Shown here in pieces: positions 1 to 64,000 of a DNA stretch of 64,000 nt. The position numbers were made by a program, and so were the translations under genes. Source of the stretch: Bathymodiolus japonicus methanotrophic gill symbiont (GTDB lineage Bacteria > Pseudomonadota > Gammaproteobacteria > Methylococcales > Methylomonadaceae); NCBI RefSeq assembly GCF_019721995.1, contig NZ_BLYC01000006.1, forward strand, positions 124,001 through 188,000, read 5' to 3'. The notes beneath the pieces are model-generated. The model was not told the origin of the DNA. It did no database searches and saw only the letters and a program-made list of their open reading frames with translations. Within the stretch, counting starts at the first letter, position 1. Each line of letters starts with the position of its first letter.

Positions 1-98
1 AAGTAGGGGTTTGCTATAAACATGGCAAAACCACCTAAAATAAACCTCGATACACCAGCATGGTGTATTTCAGCTACTCAATAATTGGGAAACTTCAG
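1..98 (+). mobile_element. MITE2 copy, 3' part (runs off window start)
   Basis: Right portion of a 204-bp non-autonomous element that occurs complete at 11612-11815 and 17599-17802. It ends in ATTGGGAAACTTCAG, the inverted-repeat end of the family. It lies directly against the msrQ coding sequence and has removed that gene's start. Confidence 0.9.
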
Positions 99-703
99 TA
101 ATAAAAGTCCTCATATTTTTACTTAGCCTAAGCCCTTTCCTGCTATTGCTTAATGATACCGTTCACGATCAATTGGGCGCAAACCCGATACAGACCCTGC
201 ACTTTAGTCTCGGCGACTGGGCGCTGAGTTTTCTATGTATAGGACTGGCTTTAACCCCATTAAAAAAACTTATTAAGCAAAGCTGGCCAACCCGATTCAG
301 GCGCATGGTGGGCTTGTTTGCCTTTTTTTATGCCAGCATGCATTTCCTGGTTTATATCGCGCTTGACCTTTCATTATCATGGGAGGAGTTTGTTGATGAA
401 GTACCTAAAAGCCCCTACATTCTAGTCGAACTGTTTACTTATTTACTGCTGATTCCTTTAGCAATCAGCTCACCCAAGGCTATACAAAAACGGCTGGGCA
501 AGCACTGGGTACAATTACATAAACTGGTCTACATTGCTGGGATCAGCGCTGTTATCCATTACCTCTGGTTAGTCAAATCTGACTATCGCGAGCCCATTTT
601 TTATGCATGTATCATGTTTGTACTGCTTTCATTGCGTATATTTACTTACCTGAAAACCCGAAAAGCAACCAGCTTTTTTGTAAAACACTGCTCAACTACA
701 TAA
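99..703 (+). pseudogene. msrQ: MsrQ-like heme-binding membrane subunit, 5'-truncated by MITE2
   Basis: Encodes the membrane heme-binding partner of MsrP, the periplasmic methionine-sulfoxide reductase; the ferric-reductase-like transmembrane fold passes electrons from the quinone or flavin pool to MsrP. The sequence shows several hydrophobic helices and the family features LHFSLGDWAL, TRFRRMVGL, the histidine in YASMHF and HKLVY...VIHYLW (heme-ligand histidines). The reading frame is open back into the MITE with no ATG, GTG or TTG at a sensible place; the nearest internal start (TTG at 146) would drop the first helix residues. About 15 N-terminal residues and the promoter are therefore lost unless the MITE supplies expression. 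The partner msrP is expected upstream, outside the window. The family call is good; function is doubtful because of the missing start. Confidence 0.75.
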
Positions 704-774
704 GGAAAAACACCTGCATGTATTTTTTAAGCTATAATTAGTGGATTTTTTTACGCTTAAATAACCTCGATATA

Positions 775-1695
775 GTGTCCAGTTCAAATAACGTTTTATC
801 TACCTTTCAAGGACTTATCCTTGCATTACAAAATTATTGGTCTGAGCAAGGCTGTGTTTTATTACAACCTCTCGATTTAGAAGTCGGTGCAGGAACATTT
901 CACCCGGCTACCTTCCTGCGTGCTATTGGCCCTGAGCCCTGGAATGCGGCTTATGTTCAGCCTTCGCGCCGTCCTACCGATGGTCGTTATGGAGAAAACC
1001 CAAATCGCTTGCAGCATTATTATCAATTTCAGGTGGTTTTAAAGCCGTCTCCTGATGATATACAGGAACTATATCTTGGCTCTTTACGTCATCTTGGCCT
1101 GGATTTACTGGAACATGATGTGCGTTTTGTTGAGGATAACTGGGAATCTCCAACGCTCGGCGCCTGGGGCTTAGGCTGGGAAGTCTGGCTCAACGGCATG
1201 GAAGTCTCGCAGTTTACTTATTTTCAGCAGGTGGGTGGATTGGAATGTCACCCTGTCACCGGCGAATTAACCTACGGCCTTGAACGTATTGCCATGTACA
1301 TACAAGGCGCAAAAAGTGTGTATGACCTGGTCTGGTCTAAAGGGCCACAAGGCACTGTAACCTATGGCGACGTATTTCATCAAAATGAAGTGGAAATGTC
1401 CGAGTATAACTTTGATCATGCCAAAGTTGATTTTCTGTTTAGCTGCTTTGATACCTATGAAACTGAGTCGGCCATGCTGATCGAGCAAGGTCTGGCGCTA
1501 CCTGCTTATGAAATGGTACTAAAAGCATCGCATACCTTTAATTTACTCGATGCCCGTCATGCGATTTCGGTAACTGAGCGCCAGCGCTATATCCTCAGAG
1601 TAAGGAATATGTCTAAAGCCGTAGCCGCAACCTATTATGCCAGCAGGGAAGCCCGCTGCTTTCCCATGGTACAAGCAGCGGGAGAAACAGCGTGA
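775..1695 (+). CDS. glyQ: glycyl-tRNA synthetase alpha subunit
   Basis: Catalytic subunit of the bacterial alpha2-beta2 glycyl-tRNA synthetase, which attaches glycine to tRNA-Gly in the cytosol. The 306-residue product matches the usual length of about 300 and opens with the conserved [32 protein letters not shown] (motif 2 region), [21 protein letters not shown] (motif 3 region) and a C-terminal RQRYILRVR segment are all visible. Translation starts at GTG; no strong ribosome-binding site is seen. The last codons overlap the glyS start (GTGA), so the two subunits are translationally coupled. It is the first gene of a tight run glyQ-glyS-gmhB-plsC-lipoprotein. Confidence 0.97.
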
Positions 1696-3761
1696 GCAAT
1701 ACTCAACACCTGTTGTTTGAACTAGGCTGTGAAGAGCTGCCTCCTGCGTCATTACGCAAACTTAGTAACGCCTTACTGGAAAATGTTCAGCAAGGTCTTA
1801 ACCAGGCAGGCCTAAACTATGGCGAGTGTATTGCCTATGCAACGCCGCGCCGCCTGGCCGTTTTAATAAAAGATCTAGCCAGCTCACAGGCTGATAAACA
1901 TATCGAAAAACGTGGCCCTGCAGTGCAAGCCGCTTTTGATGCGAAAGGCGAGCCTAGCAAGGCATGCCTCGGCTTTGCCAAAAGCTGCGGCACCACTGTA
2001 GAGCAACTCAGCACACTTAAAACTGGTAAAGGTGAATGGCTAAGCTTTAGCCAAGAAGTCAAAGGTCAGCCCAGTGTCGTTTTAATTCCAGAGATTATCG
2101 CCAAAAGTATCAATCAGTTACCGATTGCCAAGCGTATGCGCTGGGGCGCATCGAATACAGAATTTGTACGCCCGGTGCACTGGGCTCTGTTGATGTATGG
2201 GCAAGATGTCATTGATACTGAAATTCTAGGTTTAAGTACTGGCAATATCACCTACGGTCATCGCTTCCATGCGCCTAAAGCGATTACTGTAACAGCGCCT
2301 GAAAAGTATGCAACGATCTTGCTGGGACAAGGAAAAGTCATCGCTGACTTTAATCAGCGCATGCAAATCATTCGCGATGCAGCTAATAGTGCCGCATCTG
2401 CCGTCAGCGGCATAGCACATATTGAAGAGGGCTTACTCGAAGAAATTGCCGCTCTGAACGAATTTCCAGTCCCTATTACCGGAAATTTTGCTACCCGTTA
2501 TCTGGCTCTACCGGCTGAAGTATTGATTACCACCATGCAGATTAACCAGAAATATTTTCCAGTTAAAAATGCCGAGGGTGATTTACTTGCGCACTTTATT
2601 ACCTTTAGTAATATTGAGAGCAAAAATCCGGTTTCTATTCAGCAGGGTAATGAACGAGTAATTATGCCTCGTCTGGCAGATGCCGAATTTTTCTGGAATC
2701 AGGATCGTAAATTTAGTCTGGAGGAACGTACCGGGAAATTAGATACTATTATCTTCCAGAAAAAATTAGGTAGCCTGGCAGATAAATCACAGCGAGTCGA
2801 AAAGCTTGCCGAGTTTATTGCCGATAGTTTGCAGCAAGATAGTAACCTGGTCACCCGGGCGGCAAAACTGGCAAAAACTGACCTTGTGACTAATATGGTT
2901 GAGGAATTTGGCAGTTTACAGGGGCTAATGGGGCGTTATTACGCCTTAGCAGATGGCGAAAATCCGGAAGTTGCACAAGCGATTGAAGAGCAATATTACC
3001 CTAAGCAATCTGGTAGTGCGACTGCAGCGAATGCCACAGGACAAATCCTGGCGATTGCAGAAAAAATTGATACCTTAACCGGTATTTTTAGTGCTTGCTT
3101 AATCCCTAGTGGCGATAAAGACCCCTATGCTTTAAGGCGTACTGCTTTAGGTGTGCTAAGAACTATTATTGAAAACAAGCTAGAAATCAATCTACTATCC
3201 TGTTTAGATTTTTCTCTACAGGAATTCAAGCATGAGTTTGATTTAGAAAAAACACGCAAGCTGCTAATTGCCTTCGTTTATGAGCGCTTAAAAGGCCATA
3301 GTCTTGAGCATGGGTATACAGCAGATGAATTTGCTGCTGTTTTCGCCATCCTGCCAGCAAAACCCTATGATTTTCAACGCCGCTTGCAGGCGGTGCAAAA
3401 CTTCAGGACGCTACCGGAGGCGGAAAGTCTGGCTGCTGCTAATAAGCGTATTGCTAATATTCTTAAAAAGACTGATAACCAGGCAGCGGAAACTATAGGA
3501 CAATTAATTGAAGCAGCGGAAATCACCCTGTTCGCGTCTGCCCAACAAGCTGAAAAAGATGTTGCACCATTACTAGCAGCATCAGATTATCAGGCTGCGT
3601 TAAATCGCCTCGCGGGTTTGCGCGAGGATGTTGATCGCTTTTTCGATGATGTCATGGTGATGTGTGATGATCCAGACTTACGTGCTAATCGTTTGGCCTT
3701 GCTAACCAAGCTATCAACCTTATTTTTACAGATAGCTGATATATCAAAATTGCAAAGCTAA
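1692..3761 (+). CDS. glyS: glycyl-tRNA synthetase beta subunit
   Basis: Beta subunit of the tetrameric glycyl-tRNA synthetase, needed for tRNA binding and anticodon recognition. At 689 residues it is the normal length. It opens with [12 protein letters not shown], carries [11 protein letters not shown], the KRMRWG segment and [21 protein letters not shown], all family hallmarks, and ends in the DALR-like anticodon-binding domain (FFDDVMVM...NRLALL). GTG start overlapping the glyQ stop by four bases; the stop TAA overlaps the gmhB ATG. Intact. Confidence 0.97.
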
Positions 3762-4306
3762 TGACCGCACCTAAAAAATATATCCTACTGGATCGTGATG
3801 GTGTCATCAATCACGATTCAGGTGATTTTATAAAATCACCTGATGAATGGCTACCGATCGACAAAAGCCTGGAAGCCATTGCTTTATTAACTCGACATGG
3901 ATATCAAGTCGTGATTATTACCAATCAATCGGGGGTAGGACGTGGTTTGTATAGTGATGCAACTCTTACCGACATGCACCTTAAAATGTCCCGCTTGACG
4001 GAAGCAGTAGGTGGCAAAATAAGCCATATTTATTATTGCCCACACTTGCCTGATGCCGGCTGCAAATGTCGTAAACCCCTGCCCGGCATGCTGCATCAAT
4101 TTAGCGCTGATGCAGACGTGGCACTGAATGATATTTTCTTTATCGGTGATTCATTACGCGACATCCAAGCAGGCATCGCGGCGGGGGCAAAGCCCATTTT
4201 AGTCAAAACTGGAAACGGTGCAAAAACCCTAGCCGCTAATCCTGATTTAAACATTCCTATTTTTGAGAATCTTTATGACGCAACAGCACACATCTTATCA
4301 AGGTAG
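3761..4306 (+). CDS. gmhB: D-glycero-beta-D-manno-heptose 1,7-bisphosphate 7-phosphatase
   Basis: HAD-family phosphatase that removes the C7 phosphate of heptose bisphosphate during ADP-heptose synthesis for the LPS inner core. The nucleophile motif DRDGVIN lies near residue 9, ITNQSGVGRG is HAD motif II, and GDSLRDIQAG near the C-terminus is motif IV. The zinc-binding loop CPHLPDAGCKCRKP (about residues 90-104) separates GmhB from histidinol phosphatase. Length 181 fits. Start ATG overlaps the glyS stop, and the 3' end overlaps the following acyltransferase, so it is cotranscribed with both. Confidence 0.95.
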   Translation: MTAPKKYILLDRDGVINHDSGDFIKSPDEWLPIDKSLEAIALLTRHGYQVVIITNQSGVGRGLYSDATLTDMHLKMSRLTEAVGGKISHIYYCPHLPDAGCKCRKPLPGMLHQFSADADVALNDIFFIGDSLRDIQAGIAAGAKPILVKTGNGAKTLAANPDLNIPIFENLYDATAHILSR

Positions 4307-5048
4307 CCGACTCTTGCTTTATCTCCGTTCGGGCTTGTTATTTATTGTGGTACTAAGTGCTGCAATAATAATAAGCCTGCTGGTGTTGCTGGCAACATTA
4401 TTACCTTTTGCACTGCAATATAAGCTAGCATCATTCTGGGGGACTTATGTTATGTTTATGACTAAAGTAATCTGTGGACTGAGCTATCAGGCTTCCGGAC
4501 TGGAAAATATTACCCCAGAGCAAAATGCCATCGTCCTGTGTAAACATCAGTCCGCATGGGAAACAATTTTCTTAATGGCGGCATTACCGCCCTCGAGTGT
4601 CCTGTTAAAAAAATCCCTGCTTAAGATCCCGTTTTGGGGCTGGGCAATGGCGACCTTGAAACCTATTGCTATCGATCGCTCTAATCCTAAACAAGCCTTA
4701 GCGCAATTATTAAAACAAGGGGCGAAACGACTGCAGGAAGGCTACTGGCTAGTTATATATCCGGAAGGAACACGCATGGCACCAGGAGAGCAAGGGAAAT
4801 TCAGTGCCAGCGGCAGTTTACTTGCGCAACGCACGGGTTACCCGATTATTCCCATAGCGCATAACGCAGGTGAATTCTGGCCGCGCAATAGTTTTTTAAA
4901 ATATCCTGGGGTTATCCAGGTCAAAATCGGCCCGGCGATACCGACTGAAGGCAGAAAAAGCAGAGACATTAATACCGATGCAGAAGCATGGATTAAAAAT
5001 GCCATGCAAGAAATTGATACGACTACACACACTTTAAAAAACTTATGA
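4275..5048 (+). CDS. plsC: 1-acyl-sn-glycerol-3-phosphate acyltransferase family protein
   Basis: Acyltransferase that makes phosphatidic acid from lysophosphatidic acid at the inner membrane. One strong N-terminal membrane segment (SGLLFIVVLSAAIIISLLVLL) precedes the LPLAT domain. Block I is KHQSAWE (an H-x4-E variant common in this subgroup instead of H-x4-D), block II PIAIDRS, block III YPEGTR and block IV PIIPIAHNAG. I choose ATG 4275 (MTQQHTS) rather than the TTG at 4263; it overlaps gmhB by 32 bases. The stop overlaps the next gene's ATG. Substrate is inferred from the family; a lysophospholipid-modifying paralogue is possible. Confidence 0.9.
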   Translation: MTQQHTSYQGSRLLLYLRSGLLFIVVLSAAIIISLLVLLATLLPFALQYKLASFWGTYVMFMTKVICGLSYQASGLENITPEQNAIVLCKHQSAWETIFLMAALPPSSVLLKKSLLKIPFWGWAMATLKPIAIDRSNPKQALAQLLKQGAKRLQEGYWLVIYPEGTRMAPGEQGKFSASGSLLAQRTGYPIIPIAHNAGEFWPRNSFLKYPGVIQVKIGPAIPTEGRKSRDINTDAEAWIKNAMQEIDTTTHTLKNL

Positions 5049-5473
5049 AAAAATTATTACTTATCAGCGTTTCCGCCTTATTATTAACCGCCTGTACCGA
5101 ACAACAGGAATATGAAGCAACAGTCCTAGAACAAATAAGCAATGACCCGGATATTAAATCCTACCATCTTGACCCTGCGACTGTCGCTGACTGTATTGTT
5201 GACCTATCCTCAAAAAAAATGCCCGGGCTCGCACCATTTGAGCCTATACGCAAGACTGCCTATAAGGGCTATACAAAAATGATCGCTATCAAGACACCCG
5301 AAAAACCCGAGGAAGTTTTAGCCGAATTACGCCTGAGCTTTGGTTCAGCTCAGGCGCTTGCTGATGCACATAGAAATTATTCTAAGAGCTACCTAGAATG
5401 TGTTTCGACCGTGACCAATCTTGAGTTAGATGATGAAGAAGGTGATATCACTGAAGAGCTGGTACAAAATTAA
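5045..5473 (+). CDS. small lipoprotein of unknown function
   Basis: Product of 142 residues with a textbook lipoprotein signal: MKK, hydrophobic core, and the lipobox LLTAC with the acylated cysteine at residue 17. The mature part is acidic and contains the segment VADCIVDLSSKKMPG, seen in small conserved gammaproteobacterial proteins of no known function. It starts within the last codon of plsC (ATGA), so it is the last gene of the glyQ operon. No enzymatic motif is recognised. Confidence 0.85.
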   Translation: MKKLLLISVSALLLTACTEQQEYEATVLEQISNDPDIKSYHLDPATVADCIVDLSSKKMPGLAPFEPIRKTAYKGYTKMIAIKTPEKPEEVLAELRLSFGSAQALADAHRNYSKSYLECVSTVTNLELDDEEGDITEELVQN

Positions 5474-5710
5474 GCAATAAGCAAAACACACGGAGTTAGA
5501 CTTTTCTCTCTAAGGAACGCGTCCGGAATAAGTTTGGCACACCGCTACGCTAGCGCAGGATTTATGTTCGTATCTAAAGCGTAGAAACAGGCGCATAGCT
5601 GGCTGCGCAACTATTTCTACAATGCAGAAGGCGAGCATAAACACAAGGTAGTTGTCGAAGTTATTTCGTGCACGTTCCTAAACAGTTTAATCCGGTAATA
5701 TCTTGCCTCA
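5474..5710. other. intergenic region with inverted repeats between convergent genes
   Basis: No gene seen. The stretch holds an imperfect palindrome (GTAGAAA near 5580 with TTTCTAC near 5615 around GGCGCAT...GCGC) and lies between two convergent genes, so it may serve as a bidirectional terminator or be a decayed REP-type repeat. Confidence 0.4.
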
Positions 5711-6814
5711 CTAATTTACTACAAAGCCAGCCAGCCATTGTCCCGCCCTAGGTTGAGACACCTCTCCCTGGGCATCGGTGAACCTAAAGGGCACAGACAC
5801 TAGGCTCATTCCCCGATTTACCTGTACAGCAAAGTGCAAATGCGGCCCGGAGCTAAACCCTGTATTCCCCGAATAAGCAATTAATTGCCCGGCCCTTACC
5901 CGCATACCGGCATAAACTTGTGCCCGATCGACTTGTAAATGCGCATAAACCGCCATCGATCCATCGTCATGTAAAATCCTGATGTTATTCGCGCGTGCTT
6001 TATACGCCTGCTTATCCGTGCCACCTTTAAAAAAATCATTTTCCAGGCTCATGACTACGCCCGCTCGAGCAGCATGTACCTCGGAACCTTCTGGCATAGA
6101 CAAATCTACAGCATATTTGTTTTGCTTGTCAGTATGTGAAAACTTGCCATTAAAGGACTGACTAACCTGATACTTTCTATAACTGGCAAATGGAGGATAG
6201 TACACTGCCTGAGTATCATACCGAGCCGAAGGGTCACCAAGCGAATACCGATAACTCAGCGCATATCGCCAGCCCTGAAATTCATCTACTGCACCCAGTC
6301 CAAACAATGGCTTGGAAACGCCAGGCTGCACCACAAACTTTCTCGGCAGAACAGGGCTAGACTGTACATTCTGCTGTTCATAAAAAACCACCTCCACTTC
6401 AATCGGACCAAAATAATCATTTCTAATGACAAACTCTGGCTGCCGCTTCTCGCCTATCTGATTAAGCCGGACGCGCTGCTTGCTGGCAACTTTTAATTGC
6501 CGAACTTCAACTTTAAACTCCTCGCTTTGTCTAGCTGAAGGAGCTTTGTCGGTATAATGCCAGCCGCCTTTTTCGTCCTGATACTTGTACAGCTTCTTCG
6601 CTTCGCTCGGCATGCTTGTCAGGCACAAGCATAGCAACACCAGGCTAGTGCAGCACCTATTTGGGCTTGATGCATAGGGAGCCTTATATACTGCTAATTT
6701 AAAAACTAAATTCCAGTTAGCTTTTAATCCGTCCTGAATAGCGGCTGCAATAGCAGCGAAATTCCATCCGGCCATTCTTATTGTGCGATAGGGTTGGTCA
6801 TTAGGCTTTATCAT
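5711..6814 (-). CDS. M23-family peptidase with N-terminal DUF4124 domain, exported
   Basis: Predicted periplasmic LytM-type cell-wall hydrolase. Order: a long N-terminal extension, a hydrophobic signal-like stretch (LVLLCLCLTSMPSEA, about residues 58-72), a DUF4124 segment (LYKYQDEKGGWHYTDKAP), a beta-rich middle region, then the M23 domain with YAVDLSMPEG, AARAGVV, SGNTGFSSGPHLHF. The HLHF histidines and the aspartate in AVDLS are present, but the usual first zinc histidine four residues before that aspartate is a lysine here, as in some DUF4124-linked M23 proteins, so catalysis is uncertain. The annotated start puts the signal 57 residues in; a start nearer the signal is likely but none is obvious. 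Confidence 0.82.
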   Translation of the reverse strand: MIKPNDQPYRTIRMAGWNFAAIAAAIQDGLKANWNLVFKLAVYKAPYASSPNRCCTSLVLLCLCLTSMPSEAKKLYKYQDEKGGWHYTDKAPSARQSEEFKVEVRQLKVASKQRVRLNQIGEKRQPEFVIRNDYFGPIEVEVVFYEQQNVQSSPVLPRKFVVQPGVSKPLFGLGAVDEFQGWRYALSYRYSLGDPSARYDTQAVYYPPFASYRKYQVSQSFNGKFSHTDKQNKYAVDLSMPEGSEVHAARAGVVMSLENDFFKGGTDKQAYKARANNIRILHDDGSMAVYAHLQVDRAQVYAGMRVRAGQLIAYSGNTGFSSGPHLHFAVQVNRGMSLVSVPFRFTDAQGEVSQPRAGQWLAGFVVN

Positions 6815-6881
6815 GATCTCACTATATTGCGATTATGCCCTGGATGCAATAGTCAGCTATGGTAAAAATACCCACTAGTGC

Positions 6882-7148
6882 TTACAGCAGACTATGCATT
6901 GCAACCTGTAATTTTTCGTTAAGCACATGATTTATCAAACAGTTATTATCACTATCAAAATTCTGCTTAAAGCTTGGAATAGACAGGCTTGCTTTTAGAT
7001 CGCCATTAAAATTCTCAACAGAACTCACTGCTGTTGCCAAAACTTTAGCTGCTCCCCCAGCACCTGGGGACGTTGCAAGTAGCACCACGGGCTTATGTTG
7101 AAAGATTTCTTGGTTGATGCGCGAGCACCAGTCAAATAGATTCTTATA
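6882..7148 (-). pseudogene. NADPH-dependent FMN reductase, C-terminal half (separated from 11181-11438)
   Basis: C-terminal half of a flavodoxin-fold NAD(P)H:FMN oxidoreductase, with the conserved HKPVVLLATSPGAGGA loop. Its N-terminal half lies at 11176-11438 on the same strand. Joining the two at a single copy of TTATA restores an uninterrupted 175-codon frame reading ...SYTAAYKNLFDWCSRI.... The gene was split by the 4-kb composite transposon at 7149-11175 and is presumably inactive. Confidence 0.88.
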
Positions 7149-7300
7149 CTCGATGTTCAAGTTTTCAGCTATAACTGGGCTAAGAAAAGTAAATTTTTCC
7201 GGTTTTGTTTTATAAGTGATTGATTTACAATGATGTTGATGCTTTCTTTGTCAGTAAAATTATCAATAAAATCAATCAGTTAAAAAACTTGAACATCGAG
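7149..7300. mobile_element. MITE1 copy
   Basis: 152-bp element with inverted ends CTCGATGTTCAAGTTTT matching those of the autonomous ISa. Flanks are TTATA on the left and TAACA on the right, so this copy does not carry its own duplication; it is the left end of the composite. Confidence 0.9.
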
Positions 7301-7763
7301 TAACACTGAAGTTTCTTAAGAAATTCATCAAGCAACCATTCGCAATAAAACGGCTACCACCGAATTTACAGGGGAGCTGCTGTATTTGGGGCGAACCCTT
7401 TCAAAATCCGGATCCAAAGCCGCTTCGGCAATGATGCGGCGGATATCTGAAAAGGCGAAACTGGCTCGGCCCTTCACTTTGTGCCGACGTTCCGGATTGG
7501 TTTTTAAACGATCCGCGTAAATCCACGTCAGCGTTGTTGCCATCATACAGAAGTTCAAATGGTTGGTCACTGCCTGCGCATTTCGACACTGACTTTTCTG
7601 ACTCCCTATGTCTTGCTTGAGCTCTTTGAACCCGGATTCGATTTTCCATCGCGCACCATAATACTCAATAATCTGTGTGATGGATAAACTTAGATCGGTC
7701 GTAAACAAAGCAATCCACTGTGTGCGACGAAACACCCAGACAACCTGAACGGGTCGTTTCAAT

Positions 7764-8023
7764 CGCTGTCAGCCCCGGACGGGCTGATAGTCTCCAGAAG
7801 GCGCAGGGAAATTTGCCAATCCGAAGTGCGCGATAGCGCGCGAGGGAGGCTAAAATTTTATCCCGAATAGCCGTAGAGCCATTTGTGGTAGCCATGACTG
7901 AGCTGCTTTGTGCTCAGTCTGTGGCGGACGCAGGGCGGCTGGAGCATCTCCTATTCGCTGCGTAGGTGAACGAATTACGGCGACAGGAGTCCCGGAATTT
8001 CGTGAGGTAGCATGGCGCGCCTG
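7764..8023 (+). repeat. SPE-B element
   Basis: 260-bp structured element starting CGCTGTCAGCC and ending GCGCGCCTG. Removing it restores TTTCAAT|GTTTTCAGC exactly as in the uninterrupted ISc copy at 40.4 kb; no target duplication. Antisense to the transposase gene. Confidence 0.92.
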
Positions 8024-8377
8024 GTTTTCAGCATGACAACGCGACTATAAGCCCTGACTTCACGCTGTTTTCCATAGAGATTCACGGTATACGATCGGGC
8101 CTTTTGTTGTACTGTTTTTGCCATGTCTGTGGCTGACCCCAGACGCTGCCCGTACTTTTTATTCCGCCCCCTCTGCTTGGGTTTTCTTTTTTCTGGACGA
8201 TCGTACAGTACATTATTGCACCTTAACCTAGAGAGAATATTAAACCGGCTTCCGATAGTTTTGTAAACAGGCTTCCATAGGCCATTGTTGCCAAACCAGC
8301 TATCAGTGACTGTCAATATCGGAGCGGTGGAAAAATGTTCTGCAATTGCAATCAGCATTTGAGCCGCCTGAGTCATC

Positions 8378-8672
8378 CGCTGAAAATCCTGGAAACGGAG
8401 CTTTAGCGAAGTGAAGATTTTTAGTCCGCGATAGCCGTAGGGCCGTTGTTTTTTCGGAGTCTGAGCGTTAGCGAAGGTGGAGACAAAATAAAAGGCCATC
8501 CGACACGGCGTCAAGTCATTTGGAGCCTATGTTCCGACCCCTTGTTGGGTCGGGACGAGGTGACGAGGACGAATCGGGGCCGCCGGAGGCATAAGTGGTC
8601 GCGTTAAGTTTTTGCTGCTTGCTTGGGCTGGGATGCCCAAAACAAGCTTTCGCAAAAATAGCGACTCCCCGA
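8378..8672 (+). repeat. SPE-C element
   Basis: 295-bp element starting CGCTGAAAATCC and ending CTCCCCGA, with a strong central hairpin around CCGACCCC...GGGTCGG. The flanks join as GCCATC|TTGGTC in the ISc consensus (one T reads G here); no target duplication. Confidence 0.9.
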
Positions 8673-8698
8673 GTGGTCTGGAAAGGAAGGACTTCCCC

Positions 8699-8978
8699 CG
8701 CTGAAAATCATGGAAACGGAGCTTAGCGAAGTGGTGATTTTTAGTCCCTGATAGGCGACAGGGCAATTCGCTGATTCGACGTGTGCTAGCAGCACGCGAG
8801 AGGAGCAAGAATTGCATTCCGAATAGCCGTCCAGCCAGTGAGGAAGTAATGACGAAGCGACTTTTGTGCGTAGTCGTTGCGGACGCAGGGCGCTCAGGGC
8901 ATCTCCCATCCGCTGCGTAGGTGAACGAATTATGGCGACAGGAGTCCCGGAATTTCGTGAGGTAGCATGGCGCGCCTG
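8699..8978 (+). repeat. SPE-A element at an ISc / M48-peptidase junction
   Basis: 280-bp element, CGCTGAAAATCATGG to GCGCGCCTG. Left flank is ISc, right flank is M48 peptidase coding sequence, so this insertion marks a rearrangement rather than a simple insertion. Confidence 0.92.
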
Positions 8979-9644
8979 TCTAGCCAGTGTCGTGTCTGGT
9001 ACAGGGTCACTGCTTAACTCTGCAATTCTTGCGCCTTATAACCGAGAGCAGGAAAATGATGCAGATGCGATAGGGCAGTTACTTGCTATTAAAGCCGGCT
9101 GGAATCCAGATGGTATTACCCATTTTCTTAGCACGCTCGCTGAAGATCATGGAAACGTAGCTTAGCGAAGTGGTGATTTTTAGTCCCTGATAGGCGACAG
9201 GGCAATTCGCTGATTCGACGTGTGCTAGCAGCACGCGAGAGGAGCAAGAATTGGATTCCGAATAGCCGTCCAGCCAGTGAGGTAGTAATGACGAAGCGGC
9301 TTTTGTGCGTAGTCGTTGCGGACGCAGGGCGTTCAGGGCATCTCCCATCCGCTGCGTAGGTGAACGAATTATGGCGACAGGAGTCCCGGAATTTCGTGAG
9401 GTAGCATGGCGCGCCTGAGATCGCGAAACTGCCCGGAAAGGGGAAGAGGAGGAGTTCGCTTTTCTTGCGACGCACCCGTCTACACCTAAGCGAGTTAAAG
9501 CCACTGAAACAAGAGCGGCTGAGCTTAAAGCGGATGGCAGTATCAGTCAGCAAAAAAACTCAGCGGTCAAAAATCATAAGGCTTTTCTGAGCATGCTTAA
9601 TGGCTTAATTGTCGGTGCAGATGTTAAACAAGGTATTTTTATTA
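8979..9644 (+). pseudogene. M48-family metallopeptidase fragment, interrupted by SPE-A
   Basis: Two pieces, 8979-9137 and 9418-9644, encode the middle of a periplasmic M48 (BepA/LoiP-like) zinc protease. The third zinc ligand region REQENDADAIGQ and the later GEEEEFAFLATHPSTPKRV are clear; the HEXXH part is missing because the gene is cut at 8979. Deleting the SPE-A at 9138-9417 rejoins ACGCT|AGATCGC in frame as FLSTLDRETARKG. The 3' side is cut by ISa. It cannot be functional and is cargo of the composite transposon. Confidence 0.85.
9138..9417 (+). repeat. SPE-A element inside M48 gene
   Basis: 280 bp, CGCTGAAGATC to GCGCGCCTG, in the same orientation as the gene. Exact removal restores the M48 reading frame with no duplicated or lost base visible. 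Confidence 0.92.
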
Positions 9645-11175
9645 CTCGATGTTCAAGTTTTTGATATTGAGAAGGTAAAATGAGGTATTCTGAGGTTGTT
9701 GTAATTTTATCGGTGTAAGCCCATGTTAATGAATGCCCCAGCCACCTTTATCCAGAGCTATATTGACGATTTAAATGATGCGCTCAATCAGCTAAAACCC
9801 GGAGCCGCTTTGACACGGATTCAAGCCGCTTGGTTGGGCACTTGTTTAACGTGCATACTGCTAATGAACTCTGTTTGCTGGGCTAAGTTTGAGCGAGCAA
9901 GCCTTGGAGATTGCAAAGTAGCCGCATTATCCTGGGTGTTTCGTAAAGCAAGTATACCCTGGGACTGGTTGCTACGGGTGAGTGTGGTCTTAATTTTAAA
10001 ACGTTATGGCATTACTGAAGGTGTGTTGGCCTTTGATGAATCAGACCGAGCACGATCTAAGTCTACAAAACGTATTTATAAGGTTTACAAGCAGAAACAC
10101 AAAGGCTCCGGCGGGTATGTTAATGGACAAACGATAGTATTATTGCTGCTAGTTACCTCATCCATTACAGTGCCTGTCGGTTTTTTCTTTTATATGCCGG
10201 ATCCAGCCTTAAAGCAGTGGGATAAAGAAGATAAACGGTTGAAGAAGAGCGGTATAGCAAAAAAAGATCGGCCTATTAAGCCTGAGCGTGACAGTGCCTA
10301 CCCGACCAAAACAGAGATTGCATTAGGCTTATTAAAAGAGTTTAAAGTTGCGCATAGCCTGATTAAAATTAAAGGCGTACTGGCTGATGCGCTGTATGGT
10401 GAAAAAGCCTTTATGGACGAAGCCGCTAAAGAATCTGGAGGCTCGCAGGTGATTAGCCAATTACGTAAAAACCAAAATATTGAATATAGAGGTAGAATAA
10501 GGTCAGTCGAGAGCTACTTTAATTCGATTAACAAAGGCATTGATCAGATAATACGTGTACGTGGCGGAAAAGAGATTAAAGTGACTGTCAGCAGTGCACG
10601 ATTAAAGGTGAGTTCACACAGTAAAAAACGCTTTGTCATTGCCTTAAAATATGACGGTGAAAACGACTATCGCTATTTAGTGGCGACAGACCTGACTTGG
10701 CGCACACAAGATATTATTCAAGCCTATACGTTGAGATGGCTGATTGAGGTTTTCTTTGAGGACTGGAAGCTTTATGAAGGATGGGGGCGTGAGGCCAAAC
10801 AATTAGATGAAGAGGGATCAAGCCGTGGCCTGATTCTGAGTCTTTTGTTTGACCATTGCCTTCTCCTTCACCCAGAGCAAATAGCCCGCATTGAAAGCAA
10901 ACTACCTGCGTATACCGTAGGAAGCTTACAGCGCAAGTCTCAAATGGATGTACTGCTTGAGTTCATCACGTCATTGCTAGAGTTTCCAGATCCTGGTGAT
11001 AAGCTGAAAGAGTTAGGTGAATTAATAAAGGATGTGTTTCAACTGATGCCATCAGGAAAACATATGATTGGCAGAGATTTAGGGCGCTTAGAGCCAACAC
11101 CATCATTAAAGTATTGTTCTGCTGGGTGAAGGTAAGAGTTTGATGGCAATGGGATGGAAAAACTTGAACATCGAG
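9645..11175 (+). mobile_element. ISa copy 1 (IS4-type), complete
   Basis: About 1.53 kb with inverted ends CTCGATGTTCAAGTTTT and an intact transposase gene at 9723-11129. This is the only apparently intact ISa copy here and probably supplies transposase for MITE1. Confidence 0.93.
9723..11129 (+). CDS. ISa transposase (IS4 family)
   Basis: Full-length 468-residue DDE transposase. The first catalytic aspartate region reads LAFDESDRAR (about residue 105), the second LADALYGEKAFMDEA (about 223), and the third lies in the IS4 signature YTLRWLIEVFFEDWK (Y-2-R-3-E-6-K). The N-terminal helical part (MLMNAPATFIQSYIDDLNDAL) probably binds the ends. Four other copies in the window carry truncations, frameshifts or insertions, so this is the likely active source gene. 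Confidence 0.92.
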   Translation: MLMNAPATFIQSYIDDLNDALNQLKPGAALTRIQAAWLGTCLTCILLMNSVCWAKFERASLGDCKVAALSWVFRKASIPWDWLLRVSVVLILKRYGITEGVLAFDESDRARSKSTKRIYKVYKQKHKGSGGYVNGQTIVLLLLVTSSITVPVGFFFYMPDPALKQWDKEDKRLKKSGIAKKDRPIKPERDSAYPTKTEIALGLLKEFKVAHSLIKIKGVLADALYGEKAFMDEAAKESGGSQVISQLRKNQNIEYRGRIRSVESYFNSINKGIDQIIRVRGGKEIKVTVSSARLKVSSHSKKRFVIALKYDGENDYRYLVATDLTWRTQDIIQAYTLRWLIEVFFEDWKLYEGWGREAKQLDEEGSSRGLILSLLFDHCLLLHPEQIARIESKLPAYTVGSLQRKSQMDVLLEFITSLLEFPDPGDKLKELGELIKDVFQLMPSGKHMIGRDLGRLEPTPSLKYCSAG

Positions 11176-11180
11176 TTATA

Positions 11181-11438
11181 CGCTGCGGTATAAGAGCCAT
11201 TATGTTCGGCAAATGAAATAATAAGCGCATCACACGCGCTAATTTTAGCAAAAAACTCCTGAGCCAGTTTAGGCTGCCCAAGCTCTTCCTCTTTACCCAC
11301 ACTAAACAAGGGCAGTTCATAGTCATTTAAGTCCAGCACTTCAACCTGCGCAGCTTCAATTAAGCTAGCTGCATAGGTCACCAATTGTTTATTTATCGAT
11401 TGCTTACTATTACTCGCAGCAAATGCTAGAACTTTCAT
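11181..11438 (-). pseudogene. NADPH-dependent FMN reductase, N-terminal half
   Basis: N-terminal half of the flavoprotein whose other half is at 6882-7148. It shows the phosphate-binding start MKVLAFAASNSKQSINKQL and the flavodoxin-fold motif LPLFS...ISFAEHNGSYTAA (the N-G-S-Y/I flavin-contact segment). A good ribosome-binding site (AGGAGA) precedes the ATG. The last native codons run into the ISa end. Confidence 0.88.
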
Positions 11439-11611
11439 TCTTTCTCCTATGAATTATTTGATCTGTATAACCACTCATATTATCAAAATCCAGGAGCTTT
11501 ATTGTGAATTTAATAATGCGATGGTAGTTGACAAGAGCATGCTCGGGGTATTTTGAAATTTGCCTTGCAGAAGCAGACAAAAAAGGATGATCTATAACTG
11601 TGTTAGATAAA
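11439..11611. other. AT-rich intergenic stretch, no confident gene
   Basis: Contains the ribosome-binding site of the FMN reductase. Short open frames exist on both strands across the MITE2 target; none has a start, ribosome-binding site and recognisable product. Confidence 0.4.
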
Positions 11612-11815
11612 CTGAAGTTTCCCAATAATTATTTATGGTAAAATTGAAACTATGCTACAACTATATGAAAAAAACAGTCTTTTCATTCGTTTCAAATGCT
11701 ATTGCCTAAGGGGAATTAAGTAGGGGTTTGCTATAAACATGGCAAAACCACCTAAAATAAACCTCGATACACCAGCATTGTGTATTTCAGCTACTCAATA
11801 ATTGGGAAACTTCAG
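11612..11815. mobile_element. MITE2 copy, complete, with 9-bp target duplication
   Basis: 204-bp element, ends CTGAAGTTTCCCAAT inverted. TTAGATAAA stands on both sides. The outer CTGAAGTTTC is shared with ISc, whose transposase probably moves it. Confidence 0.92.
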
Positions 11816-12007
11816 TTAGATAAAGTACCGCTGGAGAAATATTCCGCTGAACTTTATGCGCTCAATATAGAGCTGCAGAAAGCGTAGGTAACGCGCAATA
11901 AATAATCTACCCGGATTGCGCTGGATTTTTATTCGTCTTCAAGGCGCAACGAAGAAGGCGGATAAAAAGACAAGCAAGGTGGGGTCGGTTATTTATTCCG
12001 AGTTGCC
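11816..12007. other. intergenic region with REP-like repeat
   Basis: A segment near 11912-11975 (GATTGCGCTGGATTTT...GTCTTCAAGGCGC) resembles one at 35400-35440, downstream of the WecA-like gene. It lies just downstream of gpsA, so a terminator-associated repeat is likely. No gene recognised. Confidence 0.4.
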
Positions 12008-13009
12008 TTACACAGTTTCAGATTTTTGATCGCGTTGTAACAGGTTCTGTACTGCACTTAATGGCGCAAGCCCTTCATACAGGACCCGGTAAGTTTGCTC
12101 GGTAATGGGCATATCAATAGCGTGTTTTTTAGCCAACATATAGGTTTCTTTTGCAGCAGAAATACCTTCCACTTCCTGACCAATTTCCTGTATAGCTTGC
12201 TGCCGGCCTTTCCCCTCTCCCAGAGCGATACCAAAGCGGCGATTGCGTGACTGATTATCAGTACAGGTCAGAATCAGGTCTCCCAGGCCAGCTAAACCCA
12301 TCAGGGTTTCTTGTTGCCCACCTAAAGCAGTATTCAGGCGAATAATTTCGGCAATACCACGGGTAACCAGCGCTGCTCTGGTGTTCGCACCAAAACTAAG
12401 TCCATCCGCGATGCCCGCAGCAATCGCCAGTACATTTTTAACCGCGCCACCCACTTGCACACTAATAATATCGTTAGTTGTGTAGGTACGAAAACGCGGG
12501 CTGTGCATAATTTGCGCTAACTGATCAGCAAAGCTTTGCTGGGTTGCGGCGATAGTCACAGCTGTAGGCAACCCAACCGCAACTTCCTGGGCAAACGAAG
12601 GCCCGGATAAAACTGCAGCAGGTGTTTCAACCGAAAAAACATTAGCTACAATCTGGTGCAATAATTCACCCGTTTCCGGATTAAAGCCCTTACTTGCCCA
12701 GGCAATTTTTATCTGCTTACCAACAAAGGGCTTGATGTTAACCAGTGTTTGCTTAAATACATGGCTGGGGACTGAAATTAGCAGGATATCGCTAAATTGC
12801 GCAGCTACTTCTAGCTTATCAGTCAGCTCGAGGGTCTCCGGAAAATCCAGCCCGGCAAGATAACGCTTGTTTTGTCGGTCTTTAGCAAGATTAGCAATGT
12901 GCTCTGGAAGATGCCCCCAAAGCATGGTTTGATTGCCATTTCTAGCGGCCTGTATTGCCAATGCTGTGCCCCAGGAGCCAGCTCCCAGAACGCTGATCTT
13001 GCTTGTCAT
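12008..13009 (-). CDS. gpsA: NAD(P)H-dependent glycerol-3-phosphate dehydrogenase
   Basis: Reduces dihydroxyacetone phosphate to sn-glycerol 3-phosphate for phospholipid synthesis. The dinucleotide-binding GAGSWGTALA starts at residue 8, LSGPSFAQEVAVGLPTAV and the catalytic-lysine segment VGGAVKNVLAIAAGI are present, followed by LAGLGDLILTC and the C-terminal substrate loop RNRRFG. 333 residues is the standard length. It sits nine bases downstream of secB on the same strand, a widespread gammaproteobacterial pairing. Intact. Confidence 0.97.
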   Translation of the reverse strand: MTSKISVLGAGSWGTALAIQAARNGNQTMLWGHLPEHIANLAKDRQNKRYLAGLDFPETLELTDKLEVAAQFSDILLISVPSHVFKQTLVNIKPFVGKQIKIAWASKGFNPETGELLHQIVANVFSVETPAAVLSGPSFAQEVAVGLPTAVTIAATQQSFADQLAQIMHSPRFRTYTTNDIISVQVGGAVKNVLAIAAGIADGLSFGANTRAALVTRGIAEIIRLNTALGGQQETLMGLAGLGDLILTCTDNQSRNRRFGIALGEGKGRQQAIQEIGQEVEGISAAKETYMLAKKHAIDMPITEQTYRVLYEGLAPLSAVQNLLQRDQKSETV

Positions 13010-13017
13010 AATAGCTG

Positions 13018-13488
13018 TTAATTTAAGGTACTGCTGCTAGCTGATTGCTGTTGTTTCTGCTGTACATGTTGAGAATACAAGGCATCAAAATTAACCGGTG
13101 CCAAAAGCAGTTGTGGAAAGCCTCCCTTTGCTACCAGGTCTGAGATAACTTCCCGCGCATAGGGAAATAAAATATTCGGACAAAAGCTACCCAGCATAGG
13201 CCCCATTTCCTCGTCTGAAAAAGCAGACAATGAAAAAATACCTGCTTGCGTAGCTTCCACTAGGTAAGCTGTATTGTCGCCCGTTATTACTGTGACTGTA
13301 ACAGTAATAGCAACTTCATATAGCGCATCTTCGAGGGGCGTTGAATTGGTGCCTAAATTAAAGTCTACCGAAGGCTCCCACTTTTCAGTGAAAATCTTAG
13401 GTGAACCGGGAGATTCAAAAGAAATATCTTTAGTGTAGATTTTTTGTATTGAAAATTGTTTTTCTTGCGCCTGTTTTTCTTCAGCCAT
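13018..13488 (-). CDS. secB: protein-export chaperone SecB
   Basis: Tetrameric cytosolic chaperone that keeps preproteins unfolded and delivers them to SecA. The family core is clear: FSIQKIYTKDISFESPGSP, NTAYLVEATQAGIFSLS and GSFCPNILFPYAREVISDLVAKGGFPQLLLAPVNFDALY. 156 residues is normal. Located between the rhodanese gene and gpsA; the glutaredoxin gene commonly found beside secB is absent here. Confidence 0.97.
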   Translation of the reverse strand: MAEEKQAQEKQFSIQKIYTKDISFESPGSPKIFTEKWEPSVDFNLGTNSTPLEDALYEVAITVTVTVITGDNTAYLVEATQAGIFSLSAFSDEEMGPMLGSFCPNILFPYAREVISDLVAKGGFPQLLLAPVNFDALYSQHVQQKQQQSASSSTLN

Positions 13489-13520
13489 GATTACCTGTGC
13501 TTATATTTTTATTAGAGTGT

Positions 13521-13952
13521 TTATTTTTTGCTTTTGACTATAGGTAGTTTATTCTCTTCCCAGGACTGCATACCGCCCGTCATCAGAAAAATATTTTCAA
13601 AACCTAATTTTTTTAGAGTCGCGCAAGCTGGAGCAGAGCGGGTACCTGTCTGACAGACAACGATCACATCATCTCTTTTGTACAGGTCAATTTTATTAAC
13701 TTGCGCTTCTATGTTGGCAACAGGAATATTTATCGCATCTGTAATATGTCCCTTGCTGTATTCACCCGGCTCACGCACATCTAGAACAATTGGGTGCCCC
13801 GTATTTAATTTGGTCACCGTGAGCATCGGCGAAATCGTATTATATTTACGCATTCCCGCTTCGACTATATCCTGAATTAGAAAAAAGGAAACTGCAAAAA
13901 ATGCTGTTACAAGCATCCAATGAGTGGAAGCGAATTCGATATATTGATCCAT
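13521..13952 (-). CDS. membrane-anchored rhodanese-domain protein
   Basis: One N-terminal membrane helix (HWMLVTAFFAVSFFLIQDIV) followed by a single rhodanese domain with the active-site loop VVCQTGTRSA, cysteine about residue 104, and the structural motif VLDVREPGEYSKGHI. It probably carries persulfide sulfur at the membrane. Rhodaneses of this type are regular neighbours of secB. The preceding arsR-type regulator is 25 bases upstream and likely cotranscribed. Substrate and partner are not evident from sequence. Confidence 0.92.
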   Translation of the reverse strand: MDQYIEFASTHWMLVTAFFAVSFFLIQDIVEAGMRKYNTISPMLTVTKLNTGHPIVLDVREPGEYSKGHITDAINIPVANIEAQVNKIDLYKRDDVIVVCQTGTRSAPACATLKKLGFENIFLMTGGMQSWEENKLPIVKSKK

Positions 13953-13977
13953 TATGAGTATTATTTAGGGGTTAAAG

Positions 13978-14292
13978 TTAGCATTGATTACAAAAAATTT
14001 CGCGCATCATCTCAATCAACTTGAGCATACGCGGATCATCAGTATAGTAAAAAACACGGTTTGCATCTTTTTTAAACTTTAGAATATCTTTTTCTCTTAA
14101 TATCGCGAGATGCTGAGAGATATTACTCTGACTAGTGCCCACTTTTTCGACGATATCCTGAACGCTAATTGCTTCGGTACCGAGTACGCAAAGAATTTTT
14201 AAACGTAAAGGATGAGACATGGCCTTTAAGCAACGTGCCGCCCGTTCTATATCGGCATCTGCGTATAATTGTTGATTATCTTGAATTTCCAT
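13978..14292 (-). CDS. ArsR-family transcriptional regulator with paired cysteines
   Basis: Winged-helix repressor of 104 residues; recognition helix region SVQDIVEKVGTSQSNISQHLAIL and wing FKKDANRVFYYTDD. Cysteines at about residues 21, 35, 101 and 104 (terminal CNQC). The ELCVC metal-binding motif of classical ArsR is lacking. Next to a rhodanese gene, a persulfide- or redox-sensing role like that of BigR/SqrR is a reasonable inference, but which cysteines act is unknown. First gene of the leftward arsR-rhodanese-secB-gpsA run, divergent from gpmI. Confidence 0.88.
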   Translation of the reverse strand: MEIQDNQQLYADADIERAARCLKAMSHPLRLKILCVLGTEAISVQDIVEKVGTSQSNISQHLAILREKDILKFKKDANRVFYYTDDPRMLKLIEMMREIFCNQC

Positions 14293-14705
14293 GGGATTGT
14301 ATTAATTACAAGGCGCGAATTATAACACTCAAATAAGCTGTTTTTGCATACTTGCTGCGCTTTTAATCAGGAAGCAACAAGGCAACAATGAAATTTTATT
14401 TGCAAGGTGTAGAAAAATGCCTAGTTTAGCCTGTTAAGGGCTCATTAGAAAACTCTTAAATATATCAAAAACAGGAACATTCGGCAAATTTGGCCGCTTT
14501 TTTCATTAAAAATGTTTGTTCAGCATACGCATCTCTCTTCTTTTACCGAACCAGAAACTATGCAAACTACCAAACCAGCGCGCTATTCACACGCTATATT
14601 TTCGCTATCCTTTTGCCAAGGTTATCTCACTACGTACAAACGCCTCATATTGTTATAAAATAGGCAGTAGCACAACTTTGAGTTGTTTATATATTTTTAG
14701 CACTG
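14293..14705. other. divergent promoter region between arsR and gpmI
   Basis: 413 bases without a convincing gene; a 71-codon open frame near 14516 has no ribosome-binding site or family resemblance. AT-rich segments around 14395-14410 and 14650-14700 could hold the promoters; I cannot name exact -35/-10 boxes. Confidence 0.5.
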
Positions 14706-16256
14706 ATGAGTCCCACCATGACCAAACCTAAACCCTTAATTCTATTAATTCTTGATGGCTTTGGCGTTAGAGCAGAAACCAGCTATAACGCTATCGCACA
14801 TGCCAACACGCCTTGCTGGGACAGCTTGCAGAAAAAATACCCGATGACCCAGCTGGATTGTTCCGGGCGTATTGTTGGCCTGCCTGATAAGCAAATGGGT
14901 AATTCAGAAGTCGGGCATATGCACATTGGTACCGGGCGTTATGTGCCACAGGATTTCTCTCGCGTAAGCGATGCCATTGAATCAGGCAGCTTTTTTGAAA
15001 ACCCGGCACTATGCCTTGCTGTGGATCAGGCATTAAATAATGATGGAACATTACATATCCTTGGTTTGCTTTCTACCGGCGGTGTCCACAGCCATATTAA
15101 CCATATATTGGCGATGCTGGAACTGGCTGCAAAGAAAGGCTTAAAAAAGGTCGCTATCCATGCCATTCTGGATGGTCGAGATGTTGCACCTAGCAGCGCC
15201 GAATCTTCGCTACAAGACCTGCAGGCTAAAATTGACCAATTAGGTGTGGGGCATATTGCATCAATAGTCGGGCGTTTTTATGCAATGGACAGAGATAACC
15301 GCTGGGAGCGCGTACAAAAAGCACATCAGCTTATTGTGCTAGGTAAAGGTGAATACACTGCAAAATCCGCAATAGAGGGGCTTCAAGCTGCCTATCAGCG
15401 CGAGGAAACTGATGAGTTTGTATCAGCAACAGCTATTTTAAATGCTCAGGATGAAGCAACCAGCATGAATGAAAATGATTCTGTCGTGTTTATGAACTTC
15501 CGTGCTGACCGTGCACGCGAAATTAGCCAGGCTATTACCGATACTGATTTCTCAGGATTTGAACGCAAACATAACGGATTTCAAGGCTGTTATGTCACTC
15601 TAACCGAGTATCATGAAAAATTCACCTACTCGGCCGCATACCCTGCTATAGAAATCAAGAACAGCCTGGGTGAAGTATTAGCGCAACAAGGCTTGCTACA
15701 ATTGCGTTTGGCAGAAACAGAAAAATATGCGCATGTTACCTTTTTTATGAATGGAGGCGAGGAAGAGCCCAATGTAGGTGAAGATCGTATTCTGGTGCCT
15801 TCTCCAAAAGTAAAAACCTATGACCTGCAACCTGAAATGCATGCGGAAAAAGTTACCGAGCACCTGGTTAATGCGATTAACGAGCAAAAATATGATGTCA
15901 TTATCTGCAATTACTCCAACTGCGATATGGTTGGACATACTGGCAAATGGGAAGCGGCACTGAAAGCAGTAGAGACCATTGATGCCTCACTAGCTGAGCT
16001 AGTGACCGCACTGGAAAAAGTCGGCGGACAGATGCTACTCACTGCGGATCATGGTAATATTGAGCAAATGCGTGATACACAGGGCGGACCGCTAACCTCA
16101 CACACCACTAACCCGGTACCACTGGTCTATGTCGGTGGCCATCAGCCACTAGCCGATGGGGGTAGCTTAAAAGACCTGGCTCCGACTATGCTGGCTATTT
16201 TAGGCATACAACAGCCTGTTGAAATGGACGGCAAATCGTTACTAGTTGCGTCTTAA
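14706..16256 (+). CDS. gpmI: 2,3-bisphosphoglycerate-independent phosphoglycerate mutase
   Basis: Glycolytic/gluconeogenic enzyme interconverting 3- and 2-phosphoglycerate using two manganese ions. LILDGFG holds the first metal aspartate, GNSEVGHMHIG the nucleophilic serine, and VFMNFRADRAREIS, NYSNCDMVGHTG and LLTADHGNIEQM the remaining metal ligands. 516 residues is the standard length; the start is ATG at 14706 or the equally placed ATG at 14718. envC follows seven bases later, an arrangement common in gammaproteobacteria. Confidence 0.97.
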   Translation: MSPTMTKPKPLILLILDGFGVRAETSYNAIAHANTPCWDSLQKKYPMTQLDCSGRIVGLPDKQMGNSEVGHMHIGTGRYVPQDFSRVSDAIESGSFFENPALCLAVDQALNNDGTLHILGLLSTGGVHSHINHILAMLELAAKKGLKKVAIHAILDGRDVAPSSAESSLQDLQAKIDQLGVGHIASIVGRFYAMDRDNRWERVQKAHQLIVLGKGEYTAKSAIEGLQAAYQREETDEFVSATAILNAQDEATSMNENDSVVFMNFRADRAREISQAITDTDFSGFERKHNGFQGCYVTLTEYHEKFTYSAAYPAIEIKNSLGEVLAQQGLLQLRLAETEKYAHVTFFMNGGEEEPNVGEDRILVPSPKVKTYDLQPEMHAEKVTEHLVNAINEQKYDVIICNYSNCDMVGHTGKWEAALKAVETIDASLAELVTALEKVGGQMLLTADHGNIEQMRDTQGGPLTSHTTNPVPLVYVGGHQPLADGGSLKDLAPTMLAILGIQQPVEMDGKSLLVAS

Positions 16257-16859
16257 GTTTAGGTGAGATTGTTTTTACTGTTTTTGCTACTCTGCGGGCA
16301 TGCCTCTGGTATGGCCGCAGCCAGCAAAGATCAAGAGTTACTACAGCTCCAGGGTAAAATTAAAGCCCTGGCTGACAATTTATCCAGCCTAAGCCAGCAA
16401 AAAAATCAGGCGGGCACTGAATTAAAGCGTATTGAGCAGCAATATGGCGAAATATCGCGTACAGCTCAGGACTTAAATGCGCACGTTGCATTAAAGCACA
16501 AGCGCATCGATGCAATCCAGCAGGAAATACAACTGCAAAATGGCTGGCTACTCACCCAACAATCACAGTTGGCCGAGCAAGTTAAAACCGCGTATGCACT
16601 AGGGCCGCAGGAGCAATTAAAATTATTGCTCAATCAGCAAGATATCAACCGCAGTAGCAGGGTTATGACGTATTACCGGTATTTTAATCAGGCACGCATA
16701 AATAAGTTGCAGCACATAAATACCAGCCTGGAACAAGAAAAGCAACAGGAAAAACAGGAGCTAGCCAAACTAATTGCTGCAAACAAGTTGTTACTGCAGG
16801 AAAAATTATCCTCAAGTAAAGCGGAGCGCAAGCAGATACTTGCGCAAATCAAAAAAGAC

Positions 16860-17139
16860 CAGGCGCGCCATGCTACCTCACGAAATTCCGGGACTCCTGT
16901 CGCCATAATTCGTTCACCTACGCAGCGGATGGGAGATGCCCTGAACGCCCTGCGTCCGCAACGACTACGCACAAAAGCCGCTTCGTCATTACTACCTCAC
17001 TGGCTGGACGGCTATTCGGAATGCAATTCTTGCTCCTCTCGCGTGCTGCTAGCACACGTCGAATCAGCGAATTGCCCTGTCGCCTATCAGGGACTAAAAA
17101 TCACCACTTCGCTAAGCTCCGTTTCCATGATTTTCAGCG
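16860..17139 (-). repeat. SPE-A element in envC
   Basis: 280 bp, reverse orientation. Exact removal joins GAC|AAT in frame (AQIKKD|NERQIKQL). Confidence 0.92.
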
Positions 17140-17409
17140 AATGAGCGGCAAATTAAGCAGCTTATTTACAGACTGGAAGAAGTCACCCAAAGCCAGGTTG
17201 CCAGCAAAATATCGAGCAAGTCATTTGCAAAATCAAGAGGCCGATTACCCTGACCAGTAAGCGGTAAAATTGTACGCAGTTTTGGTAGCCCACGCGCTGA
17301 TGGTAAATGGAACGGGGTATTAATTCGAGCTAAAGAAGGCAGCAAGGTCAAAGCCATTGCCCATGGACAAATAGTCTTCTCAGACTGGTTTAAGGGTTAC
17401 GGATTATTA

Positions 17410-17561
17410 CTCGATGTTCAAGTTTTTTAACTGATTGATTTTATTGATAATTTTACTGACAAAGAAAGCATCAACATCATTGTAAATCAATCACTTATAA
17501 AACAAAGCCGGAAAAATTTACTTTTCTTAGCCCAGTTATAGCTGAAAACTTGAACATCGAG
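17410..17561. mobile_element. MITE1 copy in envC, TSD TATTA
   Basis: 152-bp copy with ISa-like ends; TATTA repeated at 17405-17409 and 17562-17566. Removal restores envC codons. Confidence 0.93.
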
Positions 17562-17598
17562 TATTAGTTATTATCAAACATGATAAGAACTTTATGAG

Positions 17599-17802
17599 CT
17601 GAAGTTTCCCAATAACTATTTATGGTAAAATTGAAACTATGCTACAACTATATGAAAAAAATAGTCTTTTCATTCGTTTCAAATGCTATTGCCTAAGGGG
17701 AATTAAGTAAGGGTTTGCTATAAACATGGAAAAACCACCTAAAATAAACCTCGATACACCAGCATTGTGTATTTCAGCTACTCAATAATTGGGAAACTTC
17801 AG
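17599..17802. mobile_element. MITE2 copy in envC, TSD TTTATGAG
   Basis: 204-bp copy; the 8-base duplication stands at 17591-17598 and 17803-17810. Removal restores envC codons. Confidence 0.93.
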
Positions 17803-17839
17803 TTTATGAGTCTGTATGCATTTAATCAAAGCCTGTATA

Positions 17840-19371
17840 CTCGATGTTCAAGTTTTTCCATCCCATTGCCATCAAACTCTTACCTTCACCCAGCAGAACA
17901 ATACTTTAATGATGGTGTTGGCTATAAGCGCCCTAAATCTCTGCCAATCATATGTTTTCCTGATGGCATCAGTTGAAACACATCCTTTATTAATTCACCT
18001 AACTCTTTCAGCTTATCACCAGGATCTGGAAACTCTAGCAATGACGTGATGAACTCAAGCAGTACATCCATTTGAGACTTGCGCTGTAAGCTTCCTACGG
18101 TATACGCAGGTAGTTTGCTTTCAATGCGGGCTATTTGCTCTGGGTGAAGGAGAAGGCAATGGTCAAACAAAAGACTCAGAATCAGGCCACGGTTTGATCC
18201 CTCTTCATCTAATTGTTTGGCCTCACGCCCCCATCCTTCATAAAGCTTCCAGTCCTCAAAGGAAACCTCAATCAGCCATCTCAACGTATAGGCTTGAATA
18301 ATATCTTGTGTGCGCCAAGTCAGGTCTGTCGCCACTAAATAGCGATAGTCGTTTTCACCGTCATATTTTAAGGCAATGACAAAGCGTTTTTTACTGTGAG
18401 AACTCACCTTCAATCGTGCACTGCTGACAGTCACTTTAATCTCTTTGCCGCCACGTACACGTATTATCTGATCAATGCCTTTGTTAATCGAATTAAAGTA
18501 GCTCTCGACTGACCTTATTCTACCTCTATATTCAATATTTTGGTTTTTACGTAATTGGCTAATCACCTGCGAGCCTCCAGATTCTTTAGCGGCTTCGTCC
18601 ATAAAGGCTTTTTCACCATACAGCGCATCAAGCCAGTACGCCTTTAATTTTAATCAGGCTATGCGCAACTTTAAACTCTTTTAATAAGCCTAATGCAATC
18701 TCTGTTTTGGTCGGGTAGGCACTGTCACGTTCAGGCTTAATAGGCCGATCTTTTTTTGCTATACCGCTCTTTTTCAACCGTTTATCTTCTTTATCCCACT
18801 GCTTTAAGGCTGGATCCGGCATATAAAAGAAAAAACCGACAGGCACTGTAATGGATGAGGTAACTAGCAGCAATAATACTATCGTTTGTCCATTAACATA
18901 CCCGCCGGAGCCTTTGTGTTTCTGCTTGTAAACCTTATAAATACGTTTTGTAGACTTAGATCGTGCTCGGTCTGATTCATCAAAGGCCAACACACCTTCA
19001 GTAATGCCATAACGTTTTAAAATTAAGACCACACTCACCCGTAGCAACCAGTCCCAGGGTATACTTGCTTTACGAAACACCCAGGATAATGCGGCTACTT
19101 TGCAATCTCCAAGGCTTGCTCGCTCAAACTTAGCCCAGCAAACAGAGTTCATTAGCAGTATGCACGTTAAACAAGCGCCCAACCAAGCGGCTTGAATCCG
19201 TGTCAAAGCCGCTCCGGGTTTTAGCTGATTGAGCGCATCATTTAAATCGTCAATATAGCTTTGGATAAAGGTGGCTGGGGCATTCATTAACATGGGATTA
19301 CACCGATAAAATTACAACAACCTCAGAATACCTGATTTTACCTTCTCAATATCAAAAACTTGAACATCGAG
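17840..19371 (-). mobile_element. ISa copy 2 in envC, TSD TGTATA
   Basis: Complete-length ISa with both ends and a 6-base TGTATA duplication (17834-17839, 19372-19377). Its transposase is a pseudogene. Confidence 0.93.
17886..19293 (-). pseudogene. ISa transposase, frameshifted
   Basis: Nearly identical to the intact transposase at 9723-11129 but with one extra base near 18630 that splits the frame after KIKGVLA, and a nonsense codon near 17922 after GRDLGRL. Not functional. Confidence 0.9.
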
Positions 19372-19698
19372 TGTATAGCGAAGTAGGCGAGTGGGTTAAT
19401 GCGGGTGATACGATTGCAACGCTAGGTAATAGCGTAGGAAGAAATAAGGCTGGATTATATTTTGAGATTCGCAAAAAGAACAGGCCGCTTAACCCGAAAA
19501 AATGGCGCAAAAAAAGATAAGGCCTTATTAGCCCAATGTCAGCAAGCAAAATCATGTGTTGTAATTCGCTCTTTTTGCATTGAATTACATTATTTATTTG
19601 TATTGTTATAAAATACATTTTCTCTGCAACCTGTAACCGATGTAAAATCTGGATACAGTTGGAATTTATCAGGAATATTGTTACGGAGTTTTTACAAG

Positions 19699-21030
19699 GT
19701 GCTTAAACAAAAAAATATTTTTATCTTATTTACAGGTTGTTGCCTGGGCGTTTTATTTGTTACCGCCGGTTCAGCTCTGGCAGATAAGGAAACCGGGAAA
19801 AATGAGCAAGCCGTTAGCTTGCCTTTTGAAGAATTACGTACTTTTACCGAGATTTTTGGGCGTATCAAACAAGATTATGTCGAACCAGTTAGCGATAAAG
19901 ATCTACTGGAAAATGCAATACGTGGCATGTTGGTAGGCCTGGATCCTCACTCTAGCTACCTTAATACCGAAGAATATAAAGAACTAAAGGTTGGCACAAC
20001 CGGGCGCTTTGGAGGCTTAGGCATTCAAGTCACCATGGAAGATGGCTTTGTAAAAGTAATCTCCCCTATCGATGACACGCCAGCACAACGCGCCGGCATA
20101 GAATCAGGCGACTTAATTATCAAGCTGGATGACCAGCCGGTTAAAGGCATGACCCTGACTAATGCTGTTAAAATCATGCGTGGCGATGTGGGTAGTAAAA
20201 TCGTGCTAACCATTGTGCGCAAAGGCAAAGATGCCCCGTTTAATGTGACCCTGGTCAGAGACATTATTAAAGTAAAAAGCGTACGCAGTCGCACCCTGGA
20301 AGACGGCTTTGGCTATTTGCGTATCAGCAGCTTTCAATCGCCTACCGGTGCCGCTGTTAGAGAAGCGGTTAAGAAACTTAGACAAGAGAACGGTGGCTCT
20401 TTAAAAGGCATGGTACTGGATTTACGTAACAACCCTGGTGGCGTATTAGATGGGGCTGTATCTGTTAGTGACGCCTTTTTAGACTCTGGTAAGATCGTTT
20501 ATACCGAGGGGCGTATTAAGGACTCGCAAATGGATTTTAATGCGACTCCGGGTGATTTACTCGATGGCGCACCTATCGTAGTATTAATTAATGCCGGCTC
20601 TGCATCAGCCTCCGAAATTGTCGCGGGTGCATTACAGGATCATAAGCGCGCTATTATTATGGGTAGCAAATCTTTTGGAAAAGGCTCGGTACAAACGATT
20701 ATGCCTATCGGTAGCGGCGGTGCAGTTAAAATTACCACAGCGCGATATTTCACGCCTGCAGGTCGTTCAATACAAGCCACAGGCATCGAGCCAGATATCG
20801 AGCTTGAGCGCCTGAAGCTGGAAACACTGGAAGCAAGTAATTTCGAGCCCATTAAAGAAGCTGACTTATCACATCATTTAACTAATGGTAATGGTAAAAA
20901 ATCGGATGCTCCAAAAAATGACAAGCAAGATAAGGATGGCAAGGATGAAGACCCAAAGGGCGTTGATATGCGTGACTATCCATTGCGAGAAGCACTGAAC
21001 TTATTAAAAGGCATTGCCATTCTAAGATAA
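19699..21030 (+). CDS. ctpA: carboxyl-terminal processing protease (S41 family)
   Basis: Exported serine protease that trims or degrades envelope proteins. Signal-anchor FILFTGCCLGVLFVTAGSALA, a PDZ domain around residues 90-170 (GRFGGLGIQV...GIESGDLIIKLDDQPVKGM), then the S41 core with LDLRNNPGG, the nucleophile segment NAGSASASEIVAGALQDH and the lysine in GSKSFGKGSVQ. I choose GTG 19699 because GGAG sits ten bases before it; a TTG at 19678 is in frame. About 443 residues is typical. EnvC and CtpA genes are normally adjacent. Acidic-lysine-rich tail before the end. Intact. Confidence 0.94.
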   Translation: MLKQKNIFILFTGCCLGVLFVTAGSALADKETGKNEQAVSLPFEELRTFTEIFGRIKQDYVEPVSDKDLLENAIRGMLVGLDPHSSYLNTEEYKELKVGTTGRFGGLGIQVTMEDGFVKVISPIDDTPAQRAGIESGDLIIKLDDQPVKGMTLTNAVKIMRGDVGSKIVLTIVRKGKDAPFNVTLVRDIIKVKSVRSRTLEDGFGYLRISSFQSPTGAAVREAVKKLRQENGGSLKGMVLDLRNNPGGVLDGAVSVSDAFLDSGKIVYTEGRIKDSQMDFNATPGDLLDGAPIVVLINAGSASASEIVAGALQDHKRAIIMGSKSFGKGSVQTIMPIGSGGAVKITTARYFTPAGRSIQATGIEPDIELERLKLETLEASNFEPIKEADLSHHLTNGNGKKSDAPKNDKQDKDGKDEDPKGVDMRDYPLREALNLLKGIAILR

Positions 21031-21050
21031 CCTGCAGAATTGATCATACT

Positions 21051-21085
21051 TCGCACGACTTCAATTCGTGCGAAGTATTTAAACT
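21051..21085. terminator. stem-loop downstream of ctpA
   Basis: ACTTCGCACGA...TCGTGCGAAGT inverted repeat around a CTTCAAT loop, followed by an AT-rich run; probably ends ctpA transcription. Confidence 0.7.
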
Positions 21086-21373
21086 TTTATAGTTGACTCA
21101 GCTTTACTAGCACAAATATTCAAAATAAAACCTCACCACTACAAATGCGGCTCATTTTCAACGTAACAAAGAATATGAGTTGACTACAGTGAAAATCTAT
21201 ATATAATAAAAATAGCTTGCAAGTACGTCTTATATTTATGCACACCATTTCGATGTTTTATCTTTAGTATTATATCTTTAGTAGCTCGTCCTGTTTTATA
21301 AGTAATAGCATCACTTCCAGCAAAACAGCCTGCATAAGGCTTCAATTACTCTTAAAATAAATAGGATATTATT
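21086..21373 (+). promoter_or_regulatory. cspA upstream region / long leader
   Basis: About 290 bases without a gene ahead of the cold-shock gene. Such genes usually have long regulatory leaders; the sequence is AT-rich with several possible -10 boxes. A purine-rich GGATATT precedes the ATG. No firm promoter assignment. Confidence 0.4.
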
Positions 21374-21580
21374 ATGTCTACTACAACTGGTACAGTAAAA
21401 TGGTTTAACGAAGCTAAAGGTTTTGGCTTTATCGAGCAAGAATCAGGCCCTGACGTTTTCGCTCATTTCAGCGCAATCTCAGGCTCAGGCTTCAAAACCC
21501 TGGCTGAAGGCCAAAAAGTTGAGTTCACTGTGACACAGGGCGATAAAGGCCCACAAGCAGAGGACATCGTAGCGCTTTAA
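21374..21580 (+). CDS. cspA: cold-shock domain protein
   Basis: 68-residue single OB-fold nucleic-acid-binding protein. RNP1 KGFGFIEQ and RNP2 DVFAHFSAI are intact, with the terminal [10 protein letters not shown] typical of bacterial Csp proteins. Monocistronic, with a long leader and its own terminator. RNA chaperone function follows from the family; which paralogue (cold-induced or constitutive) cannot be told. Confidence 0.95.
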
Positions 21581-21627
21581 TTATAAGCCCACGATTTAAA
21601 GGCCTGTCTTTGGACATGCGCTAAAAG

Positions 21628-21662
21628 AATGGTTCCTCCTTTGGAGGTTCCGCCTTTTTTTT
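21628..21662 (+). terminator. Rho-independent terminator after cspA
   Basis: TTCCTCCTTTGGAGG hairpin continuing into CCGCC and a run of eight or more T. Confidence 0.8.
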
Positions 21663-21725
21663 ATGCCTATATGGCCATAACAGTATCGACATACACAAGC
21701 GACTATCGAAAAGAAAAAATATCTA

Positions 21726-22005
21726 CAGGCGCGCCATGCTACCTCACGAAATTCTGGGACTCCTTTCGCCATAATTCGTTCACCTACGCAGCGGATGGGA
21801 GATGCCCTGAACGCCCTGCGTCCGCAACGACTACGCACAAAAGCCACTTCGTCATTACTACCTCACTGGCTGGACGGCTATTCGGAATGCAATTCTTGCT
21901 CCTCTCGCGTGCTGCTAGCACACGTCGAATCAGCGAATTGCCCTGTCGCCTATCAGGGGCTGAAAATCACCACTTCGCTAAGCTCCGTTTCCATGATTTT
22001 CAGCG
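21726..22005 (-). repeat. SPE-A element, intergenic
   Basis: 280 bp, CAGGCGCGCC to TTTTCAGCG in reverse orientation, between cspA and a small membrane-protein gene; flanks TATCTA and TAGGCA show no duplication. Confidence 0.92.
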
Positions 22006-22107
22006 TAGGCAATTGATTCTGGTGTATTTTGCCAGTTTGCAATATACTCAGTCGCGCAGTTAGTTAGCTAGGCATTAAATAATTATCATATTTTGGAGGA
22101 ACTTAGG

Positions 22108-22566
22108 ATGTTTGAGTTTTTATTTATTTTAGCCGTGATTTTTATAGCGTACATAACTTTTAATCAGAACAAGAATGATGACGGACAAAATCCACACTCA
22201 AAAGAGCAAGTTGAGAGCATATTAACCCCCCCAGGAAATAAAACCGTCAAAGTAGAAATCACTAGCACCAAACCAGTTCCGGCTAAAAAAACTCAGCCTG
22301 TAACACCGAAGCCAAAAGCTAAAGCAACTAGACAGGCAGCGCCAAAAATCGAGCTACGTACAGTGATAATGAGAAATCCTGCAACCTGGGAAGAAGCAAA
22401 AGTTGCCGGAAACTATCGAATGGCCAAGCGTTGGATAAAAGAAGCTTTAGTTGAAGAAGGCTTGCTGGAAAAAATCTATAAAAATAATGAACTAGACGAT
22501 GCTGCTAAAGTCCTTGTTGCCGAAGCACTTTCGATTATCAAGGCGATGGATAAATATAAAGCTTAG
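22108..22566 (+). CDS. small single-pass membrane protein of unknown function
   Basis: 152 residues beginning MFEFLFILAVIFIAYITF, one membrane helix, then a lysine/proline-rich linker (KPVPAKKTQPVTPKPKAK) and a compact helical end (NPATWEEAKVAGNYRMAKRWIKEALVEEGLL). ATG 22108 is chosen because GGAGGA lies just upstream. No family recognised. Confidence 0.8.
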   Translation: MFEFLFILAVIFIAYITFNQNKNDDGQNPHSKEQVESILTPPGNKTVKVEITSTKPVPAKKTQPVTPKPKAKATRQAAPKIELRTVIMRNPATWEEAKVAGNYRMAKRWIKEALVEEGLLEKIYKNNELDDAAKVLVAEALSIIKAMDKYKA

Positions 22567-22619
22567 GCATTTTTTGCCTAGCTCAAGACTCTTCTTTCTA
22601 CGTGAGCCTGAGAAAACTG

Positions 22620-22783
22620 TAATGGTCAACAATAACCGGACACTTTCTTAAGACACTTTCCTATAACTACTCTCTCAAATTGTAATGGTGATTGATAACC
22701 TAATTTTGAGTGAGCACGCTTACCGTTATAAAAAGCTACACATCAATAATGCTATTGATTGCTGCTTCTTTGGTTCTAAAGTT
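22620..22783 (-). pseudogene. IS3-family transposase remnant (3' end)
   Basis: On the minus strand the last codons of an IS3-type OrfB are readable: AFYNGKRAHSKLGYQSPLQFE, the conserved C-terminal integrase tail, with the element end near CCGGACACTTTC. Everything upstream is gone. Confidence 0.75.
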
Positions 22784-22850
22784 GTAACTACTCAGCGTAA
22801 ATAATTAAAAAAGTTCATGACAAAGTTTTAGCTCAATTTTGTGTGTTTTA
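22784..22850. mobile_element. IS66-type left-end remnant lacking the SPE-A' insert
   Basis: GTAACTACTCAGCGTA followed directly by AATAATTAAAAAAGTTC. In the two IS66 copies (30628 and 41831) the same two blocks are separated by the 291-bp SPE-A'. This is thus the empty-site form; it is cut by ISb at 22851. Confidence 0.85.
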
Positions 22851-23720
22851 CATCAGTGTTCCCCTATCAATTGAGGCCGTGAAACTAACCTCGCCACAAG
22901 AGAGCTCATAAAGCACTGTAAAGACATTCCTGTTATTATTGCGTTTTGAACTGCCCGAATGGTATACGAGCTGATACGAGATATTCTTGCCTGGAAAAAT
23001 AATGGATTCACAAAACGATCTCGTTTTTGAGCCTGTTGCTGCCTTATCTCCAGAGCCTCGCTATATTTTTTATCCGATGGATGAATCAATTCTGGCTGTT
23101 GTGTTTTTGAACTCTCTTCAAACACGCGCATTAAATTATAGCTCATTGCAGTCAGGCGCATTTGATTTTCAAGTGAGCGGGTATTGGAAGACCAAGCTTT
23201 AGTTTCCTTGAAATTACTTTTAGTGTTATTGAATGTCTTTTCAATCGTCCATCGCTTGAAATACAGCATGGCAATGGTTCCAGGGTTAATAGTCATTGGC
23301 AAGGTTGTCACAAACCGGTGAAGTTTTCCGGTTTCTGGATCACGGTAATCCACCACGTTAAATTTGATGCCCTTGTTTTCGTACACACTGTATGCTTCAA
23401 CTCCTGTATTGATCTCATGCTGGGAGTCAAAAGGGATAGACTCAACCAGAGTCGCAATTGAATTTTCTTTTAGCATTGAAATCATGTAATTAGCATGTCG
23501 TTTCTGCCGATCCCACCAGACAAAGTCGGTGACGGCTTTATCGTAGACATAGAGATGTTTCTGAGAGCTGTTATTTCCCTTGTTTTGCTTTTCAATATGA
23601 TCTCGTAACACAGGTATTTCTTGATGTCTCTGAGTTCCGTTTGTCACCAGACAAAGAAATCTGAGCAACCCACTTCTGAGATTCAACGCGTAAATCCCCC
23701 CGGCCGCATAAACTTTCCCC

Positions 23721-23980
23721 CGCTGTCAGCCCCGGACGGGCTGATAGTCTCCAGAAGGCGCAGGGAAATTTGCCAATCCGAAGTGCGCGATAGCGCGCGA
23801 GGGAGGCTAAAATTTTATCCCGAATAGCCGTAGAGCCATTTGTGGTAGCCATGACTGAGCTGCTTTGTGCTCAGTCTGTGGCGGACGCAGGGCGGCTGGA
23901 GCATCTCCTATTCGCTGCGTAGGTGAACGAATTACGGCGACAGGAGTCCCGGAATTTCGTGAGGTAGCATGGCGCGCCTG
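23721..23980 (+). repeat. SPE-B element in ISb
   Basis: 260 bp; joined flanks CTTTCCCC|TTGCTG equal the uninterrupted ISb at 61.8 kb. Identical target position to the SPE-C at 49355. Confidence 0.93.
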
Positions 23981-24275
23981 TTGCTGTTTTTTTCAGTATG
24001 GCAGGCATGATCAATAAAATGTCCATCCGCTGCTTCTATGGTGTATTCGTCAAGTTCCGGGAATGCTTTAAGATAATCAATGCCTTGCGATAGCAGTGTT
24101 TCAGCGTGAAGATGATAGCTCTGCTGTTCAAATGCCTCAAGCATACTTGTTCGTCTATGAGACTTCAGTGATTTAAAATACGTTGAGTGGGGAAGCAGCT
24201 GGCCATAAATCTGTTCATTGGTTTGGAGGAAATGGCGACCACTATCGACTACACTGATATAGCGTAATAACCCAA

Positions 24276-24555
24276 CAGGCGCGCCATGCTACCTCACGAA
24301 ATTCTGGGACTCCTGTCGCCATAATTCGTTCACCTACGCAGCGGATGGGAGATGCCCTGAACGCCCTGCGTCCGCAACGACTACGCACAAAAGCCGCTTC
24401 GTCATTACTACCTCACTGGCTGGACGGCTATTCGGAATGCAATTCTTGCTCCTCTCGCGTGCTGCTAGCACACGTCGAATCAGCGAATTGCCCTGTCGCC
24501 TATCAGGGACTAAAAATCACCACTTCGCTAAGCTCCGTTTCCATGATTTTCAGCG
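24276..24555 (-). repeat. SPE-A element replacing part of ISb
   Basis: 280 bp. Left flank AACCCAA and right flank TTTGAAATT are both ISb but about 210 bp apart in intact copies, so target DNA was lost. Confidence 0.9.
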
Positions 24556-24613
24556 TTTGAAATTATTTGTTGTTTTTTTACGGTGCCTACAGAGTGTCTA
24601 TTTGCTGTTATAA

Positions 24614-25457
24614 CTCGATGTTCAAGTTTTTGATATTGAGAAGGTAAAATCAGGTATTCTGAGGTTGTTGTAATTTTATCGGTGTAAGCCCATGTTAATG
24701 AATGCCCCAGCCACCTTTATCCAAAGCTATATTGACGATTTAAATGATGCGCTCAATCAGCTAAAACCCGGAGCCGCTTTGACACGGATTCAAGCCGCTT
24801 GGTTGGGCACTTGTTTAACGGGCATACTGCTAATGAACTCTGTTTGCTGGGCTAAGTTTGAGCGAGCAAGCCTTGGAGATTGCAAAGTAGCCGCATTATC
24901 CTGGGTGTTTCGTAAAGCAAGTATACCCTGGGACTGGTTGCTACGGGTGAGTGTGGTCTTAATTTTAAAACGTTATGGCATTACTGAAGGTGTGTTGGCC
25001 TTTGATGAATCAGACCGAGCACGATCTAAGTCTACAAAACGTATCTATAAGGTTTACAAGCAGAAACACAAAGGCTCCGGCGGGTATGTTAATGGACAAA
25101 CGATAGTATTATTGCTGCTAGTTACCTCATCCATTACAGTGCCTGTCGGTTTTTTCTTTTATATGCCGGATCCAGCCTTAAAGCAGTGGGATAAAGAAGA
25201 TAAACGGTTGAAAAATAGCGGTATAGCAAAAAAAGATCGGCCTATTAAGCCTGAACGTGACAGTGCCTACCCGACCAAAACAGAGATTGCATTAGGCTTA
25301 TTAAAAGAGTTTAAAGTTGCGCATAGCCTGATTAAAATTAAAGGCGTACTGGCTGATGCGCTTTATGGTGAAAAAGCCTTTATGGACGAAGCCGCTAAAG
25401 AATCTGGAGGCTCGCAGGTGATTAGCCAATTACGTAAAAACCAAAATATTGAATATA
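24614..25457 (+). pseudogene. ISa copy 3, transposase 3'-truncated by IS630-type element
   Basis: Left end and the first 250 or so codons of the ISa transposase (from ATG 24692), ending at QNIEY where an IS630-type element begins. The remainder is not found beyond it. Confidence 0.9.
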
Positions 25458-26707
25458 TAGACTTTCAGAAAATTAATTTCCGAACAAACAAAAACGACAG
25501 AGGGGAAACTGGCTTATAATTTTCGTCCCAACACTAACGGAAACAGTCAAAAATGGTATCCCTCACTTTTTCAAAGTCAATTGTAGACCGACTAAAAAAA
25601 AATATGGCGACAGCTCTCAAGCTAAGTAATATTTGTTTATATCGATTAACTCAAGCTCTACTCTGGTTCAGTGAATGCATGGGAATCAAAGAAATAGCAC
25701 GCCTAATGTGAGTCTGTGAAAAAACCATTATAAATTGGCTGAAAACATTCATGCATAAAGGTGTCGGTTGGTTAATAGGGCAACACTATCAAGGACGTGG
25801 TCGGAAGTCAAAGTTAACTAAAGACCAGAAAAATAAATTGGTTGAGTTGATAAAGAAAGGCCCAGAAGACAATGGATTTCATTGTGGAATATGGAATACT
25901 GCGATGATTGCCGAGCTTATTTGGTTAAAACTTGAAGTTCGTTAAAACTTGAACTATTTATCAAGCCTAATGAAAAAACTGGGCTTCAGTTATCAAAAAG
26001 CTCGTTTTGTGACTGATCGCCAAGAAGAAGAAAAGTACGAGCTTGAAAGAAAAACGTGGCTGGAAGAAACATTGCCTGCCATTATGGAAAAGGCGGTAGA
26101 AGAAAAGAGTGTCGTTTTATTCGGTGATGAGGTGTCATTTGCTATGTGGGGTTCATTGGCACGAACCTGGGCTCCAATAGGAGAGCAACCCACAGTGAAA
26201 ACATCAGGGATTCGAAAAGGGTTGAAAATGTTTGGTACGATCGAACTCGAAGGAGGGAGTTTTCAATACCGAGAATCATTGGCTTATGAGATAAAACCAA
26301 AGTCACTTAGACTTTTAAAAGAAGCTGGGCTGCCTCAAGAATTTTTAGCTATTCTTAAAAGCTTAAAAAATGAGAAACATCCAACACAGAAGCTTTTTAT
26401 GGAAGCGGTGTTATTAAGGAATTTAAGTTAGCTAATGTAGATCGTTTGACAGTAGAACGTCTCCCTGCGTTCTCGCCGGATTTTAATCCGATTGAGAAAT
26501 TATGGAAAAATACGAAACGCGATTCGACTCATATGAAGTATTTTAAAACTTTTGAAGATCTTCATGATTCAGTTGTGCAAACTTTTAACACTTATATGCA
26601 TGATGCCAGTAAAGTGATTTGTGTTATGCAAAAATTGCGGGAAGATTTCGTTGTTACCGCCTAAGTTTAAGCGCTCCAAATTTGGAAATTATTTATCTGA
26701 GAAACTA
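25458..26707 (+). pseudogene. IS630-family element, transposase with several breaks
   Basis: Inserted at a TA in ISa, as expected of IS630. Ends GACTTTCAGA... and ...TCTGAGAAAC are imperfect inverted repeats. Transposase pieces 25690-25945, 25949-26431 and 26446-26664 show an N-terminal helix-turn-helix, VVLFGDEVSFAMWGSLARTW (first catalytic Asp) and LPAFSPDFNPIEKLWKNTKR (last DE pair); the middle catalytic region is deleted and stops occur. Inactive. Confidence 0.85.
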
Positions 26708-27401
26708 TAGATCAATACGCGACTATTTACCTGAAGACCATTCCAGTCAGCAGTCATTGCATCACTATATAGAAATGTTCTTTGCTAAACACCCTAAATC
26801 AGTAAAGGTACTCGATCTTGGCTGTGGAGAGGGAAATTCCATCGATTTGTTTCGAAAATTTGGGGATGATGTTGCCTGGCATGGAGTCGATATTGAAAAT
26901 TCCCCTGAAGTGAAACAGCGAATCCGTGAAAGCGACTTACTTTCGAGTTTCAATGGCGTTGATCTGCCATACCCTGACAACTATTTTGACTTGATATTTT
27001 GCCATCAGGTTCTTGAGCATGTGCGATATCCAGATGCATTAATTTCCGATGCGCTTCGTGTCTTGAAACCCAATGGATTGTTTGTAGGGTCTGTTTCCTA
27101 TCTAGAACCATATCACTCGTACAGTATATTTAACTTTACACCGTATAGGGTTGTTCGAGTGTTTCAGGATGCGGGTTTCGAGCTTAAGGAAATACGCCCT
27201 GGAGTTGATGTATCGGTTTTAATTAACCGTCAATTACTAAATCGCTCAAAGCTATTACGCCCAATATGGAAGCATAACTTTCTGTATGGAATAACCGGGC
27301 TAATTGGAAGTATTTTTAGCCTGGGGCACAGAGAGCGCAACTTCCTGAAAATTCAGTTTTCTGGTCATCTAGTTTTTCTTGCAAAGCGACCAGATAAATA
27401 G
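26708..27401 (+). pseudogene. class I SAM-dependent methyltransferase, 5'-truncated
   Basis: Begins abruptly after the IS630-type end. The SAM-binding motif VLDLGCGEGNS, followed by HGVDIENSPE and LPYPDNYFDLIFCHQVLEHVRYPDALI, is typical of polysaccharide or lipid methyltransferases. The native start is missing; the first internal ATG (26775) would leave most of the domain, so residual expression is possible. Convergent with the glycosyltransferase; both probably belonged to a surface-polysaccharide cluster. Confidence 0.82.
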
Positions 27402-28681
27402 GAAAAATAAGAGAACTATCTTTCCGTCTTAACTTGATTATAAAGAGCCTGAAAGCTATGCCCAATTCGTGACCAGGCATATTTTTGTGCTGAATGCTTA
27501 CCTTGTTCAGCCATCTTCTCTCGAAGTTTACTATCCTCTAAAAGCTGGATGATTGCTGCTTTAATTTCTAAAGGAGCCTGAGGTGCAACTAGTATTCCGG
27601 TATGGTCATGTTCAATCACCTCACTAATGCCTCCGGTATAAGTGCTGATAATTGCCGTACCACTTGCCATCGCCTCAACTAAAGTCACCCCCTGACCTTC
27701 GGTATCTCCTGAGGAATCCATGATAGATGGCGCAATAAAAATATCTGCAGCGGCATAATAATCCGGCAATTGTTCATTGGGTAATTTACCCCAGAACCTT
27801 AGCTTATTATCTATATCTAATTCCCTGCTAAGCTCCTCTAATGCCTTCCTTTCGGATCCATCACCGATAATCCATAACTGTGTTTGCTTTTTTTGTGCTG
27901 CGGAAAGTAAAGCATACGCACTTAGCAAATCTTCAACGCCTTTCTTCTTAACCAAGCGCCCGACAAATAATAAGATCGTAGTCCCTTTAGCTAATTCAGA
28001 GCGTAACAACAGGGCATTACCAAAGCCAAATCTCTGGCAATCAATCCCCATAGGAATAATTTCAGGTTGCGCAATATTCCCTAAAAAAGTATTTGCAGTT
28101 GCCGAGGTATTACTCGTCCATGCAAAGCAATTCCTCAAACTCCATAGTTTAATTCGGTTGAGCAACGAACCCTGTAGTGCAAAAGCATCACCTCCATGAG
28201 CGGTAATAATTACAGGCGTATTAGTTAATCTACCAATCAAACTTGCGATGCTGCCTTGTGGAAAAACCCAGTGAGCGTGGATCAGTGCAGGTTTTAGCTT
28301 TTTCACTAATCGATAACAGAGAACAAACTGACTGAGCAAAAAGAAAGGAACTTGAATAAACAGCAATGGATGCGCTTTTACATTAGGCAAAATCCCGGAC
28401 CCATACGCCAGTTTTTGTAAGCGACGTGGTATAAAGTACTTAAAATAACATCAGTGTTCCCATTGAAAGAAGAAGTACCTAAACAAAGCAGCCTATAACC
28501 TACCTGAAGGTAGCACCACTCGAATATTTCCATCTTTTTGATTTTAATCACTTATAACAGCAAATAGACACTCTGTAGGCACCGTAAAAAAACAACAAAT
28601 AATTTCAAATAAAGCTTGCAATTGCCGAAAAAATTTTTCTAAAAATTTCCGTTTTAATCACCTCATAAACGGATATCAACC

Positions 28682-30137
28682 ATGCTTAAAGACCTACCAC
28701 TCTCTGAACATATTCACCAACACTGCAATGAAAGTATGGAACGTGCCCTGTTAGCAGAGCGTCATCCTTTGTGGGCTCGTTCATGCCCAGAGTTGAAGGA
28801 TATCGACTTTATTCGCCTTGGGTTATTACGCTGTATCAGTGTAGTCGATAGTGGTCGCCATTTCCTCCAAACCAATGAACAGATTTATAGCCAGCTGCTT
28901 CCCCACTCAACGTATTTTAAATCACTGAAGTCGCATAGACGAACAAGTATGCTTGAGGCATTTGAACAGCAAAGCTATCATCTTCACGCTGAAACACTGC
29001 TATCGCAAGGCATTGATTATCTTAAAGCATTCCCGGAACTTGACGAATACACCATAGAAGCAGCGGATGGTCATTTTATTGATCATGCCTGCCATACTGA
29101 AAAAAACAGCAAGGGGAAAGTTTATGCGGCCGGGGGGATTTACGCGTTGAATCTCAGAAGTGGGTTGCTCAGATTTCTTTGTCTGGTGACAAACGGAACT
29201 CAGAGGCATCAAGAAATACCTGTGTTACGAGATCATATTGAAAAGCAAAACAAGGGAAATAACAGCTCTCAGAAACATCTCTATGTCTACGATAAAGCCG
29301 TCACCGACTTTGTCTGGTGGGATCGGCAGAAACGACATGCTAATTACATGATTTCAATGCTAAAAGAAAATTCAATTGCGACTCTGGTTGAGTCTATCCC
29401 TTTTGACTCCCGCCATGAGATCAATACAGGGGTTGAAGCATACAGTGTGTACGAAAACAAGGGCATCAAATTTAACGTGGTGGATTACCGTGATCCAGAA
29501 ACCGGAAAACTTCACCGGTTTGTGACAACCTTGCCAATGACTATTAACCCTGGAACCATTGTCATGCTGTATTTCAAGCGATGGACGATTGAAAAGACAT
29601 TCAATAACACTAAAACTCGATGTTCAAGTTTTCAGCTATAACTGGGCTAAGAAAAGTAAATTTTTCCGGCTTTGTTTTATAAGTGATTGATTTACAATGA
29701 TGTTGATGCTTTCTTTGTCAGTAAAATTATCAATAAAATCAATCGGTTAAAAAACTTGAACATCGAGTAAAAGTAATTTCAAGGAAACTAAAGCTTGGTC
29801 TTCCAATACCCGCTCACTTGAAAATCAAATGCGCCTGACTGCAATGAGCTATAATTTAATGCGCGTGTTTGAAGAGAGTTCAAAAACACAACAGCCAGAA
29901 TTGATTCATCCATCGGATAAAAAATATAGCGAGGCTCTGGAGATAAGGCAGCAACAGGCTCAAAAACGAGATCGTTTTGTGAATCCATTATTTTTCCAGG
30001 CAAGAATATCTCGTATCAGCTCGTATACCATTCGGGCAGTTCAAAACGCAATAATAACAGGAATGTCTTTACAGTGCTTTATGAGCTCTCTTGTGGCGAG
30101 GTTAGTTTCACGGCCTCAATTGATAGGGGAACACTGA
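28682..30137 (+). pseudogene. ISb transposase (IS4 family), split by MITE1
   Basis: Starts MLKDLPLSEHIHQ. Pieces 28682-29615 and 29773-30137 join at one TAAAA copy into a single frame carrying the aspartates in AADGHFIDHA and VYDKAVTDFVWWD and the IS4 signature YFKRWTIEKTF|NNTK. Apart from the MITE it looks undamaged. Confidence 0.88.
29616..29767. mobile_element. MITE1 copy in ISb, TSD TAAAA
   Basis: 152 bp; TAAAA at 29611-29615 and 29768-29772. Confidence 0.93.
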
Positions 30138-30261
30138 TGTAAAATAATGCAAAAAGATTGTGGGTGAATACAGCGAGTTATCTACATATTGATCATCAGC
30201 TGATAAAATATGTAAATCATACATTTTATGATCGATTGATTCTGCCAGATAACGCAAGAAA

Positions 30262-30521
30262 CAGGCGCGCCATGCTACCTCACGAAATTCCGGGACTCCT
30301 GTCGCCGTAATTCGTTCACCTACGCAGCGAATAGGAGATGCTCCAGCCGCCCTGCGTCCGCCACAGACTGAGCACAAAGCAGCTCAGTCATGGCTACCAC
30401 AAATGGCTCTACGGCTATTCGGGATAAAATTTTAGCCTCCCTCGCGCGCTATCGCGCACTTCGGATTGGCAAATTTCCCTGCGCCTTCTGGAGACTATCA
30501 GCCCGTCCGGGGCTGACAGCG
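30262..30521 (-). repeat. SPE-B element in GT4 gene
   Basis: 260 bp, same orientation as the gene. Exact removal restores DSASIFLRY in frame with no duplicated base. Confidence 0.93.
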
Positions 30522-30643
30522 ATTGAGGCGCTATCCTGTGCATATCGAGGATAACTGGAAGTAAGCCAGAGAATAGACTGCTTTTTTTGCATTTGCACGA
30601 GAATGTTTAAAGGAAGCAAATTGGTTTGTAACTACTCAGCGTA

Positions 30644-30934
30644 CGCTTAAAATCAGGGAAACGGAGCCTAAGCGGAGTGATGATTTTTAGTCTCTGGTAG
30701 GCGACAGGGCAATTCGCTGATCCGAAGTGCGCTAGTAGCGCGCGAGGGAGGCAAGAATTGCATTCCGAATAGCCGTCCAGCCATTTGAGGTAGACTTAAC
30801 TGAGCAGGGTTTTGTGCGTAGTTGAGTAGTTGAGACGGACGCAGGGCGACCAGGGCATCTCCCATTCGCTGCGTAGGCGAATGAATGTTGGTGACAGGAG
30901 TCCCAGAATGTTGTGAGGTAGCATGGCGCGCCTG
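30644..30934 (+). repeat. SPE-A' element (IS66 passenger)
   Basis: 291 bp, CGCTTAAAATCAGGG to GCGCGCCTG; a diverged A subfamily. Empty-site sequence at 22784-22816 shows insertion between CAGCGTA and AATAATT without duplication. Confidence 0.92.
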
Positions 30935-31179
30935 AATAATTAAAAAAGTTCTTGACAGGGTTTTAGTCTGGTTTTTGTGATTTTTAGTAAACTGCCCAAC
31001 AGTCGATTAATCCACGCTTTATTGCTTCTATCGCTATAGTCATCACAAAATGTCCCCTTAAACATCTACGACCTCGAAGAACTTTTTTATTCGCCTTACA
31101 ATCGCTTAAAACAAGGAAAATTCGGGATTTAAAACCCATGAGATAATAAGCCTGTCCTTAAAGCAATACAGGTTACCCT

Positions 31180-32884
31180 TTGAAAATAGACTTCATCGAT
31201 GTTGATTCCGCAATCAGTCATGCCAAACAGTTACTTGAAACTGAGCGTGATATATCGCCTGCGCTAAAATCAGCACTGGAAGTGATTCTATTATTAGTCA
31301 CGGTATTACTCAATCGAGTGACACTGAACAGCAAAAATAGCAGTAAACCACCTGCAAGTGACCCCAACCGTAAAAAAGGGAATCGAAAAAAATCAGATAA
31401 GCCTTCTGGCGGACAAAAATCGCATGTCGGCACGACACTTCAAAAAATAGATGACCCGGATGAAATCGAGATCATTACCATTGATCGCCGTACCTTGCCA
31501 AAAGGGCGATACACGGCAGATGGCTTTGAAACACGCCAGGTATTCGATATTGATATCTCAAGGGTAGTGACAGAATACCAGGCGCAACGGTTGATAAATG
31601 GAAAAGGTCAGTGTTTTATCGCTCCTTTTCCAGATGAGGTTACTAAGGCTGCGCAATATGGTAATGGGATAAAAGCCCATGTGGTTTATCTTTCGCAATA
31701 TCAGTTATTGCCCTACAACCGAATACAGGAGTATTTCGCTGATCAATTAGGTATGCCGATTAGTGAAGGCTCTATCTATAATTTCAATGAACTGGCCTAT
31801 GAGAAGTTGGCTGGGTTTGAAACTATCAGTAAAGAACACTTAGTCGAATCAGCGTGCATTCATGCGGATGAAACAGGCATTAATATTATCGGGGAGTCGC
31901 TATTTTTGCGAAAGCTTGTTTTGGGCATCCCAGCCCAAGCAAGCAGCAAAAACTTAACGCGACCACTTATGCCTCCGGCGGCCCCGATTCGTCCTCGTCA
32001 CCTCGTCCCGACCCAACAAGGGGTCGGAACATAGGCTCCAAATGACTTGACGCCGTGTCGGATGGCCTTTTATTTTGTCTCCACCTTCGCTAACGCTCAG
32101 ACTCCGACAAAACAACGGCCCTACGGCTATCGCGGACTAAAAATCTTCACTTCGCTTAGGCTACGTTTCCCTGATTTTCAGCGATGGTAAGCGCCATTGG
32201 CTACATGGGGCCTCCAATGTTCAGTGGACACACTTCTTTCCCCATGCCAAACGTGGCACAGAGGCAATGAATGACATTGGTATTTTACCCCATTTTCATG
32301 GGATTTTATGTCATGATCATTGGAAGCCATACTATAAATATGATTGTACTCATTCGCTTTGTAATGCACATCATTTGAGGGAATTAACGCGCGCCTGGGA
32401 GCAGGATAAACAGGAGTGGGCGCTTGAAATGAAACGACTACTTGAAAAAATGAATGATGCCGTCAATGAAGCAGGTGGCATGCTACTACATAAAGAAGCA
32501 GAAAAATGGAAGGTACAATACAGAGAATTACTTGGCAAAGCGGAGATCGAATGCCCACCACCCGATAAGCCTAAAGAAGTAAAACGGGAGCGAATAAAAC
32601 GCAGTAAAGCTAGAAACTTACTGGAAAGGCTGATTAATTATGAAGAGGATGTCTTGCGCTTCATGACAAATACCTGGGTGCCATTTACCAATAATGCCGC
32701 AGAAAATTCGATTCGGATGACCAAGGTTCAACAGAAAATATCCGGCTGCTTTCGTAGTACCAAGGGTGCAGAGATATTTTGTCGTGTCAGAGGGTATTTA
32801 TCAACGTGCCGTAAACAAGGTCTAAGTGCAACTCAGGCAATGACCTTGGTCTTTGAGGGAAAGTTACCTGAATTTTCTTTATAA
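31180..32884 (+). pseudogene. IS66-family transposase interrupted by SPE-C
   Basis: TTG start, MKIDFIDVDSAISHAKQLL. N-terminal coiled region, SSKPPASDPNRKKGNRKKS basic linker, catalytic HADETGI (split), CNAHHLREL and the terminal [18 protein letters not shown]. Removing 31889-32183 restores AATATTA|ATGGTAAGC as in copy 2 and an open frame of about 470 codons. Confidence 0.88.
31889..32183 (-). repeat. SPE-C element in IS66 transposase
   Basis: 295 bp, TCGGGGAGTCGC to TTTTCAGCG in reverse. Direct comparison with the uninterrupted copy at 43083-43096 proves a scarless insertion. Confidence 0.95.
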
Positions 32885-33062
32885 TTTCATTGAACTACTC
32901 AGCTTCGCTGAGTAGTTACAAACTTTTTTAACAAGAAAACCACAAATGTTCCTCAAGCGGCTTAATAAATCATGGTAGCCTACACAACACATCTGCTAAG
33001 GCTTTTATTCCCTTAAAAATGAATTACACTTATTATTTGAATCTAAGATAATTATAGGACTT

Positions 33063-34295
33063 ATGGATAAATTTATTACAAAATATCTCACTATTTCCTT
33101 GGCATCCATGCCTGCATTTATCTTAACCATTCCCCATGGCGCAAGCATATCATCTATATGTATTTTTTTGTTTTCCTTTATTGTTCTAATAGCGCATTAC
33201 CCAATTGATATGGCACTCAGTAAAAAAGAAAAAATATTGATTTGTTCTTTGCTACTGCTGCCAATAGTGATAATTTTTGATGTCATTTTAAGGGATCTGA
33301 GATTCCATTATCTAGATTATTACACAAGGTTTATTTTAGTTATCCTAGTTTTTTTTGCATTAAGGACAATTAAAGTAAGCCTAGCACCCTTAATGATTGG
33401 CATATTGTTTGGTGCGGTAGGGGCTGGAGTACTGGCTTTATATCAGAAATATTATCTAAATCTGCATGATATTCATGGCTATGCTATGCAGATAAATTTC
33501 GGTAATATCAGTATATTGCTAGGAATGATGAGCCTGGCTGGGCTATTTATGGTCAATAGTGTTGCTTATAAAAAATCATTCTATATTATCACTATACTTG
33601 CTTTTGTTATGGGTATAGCCGGGTCACTATTATCTGGAACAAGGGGAGGCTGGGTTGCCATTCCTTTTTTTATTGGCTTATTTATAATATTTTTTCCCTT
33701 TAGCAGAGCTTATAAAATAATTGGCAGTGTTAGCTTGATCCTAGCTTTAATACTAGTCTATTTTTCTAATGATTATGTACAATCTCGGGTGAATTCAGTT
33801 TATAAAAATACGCATATTTATTACAACAGTAGTACTATTGATTCTCTAAACTCTGCTGGCCGGCGTCTAGTCGAATGGAAGGCTGGGTGGCTAATGTTTA
33901 CTGAACATCCAATATTTGGCATAGGTTCCGGGGAATATAAGCAAGCATTGCAAGAAAAAATAGCTGCTGGTGAAGTAAAAAAAATAGACTTAGTTGGGCA
34001 TGCGCATAATGAAGCATTACAAATAATGGTCATAACCGGGATCATAGGTCTTTTTGCTTATTTATCATTATATGCAGGAGTTACTTATTTCTTTTATAGC
34101 TCACTGGTTAGAAGTCATATTACAAGAGTTAAATACTTAAGCTTTTTAGGGGTAATGATTGTTGGGGCTTTTTTTATTTTTGGACTAACTAATTATTCTT
34201 TTGTCCATAATATGATGATTTTGTTTTTTGCCGTGATGGTTGCTGTACTTGCAGGCATGATTAGTCGTGTTGAGCGCGAATCTATTGAAGCATAA
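33063..34295 (+). CDS. O-antigen ligase / polysaccharide polymerase family membrane protein
   Basis: 410-residue integral membrane protein with about twelve hydrophobic segments and the large periplasmic loop of the WaaL/Wzy superfamily. SGTRGGWVA, NSAGRRLVEWKAGWLMFTEHPIFGIGSGEY and VGHAHNEALQIMVITGI give the conserved arginines and histidine of O-antigen ligases. It would join polysaccharide to lipid A core, or polymerise repeat units, at the periplasmic face. Upstream is the IS66 copy; 46 bases downstream begins a WecA-like initiating transferase, so both belong to one surface-glycan operon. The exact role (ligase or polymerase) cannot be set from sequence. Confidence 0.88.
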   Translation: MDKFITKYLTISLASMPAFILTIPHGASISSICIFLFSFIVLIAHYPIDMALSKKEKILICSLLLLPIVIIFDVILRDLRFHYLDYYTRFILVILVFFALRTIKVSLAPLMIGILFGAVGAGVLALYQKYYLNLHDIHGYAMQINFGNISILLGMMSLAGLFMVNSVAYKKSFYIITILAFVMGIAGSLLSGTRGGWVAIPFFIGLFIIFFPFSRAYKIIGSVSLILALILVYFSNDYVQSRVNSVYKNTHIYYNSSTIDSLNSAGRRLVEWKAGWLMFTEHPIFGIGSGEYKQALQEKIAAGEVKKIDLVGHAHNEALQIMVITGIIGLFAYLSLYAGVTYFFYSSLVRSHITRVKYLSFLGVMIVGAFFIFGLTNYSFVHNMMILFFAVMVAVLAGMISRVERESIEA

Positions 34296-34341
34296 TCCAT
34301 TTATTTACGTCTCATTATAAGCAAACAATCATAACTAAATT

Positions 34342-35364
34342 ATGAGCAGTCAGATGAGCTTAGAATTAGATTACCAACTATTTTCTTTGTCAGCTACTAT
34401 AATTATTATCTCCTATGTGCTTAGCAAGATATTAATTATAGTTTCCCCAAAACTCTCCTTACTAGCTTCCCCTAATAAACGCACAATGCATATGCAAGCC
34501 ACTGCGAATAGTGGCGGAATCGCTATTTTTTTTGCATTTATATTGGGCGACCTATTCTTTGGCCGTTTTTTAAATACAGCTGAAATAGTCACTCTTTTTC
34601 TGACCTTATGCCTTGGTATCTACGATGATAGACAAGATATTCGTTCAACTCATAAATTACTTATACTGATAGGCATCGTGCTAATACTTGTCTTAAATGG
34701 CTTATCAATTCAATCGCTGGGTAGTTTTGCGGGCTACAATTTAGCACTGCCTTTTATAGTTGCTGAAGTAATTCTAGTTTTTTCCTTTGTTGGTTTTATT
34801 AATGCAATGAACCTTATTGATGGGCTAGATGGACTCGCCGCATCAATCGGCATTATCATTATTTCTGCTTTTGCCTATATGGGATACAAATATAATGATA
34901 GCTTTCTATTTTTTACTTCTCTAAGTTATGTTTGTGCACTCTTAGGTTTTTTCATACTCAACTGGAAGCCCGCTAAAATATTTATGGGCGATAGTGGCAG
35001 TCTGGTATTAGGTCTGTTTATTGCAATAATCTCAGTACATTCCATACAGCATGACTATATATCACCCATCAGTGTCTTACTATTAGCAGCCGTACCTATA
35101 CTGGATACACTCATTGTTTTAATACGCCGCATCTCAAGAGGCAAGAACCCCTTTGTGGCTGACAGAACGCATATACACCATATAATATTTGGTCAGCAGC
35201 GCAAGAATGTTAAAATAACGGTATTAATATTAGCGCTTATTCAACTTCTTTTTACTTCGATTGAATTAGGCTTCAAGGTTCGCGATGACCTGGTAAGCCT
35301 AATAGTTTTTATATTAATGCTGGCAATTTTCTATTTATTACTGACGCCTAAAAGATACAAATAA
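34342..35364 (+). CDS. WecA/MraY-like undecaprenyl-phosphate sugar-1-phosphate transferase
   Basis: 340 residues, about eleven membrane helices. Signature sequences: NKRTMHMQATANSGGIAIF near the start, LGIYDDRQDIR, FINAMNLIDGLDGLAASI with the DD pair, KIFMGDSGSLVLGL and the cytosolic histidine motif ADRTHIHHIIF. This is the polyprenyl-phosphate hexosamine-1-P transferase family that starts O-antigen or exopolysaccharide units on undecaprenyl phosphate. Likely cotranscribed with the ligase-like gene. Intact; ATG 34342 or 34354 may be used. The sugar is probably an N-acetylhexosamine. Confidence 0.92.
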   Translation: MSSQMSLELDYQLFSLSATIIIISYVLSKILIIVSPKLSLLASPNKRTMHMQATANSGGIAIFFAFILGDLFFGRFLNTAEIVTLFLTLCLGIYDDRQDIRSTHKLLILIGIVLILVLNGLSIQSLGSFAGYNLALPFIVAEVILVFSFVGFINAMNLIDGLDGLAASIGIIIISAFAYMGYKYNDSFLFFTSLSYVCALLGFFILNWKPAKIFMGDSGSLVLGLFIAIISVHSIQHDYISPISVLLLAAVPILDTLIVLIRRISRGKNPFVADRTHIHHIIFGQQRKNVKITVLILALIQLLFTSIELGFKVRDDLVSLIVFILMLAIFYLLLTPKRYK

Positions 35365-35462
35365 ACTTGTTTAATGTGATTGTTGGAAAAGAATATAGCA
35401 GATTGCACAGGATTTTAGTTTGTCTTCAAGGCACGATAACTGGAACATAGTTATTCTATGTA
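35365..35462. other. short intergenic with REP-like sequence
   Basis: CAGGATTTTAGTTTGTCTTC here resembles a piece of the gpsA downstream region (near 11925). Probably a degenerate intergenic repeat. Confidence 0.4.
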
Positions 35463-35678
35463 CTGAAGTTTCCCAATAATTATTTATGGTAAAATTGAGA
35501 CTATGCTACAACTATATGAAAAAAATAGTCTTTTCATTCGTTTCAAATGCTATTGCCTAAGGGGAATTAAGTAGGGGTTTGCTATAAACATGGCAAAACC
35601 ACCTAAAATAAACCTCGATACACCAGCATTGTGTATTTCAGCGTGTATTTCAGCTACTCAATAATTGGGAAACTTCAG
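35463..35678. mobile_element. MITE2 copy with internal 12-bp duplication
   Basis: 216 bp instead of 204 because CAGCGTGTATTT is repeated near 35639. Flanks show no clear target duplication. Confidence 0.9.
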
Positions 35679-35713
35679 ATTCTGAATATAAGGGGCAAGC
35701 TTGTTAAACTGAA

Positions 35714-37446
35714 CTGAAGTTTCCTAGTTTTTAAAACATAAGAATATCAGCTAATGCTTATTTTTCTGAAATATTAGATATTGCTAATATTAATGACATT
35801 CCGTTGACTAAAAGCCTTGAATTCTTTTTAAAAACAACAGGTTAATCGTGAATGAGGCCTAGTTTTAGTGTATAATGAAAGTTTCTAACACATTGATTAT
35901 ACAAATAAAACGACCTCATTCATGTTCATTTTACGCGATATTTTACTCCCGCTCCAAGATCATTTTTCCGAAACCACTTTAGGCCGCGAACGAGCCTCTC
36001 TGTTTGTTTACACGATCCTGTCTATTATCGTTCCTTTTACGTCATCAATGACCTCTAATCTTTGGCGTTGCCTTGATACGTTGTTTGGGTTTGAGATCAA
36101 GAATAAGCGCTTTTACACTTTCATTGCTTCTTCAACTTTGCCGTGGGCTGGGCTGTGGAAAACTATCTGGGAGCTGATTCCGTCTCCTGAAACAGATGGG
36201 CGCATATTGGTTGCACTGGATGACTCCATTATCACTAAAGTAGGCAAAAATATCTTCGGCTGTGAAGCCATTTTTGACCACGCGGCCAAATCGAATCAAA
36301 GCAAATATCCATGGGCACAAAACATTGTATCGGTAGGGTTGCTGAAACAGGTCAAAGGTCGCTGGGCGTGCCTATTTTTAGATTTCCGATTTTATCTACC
36401 CTTAAAAACAATTCAGGCAAAAAAAGAAATCGCCACGATAAGAGGGGAAGTCGTTCCTTTCCAGACCAAGATGGCTCAGGCGGCTCAAATGCTGATTGCA
36501 ATTGCAGAACATTTTTCCACCGCTCCGATATTGACAGTCACTGATAGCTGGTTTGGCAACAATGGCCTATGGAAGCCTGTTTACAAAGCTACAGGCGCGG
36601 CCATGCTACCTCACGAAATTCCGGGACTCCTGTCGCCATAATTCGTTCACCTACGCAGCGGATGGGAGATACCCTGAACGCCCTGCGTCCGCAACGACTA
36701 CGCACAAAAGCCGCTTCGTCATTACTACCTCACTGGCTGGACGGCTATTCGGAATGCAATTCTTGCTCCTCTCGCGTGCTGCTAGCACACGTCGAATCAG
36801 CGAATTGCCCTGTCGCCTATCAGGGACTAAAAATCACCACTTCGCTAAGCTCCGTTTCCATGATTTTCAGCGGGGGTCAGCCACAGACATGGCAAAAACA
36901 GTACAACAAAAGGCCCGGTCGTATACCGTGAATCTCTATGGAAAACAGCGTGAAGTCAGGGCTTATAGTCGGGTTGTCATGCTGAAAACATTGAAACGAC
37001 CCGTTCAGGTTGTCTGGGTGTTTCGTCGCACACAGTGGATTGCTTTGTTTACGACCGATCTAAGTTTATCCGTCACACAGATTATTGAGTATTATGGTGC
37101 GCGATGGAAAATCGAATCCGGGTTCAAAGAGCTCAAGCAAGACATAGGGAGTCAGAAAAGTCAGTGTCGAAATGCGCAGGCAGTGACCAACCATTTGAAC
37201 TTCTGTATGATGGCAACAACGCTGACGTGGATTTACGCGGATCGTTTAAAAACCGATCCGGAACGTCGGCACAAAGTGAAGGGGCGAGCCAGTTTCGCCT
37301 TTTCAGATATCCGCCGCATCATTGCCGAAGCGGCTTTGGATCCGGATTTTGAAAGGGTTTGCTCCAAATACAGCAGCTCCCCTGTAAATTCGGTGGTAGC
37401 CGTTTTATTGCGAATGGTTGCTTGATGAATTTCTAAGAAACTTCAG
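35714..37446 (+). mobile_element. ISc copy 2 (IS4-type) with SPE-A replacing transposase segment
   Basis: Ends CTGAAGTTTCCTAG and AGAAACTTCAG. The transposase (from ATG 35922, MFILRDILLPLQDHF) has VALDDSIITKVG (first Asp) and YYGARWKIESGFKELK. SPE-A at 36592-36872 lies between AAAGCTA and GGGGTCAGCC, which are about 118 bp apart in ISc copy 4, so that piece was lost. Confidence 0.9.
36592..36872 (-). repeat. SPE-A element in ISc transposase, with target loss
   Basis: 281 bp (one extra G near the start). Replaces about 118 bp of ISc. Confidence 0.9.
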
Positions 37447-37505
37447 GTTATGATATACCAACTCTTTAATGCACTCCCAAACGAGATTTAGAGTTTACCC
37501 TCCTC

Positions 37506-37800
37506 CGCTGAAAATCCTGGAAACGGAGCTTTAGCGAAGTGAAGATTTTTAGTCCGCGATAGCCGTAGGGCCGTTGTTTTTTCGGAGTCTGAGCGTTAGC
37601 GAAGGTGGAGACAAAATAAAAGGCCATCCGACACGGCGTCAAGTCATTTGGAGCCTATGTTCCGACCCCTTGTTGGGTCGGGACGAGGTGACGAGGACGA
37701 ATCGGGGCCGCCGGAGGCATAAGTGGTCGCGTTAAGTTTTTGCTGCTTGCTTGGGCTGGGATGCCCAAAACAAGCTTTCGCAAAAATAGCGACTCCCCAA
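37506..37800 (+). repeat. SPE-C element at the 3' break of the nucleoside hydrolase gene
   Basis: 295 bp, last two bases AA instead of GA. On its left is non-hydrolase sequence, so the hydrolase 3' end is missing. Confidence 0.88.
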
Positions 37801-38354
37801 TGCCTGGGATGTCTGCCCGGTCAGACTAAAAGACATAAGCCGAATTGGAACCTCACGAGCTGCCGATGAACCAAACAGCAGAGCACCCCCAATCGGATCC
37901 ATGCGGAAATTGAAGTCATTAACAGTCTTGCCATTAACGCTGACTGACTCGCCTTCTACACGGGATGCCAGGATGATTATTTCTGCAATTTTAGTTTTGA
38001 TTTCTGGCGATGTGGTCAGTAAACAGGCAACATCAGTCAATGGGCCAATTGCCAGAATAGTAATTGGCTTATCACTGCTTATTAATCTCTGGTACATCAT
38101 CTCTACACCGGAGTTTCGACAGGAAATAGCAAACGATCCATCCGGCCCTTCTATTTTCACATTTTGATTAGTAAACCAGAGTGATGTGGGATGCAGCGTC
38201 TGACTCGCCTGTGCCATGGCACCTGGAACTACCGGGATATCATGACGCCCTTTTAATACCCGGGTAAGATAAAGTGCCACGGCCATTTCTGACGGTAAGG
38301 GGCATTCCCATAAGTAGGAATAACCGCATCAACATCAACCAGGCCAGCAGCATC

Positions 38355-38614
38355 CGCTGTCAGCCCCGGACGGGCTGATAGTCTCCAGAAGGCGCAGGGA
38401 AATTTGCCAATCCGAAGTGCGCGATAGCGCGCGAGGGAGGCTAAAATTTTATCCCGAATAGCCGTAGAGCCATTTGTGGTAGCCATGACTGAGCTGCTTT
38501 GTGCTCAGTCTGTGGCGGACGCAGGGCGGCTGGAGCATCTCCTATTCGCTGCGTAGGTGAACGAATTACGGCGACAGGAGTCCCGGAATTTCGTGAGGTA
38601 GCATGGCGCGCCTG
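38355..38614 (+). repeat. SPE-B element in nucleoside hydrolase gene
   Basis: 260 bp, antisense; scarless between codons GCA and GAT. Confidence 0.93.
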
Positions 38615-38721
38615 TGCCTGTTTAGCCACTTTAGGGGAAGCATTTGAGGCTGCCGCAAATGCGGCTAAAGTAAAAAATGAGCAATATATCAGCGTACCAA
38701 TAAATATAACGCGCTTACATG

Positions 38722-39001
38722 CGCTGAAAATCATGGAAACGTAGCTTAGCGAAGTGGTGATTTTTAGCCCCTGATAGGCGACAGGGCAATTCGCTGATTC
38801 GACGTGTGCTAGCAGCACGCGAGAGGAGCAAGAATTGCATTCCGAATAGCCGTCCAGCCAGTGAGGTAGTAATGACGAAGCGGCTTTTGTGCGTAGTCGT
38901 TGCGGACGCAGGGCGTTCAGGGCATCTCCCATCCGCTGCGTAGGTGAACGAATTATGGCGACAGGAGTCCCGGAATTTCGTGAGGTAGCATGGCGCGCCT
39001 G
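38722..39001 (+). repeat. SPE-A element in nucleoside hydrolase signal-peptide region
   Basis: 280 bp, antisense; scarless join TTAG|CATGTAAG keeps the frame. Confidence 0.93.
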
Positions 39002-39091
39002 CTAATGTTTTCATCATGATAACTCCTAAAACAGCAAAAATTATTTTATAGACTCAATTGATACTCTGCATAAACTACACTTTACCTTATA

Positions 39092-39727
39092 TTACATATC
39101 AGGCTTATCTTTATACTCACATAAATCCTCAATTACACAGCTTGCACAACGTGGCTTTCGGGCAATGCAAGTATAACGGCCATGTAGAATTAATAAATGA
39201 TGAGCATCCAGTTTATATTGCTTAGGTACATGTTTGTCCAGTTTTGCTTCCACCTCTAAAACATTTTTACCCCTGGCAATACCGGTACGATTGGATACCC
39301 GAAAAATATGCGTATCCACCGCCATCACTGGCTGACCAAACGCTGTATTTAAAATCACATTAGCCGTCTTACGCCCCACACCTGCAAGAGATTCTAGTTC
39401 CTCCCGCGTTTGCGGCACTTCGCCCTGGAAATCATCCAGTAATTTACGGCATAGCTTAATAATATTAGCGCCCTTACTATTGTATAAGCCGATGGTTTTA
39501 ATATACTCTTTTAAGCCCTCTTCACCCAGATCATAAATAGCTTGTGGTGTATTAGCCACCGGAAATAATATGGCCGTCGCTTTATTGACACCTTTATCAG
39601 TAGCTTGTGCAGATAAAACCACCGCAATTAGTAATTCAAACGTGCTGTTATAGTTTAGTTCGGTAACAGGATCTGGAATAGCTTCGGCTAGTCTAGAGAA
39701 TATCTCCAGGCGTTTTTGTTTATTCAT
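39092..39727 (-). CDS. nth: endonuclease III
   Basis: DNA glycosylase/AP lyase for oxidised pyrimidines. The helix-hairpin-helix LESLAGVGRKTANVIL, catalytic lysine in the same helix-hairpin and catalytic aspartate in VDTHIFRVSNRTG are present, as is the C-terminal [4Fe-4S] cluster motif C-x6-C-x2-C-x5-C (CIARKPRCASCVIEDLC). 211 residues is normal. The start codon lies inside a 14-base relic of an SPE-A end (39725-39738), so the native upstream region and ribosome-binding site have been replaced. Confidence 0.96.
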   Translation of the reverse strand: MNKQKRLEIFSRLAEAIPDPVTELNYNSTFELLIAVVLSAQATDKGVNKATAILFPVANTPQAIYDLGEEGLKEYIKTIGLYNSKGANIIKLCRKLLDDFQGEVPQTREELESLAGVGRKTANVILNTAFGQPVMAVDTHIFRVSNRTGIARGKNVLEVEAKLDKHVPKQYKLDAHHLLILHGRYTCIARKPRCASCVIEDLCEYKDKPDM

Positions 39728-39738
39728 GATTTTCAGCG
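39725..39738 (-). repeat. SPE-A terminal relic overlapping the nth start
   Basis: CATGATTTTCAGCG equals the last 14 bases of reverse-oriented SPE-A. Joins nth directly to the McrB fragment. Confidence 0.65.
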
Positions 39739-39959
39739 ATCGCTTTAGACAAGATAATTCAAATTATTGTATCGTTCCTGTTCGTCCCGACTGGCATGAA
39801 CCCTCGGATTTATTAGGTTATATTTCCCGTCTGGGTAGCAATGGCGCAGAATATATTGTGACTGATTTTTTACAATTTATTGTTGCGGCCTGGAAAAATA
39901 TTACCCAAAGTATAGACGAGGGAGAGATTCATTTTAAAGAGGACTGTGTACCTTATTGG
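39739..39959 (+). pseudogene. McrB-like AAA+ ATPase fragment
   Basis: About 73 codons, VPVRPDWHEPSDLLGYISRLG...YIVTDFLQFIVAAWKNI, match the segment after Walker B in McrB-type GTPases of modification-dependent restriction systems. Cut on the left by the SPE relic and on the right by ISc copy 3. Only this piece of the gene remains in the window. Confidence 0.65.
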
Positions 39960-41818
39960 CTGAAGTTTCTTAGAAATTCATCAAGGAACCATTCGCAATA
40001 AAACGGCTACCACCGAATTTACAGGGGAGCTGCTGTATTTGGGGCAAACCCTTTCAAAATCCGGATCCAAAGCCGCTTCGGCAATGATGCGGCGGATATC
40101 TGAAAAGGCGAAACTGGCTCGCCCCTTCACTTTGTGCCGACGTTCCGGATCGGTTTTTAAACGATCCGCGTAAATCCACGTCAGCGTTGTTGCCATCATA
40201 CAGAAGTTCAAATGGTTGGTCACTGCCTGCGCATTTCGACACTGACTTTTCTGATTCCCTATGTCTTGCTTGAGCTCTTTGAACCCGGATTCGATTTTCC
40301 ATCGCGCACCATAATACTCAATAATCTGTGTGACGGATAAACTTAGATCGGTCGTAAACAAAGCAATCCACTGTGTGCGACGAAACACCCAGACAACCTG
40401 AACGGGTCGTTTCAATGTTTTCAGCATGACAACGCGACTATAAGCCCTGACTTCACGCTGTTTTCCATAGAGATTCACGGTATACGATCGGGCCTTTTGT
40501 TGTACTGTTTTTGCCATGTCTGTGGCTGACCCCAGGCGCTGCCCGTACTTTTTATTCCGCCCCCTCTGCTTGGGTTTTCTTTTTTCTGGACGATCGTACA
40601 GTACATTATTGCACCTTAACCTAGAGAGAATATTAAACCGGCTTCCGATAGCTTTGTAAGCAGGCTTCCATAGGCCATTGTTGCCAAACCAGCTATCAGT
40701 GACTGTTAATATCGGAGCGGTGGAAAAATGTTCTGCAATTGCAATCAGCATTTGAGCCGCCTGAGCCATCTTGGTCTGGAAAGGAGCGACATCACCCGCT
40801 GAAAATCAGGGAAACGGAGCTTTAGCGAAGTGAAGATTTTTAGTCCGCGATAGCCGTAGGGCCGTTGTTTTGTCGGAGTCTGAGCGTTAGCGAAGGTGGA
40901 GACAAAATAAAAGGCCATCCGACACGGCGTCAAGTCATTTGGAGCCTATGTTCCGACCCCTTGTTGGGTCGGGACGAGGTGACGAGGACGAATCGGGGCC
41001 GCCGGAGGCATAAGTGGTCGCGTTAAGTTTTTGCTGCTTGCTTGGGCTGGGATGCCCAAAACAAGCTTTCGCAATAAATAAGCGACTCCCGATCTTATCG
41101 TGGGCGGTTTCTTTTTTTGCCTGAATTGTTTTTAAAGGGCAGATAAAATCGGAAAATCTAAAAAATAAAGCAGCACAGGCGACTTTGACCTGTTTCAGCA
41201 ACCTTACCGATACAAGAATTTTGTGCCCATGGATATTTGCTTTGATTTCGATGGGCAGCGTGGTCAAAACTGGCTTCACAGCCGACAAGATATTTTTGCC
41301 TTACTTAGTGATATGGAGGTCATACAGTGCAACCAATATGCGGCCCAATCTGTTGTCGGAACGGAATCCAGTCCCAGATAGTTTCCCACAGCCCAAGGCC
41401 ACGCAAAGTTGAAGAAGCCATGAAAGTGTTAAAAGCGCTTATTTCTTGATCTCCACCCAAACAACGTATCAGTGAACGCCAAAGATTAGAGGTTCATTGA
41501 TGGACGTAAAAGGAACGATAATGACAGGATCGTGTAAACGAAAGAGAGGCCGTTCGCGGCCTAAAGTGGTTTCGGAAAAATGATATTGAAGCGGGAGTAA
41601 AAATATTCGCGTAAAATGAACATTGAATGAGGTCATTTTACTTGTATAATCAATGTGTTATAAAACTTTTCATTATACAGTAAAACTAGGCCTCATTCAC
41701 GATAAACCTGTTGTTTTTAAAAAGAATGCAAGGCTTTTAGTCAACGGAACGCCATTAATATCTAATAAAAATAGGCATTAGCTGATATTCCTATGCTTTA
41801 AAAACTAGGAAACTTCAG
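39960..41818 (-). mobile_element. ISc copy 3, degenerate, carrying SPE-C
   Basis: Both CTGAAGTTTC ends present. The 3' two-thirds of the transposase (39981-40769) is close to other copies and has YYGARWKIESGFKELK; the 5' third (beyond SPE-C at 40797-41092) has frameshifts and substitutions. Confidence 0.88.
40797..41092 (+). repeat. SPE-C element in ISc copy 3
   Basis: 296 bp with small end changes (CTCCCGA). Flanks join as CATCACC|TCTTATCG, the sequence of the uninterrupted copy 4. Confidence 0.92.
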
Positions 41819-41846
41819 TTAAAAATAATGGTAACTACTCAGCGTA

Positions 41847-42137
41847 CGCTTAAAATCAGGGAAACGGAGCCTAAGCGGAGTGATGATTTTTAGTCTCTGG
41901 TAGGCGACAGGGCAATTCGCTGATCCGAAGTGCGCTAGTAGCGCGCGAGGGAGGCAAGAATTGCATTCCGAATAGCCGTCCAGCCATTTGAGGTAGACTT
42001 AACTGAGCAGGGTTTTGTGCGTAGTTGAGTAGTTGAGACGGACGCAGGGCGACCAGGGCATCTCCCATTCGCTGCGTAGGCGAATGAATGTTGGTGACAG
42101 GAGTCCCAGAATGTTGTGAGGTAGCATGGCGCGCCTG
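41847..42137 (+). repeat. SPE-A' element (IS66 passenger)
   Basis: 291 bp, essentially identical to 30644-30934 and at the same position in the element. Confidence 0.93.
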
Positions 42138-42382
42138 AATAATTAAAAAAGTTCTTGACAGGGTTTTAGTCTGGTTTTTGTGATTTTTAGTAAACTGCCC
42201 AACAGTCGATTAATCCACGCTTTATTGCTTCTATCGCTATAGTCATCACAAAATGTCCCCTTAAACATCTACGACCTCGAAGAACTTTTTTATTCGCCTT
42301 ACAATCGCTTAAAACAAGGAAAATTCGGGATTTAAAACCCATGAGATAATAAGCCTGTCCTTAAAGCAATACAGGTTACCCT

Positions 42383-43793
42383 TTGAAAATAGACTTCATC
42401 GATGTTGATTCCGCAATCAGTCATGCCAAACAGTTACTTGAAACTGAGCGTGATATATCGCCTGCGCTAAAATCAGCACTGGAAGTGATTCTATTATTAG
42501 TCACGGTATTACTCAATCGAGTGACACTGAACAGCAAAAATAGCAGTAAACCACCTGCAAGTGATCCCAAACGTAAAAAAGGGAATCGAAAAAAATCAGA
42601 TAAGCCTTCTGGCGGACAAAAATCGCATGTCGGCACGACACTTCAAAAAATAGATGACCCGGATGAAATCGAGATCATTACCATTGATCGCCGTACCTTG
42701 CCAAAAGGGCGATACACGGCAGATGGCTTTGAAACACGCCAGGTATTCGATATTGATATCTCAAGGGTAGTGACAGAATACCAGGCGCAACGGTTGATAA
42801 ATGGAAAAGGTCAGTGTTTTATCGCTCCTTTTCCAGATGAGGTTACTAAGGCTGCGCAATATGGTAATGGGATAAAAGCCCATGTGGTTTATCTTTCGCA
42901 ATATCAGTTATTGCCCTACAACCGAATACAGGAGTATTTCGCTGATCAATTAGGTATGCCGATTAGTGAAGGCTCTATCTATAATTTCAATGAACTGGCC
43001 TATGAGAAGTTGGCTGGGTTTGAAACTATCAGTAAAGAACACTTAGTCGAATCAGCGTGCATTCATGCGGATGAAACAGGCATTAATATTAATGGTAAGC
43101 GCCATTGGCTACATGGGGCCTCCAATGTTCAGTGGACACACTTCTTTCCCCATGCCAAACGTGGCACAGAGGCAATGAATGACATTGGTATTTTACCCCA
43201 TTTTCATGGGATTTTATGTCATGATCATTGGAAGCCCATACTATAAATATGATTGTACTCATTCGCTTTGTAATGCACATCATTTGAGGGAATTAACGCG
43301 CGCCTGGGAGCAGGATAAACAGGAGTGGGCGCTTGAAATGAAACGACTACTTGAAAAAATGAATGATGCCGTCAATGAAGCAGGTGGCATGCTACTACAT
43401 AAAGAAGCAGAAAAATGGAAGGTACAATACAGAGAATTACTTGGCAAAGCGGAGATCGAATGCCCACCACCCGATAAGCCTAAAGAAGTAAAACGGGAGC
43501 GAATAAAACGCAGTAAAGCTAGAAACTTACTGGAAAGGCTGATTAATTATGAAGAGGATGTCTTGCGCTTCATGACAAATACCTGGGTGCCATTTACCAA
43601 TAATGCCGCAGAAAATTCGATTCGGATGACCAAGGTTCAACAGAAAATATCCGGCTGCTTTCGTAGTACCAAGGGTGCAGAGATATTTTGTCGTGTCAGA
43701 GGGTATTTATCAACGTGCCGTAAACAAGGTCTAAGTGCAACTCAGGCAATGACCTTGGTCTTTGAGGGAAAGTTACCTGAATTTGCTTTATAA
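42383..43793 (+). pseudogene. IS66-family transposase, one-base frameshift
   Basis: Same protein as copy 1 with an uninterrupted catalytic region [18 protein letters not shown]. An extra C near 43233 (GAAGCCCATACT) shifts the frame at HDHWKP; the second frame carries CNAHHLREL to the end. A programmed shift is not suggested: copy 1 lacks the extra base. Confidence 0.9.
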
Positions 43794-43836
43794 TTTCATT
43801 AAACTACTCAGCTTCGCTGAGTAGTTACAAATAATG

Positions 43837-44085
43837 TTGGTAAAAACTTGTCACCTGCTGGGCGAGTGTCCTGCGCTTAACAGCCTTGTAAATAAACCCG
43901 TGCACGAAATCTTGCGTTACAGCGGATGAAGTCACACAAAAAGAACGGGCACTGGAAGAGAGAAAAAGATCAACCGGGTTTCTAGATGCAGAGTACCAGA
44001 TAAATACGCATCAGGATCAAGCGCCATTATTAAAAGACAAACCGTAATCGTTCATACTGGATTTTGTACAGATGAATTTCGTAAA
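43837..44085. other. unassigned chromosomal remnant between IS66 and MITE2
   Basis: A plus-strand frame ending at 44047 (TADEVTQKERALEERKR...PLLKDKP) looks like the C-terminus of a protein, but I do not recognise it and its 5' part is absent. Confidence 0.35.
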
Positions 44086-44289
44086 CTGAAGTTTCCCAAT
44101 TATTGAGTAGCTGAAATACACAATGCTGGTGTATCGAGGTTTATTTTAGGTGGTTTTGCCATGTTTATAGCAAACCCCTACTTAATTCCCCTTAGGCAAT
44201 AGCATTTGAAACGAATGAAAAGACTATTTTTTTCATATAGTTGTAGCATAGTTTCAATTTTACCATAAATAATTATTGGGAAACTTCAG
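44086..44289. mobile_element. MITE2 copy (reverse)
   Basis: 204 bp, both ends present; no clear target duplication. Confidence 0.92.
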
Positions 44290-44426
44290 TTATTGGTAAA
44301 CCCTGAATTCAAGTCATAAGTACATAACCCAATAAATTTTTCATATCTATCCCAGTCAGCTCTTCAAATACCTCATAAGGTGCTTTGTAATTGAGACACT
44401 TTTTAGGGCGACTATTTAGCTTATCA

Positions 44427-44578
44427 CTCGATGTTCAAGTTTTCAGCTATAACTGGGCTAAGAAAAGTAAATTTTTCCGGCTTTGTTTTATAAGTGATTG
44501 ATTTACAATGATGTTGATGCTTTCTTTGTCAGTAAAATTATCAATAAAATCAATCAGTTAAAAAACTTGAACATCGAG
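44427..44578. mobile_element. MITE1 copy in IS30, TSD TATCA
   Basis: 152 bp; TATCA at 44422-44426 and 44579-44583. Confidence 0.93.
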
Positions 44579-45009
44579 TATCAACGGCTATAAAAACCTC
44601 TTTTATCGTAACATCAATCAACTCCATTACTTTAGGGAAATACTGTCTTAATAAGCCATTAGCATTCTCATTTTGCCCTCTTTCCCAAGAGCTGTATGGA
44701 GTCGAAAAATACGTATCACAACCTAGTGCTTCTGCTATTTTTTCATGCAGGGTAAACTCTTTCCCGTTATCAAAAGTAATTGTTTTAACAAAGCTTTTTA
44801 TAGGATCAAGCATTAAAATAGTTGCGTCTAATACATATTGAGCCTTTTTCCCCGCTAAAGGGAAGGCCAACCGTAATTTAGAGACTCGCTCATCCAACGT
44901 TACAATCGCCCCTTTGTGATTTTTCCCAATGATTGTATCTGCCTCCCAATCACCTATACGCTTACGGTTGTTGACCTCTTCAGGACGCTCATCTATATCG
45001 ACTCTATTA

Positions 45010-45161
45010 CTCGATGTTTAAGTTTTTTAACTGATTGATTTTATTGACAATTTTACTGACAAAGAAAGCATCAACATCATTGTAAATCAATCACTTATAA
45101 AACAAAGCCGGAAAAATTTACTTTTCTTAGCCCAGTTATAGCTGAAAACTTGAACATCGAG
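45010..45161. mobile_element. MITE1 copy in IS30, TSD TATTA
   Basis: 152 bp; TATTA on both sides. Confidence 0.93.
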
Positions 45162-45849
45162 TATTAGGGATTCCTGTCCTATTATGGGCTGACCCATACC
45201 GCTTGCGATAGGTTTTGTTCTGATGCCGAAGATGCTTGTATAGTTCACCCCCTGCCTTTTTGTCCGCCAGAATATGCTGGTAGATTGTTTCATGATGAAG
45301 ACTAATTATACCCTCTTGTTTTAACCGCCCTGCAATCTGCTCAGGACTCCAGTCATCCTCAATGCGAACATTAACAATGCCTTTTATTTCATCCGTTAAT
45401 TTAACCTCTTTGGCTTGTTTTTGTGTCGTTCTTGGGCAAAATCTTCTGCTTGTTTATGCCTGTAGCCTCTTTGACCTGTATTGCGTTTAATCTCGCGTGA
45501 AATATTGCTTTGGCTTTGTTCTAAGGCTTCTGCTATTTTATTCTGTGAAGTTCCCTTTTTTAATTCAATTTCTATATAATATCTTTCTTCAGGACATAGG
45601 TGTGTATAGCTCATTTGTAGCCTCTGTAAATTGTTTGGTAGCTGTTTACTTTACACCTATGTCTTGTCTTAATTCAACAGGTGTTAGTCTAGCCAATACT
45701 TGCAGAGGGTTATGCACTTATTATACGAATTCAGGAACTTCAGTTCTTATATTTCAACTTGATAAAGTATTTTTTGAAGGTTAAGCTCTTCTTTATAATC
45801 ATATATAATTGAATTACAAAGTAAAATTAATCTGATAAAGAGCTTAACC

Positions 45850-46034
45850 ATGTCTAATGTTACGAAAAAATCGTATCGTATCAAGTTCAAAAATTCAAAA
45901 AATCCATATTTCAATTCTCCCACCTACCTTTTAACGATATTTTATCCACGAACACCTTGGAGCAAATCATTGAGCATTCTGCGGATAATAGAGATCGTAT
46001 ATTTACTCCCTTAGTCACACTTAAAGCTTCCTGA
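45850..46034 (+). pseudogene. IS4-type transposase N-terminal remnant
   Basis: Starts MSNVTKKSYRIKF, then in a shifted frame ILSTNTLEQIIEHSADNRD followed by RIFTPLVTLKA, the N-terminal region of another IS4-group transposase. Broken off at the IS1595 remnant. Not one of ISa, ISb or ISc. Confidence 0.65.
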
Positions 46035-46215
46035 TTACCCATAACCCTCAGCTACTTTCAATAGCTTCACAGGCATAGGAGCAGTTCTTGCTGCAATATA
46101 CCCCAGCCGGGGTATCATATCCTCCAGCTGAAAACGCCGAATAAAGCGATAACAAAATTCTGCCAAGTATCGTGGTAGGTGATTTTTACTGACCGAATGA
46201 TAAGTTCCTGTCATT

Positions 46216-46510
46216 CGCTGAAAATCCTGGAAACGGAGCTTTAGCGAAGTGATGATTTTTAGTCCGCGATAGCCGTAGGGCCGTTGTTTTGTCGGAGTCT
46301 GAGCGTTAGGGAAGGTGGAGACAAAATAAAAGGCCATCCGACACGGCGTCAAGTCATTTGGAGCCTATGTTCCGACCCCTTGTTGGGTCGGGACGAGGTG
46401 ACGAGGACGAATCGGGGCCGCCGGAGGCATAAGTGGTCGCGTTAAGTTTTTGCTGCTTGCTTGGGCTGGGATGCCCAAAACAAGCTTTCGCAAAAATAGC
46501 GACTCCCCGA
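46216..46510 (+). repeat. SPE-C element in IS1595 transposase
   Basis: 295 bp, antisense; removal joins AATGC|AATGACA in frame. Confidence 0.93.
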
Positions 46511-46820
46511 GCATTTTTCACATTACCAATCATGGTGTTAACTCATGTAAATTCTTCAAGTGATACGCATTCAGGTCCACCACCAGTGACAATGCTGACA
46601 TGAGCACAACCGGCTTTTTTCACTGAAGAAAAACAGGCCAGACCATCGGAAACAACTGTACTGCCTGCTGTTAAGTGGCCTGTTGTCCACCTTTCAATCT
46701 CTTTAGCTTGAAACCCTTTCACCACATTCATATTCATGGCCATCGGGTGGCCTTCTTTGGAAACCGATACAGCTGCAACAAAAGGAACTTTATTTGCTGA
46801 GCCTCTTCCTCGTTTGCCGC

Positions 46821-47080
46821 CGCTGTCAGCCCCGGAAGGGCTGATAGTCTCCAGAAGGCGCAGGGAAATTTGCCAATCCGAAGTGCGCGATAGCGCGCGA
46901 GGGAGGCTAAAATTTTGTCCCGAATAGCCGTAGAGCCATTTGTGGTAGCCATGACTGAGCTGCTTTGTGCTCAGTCTGTGGCGGACGCAGGGCGGCTGGA
47001 GCATCTCCTATTCGCTGCGTAGGTGAACGAATTACGGCGACAGGAGTCCCGGAATTTCGTGAGGTAGCATGGCGCGCCTG
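46821..47080 (+). repeat. SPE-B element in IS1595 transposase
   Basis: 260 bp, antisense; removal joins GGCGGG|GCGGCAAA in frame. Confidence 0.93.
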
Positions 47081-47605
47081 CCCGCCTTTCGCCACCCCAG
47101 TAAACATCGTCTAACTGAATAATTCTCCACTTTGTGGTTTGCTGTCATCCCGCTCCTTCATAACCTGCATTATCTTCTGTTTCATACTCCAGGCAGTATT
47201 GTATGAAACGCCCAACGACGCATCAGAGCCAAGGCTGATATCCCAGTTTTAGCTTGTGTGATCAAATGCATCGCTAAAAACCAAATAGTCAGTGGTAATT
47301 TGGTTTGCTCGAAGATGGTCCTACTGATGAGTGAAGCCTGATGGTGACACCCCTTGCACTGATACAGTTTGCGTGTCTTCAGTGCATAATAATGAGTGCA
47401 ACCACATTCTGCACAGATAAACCCGCTTGGCCAACGCCACTTAAATACGGCGTCCTCACATTGCTTTTCCGTCCCGTACTCACGAAATAAATCTGTTAAA
47501 CTATAGCCCGATTGAAACCGCACTTTATTTTTGCACATTTTCTGATCCTCCACTTTTTCCTATACTTTCAGTATAGCCCGCCATGGGAAGTTGCTGAGGC
47601 TTATA

Positions 47606-47757
47606 CTCGATGTTCAAGTTTTTTAACTGATTGATTTTATTGATAATTTTACTGACAAAGAAAGCATCAACATCATTGTAAATCAATCACTTATAAAACA
47701 AAGCCGGAAAAATTTACTTTTCTTAGCCCAGTTATAGCTGAAAACTTGAACATCGAG
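47606..47757. mobile_element. MITE1 copy upstream of folA, TSD TTATA
   Basis: 152 bp; TTATA at 47601-47605 and 47758-47762. It lies about 65 bp before the folA start and may affect its promoter. Confidence 0.92.
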
Positions 47758-47821
47758 TTATACGTAATCAGGAAAATTAATGTAATATTTCATACTATAT
47801 AAAAACTGACAAAATATAAAA

Positions 47822-48349
47822 ATGAAATTGTCGCTTATTGTCGCCATGGCGACTAATCGTACTATCGGCATTAATAATCAAATGCCCTGGCACTTATCTG
47901 CTGATCTTAAGAAATTTAAGCAGATCACTATGGGTCAGCCGATTATTATGGGACGTAAAACCTTTGAATCTATTGGTCGCCCTTTGCCCGGCCGGCAAAA
48001 TATCATTATCAGCCGTGCCCCACATTATCAACAAGCAGACTGCCTGGTTTTTAATGATCTGGATAGCGCTTTACAAAACTGTGCGAATAAAGCTGAAGTC
48101 TTTGTGATCGGGGGAGCAACTTTGTATGCAGCAACCTTGGCACGAGCAAATAGGCTGTATATTACCGAAATCAAGCAGAACTTTGATGGCGATACCTGGT
48201 TTCCCGAGATTAACCCCGAACTATGGCAAGAAGTAGCACGCGAAGATATTAATGATGATAACAGTGTTGATTTTGCCTACAGCTTTATTGTTTACGAAAA
48301 CAGGCGCGCCATGCTACCTCACGAAATTCCGGGGCTCCTGTCGCCATAA
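47822..48349 (+). CDS. folA: dihydrofolate reductase with SPE-derived C-terminal tail
   Basis: Reduces dihydrofolate to tetrahydrofolate with NADPH. Starts MKLSLIVAMATNRTIGINNQMPWHLSADLKKFK; the active-site acidic residue follows the W of MPWH in LSADLK, GRKTFESIGRPLPGR and VIGGATLYAATL bind NADPH, and YITEI, DTWFPEI are conserved. The native frame reaches FAYSFIVYEN, within a few residues of the usual end, then reads 15 codons of reverse SPE-A (RRAMLPHEIPGLLSP) to a stop. The fold is complete, so activity is likely. The native 3' end is not found beyond the composite insertion. Confidence 0.92.
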   Translation: MKLSLIVAMATNRTIGINNQMPWHLSADLKKFKQITMGQPIIMGRKTFESIGRPLPGRQNIIISRAPHYQQADCLVFNDLDSALQNCANKAEVFVIGGATLYAATLARANRLYITEIKQNFDGDTWFPEINPELWQEVAREDINDDNSVDFAYSFIVYENRRAMLPHEIPGLLSP

Positions 48350-48529
48350 TTCGTCACCTACGCAGCGGATGGGAGATGCCCTGAACGCCCTGCGTCCGCA
48401 ACGACTACGCACAAAAGCCGCTTCGTCATTACTACCTCACTGGCTGGACGGCTATTCGGAATGCAATTCTTGCTCCTCTCGCGTGCTGCTAGCACACGTC
48501 GAGTCAGCGAATTGCCCTGTCGCCTATCA
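48301..48529 (-). repeat. SPE-A element at folA 3' end, first part
   Basis: First 229 bp of a reverse SPE-A; the remaining 50 bp are at 54699-54748. The two halves share TATCA and are separated by the composite transposon. Confidence 0.92.
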
Positions 48530-48681
48530 CTCGATGTTCAAGTTTTCAGCTATAACTGGGCTAAGAAAAGTAAATTTTTCCGGCTTTGTTTTATAAGTGA
48601 TTGATTTACAATGATGTTGATGCTTTCTTTGTCAGTAAAATTATCAATAAAATCAATCAGTTAAAAAACTTGAACATCGAG

Positions 48682-48860
48682 TATTAATATGTAGGCTTAG
48701 GTCTTTCGCTGGTGCCGCGTTGAGCCTGATGGAATGCTCCGCCCAATAAAGTGAGTTTATAGTAAACATCAAAGCAGAAGTCAGATAATAATACTGCAAA
48801 AGAATTGATTACAGCGCTGATTTTACTACTTCTTTTTTAAAAAGCTGGAATGTTAGAAAT
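48682..48860. other. non-coding remnant inside composite 2
   Basis: About 180 bp of unique sequence between MITE1 and MITE2; nothing recognised. Confidence 0.4.
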
Positions 48861-49064
48861 CTGAAGTTTTCCAATAATTATTTATGGTAAAATTGAGACT
48901 ATGCTACAACTATATGAAAAAAACAGTCTTTTCATTCGTTTCAAATGCTATTGCCTAAGGGGAATTAAGTAGGGGTTTGCTATAAACATGGCAAAACCAC
49001 CTAAAATAAACCTCGATACACCAGCATTGTGTATTTCAGCTACTCAATAATTGGGAAACTTCAG
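48861..49064. mobile_element. MITE2 copy
   Basis: 204 bp, left end CTGAAGTTTTCCAAT. No target duplication visible. Confidence 0.9.
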
Positions 49065-49354
49065 TCTTGAAAAACACCGCCAGAGTCGCAATTGAATTTT
49101 CTTTTAGCATTGAAATCATGTAATTAGCATGTCGTTTCTGCCGATCCCACCAGACAAAATCGGTGACGGCTTTATCGTAGACATAGAGATGTTTCTGAGA
49201 GCTGTTATTTCCCTTGTTTTGCTTTCCAATATGATTTCGTAACACAGGTATTTCTTGATGTCTCTGAGTTCCGTTTGTCACCAGACAAAGAAATCTGAGC
49301 AACCCACTTCTGAGATTCAACGCGTAAATCCCCTCGGCCGCATAAACTTTCCCC

Positions 49355-49649
49355 CGCTGAAAATCCTGGAAACGGAGCTTTAGCGAAGTGAAGATTTTTA
49401 GTCCGCGATAGCCGTAGGGCCGTTGTTTTGTCGGAGTCTGAGCGTTAGCGAAGGTGGAGACAAAATAAAAGGCCATCCGACACGGCGTCAAGTCATTTGG
49501 AGCCTATGTTCCGACCCCTTGTTGGGTCGGGACGAGGTGACGAGGACGAATCGGGGCCGCCGGAGGCATAAGTGGTCGCGTTAAGTTTTTGCTGCTTGCT
49601 TGGGCTGGGATGCCCAAAACAAGCTTTCGCAAAAATAGCGACTCCCCGA
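49355..49649 (+). repeat. SPE-C element in ISb, same target base as SPE-B of copy 1
   Basis: 295 bp; scarless between CTTTCCCC and TTGCTG. Confidence 0.94.
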
Positions 49650-49960
49650 TTGCTGTTTTTTTCAGTATGGCAGGCATGATCAATAAAATGTCCATCCGCT
49701 GCTTCTATGGTGTATTCGTCAAGTTCCGGGAATGCTTTAAGATAATCAATGCCTTGCGATAGCAGTGTTTCAGCGTGAAGATGATAGCTCTGCTGTTCAA
49801 ATGCCTCAAGCATACTTGTTCGTCTATGCGACTTCAGTGATTTAAAATACGTTGAGTGGGGAAGCAGCTGGCCATAAATCTGTTCATTGGTTTGGAGGAA
49901 ATGGCGACCACTATCGACTACACTGATACAGCCGCTGAAAATCATGGAAACGGAGCTTAG

Positions 49961-50539
49961 CCCATCTTCGTCACTTTCATCTTTCTAAGCCATTGATTCA
50001 TCGGTTTAAGCGATTTTTTGTCGAAAAATTCTCTTTAAAATCAATCGCTGTCAGCCCCGGACGGGCTGATAGTCTCCAGAAGGCGCAGGGAAATTTGCCA
50101 ATCCGAAGTGCGCGATAGCGCGCGAGGGAGGCTAAAATTTTATCCCGAATAGCCGTAGAGCCATTTGTGGTAGCCATGACTGAGCTGCTTTGTGCTCAGT
50201 CTGTGGCGGACGCAGGGCGGCTGGAGCATCTCCTATTCGCTGCGTAGGTGAACGAATTACGGCGACAGGAGTCCCGGAATTTCGTGAGGTAGCATGGCGC
50301 GCCTGGGTGTTTTTTTTGAAAGTTTTGTAGTGCCATTTATATTATTTCTGTCGATAAATTCATTGACTTTTGTCAAAAAAATCATCATTATTTGAGTGTA
50401 ATTTACATGCGACAAAAATACTCTAAAAAATCCACCGTTTTATACAAAAACACAAAATCTGTAGTGCCAACTGGCTACTTTTTAAAATTTCAACCAATTG
50501 ATTTATAACAACTACATCATCAATAGTGACGAAGATGGG
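49961..50539. mobile_element. MITE3, non-autonomous relative of IS1634 element, carrying SPE-B
   Basis: 579 bp with inverted ends CCCATCTTCGTCAC, close to the IS1634 ends at 52502 and 54610, and the same TTAG duplication. No transposase. 260 bp of it is the SPE-B at 50046-50305. Confidence 0.88.
50046..50305 (+). repeat. SPE-B element inside MITE3
   Basis: 260 bp, CGCTGTCAGCC to GCGCGCCTG; flanks AAAATCAAT and GGTGTTTT. Confidence 0.92.
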
Positions 50540-51093
50540 TTAGCGAAGTGGTGATTTTTAGTCCCTGATAGGCGACAGGGCAATTCGCTGATTCGACGTG
50601 TGCTAGCAGCACGCGAGAGGAGCAAGAATTGCATTCCGAATAGCCGTCCAGCCAGTGAGGTAGTAATGACGAAGCGGCTTTTGTGCGTAGTCGTTGCGGA
50701 CGCAGGGCGTTCAGGGCATCTCCCATCCGCTGCGTAGGTGAACGAATTATGGCGACAGGAGTCCCGGAATTTCGTGAGGTAGCATGGCGCGCCTGGTTGG
50801 TGAATATGTTCAGAGAGTGGTAGGTCTTTAAGCATGGGTGATATCCGTTTATGAGGTGATTAAAACGAAAATTTTTTCGGCAATTGCAAGCTTTATTTGA
50901 AATTATTTGTTGTTTTTTTTACGGTGCCTACAGAGTGTCTATTTGCTGTTATAAGTGATTAAAATCAAAAAGATGGAAATATTCGATTGGTGCTAGCTTC
51001 AGGTAGGTTATAGGCTGCTTTGTTTAGGTACTTCTTCTTTCAATGGGAACACTGATGCCTACTGTACCAATGTATGCATCGGTTCCTTTATAA

Positions 51094-51177
51094 CTGAAGT
51101 TTCCCAATTATTGAGTAGCTGAAATACACAATGCTGGTGTATCGAGGTTTATTTTAGGTGGTTTTGCCATGTTTATA
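51094..51177. mobile_element. MITE2 fragment cut by ISa
   Basis: First 84 bp in reverse orientation, then the ISa end begins. Confidence 0.88.
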
Positions 51178-52501
51178 CTCGATGTTCAAGTTTTTGATAT
51201 TGAGAAGGTAAAATCAGGTATTCTGAGGTTGTTGTAATTTTATCGGTGTAAGCCCATGTTAATGAATGCCCCAGCCACCTTTATCCAAAGCTATATTGAC
51301 GATTTAAATGATGCGCTCAATCAGCTAAAACCCGGAGCCGCTTTGACACGGATTCAAGCCGCTTGGTTGGGCACTTGTTTAACGGGCATACTGCTAATGA
51401 ACTCTGTTTGCTGGGCTAAGTTTGAGCGAGCAAGCCTTGGAGATTGCAAAGTAGCCGCATTATCCTGGGTGTTTCGTAAAGCAAGTATACCCTGTGACTG
51501 GTTGCTACGGGTGAGTGTGGTCTTAATTTTAAAACGTTATGGCATTACTGAAGGTGTGTTGGCCTTTGATGAATCAGACCGAGCACGATCTAAGTCTACA
51601 AAACGTATTTATAAGGTTTACAAGCAGAAACACAAAGGCTCCGGCGGATATGTTAATGGACAAACGATAGTATTATTGCTGCTAGTTACCTCATCCATTA
51701 CAGTGCCTACCCGACCAAAACAGAGATTGCATTAGGCTTATTAAAAGAGTTTAAAGTTGCGCATAGCCTGATTAAAATTAAAGGCGTACTGGCTGATGCG
51801 CTGTATGGTGAAAAAGCCTTTATGGACGAAGCCGCTAAAGAATCTGGAGGCTCGCAGGTGATTAGCCAATTACGTAAAAACCAAAATATTGAATATAGAG
51901 GTAGAATAAGGTCAGTCGAGAGCTACTTTAATTCGATTAACAAAGGCATTGATCAGATAATACGTGTACGTGGCGGAAAAGAGATTAAAGTGACTGTCAG
52001 CAGTGCACGATTAAAGGTGAGTTCTCACAGTAAAAAAACGCTTTGTCATTGCCTTAAAATATGACGGTGAAAACGACTATCGCTATTTAGTGGCGACAGA
52101 CCTGACTTGGCGCACACAAGATATTATTCAAGCCTATACGTTGAGATGGCTGATTGAGGTTTTCTTTGAGGACTGGAAGCTTTATGAAGGATGGGGGCGT
52201 GAGGCCAAACAATTAGATGAAGAGGGATCAAGCCGTGGCCTGGTTCTGAGTCTTTTGTTTGACCATTGCCTTCTCCTTCACCCAGAGCAAATAGCCCGCA
52301 TTGAAAGCAAACTACCTGCGTATACCGTAGGAAGCTTACAGCGCAAGTCTCAAATGGATGTACTGCTTGAGTTCATCATGTCATTGCTAGAGTTTCCAGA
52401 TCCTGGTGATAAGCTGAAAGAGTTAGGCGAATTAATAAAGGATGTGTTTCAACTGATGCCATCAGGAAAACATATGATTGGCAGAGATTTAGGGCGCTTA
52501 G

Positions 52502-54610
52502 CCTATCTTCGTGACATATACAGTCAATTTCCCATTATTTCAATGAGTTAAATTTTTCAATCGGCCCCAGTTGGCACTACAGGTTTCATATCAACGATCG
52601 TTTTAACTTTTCCAATCGGGTCGGGGTTAATATTCAACGCAGTGTATATTTGTTTTTGTCTGGTTTCTGCTTTGCTTGTGGTTCGCAGGTGAATGATTGT
52701 ATCGTTATCCGTGGGTAAAGTAATGGTCATGCGTTGCTGGGTCGACATCCTGTTGCGAATGCTTTCCCAGCTTAGATGGATGTCCTGCAATCTAAGTTGA
52801 TAACGCAGTACATGTACCAGGTGGTAAGCTAATAATGTGATGAATAGGTGTCCGGTAACCCGCTCTTCTTTTTTGTGATAGACAGGGCGCAAGCCTAGCT
52901 CGGTTTTCAGGCTTCTAAAGGTCGCTTCAATCTCAGTCAGCATGGTATAGGTTAGCCATAACTGTTCTTCCGACCAGTCAGGGATATTCGTTCTTAGGCA
53001 GTAAACACCACAGTGCTTATCTTTTTGGTCACTTTCAGGTTTACGTTGCCATTCTATACCGATGGCTTTGTTTTTTTTGTCATCCGCGATAACGTTAATG
53101 GTGTAATCTGCAGCAACACGGCTATGTTTTTCACGTAGTCGTCCGATACGTTCCAGTATTTTGTCGTATTTTTTAAGGGTGCCTTTTTTGCTCAGACCTG
53201 TGTGCAGTTTTTCTAGGGCCTCTTCCAGACGAGCATGGAAGCGATTACGGATACCTTGTTCTTTTTTTGCTTTTTGTTCTGAATGACAATAGAGTCGGGT
53301 TTCCTCGGTTTCTTGATCAACTTCACGATAAACAACAACATTGCTGTCCCGGGTATCCCTGACCGCTACCGGAGTTTTCTGATCTCTTGGGTTTTTTACA
53401 TGTTGTTCTCGACTGACAACGAGATAATGATAATCTTGTTCGATTAACCAGGCAATATTGTCAGCGCTGGCAATGCCGGCATCCATGATAACCACCGGCT
53501 TTATTTGATGAAAGGGATCCTTGTCTCGAAGTTCGTCAAGCATCAGTTTCAAGGTCGCGGGCTCACTGGCGTTGCTGGGAAAAACCTGACTACTCAATGG
53601 AAAGCCGTCACCATCCAGAACCAGCCCCAGAGTAACCAACGGGCAATCAGTGCGTTTCTCTTTAGAGCGACCGAATTTCGCTTTCGGGTTTCGGGCGCAC
53701 TGGCCTTCAAAATAAGTATTGTTCAGATCGTACAATACAATCTTGCGGTTTAAATTGAACAACGTCTGCTCTCGGTCAGCCAGAAAATATTCAAGAGTTG
53801 CCTGATGTTTGAGTAGCTTGTCACTGACTGTATATAATCGCGTCAGGCTGGTGTTACCGTAGTCATGACCCAGTAATTCGCCCAGGCCTGTTCGATTTTG
53901 CAACCAGTCATGTGTTTGCAGTTCACTGCCGGGTGAAACCATACGTCCTATGATAGTGCCCAGGGCCGTCGCCGTATCTACTTTATTAAAGCCCAGCGCC
54001 ATGAGTTTTTCGTCTAGCTGTAACTGCTGTGCGGCATGCAGTGCCAGGATTCCAACACCAATACTACGGGTATTAATGGCTTCGACATGATTAATATCGA
54101 CATGATGAAAATCTCGCGTTGTTGTTTTTGAATCTAGCGGTTGTGACAGTTTTGCAGTCATCAGTGAGCTATAGCGCTGGGCTGTTGCTTCCAGAAGTTG
54201 ATTTAAATCATCGGCTAAATTGAATAGCTCTTCCTGATGTGGTTCCAAACCTTGCTGTAATTGTTCGATTCTGGCCGTCAGCAAGGGCCAGTACTTTTTA
54301 TCAATCGTAAAGTCCGCACCTATATTGAGCAATGTACGTTGCTTGACTTGTTTTCCTATACGCACAGATTCTACAATGCGGTAAGTGAAATAAGCTGAGC
54401 CGTCTTCAAGGCTTTTTGTTTTGGTTCTTCGAATATACATACCACTAGCATCGGTGAAAAACCAGGGAAAATCAAGGGGCAGAGCAAGTTAAGATGGCAC
54501 TACAGAGACCCTCAAAAAAAACACCATTGATTCCAAAGGGATTTTTACGATGAATTTTTAATGCGAATTATAAATCAATGACTTGAAGAGATAAAAGTGA
54601 CGAAGATAGG
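52502..54610 (-). mobile_element. IS1634-family element, complete, TSD TTAG
   Basis: About 2.1 kb, ends CCTATCTTCGT inverted, TTAG duplicated at 52498-52501 and 54611-54614 within ISa. Encodes one intact transposase. Confidence 0.9.
52557..54440 (-). CDS. IS1634-family transposase
   Basis: 627-residue DDE transposase of the large IS4-superfamily branch. N-terminal MYIRRTKTKSLEDGSAYFTYRIVES, RKIVLYDLNNTYFEGQ with the first catalytic aspartate, HQIKPVVIMDAGIASADNI with the second, and the C-terminal EIEATFRSLKTELGLRPVYH with the glutamate. VTGHLFITLLAYHL follows, as in the family. No frameshift or stop seen, so it may be active and is a candidate to move MITE3. Confidence 0.92.
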   Translation of the reverse strand: MYIRRTKTKSLEDGSAYFTYRIVESVRIGKQVKQRTLLNIGADFTIDKKYWPLLTARIEQLQQGLEPHQEELFNLADDLNQLLEATAQRYSSLMTAKLSQPLDSKTTTRDFHHVDINHVEAINTRSIGVGILALHAAQQLQLDEKLMALGFNKVDTATALGTIIGRMVSPGSELQTHDWLQNRTGLGELLGHDYGNTSLTRLYTVSDKLLKHQATLEYFLADREQTLFNLNRKIVLYDLNNTYFEGQCARNPKAKFGRSKEKRTDCPLVTLGLVLDGDGFPLSSQVFPSNASEPATLKLMLDELRDKDPFHQIKPVVIMDAGIASADNIAWLIEQDYHYLVVSREQHVKNPRDQKTPVAVRDTRDSNVVVYREVDQETEETRLYCHSEQKAKKEQGIRNRFHARLEEALEKLHTGLSKKGTLKKYDKILERIGRLREKHSRVAADYTINVIADDKKNKAIGIEWQRKPESDQKDKHCGVYCLRTNIPDWSEEQLWLTYTMLTEIEATFRSLKTELGLRPVYHKKEERVTGHLFITLLAYHLVHVLRYQLRLQDIHLSWESIRNRMSTQQRMTITLPTDNDTIIHLRTTSKAETRQKQIYTALNINPDPIGKVKTIVDMKPVVPTGAD

Positions 54611-54698
54611 TTAGGGCCAACAGCATCATTAAAGTATTGTTCTGCTGGGTGAAGGTAAGAGTTTGATGGCAATGGGATGGAAAAACTTGAACATCGAG

Positions 54699-54748
54699 TA
54701 TCAGGGACTAAAAATCACCACTTCGCTAAGCTCCGTTTCCATGATTTT
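54699..54748 (-). repeat. SPE-A element, second part (partner of 48301-48529)
   Basis: TATCAGGGACTAAAAATC to CATGATTTTC; lacks the last AGCG. Followed by a 25-bp ISb end relic. Confidence 0.9.
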
Positions 54749-54769
54749 CCATCAGTGTTCCCATTGAAA

Positions 54770-55294
54770 GAAGATAGCGACAATGATTTAACTGATTTAA
54801 GTCGAGAAATGTTTGCTGAGCAATATGAAAAACCAGTTGCACTAGATGAAGAGATTAAACAACAGGACAGACGTATTAGCCGGCTATGTAATAGCCATCA
54901 GTTAAGCCAGCGTTTTCTTGATGTGCCAGGTATTGGGGCAATAACAGCCACCATCATTGCCTCAGACATAGGGACAGGTAAAAGCTATCAGAGTAGCCGA
55001 GATTATGCAGCCAGCTTAGGGATTGTTCCGAGACAACATAGCAGTGGTGATAATCAGGTTTATTTAGGAATTAGTAAGCGAGGTAACCGCTATATTCGTA
55101 TGATGTTAATTCATGGAGCACGATCGGTGTTAAAGCACTGTAGTGGTAAAAAAGATAAATTAAGCCTATGGCTACAAGCACTCATTGAGCGGCGTGGATT
55201 TAATAAAGCCGCCGTTGCGCTGGCCAATAAAAATGCCCGAATACTGTGGGCGATGGCGAGTCAGGATAAAGAATATGATGCAGCTCTGACATAG
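54770..55294 (+). pseudogene. IS110-family transposase, 5'-truncated
   Basis: The C-terminal Transposase_20 domain is intact: RFLDVPGIGAITATIIASDIG, YAASLGIVPRQHSSGDN, GISKRGNRYIRMMLIHGARS with the conserved serine region. The N-terminal DEDD RuvC-like part is missing; sequence before 54770 is an ISb end relic. The protein ends DAALT. Confidence 0.85.
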
Positions 55295-55665
55295 TTAGAG
55301 TGCATAAGCAGGGTTACCCACCCTTTGCCCACCGACTGCGAGCTAGGAGGGCTCTTCGTCTGTGGACAAAGCGTGGATAACCCTGAGATAACCGAGTAAC
55401 CAAGATTGCGGAGGCAAGTTAACCAATATTGATGACAACAACAGGTCAGACCGATACTTTTACAGAACCCGTGCAACCCAGAGAGTCCATTGCGAGACCG
55501 TTAGGCTGGTAGGGTCAAAAAGTATGCGAATAGATTCATCAGGAGTCCTGAGGCAAAAAAGCCTCTGTTAGAGACCGAATATATGGCTGCAATCTTGTTC
55601 ACTGTTATTAGCATCAATTATGTAAAACTTGGCTTGCAATAAACGAGGAGTCCATATATGGGTTT
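55295..55665 (+). other. IS110 3' non-coding region, possible guide-RNA segment
   Basis: About 370 bases with no gene between the IS110 stop and the next chromosomal gene. It has complementary blocks such as CCCACCG...GGGTTA and GGGTTACCCACCC. IS1111-group elements carry a structured guide RNA in a long non-coding end; this is a candidate but no fold can be proven by eye. Confidence 0.4.
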
Positions 55666-55734
55666 CGTTCCTCAACCCAGCCTACACGGAATGCATTGAC
55701 AAAGGTTTGGCTTGTTATTGGGAGATGCCAATCT

Positions 55735-56145
55735 TTAAGAAAAATGCAATAAAAAACCTTGCCGGTCAAAAGCTAGATACTTCGATAAATCACCACCACT
55801 TTGTACCGTCTGCACCATCATCTTCAGCGGCTGCTCAGCTTCTTCAGCACTCGGGTGCATACCATTATTACCCGCCAGGCAGGCAATCAAAACCATACTC
55901 CAGTCTTGCTCCATCTGCTTTGATTCGCTGACTAGATCAGAAAAATTAGTGAGTTCATCTAGATCTTTATCGACACACATAATGGCTTTTAATTCCCCAC
56001 CTTGCCCGGCATGGAATTTATCCTTATCAGTTTCATTATACTCTTCAGGTAAAGATGCTTGCAGAAAAACAAAGAGAAAACGCTGCGGGTTTGGTTCTTG
56101 TCTGCCAGCTGCTAGTAAGCTTTGATAATCGGTTATTTCAATCAT
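55735..56145 (-). CDS. conserved protein of unknown function, cobalamin-cluster neighbour
   Basis: 136 residues: ITDYQSLLAAGRQEPNPQRFLFVFLQASLPE, GGELKAIMCVDKDLDEL, DWSMVLIACLAGNNG, EEAEQPLKMMVQTVQSG, LAFDRQG. The pattern recurs in gammaproteobacteria as a small protein sometimes labelled ribonucleotide reductase subunit alpha, a label with no support in the sequence. Nine bases downstream of the cbiX-like gene on the same strand, so probably cotranscribed with it. Confidence 0.8.
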   Translation of the reverse strand: MIEITDYQSLLAAGRQEPNPQRFLFVFLQASLPEEYNETDKDKFHAGQGGELKAIMCVDKDLDELTNFSDLVSESKQMEQDWSMVLIACLAGNNGMHPSAEEAEQPLKMMVQTVQSGGDLSKYLAFDRQGFLLHFS

Positions 56146-56154
56146 GTGTTTTTA

Positions 56155-56985
56155 TTAGTGCTGATGTCCGTGGCCATGTTCCTGGGCTATTTGCCTGTAA
56201 TGACAGCCATCGCATTCCATCATATGTTCTTGCTTAGCATCCACAAGCTCCAGCACACGCTCATCTAGAGCGGCGTAGATTTCCGGCTCAAAGCCAAAAT
56301 ATTTGCCTAGCGAAAAACTCACTTGCGGATATAAGCTTTGCAGATTAGCAAATTGCCGGGCGATACGCTCGATCAAAGTGCCGGTAAATAAGTAATACGG
56401 CAAAATGCATATTTGCGTCATACCCAGCTTGACCTGTCTTTGTACTGCAGATTCCAGGCGCGGAAAGGTAATGCCGGTAAAGGCAATATCGACTAACTCA
56501 TGTTGGGTTTCTTCCCAGAGCCAGCGCGCAATTTTAGCCACTTCACCATTAGCGACTTTATCCGAAGAGCCACGGCCTAGCACAATCACCCCGGTAGTTT
56601 TAGGGTCAGGCATATCTATTTTAGCCATGGTTTTTTGCAGGCTACGCTTGAGAATACTTAAGATACCGGTACTTGCCCCCAGGTGTCTGGCATAAATAAA
56701 TTCCACATCAGGGTGGCGCTTTCTTGCCTGTGCCAAATGCTCCGGAATCTCCATTTTGACATGCCCGGCTGCATTTAAAATAAGCGGCACCACAATCACT
56801 TTTTTTGATTTTTTAGCCGCCAGATCAAATCCCGCATCGAGTAATACCTCGGAAAATTCTATAAAACAGACATGGATCTGCCATTCAGGATGATGCGCCT
56901 GCCACTGTTTGGCAAAGGCATCGATTTCTACATTTCCCTGCTCTGCTCTGGAGCCATGCCCGACTAATAAAATACTGAATTCCAT
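56155..56985 (-). CDS. cbiX: CbiX-type sirohydrochlorin cobalt/nickel chelatase
   Basis: 276 residues with two CbiX modules. The first has the metal-binding histidine in LLVGHGSRAEQGN and VVPLILNAAGHVKMEIP; the second has VIVLGRGSSD and ICILPYYLFTGTLIERI. The histidine-rich tail (HGHGHQH) and a CDGCHY motif probably bind metal, as in metal-handling chelatases. It inserts cobalt into sirohydrochlorin in early (anaerobic-type) cobalamin synthesis, or metal into a related tetrapyrrole. Two bases from cobM, so they form an operon. Confidence 0.9.
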   Translation of the reverse strand: MEFSILLVGHGSRAEQGNVEIDAFAKQWQAHHPEWQIHVCFIEFSEVLLDAGFDLAAKKSKKVIVVPLILNAAGHVKMEIPEHLAQARKRHPDVEFIYARHLGASTGILSILKRSLQKTMAKIDMPDPKTTGVIVLGRGSSDKVANGEVAKIARWLWEETQHELVDIAFTGITFPRLESAVQRQVKLGMTQICILPYYLFTGTLIERIARQFANLQSLYPQVSFSLGKYFGFEPEIYAALDERVLELVDAKQEHMMECDGCHYRQIAQEHGHGHQH

Positions 56986-56987
56986 GT

Positions 56988-57773
56988 TTATTCCTGGGTT
57001 TTGCTTGCTTTACGAAAACGATGGCTAAACTCTGCATCGTATAATTTGGATTTTTTAATCTTGTCCCACTGCCTTGCTCCCAGTGCCGGGCTGATAATAA
57101 TCATGGATTGTGAATTGATACCTGCCTGTTTACATAAGTCTTTTATAGTTGCCAGTGTGCCATGAATGATTTTTTGCTCATCCGGCCAACTAGCTTTATG
57201 CACCACTACGATCGGCGCTTCATCCTGCCAGCCTGCGGCAAGCAGATCGGTGCGCACTTTTGATAGCAAAGTAATGGAGAGATATAAGCACAGGGTACAG
57301 TGATGCTGCCCCAGTTCGACTAAAGACTCGCCCTCAGGCATCGGCGTTCGACCTTCGACGCGGCTGAAAATAACGGTTTGCGTTACTTCTGGCAATGTCA
57401 GTGTTTCTACCGCCGCTGCAGCAGAAGCCATTGCGGAGGTCACGCCGGGGACAACGCCTATCGCTATCTTAGCTTTATCTAAGGGCTGCACCATTTCAAT
57501 CAGTGCCCCATATAAACCAGGATCACCCGTTTGCAGGCGAATCACAGTGGCATCTGCCTTTGCTTGCGAGATCAGCCAGTCGGTAATTTCATCTAAAGTC
57601 ATGCCTTTAGAGTCTTGAATAGTACAGCCAGGCTTGGCCCATTGCGTAGCAGCGATTGAAACTAAAGAGCCTGCATATAAAATTGCATCTGCCTGGGCAA
57701 TCAGTTTTTGTGCTTTTAGAGTAATTAGTTCAGGGTCACCAGGCCCTGCACCAACAAACCAGACTTTGGCCAT
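56988..57773 (-). CDS. cobM: precorrin-4 / cobalt-precorrin-4 C11-methyltransferase
   Basis: SAM-dependent tetrapyrrole methylase of corrin-ring synthesis. VWFVGAGPGDPELITLKA at the start and VIRLQTGDPGLYGALIEMV, VVPGVTSAMASAAA, FSRVEGRTPMPEGESL and YLSITLL are the family blocks; the P-E-G-E segment is typical of CobM/CbiF. I place the start at MAKVWF (57773); the longer frame upstream runs through a REP palindrome. About 261 residues, normal. Only cobM and cbiX are here, so the rest of the pathway must be elsewhere. Confidence 0.93.
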   Translation of the reverse strand: MAKVWFVGAGPGDPELITLKAQKLIAQADAILYAGSLVSIAATQWAKPGCTIQDSKGMTLDEITDWLISQAKADATVIRLQTGDPGLYGALIEMVQPLDKAKIAIGVVPGVTSAMASAAAAVETLTLPEVTQTVIFSRVEGRTPMPEGESLVELGQHHCTLCLYLSITLLSKVRTDLLAAGWQDEAPIVVVHKASWPDEQKIIHGTLATIKDLCKQAGINSQSMIIISPALGARQWDKIKKSKLYDAEFSHRFRKASKTQE

Positions 57774-57800
57774 AGAGAGTATTAGTAGTTTATTAAAACG

Positions 57801-57861
57801 GTAGGGCGTGGCTTTAGCCCGCTTTGTGTTCCGAAACAGGCGGGCTAAAGCCACGCCCTAC
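57801..57861. repeat. REP-type palindrome, copy 1
   Basis: 22-base arms starting GTAGGGCGTGGCTTTAGC and ending in the complement, around a 17-base loop with CCGAAACAG. Same repeat at 58728-58788; both lie at operon borders. Confidence 0.9.
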
Positions 57862-57986
57862 GCCAGGGTTTTGCAATGCTATTTTTTAAGCCGCCTGAAC
57901 AGACCTGTGATTTTAGCGGCTATATTAACACAAGTGTAGGCAATAAAAAATTGTAACTTGAAACCTCTGGGGTTACAATTTTGCCC

Positions 57987-58415
57987 ATGATAAAAAGCTT
58001 TATCCACAAAGGTTTAGAAAAATTCTATCAAACAGGTAGCAAGGCAGGTATTCAAGCGAAACACTACGAACGGTTACGATTAATCCTTGCTCAATTAAAC
58101 CAGGCAAAATCAATCAAGGATATGGATATTCCATTTCTTAAGCTTCACGAATTAAAAGGTGATAGAAAAGGGATATGGTCTGTAACAGTTCAACCTAAAA
58201 AAATCAGTTGCTCACGGTTTCTAGCATAAGCTATTGATCCCACAGAACTTCCAAAAAATGCCCAATTAACCTATGGGTGAATCTAAGATTTTTTGAAAGC
58301 ACTGTGAAACCTATATCTTGCACTATAATTCCGTGCTCAACTGTTTTTTTAGGTTCAAGCAAATTGGCGTATTACCTTCCAATTTCATGAAGGTGATGCA
58401 GAAATAGTTACATGA
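57987..58415 (+). pseudogene. higB: HigB-type toxin interrupted by MITE4
   Basis: RelE-superfamily mRNA interferase of a type II toxin-antitoxin pair. Pieces 57987-58193 and 58359-58415 join at one TTCAA into 88 codons: MIKSFIHKGLEKFYQTGSKAGI, HELKGDRKGIWSVTVQ|ANWRITFQFHEGDAEIV. The catalytic C-terminal strand (NWRITF...H) is separated from the rest, so the toxin as read (81 residues with a foreign tail) should be inactive. higA follows 21 bases downstream. Confidence 0.9.
58194..58353. mobile_element. MITE4, TSD TTCAA
   Basis: 160 bp with inverted ends CCTAAAAAAATCAGTTG / CAACTGTTTTTTTAGG. TTCAA stands at 58189-58193 and 58354-58358. Only copy in the window. Confidence 0.9.
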
Positions 58416-58436
58416 GGATTACCATTAGGAGGTATT

Positions 58437-58724
58437 ATGGAAATGTATAACCCACCTCACCCCGGGGAAGTCATAAAAGGCTTATGGTTAGAACCAGAAA
58501 AAATAAGTATTACGGAAGCGGCAAAGGCATTAGCGGTTAGTAGGAAAACCTTGTCAAAAATAATAAATGGAAAAGCAAGTGTAACACCAGAAATGGCGGT
58601 CAGGTTATCAATTGCCTTGGGTGGTAGCGCAGAAAGCTGGATTGGATATCAAGTGAGCTATGACCTTTGGCAAGTTAAACAGTATAAAAATGAATTAGGC
58701 GTACATGCGTTAAAAGTCGCTTAG
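58437..58724 (+). CDS. higA: HigA-type antitoxin (XRE family)
   Basis: 95-residue helix-turn-helix protein: [64 protein letters not shown], the classical HigA/VapI pattern. It would bind HigB and repress its own promoter. Strong ribosome-binding site (AGGAGG) seven bases before the ATG. Intact although its toxin partner is broken. Confidence 0.94.
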
Positions 58725-58727
58725 ACG

Positions 58728-58788
58728 GTAGGGTGTGGCTTTAGCCCGCCGTGTATGTCGAAACAGGCGGGCTAAAGCCACGCCCTAC
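58728..58788. repeat. REP-type palindrome, copy 2
   Basis: Near-identical to the copy at 57801; the pair brackets the higBA operon. Confidence 0.9.
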
Positions 58789-58835
58789 GCAGGATTTTGG
58801 AATGATATTTTTAAAACCAGGCATTTGTTTCAGGC

Positions 58836-58868
58836 ATAAAAAAAGGGAAGGTTGTTAAGCCTTCCCTT
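58836..58868 (-). terminator. Rho-independent terminator of the outer-membrane protein gene
   Basis: On the minus strand, AAGGGAAGGCTTAACAACC pairs with TTCCC and is followed by a run of T. Confidence 0.85.
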
Positions 58869-58896
58869 ATAGCGAGGTACAGCTTAAGCGCTTAAC

Positions 58897-59637
58897 TTAG
58901 AAACCAAAACCTACATATGCACCTGTGGTGAAACCATTGATATTTACACCATTCAGGTCACCGAATGTCAGGTTATAACGAACGTCTGCACCGACAAAGA
59001 GGTTGTGCCAGACATTGTAATCCGCACCAGCAGCAAAATGCATACCTGACTCTAATACAGTTACACCGTCAGATGGTGGGCTGATAACGTGGATAGCCAA
59101 ACCCACTGGGATAACCCAAGGTCTGAACTTGCTACCACGCATAAATTTAACTTTTGGTGATGCGGTTAATGTAAATTGATTCACTTTAACGGAGCCTCTT
59201 GTATTTAAGCTGTCAATAACAGTGGGAAGAGGCTGTAAATTTAGGTTGGTGTTATCAAATTCTTTATATTCAAACATGATTTCACCCAGCACTTCGATAC
59301 TGTCTTCAAAGCCAAAGAAATCATTGGTTAAAACCAGGTCCAAGCCAGCACCTACATACCAGCCGTCTTGCTTACCATTTGCAGAGCTTGACAAGCCAGC
59401 TGTATCGGTAAGAATATTACCAAAGCGATCATCATTATTTCTCGCATAACCACCGCGGAAATAGACCATATTGCCTCCGCCCATCGTTTGTCTTTCTGTT
59501 TCTTGCTTTTCTAATTTTGCAATTCTTGCTTGCAATTGAGCCATATCGTCAGCATGAGCTAGTGGCGCTACTGCTAGACCGCTTAATGCTAGAAGCGCTG
59601 TCGCAGCACTTAGAGCTAATTTTGTTTTTTTAAACAT
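58897..59637 (-). CDS. outer-membrane beta-barrel protein with N-terminal coiled coil
   Basis: About 246 residues. Signal peptide (MFKKTKLALSAATALLALSGLAVAPLAHA), a short heptad region (MAQLQARIAKLEKQETER), then alternating beta strands with YFRGGYARN, WYVGAGLDLVL, VGADVRYNLTF and the terminal aromatic GAYVGFGF that fits an outer-membrane barrel. Start ATG 59637 is favoured by the GGGGGG before it. Monocistronic with its own terminator. Function unknown. Confidence 0.88.
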   Translation of the reverse strand: MFKKTKLALSAATALLALSGLAVAPLAHADDMAQLQARIAKLEKQETERQTMGGGNMVYFRGGYARNNDDRFGNILTDTAGLSSSANGKQDGWYVGAGLDLVLTNDFFGFEDSIEVLGEIMFEYKEFDNTNLNLQPLPTVIDSLNTRGSVKVNQFTLTASPKVKFMRGSKFRPWVIPVGLAIHVISPPSDGVTVLESGMHFAAGADYNVWHNLFVGADVRYNLTFGDLNGVNINGFTTGAYVGFGF

Positions 59638-59643
59638 AGTCAC

Positions 59644-59755
59644 CCCCCCAAGGGTAATTTATAGTTTTTGTATGAATATCACAACAAATTGTATCGTTCA
59701 CACAACATTTTGTAACACGGTAGAAAGGATAGCAGTAAACTTTGCCCCTTACAAG
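59644..59755 (-). promoter_or_regulatory. upstream region of outer-membrane protein gene
   Basis: 112 bases between the start and ISc; AT-rich with a purine-rich ribosome-binding site next to the gene. The promoter is likely here but not pinned down. Confidence 0.4.
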
Positions 59756-59962
59756 CTGAAGTTTCATAGTTTTTAAAGCATAAGAATATCAGCGAATGCT
59801 TATTTTTCTGAAATATTGGTATTACTAATATTAATGGCATTCCGTTGACTAAAAGCCTTGAATTCTTTTTAAAAACAACAGGTTAATCGTGAATGAGGCC
59901 TAGTTTTACTGTATAATGAAAGTTTATAACACATTGATTATACAAATAAAACGACCTCATTC

Positions 59963-61463
59963 ATGTTTATTTTACGCGATATTTCACTCCCGCTTCAAGA
60001 TCATTTTTCCGAAACCACTTTAGGCCGCGAACGAGCCTCTCTGTTCGTTTACACGATCCTGTCCATTATCGTTCCTTTTACGTCATCAATGACCTCTAAT
60101 CTTTGGCGTTGCCTTGATACGTTGTTTGGGTTTGAGATCAAGAATAAGCGCTTTTACACTTTCATGGCTTCTTCAACTTTGCCGTGGGCTGGGCTGTGGA
60201 AAACTATCTGGGAGCTGATTCCGTCTCCTGAAACAGATGGGCGCATATTGGTTGCACTGGATGACTCCATTATCACTAAAGTAGGCAAAAATATCTTCGG
60301 CTGTGAAGCCATTTTTGACCACGCGGCCAAATCGAATCAAAGCAAATATCCATGGGCACAAAATATTGTATCGGTAAGGTTGCTGAAACAGGTCAAAGGT
60401 CGCTGTGCGTGCTTATTTTTAGATTTCCGATTTTATCTGCCCTTAAAAACAATTCAGGCAAAAAAAGAAACCGCCACGATAAGAGGTGATGTCGTTCCTT
60501 TCCTGACCAAGATGGCTCAGGCGGCTCAAATGCTGATTGCAATTGCAATTGCAGAACATTTTTCCACCGCTCCGATATTGACAGTCACTGATACTCGATG
60601 TTCAAGTTTTCAGCTATAACTGGGCTAAGAAAAGTAAATTTTTCCGGCTTTGTTTTATAAGTGATTGATTTACAATGATGTTGATGCTTTCTTTGTCAGT
60701 AAAATTATCAATAAAATCAATCAGTTAAAAAACTTGAACATCGAGTGATAGCTGGTTTGGCAACAATGGCCTATGGAAGCCTGTTTACAAAGCTATCGGA
60801 AGCCGGTTTAATATTCTCTCTAGGTTAAGGTGCAATAATGTACTGTACGATCGTCCAGAAAAAAGAAAACCCAAGCAGAGGGGGCGGAATAAAAAGTACG
60901 GGCAGCGTCTGGGGTCAGCCACAGACATGGCAAAAACAGTACAACAAAAGGCCCGATCGTATACCGTGAATCTCTATGGAAAACAGCGTGAAGTCAGGGC
61001 TTATAGTCGCGTTGTCATGCTGAAAACATTGAAACGACCCGTTCAGGTTGTCTGGGTGTTTCATCGCACACAGTGGATTGCTTTGTTTACGACCGATCTA
61101 AGTTTATCCGTCACACAGATTATTGAGTATTATGGTGCGCGATGGAAAATCGAATCCGGGCTCAAAGAGCTCAAGCAAGACATAGGGAGTCAGAAAAGTC
61201 AGTGTCGAAATGCGCAGGCAGTGACCAACCATTTGAACTTCTGTATGATGGCAACAACGCTGACGTGGATTTACGCGGATCGTTTAAAAACCGATCCGGA
61301 ACGTCGGCACAAAGTGAAGGGGCGAGCCAGTTTCGCCTTTTCAGATATCCGCCGCATCATTGCCGAAGCGGCTTTGGAACCGGATTTTGAAAGGGTTTGC
61401 CCCAAATACAGCAGCTCCCCTGTAAATTCGGTGGTAGCCGTTTTATTGCGAATGGTTGCTTGA
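59963..61463 (+). pseudogene. ISc transposase (IS4 family), split by MITE1
   Basis: MFILRDISLPLQDHF start, ILVALDDSIITKVGKN with the first aspartate, TAPILTVTDS|WFGNNG with the second (the bar marks the MITE1), and YYGARWKIESGLKELK. Six extra bases duplicate IA near IAIAIAEHF. Removing the MITE at one TGATA copy gives a continuous frame. Confidence 0.88.
60595..60746. mobile_element. MITE1 copy in ISc, TSD TGATA
   Basis: 152 bp; TGATA on both sides. Confidence 0.93.
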
Positions 61464-61484
61464 TGAATTTCTAAGAAACTTCAG

Positions 61485-62446
61485 TTCGTACACACTGTAT
61501 GCTTCAACCCCTGTATTGATCTCATGGCGGGAGTCAAAATGGATAGACTCAACCAGAGTCGCAATTGAATTTTCTTTTAGCATTGAAATCATGTAATTAG
61601 CATGTCGTTTCTGCCGATCCCACCAGACAAAGTCGGTGACGGCTTTATCGTAGACATAGAGATGTTTCTGAGAGCTGTTATTTCCCTTGTTTTGCTTTTC
61701 AATATGATCTCGTAACACAGGTATTTCTTGATGTCTCTGAGTTCCGTTTGTCACCAGACAAAGAAATATGAGCAACCCACTTCTGAGATTCAACGCGTAA
61801 ATCCCTCCGGACGCATAAACTTTCCCCTTGCTGTTTTTTTCAGTATGGCAGGCATGATCAATAAAATTTCCATCCGCTGCTTCTATGGTGTATTCGTCAA
61901 GTTCTGGGAATGCTTTAATATAATCAATGCCTTGCGATAGCAGTGTTTCAGAGTGAAGATGGTAGCTCTGCTGTTCAAATGCCTCAAGCATACTTGTTCG
62001 TCTATGCGACTTCAGTGATTTAAAATACGTTGAGTGGGGAAGCAGCTGGCCATAAATCTGTTCATTGGTTTGGAGGAAATGGCGACCACTATCGACTACA
62101 CTGATACAGCGTAATAACCCAAGGCGAATAAAGTCGATATCCTTCAACTCTGGGCATGAACGAGCCCACAAAGGATGACGCTCTGCTAACAGGGCACGTT
62201 CCATACTTTCATTGCAGTGTTGGTGAATATGTTCAGAGAGTGGTAGGTCTTTAAGCATGGGTGATATCCGTTTATGAGGTGATTAAAACGGAAATTTTTA
62301 GAAAAATCTTTTCGGCAAATGCCAGCTTTATTTGAAATTATTTGTTGTTTTTTTACGGTGCCTACAGAGTGTCTATTTGCTGTTATAAGTGATTAAAATC
62401 AAAAAGATGAAAATATTCGAGTGGTGCTACCTTCAGGTAGGTTATA
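61485..62446 (-). pseudogene. ISb copy 4, 3'-truncated by ISc
   Basis: Transposase from ATG 62258 leftward, uninterrupted until the ISc junction at EAYSVYE. It carries the uninterrupted form of the SPE-B/SPE-C target (CTTTCCCCTTGCTG near 61825). The outer end is cut by ISa at 62447. Confidence 0.9.
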
Positions 62447-63404
62447 CTCGATGTTCAAGTTTTTCCATCCCATTGCCATCAAACTCTTACCTTCACCCAG
62501 CAGAACAATACTTTAATGATGGTGTTGGCCCTAAGCGCCCTAAATCTCTGCCAATCATATGTTTTCCTGATGGCATCAGTTGAAACACATCCTTTATTAA
62601 TTCACCTAACTCTTTCAGCTTATCACCAGGATCTGGAAACTCTAGCAATGACGTGATGAACTCAAGCAGTACATCCATTTGAGACTTGCGCTGTAAGCTT
62701 CCTACGGTATACGCAGGTAGTTTGCTTTCAATGCGGGCTATTTGCTCTGGGTGAAGGAGAAGGCAATGGTCAAACAAAAGACTCAGAATCAGGCCTCGGG
62801 GAGTCGCTATTTTTGCGAAAGCTTGTTTTGGGCATCCCAGCCCAAGCAAGCGGCAAAAACTTAACGCGACCACTTATGCCTCCGGCGGCCCCGATTCGTC
62901 CTCGTCACCTCGTCCCGACCCAACAAGGGGTCGGAACATAGGCTCCAAATGACTTGACGCCGTGTCGGATGGCCTTTTATTTTGTCTCCACCTTCGCTAA
63001 CGCTCAGACTCCGACAAAACAACGGCCCTACGGCTATCGCGGACTAAAAATCATCACTTCGCTTAGGCTCCGTTTCCCTGATTTTCAGCGACGGCTTGAT
63101 CCCTCTTCATCTAATTGTTTGGCCTCACGCCCCCATCCTTCATTAAAGCTTCCAGTCCTCAAAGAAAACCTCAATCAGCCATCTCAACGTATAGGCTTGA
63201 ATAATATCTTGTGTGCGCCAAGTCAGGTCTGTCGCCACTAAATAGCGATAGTCGTTTTCACCGTCATATTTTAAGGCAATGACAAAGCGTTTTTTTACTG
63301 TGAGAACTCACCTTTAATCGTGCACTGCTGACAGTCACTTTAATCTCTTTTCCGCCACGTACACGTATTATCTGATCAATGCCTTTGTTAATCGAATTAA
63401 AGTA
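62447..63404 (-). pseudogene. ISa copy 5, 5'-truncated by IS30, carrying SPE-C
   Basis: Right end and the C-terminal half of the ISa transposase in reverse; SPE-C at 62796-63090 interrupts it, small indels near 63144 and 63290 shift the frame, and IS30 begins at 63405. Confidence 0.88.
62796..63090 (-). repeat. SPE-C element in ISa
   Basis: 295 bp; the flanks AGGCC|ACGG join as in ISa copy 2 (near 18190); same orientation as the gene. Confidence 0.93.
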
Positions 63405-64000
63405 CCTGAATTCGTATAATAAGTGCATAACCCTCTGCAAGTATTGGCTAGACTAACACCTGTTGAATTAAGACAAGACATAGGTGTAAAGTAAACAGCT
63501 ACCAAACAATTTACAGAGGCTACAAATGAGCTATACACACCTATGTCCTGAAGAAAGATATTATATAGAAATTGAATTAAAAAAGGGAACTTCACAGAAT
63601 AAAATAGCAGAAGCCTTAGAACGAAGCCAAAGCAATATTTCACGCGAGATTAAACGCAATACAGGTCAAAGAGGCTACAGGCATAAACAAGCAGAAGATT
63701 TTGCCCAAGAACGACACAAAAACAAGCCTAAAGAGGTTAAATTAACGGATGAAATAAAAGGCATTGTTAATGTTCGCATTGAGGATGACTGGAGTCCTGA
63801 GCAGATTGCAGGGCGGTTAAAACAAGAAGGTATAATTAGTCTTCATCATGAAACAATCTACCAGCATATTCTGGCGGACAAAAAGGCAGGGGGTGAACTA
63901 TACAAGCATCTTCGGCATCAGAACAAAACCTATCGCAAGCGGTATGGGTCAGCCCATAATAGGACAGGAATCCCTAATAGAGTCGATATAGATGAGCGTC
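63405..64000 (+). mobile_element. IS30-family element copy 2 (runs off window end)
   Basis: End CCTGAATTCGTATAAT at 63405, matching the end at 45735, inserted in ISa. Confidence 0.9.
63526..64000 (+). CDS. IS30-family transposase (partial, continues past window)
   Basis: 158 codons visible: MSYTHLCPEERYYIEIELKKG, helix-turn-helix SQNKIAEALERSQSNISREI, then IRVEDDWSPEQIAGRL-type region (VRIEDDWSPEQIAGRLKQEG) and HHETIYQHILADKKAGG, as in IS30 transposases. The frame lacks the deletion seen in copy 1, so it is potentially intact. Confidence 0.9.
   Translation, partial: MSYTHLCPEERYYIEIELKKGTSQNKIAEALERSQSNISREIKRNTGQRGYRHKQAEDFAQERHKNKPKEVKLTDEIKGIVNVRIEDDWSPEQIAGRLKQEGIISLHHETIYQHILADKKAGGELYKHLRHQNKTYRKRYGSAHNRTGIPNRVDIDER

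Follow-up and report, generated by a model that had tools for sequence, protein, structure and literature searches.

SPEs, structured non-coding mobile elements that insert without target duplication and nearly always three bases past a C in a methanotrophic gill symbiont and other Gammaproteobacteria

The short structured elements that we refer to here as SPEs are real and mobile, and they insert between adjacent bases without duplicating their target, nearly always three bases after a C. They are best explained as non-autonomous elements moved as single-stranded DNA by a putative HUH Y1 transposase acting in trans, in a manner resembling IS200/IS605 or REP/RAYT; we give this reading about an even chance of being correct. 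What we call the window is the whole stretch of 64,000 nucleotides analysed from the Bathymodiolus japonicus methanotrophic gill symbiont. Sampling was extended to 846 kb of the same genome, where 294 SPE matches account for 8.6% of the DNA.

The window contains 22 full-length and three broken copies (26 matches by covariance model), which bears out the first-pass annotation, where around 24 structured copies with a CGCTG start and set ends had been described. The full-length copies fall into four types. Type A (260 nt) is represented by six copies, at 7764-8023, 23721-23980, 38355-38614, 46821-47080 and 50046-50305 on the forward strand and at 30262-30521 on the reverse strand. The seven copies of type A' (280-281 nt) are located at 8699-8978, 9138-9417 and 38722-39001 (forward), and at 16860-17139, 21726-22005, 24276-24555 and 36592-36872 (reverse). 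Type A'' (291 nt) has two forward copies, at 30644-30934 and 41847-42137, with identical flanks, so that the second was probably duplicated together with its host sequence. Type C (295-296 nt) comprises seven copies: 8378-8672, 37506-37800, 40797-41092, 46216-46510 and 49355-49649 (forward), and 31889-32183 and 62796-63090 (reverse), with small end variants at 37506 (CTCCCCAA) and 40797 (CTCCCGA). The broken copies are an A' element on the reverse strand lacking its 5' end (48301-48529), a forward A' element whose 5' piece (49933-49961) and 3' piece (50540-50795) are split by another repeat, within which the A copy at 50046 lies, and a solo 51-nt end piece on the reverse strand with the 5' hairpin (54699-54749; covariance-model match 54678-54757). 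A stretch that we first took for a "type B" (23981-24275) is host IS DNA only.

Across the types measured, SPEs are 260-309 nt long, no terminal inverted repeats were seen in them, and their last four bases are CCTG, CCGA or, in D-type copies, CTTG. The view that they encode no credible protein also stands, as the types have no long reading frame in common, the longest stop-free stretch running to 57 codons in type A and 60 in type C, and to 93 and 88 codons in A' and A'', respectively.

Of 274 genomes from the class, 30 were found to carry the ancestral fold common to types A and C, and Methylotuvimicrobium buryatense 5G has 36 SPE matches. Among plasmid records, type C was found in four from methanotrophs and a distant type in two, while a search for the distant type in E. 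coli genomes and phage records gave no match. None of the Rfam families scored as high as its gathering cut-off in the window, and a search of 1.8 kb with a relaxed cut-off returned two matches, both far under the gathering score. Among the matches listed from Rfam and the open-access literature, no name for the family was found.

The exactness of the insertion is evident from uninterrupted copies of the host sequences. The sample held 218 insertion sites, including some repeats (one ISb site is counted five times), 94 of which had an uninterrupted copy in the sample; at 87 of these 94, the best such copy was free of indels up to 15 nt from the junction. Among the sites listed for the window, at least eight have an uninterrupted copy (7764, 8378, 23721, 31889, 40797, 49355, 50046 and 62796), seven of them gap-free, and on reading by eye the gap at 40797 corresponds to an altered element end. 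In addition, eight SPE copies within the 846 kb are interrupted by an SPE alone. Six of these nested joins have no overlap, and the other two overlap by 1 and 4 nt; as their gaps fall short of the length of the inserted element by just these amounts, both overlaps are chance matches with the element end. A duplication of 4 nt was ruled out for the latter, where the join proved exact on reading. That such a test is able to detect a duplication is clear from an unrelated 313-nt MITE-like repeat in the same data, which has a 5-nt overlap in three locations. SPEs insert in genes and in IS elements, and three sites have been hit at the same base by two different SPE types; in the window, the A copy at 23721 and the C copy at 49355 occupy the same base of ISb. 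The indel-free empty sites and the eight nested hosts are thus consistent with exact joins, in agreement with the earlier claim of insertion between adjacent bases with nothing duplicated, and the lack of target duplication at empty sites likewise upholds the exclusion of ordinary DDE transposition.

The insertion sites do follow a rule, contrary to the first-pass annotation, according to which the flanking bases had no motif in common. Position -4, counted back from the insertion, is occupied by C in 207 of the 210 unique sites of the symbiont genome (C background 22%), at the sites of all 22 full window copies, at 62 of 62 sites of the named genomes and at 41 of 42 sites of the genomes labelled G027 and G008, some G027 copies overlapping the named-genome set. 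This position carries 2.06 bits of information and every other one 0.21 bits or less. C is depleted to 0.05 at -5 and G to 0.04 at -1, and the preferences at -4, -5 and -1 are similar for types A, A' and C. Among the left flanks checked by eye, a single copy, the mosaic L090, has no C at -4. Both the left flank and the 3' end of the element itself therefore read C-NNN. Since such agreement between the target and the 3' end would be expected if one Y1-type enzyme cut both, it was too strong to exclude an IS200/IS605-like mechanism, as had been done, for want of a fixed target tetranucleotide.

The orientation of the elements is also biased. At 154 unique sites of the symbiont genome, SPEs follow the leading (positive GC-skew) strand in a ratio of 122:32 (p=1.4e-13), to a similar degree inside and outside genes; the ratios in two relatives, 16:10 and 8:5, are not significant. 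Relative to genes, 31 elements are sense, 60 antisense and 128 unassigned. Gene direction was considered as the driver of this bias and set aside, as replication direction fits better once 13 repeated sites are removed and the remainder is split by skew.

In the mechanism that we favour, the Y1 enzyme would recognise the predicted hairpins at the ends of the element and would cut three bases past a C twice, once in the target (C-NNN^) and once where the element itself ends on its 3' side (CCTG^, CCGA^ or CTTG^), the sequence rule being seen and the chemistry proposed from it. The top strand would then be joined to single-stranded DNA, preferably the lagging-strand template, as suggested by the bias in one genome with GC skew as a guide. 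Exact joining of this kind would leave no target duplication, as is observed. Several points speak against this reading: the target has only one fixed base; the whole interior of the element is conserved, which is unexpected for a plain REP or PATE; the orientation bias is not significant in two relatives; and among the genes examined below no Y1 gene has SPE ends, the RAYT-like gene of the symbiont is flanked by another repeat, and some element-bearing genomes of the class gave no Y1 match.

The first two of these points come into focus when SPEs are compared with known systems. IS200/IS605 elements have 4-5 conserved target bases. Their non-autonomous derivatives (PATEs, Y1 MITEs) resemble SPEs in lacking terminal inverted repeats, in causing no duplication and in having hairpins near their ends, and likewise in that the left-flank motif recurs in form at the right end; a lagging-strand bias like theirs is seen for SPEs in the symbiont genome but is not significant in the two relatives. 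However, SPEs rely on one fixed base, the C at -4, instead of a tetra- or pentanucleotide, their hairpin starts from the first bases without a spacer, their internal fold is kept across a class, and no autonomous relative was found in the DNA searched. SPEs are similar to REPs and REPINs in being short, high-copy, non-coding elements with hairpins. REPs depend for their movement on a Y1 enzyme acting in trans, the RAYT (TnpA-REP), for which CT or CA are given as natural cleavage sites (PMC8266576). Contrary to REPs, for which a length of 21-65 nt is given (PMC6006769), SPEs measure several times more, carry CGCTG rather than a GTAG tag before the variable 5' hairpin, have a structured and conserved interior, insert in genes and IS elements, and adjoin no RAYT-like gene in the loci examined.

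The search for the moving enzyme was carried out at several levels. Among 61 relatives, a Y1 domain was matched in 22 of 22 element-bearing and 34 of 39 element-free genomes, and class-wide in 25 of 30 element-bearing genomes versus 161 of 244 others (p=0.06); the five element-bearing genomes without a Y1 match include G203, which has four weak element matches. No Y1 gene carrying SPE ends was found in 45 Y1 loci (50 were fetched, the other five overlapping these). Covariance-model elements lie in the Y1 loci of G000, G006 and G008 only, and no SPE match lies within about 1.5 kb of those Y1 genes that were retrieved from G027, G028 and G009. Among the interrupted copies of the 846 kb, none contains a tnpA-bearing element with SPE ends. 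G000, G027 and G009 contain RAYT-like genes, the loci examined giving no match to the SPE model, and the RAYT-like gene of the symbiont's own genome (L040) scores 65.2 versus the REP_Tyr_transpos cut-off of 80 and is flanked by an inverted repeat unlike SPE. Two candidates were rejected on inspection. The Y1 gene pieces beside divergent SPEs in G000 (C29 and C3) look like decayed IS200-type remnants lying beside, or interrupted by, the elements, rather than an autonomous element. The reverse transcriptase genes adjoining partial SPEs in M. buryatense belong to group II introns that sit at SPE nucleotides 16|17, begin with GTGTG and contain a domain-V-like sequence (three copies were read, the fourth is known by coordinates only). 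Among eight element-bearing genomes, TnpB (PF07282) was matched in one and the IscB-like RRXRR domain (PF14239) in one, neither being that of the symbiont, and a reverse transcriptase (RVT_1) in six, G028 and G022 being the exceptions; partners of these kinds are therefore not general.

The conserved interior deserves separate consideration. A single ancestral fold unites types A and C, and its strong compensatory changes show that it is under selection. In the C group, a hairpin is predicted from the left end and a long hairpin closing some 6 nt short of the right end. On the conserved strand, G-U pairs occupy 69 cells outside helix 1 and A-C pairs 8, two positions of helix 1 being mostly G-U. 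RNA folding of the top strand gives z-scores of -3.15 in type C, -4.46 in type A and -6.32 in type D, versus -1.95 for the bottom strand of C. The inner part of the fold might be of use to the enzyme or function as an RNA.

The latter possibility leads to the main rival of the Y1 transposase reading, in which a structured transcript moves and is inserted into DNA as a ribonucleoprotein with a trans-acting reverse transcriptase or by a ribozyme reaction. We consider it rather unlikely, and keep it since the fold of the conserved strand spans the element, covaries and admits G-U pairs, and since the low z-scores of the top strand point the same way; exact insertion without duplication would also suit intron-like chemistry. 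Nevertheless, the two genomes without an RVT_1 match, the absence from the window of any Rfam hit that reaches the gathering score and the presence of elements in both directions relative to genes, unlike a mainly sense splicing intron, all weigh against it, and it does not predict the C at -4 common to the target and the 3' end. Group I and II introns themselves share with SPEs the exact insertion and an RNA-like structure, but SPEs have no Rfam intron match in the window, have a nearly free target and show no sense bias in genes. If the RNA-level reading is correct, SPEs might be the first described members of a gammaproteobacterial mobile class in which a complete structured RNA of about 300 nt moves or guides, a trans-acting DNA-joining enzyme inserts it exactly three bases past almost any accessible C, and the heritable core is a fold rather than a protein gene or terminal repeats, a doubtful proposal that we put forward tentatively.

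Other mechanisms appear less probable. A tyrosine or serine recombinase acting on folded single strands, as with integron cassettes, would account for the predicted folded ends and the exact joins; integron cassettes are cut after the G of a G-TT core, however, and here G is depleted to 0.04 at -1 and the two sides have no common core, which makes this explanation improbable. HEARO, or omega RNAs of IscB and IsrB, are structured and mobile, measure about 300 nt and sometimes lack a gene. Since SPEs are likewise structured, mobile and of about that length, with a target motif on one side, they could be thought of as guide-RNA elements that serve TnpB, IscB or IsrB nucleases and maintain themselves through the cutting of empty sites. 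This is very improbable, given the scarcity of both nuclease domains described above, the absence of an Rfam match, HEARO included, in the window and the location of the motif on the left flank instead of the right. Finally, short multi-copy elements in an IS-rich genome might be ordinary DDE MITEs with decayed duplications, but near-identical copies with exact empty sites refute this; no terminal inverted repeats were seen, and the MITE-like repeat of the same data has its 5-nt overlap, so that we regard it as almost certainly wrong.

Should the Y1 transposase reading hold, about 9% of the DNA sampled from the symbiont, together with unannotated stretches of other gammaproteobacterial genomes, would fall within a single mobile family that combines a conserved fold with a target rule of one base, and a very small non-coding element would be seen to be able to reach, by extrapolation, well over 1,000 copies without a gene of its own. 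Methylotuvimicrobium buryatense 5G, a laboratory strain, could serve to find the enzyme, whose nearly free choice of target would be of interest for DNA-writing tools.

The window contains 22 full-length copies of the SPE, a folded non-coding mobile element of about 300 nt, plus three broken ones. The full copies belong to four types: A (260 nt), A' (280-281 nt), A'' (291 nt) and C (295-296 nt). All of them start with CGCTG or CGCTT and finish either with GCGCGCCTG (one with an additional C in front), or with CTCCCCGA or a near variant. The starts and ends given in the first-pass annotation, which had counted about 24 copies, are confirmed, with small variants to be added. A covariance model of the fold, built on 34 sequences, gives 26 matches in the window. 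The window's own genome (4.97 Mb in 109 contigs, of the same genus as the compared genome G008) was sampled over 845.8 kb including the window, resulting in 294 matches, 223 of them full length, that make up 8.6% of the bases; this sample is non-random, being composed of contigs already known to have hits, with three short pieces around genes for Y1 enzymes (HUH single-strand transposases). The density is 33 per 100 kb in 340 kb of contig C1, the longest continuous piece, and 21-70 in the other pieces, and by extrapolation the whole genome would carry around 1,700 copies.

A direct-repeat search shows positions 1-64000 to be highly repetitive, with 22 families whose repeats measure 120 nt or more. 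A 166-nt repeat family, at 7141-7306, 29608-29773, 44419-44584, 48522-48687 and 60586-60751, looks like a MITE, and its copy at 7141-7306 has the inverted ends ACTCGATGTTCAAGTTTT.

The flanks of 218 insertion sites were joined by script and an uninterrupted counterpart was sought within the sample, which was available for 94. In 87 of these 94 best empty-site copies the junction shows no indel within 15 nt; the other seven include alignments that are poor or only partial, and a case (40797) where the element end is shifted. Nested insertions agree: in eight copies broken by an SPE alone, the join overlap is 0 in six, and 1 and 4 nt in the remaining two, where the gap falls short of the inserted length by an equal amount, the 4-nt case being exact on reading. 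Duplications are detectable by this method, since an unrelated 313-nt repeat gives a 5-nt overlap at three places in the same data. The insertion without target duplication proposed in the first-pass annotation is thus upheld. In the window the 313-nt repeat, with inverted ends CCCATCTTCGTCACT, occupies 49962-50045 and 50306-50539; an SPE A splits it into these two parts, and the repeat in turn splits an A' copy, leaving a 5-nt overlap.

The same annotation saw no shared motif in the flanks, which does not hold: a C occupies position -4, counted leftwards from the insertion point, in 22/22 full window copies and in 207 of 210 unique own-genome sites (2.06 bits). C is scarce at -5 (0.05) and G at -1 (0.04), the bases to the right carry at most 0.06 bits, and types A, A' and C behave alike. 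This C is also present in 62/62 copies retrieved from named genomes by their 5'-end pattern, in 41/42 copies of Methylotuvimicrobium buryatense 5G and G008, which partly overlap with the former. Of 22 distant matches from across the class, 17 have it; the other five differ in their 5' ends, so the model start is probably misplaced in them. The last four bases of the element likewise open with C: CCTG in the A types, CCGA in C and CTTG in type D, that of M. buryatense. At three host sites, elements of two types had inserted at one and the same base, so target preferences besides the C probably exist.

RNAalifold predicts 90 pairs for 16 C-like sequences, with both-side changes in 51, and the 5' half common to A and C types has compensatory changes in 12 of 21 pairs. 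An alignment of 48 distinct rows, drawn from the window, from other methanotrophs and from 22 loci across the class, has a covariation score of 0.509; shuffles score 0.175 and slid partners 0.055-0.086. This alignment was fitted to the SPE model and is biased towards it. Outside the first helix, G-U cells far outnumber A-C cells (69 vs 8), so the top strand is the strand maintained folded. RNA folding of this strand yields z-scores of -3.15 for C, -4.46 for A and -6.32 for D, and of the bottom strand of C, -1.95. Solo copies of the 5' hairpin, of about 49 nt, occur at window 54699-54749 and at three other loci (L088 near 3001, L143 near 3109, L145 near 5830); the latter three have C at -4. All are REP-like, and are perhaps mobile on their own, or deletion products.

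By the usual convention, positive GC skew was used to indicate the leading strand. Among 206 unique own-genome sites, 122 elements point along this strand and 32 the opposite way, with 52 in low-skew stretches left out; the bias is alike inside and outside genes and independent of transcription direction. The ratios of 16:10 in M. buryatense (3 unassigned) and 8:5 in G008 are not significant, and support for a replication-strand bias comes from the own genome only.

By DNA comparison, A' matches 22 of the 61 genomes in the relative set, the own one included. The model (E <=1e-5, with filters that drop weak matches) matches 30 of 274 class genomes, which represent 26 of 222 genera. The first-pass annotation suggested looking for an accompanying recombinase or reverse transcriptase gene. 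All 22 SPE-bearing genomes of the relative set have a Y1 domain match, as do 34 of the 39 without SPE; class-wide, the figures are 25/30 vs 161/244 (p=0.06), and the five bearers that lack a Y1 match have one SPE match (G152, G298, G312), two (G292) or four (G203). None of the 45 Y1 loci examined, out of 50, has SPE ends on the Y1 gene. The four Y1 matches of M. buryatense all score unlike the IS200 transposases of relatives, and TnpB, IscB-like and RT genes are each not general among the SPE-bearing genomes tested. One own-genome locus (L040, contig C5, about 60.4-61.1 kb) holds a full-length RAYT-like frame of 222 aa, flanked by the inverted repeat AAAGGGGACG, different from SPE.

Taken together, the exact joins, a motif that the target and the element's 3' end have in common, the predicted terminal hairpins and the one-genome replication-strand bias fit transposition as a single strand, by a putative Y1 enzyme that would be supplied in trans, better than the other mechanisms tested. 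Movement may instead take place at the RNA level, given the strongly conserved interior and its RNA-like wobble pattern. Membership tests do not establish SPE as an IS200/IS605 derivative or as a REPIN, but it may work like either.

Named hosts among the matches listed include M. buryatense 5G, Methylomonas species, a Crenothrix assembly and Bathymodiolus gill symbionts. In M. buryatense, a group II intron of about 1.9 kb with an RT frame of 444 aa has this multi-copy mobile element as its home, lying after nt 16 of SPE-D in the three copies read (L177, L183, L188); coordinates alone point to a fourth copy near 2,259 kb. Four plasmid records, AP023241.1 of a Methyloprofundus sp. (Methylococcales, Gammaproteobacteria) among them, carry SPE matches; three of these fall outside any annotated feature, and the remaining record is unannotated. 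The 5'-end pattern also retrieves two IMG/VR contigs, and the one read (L258) has an SPE-like element at about 420-710, again preceded by C at position -4; this viral contig is a possible vehicle between hosts.
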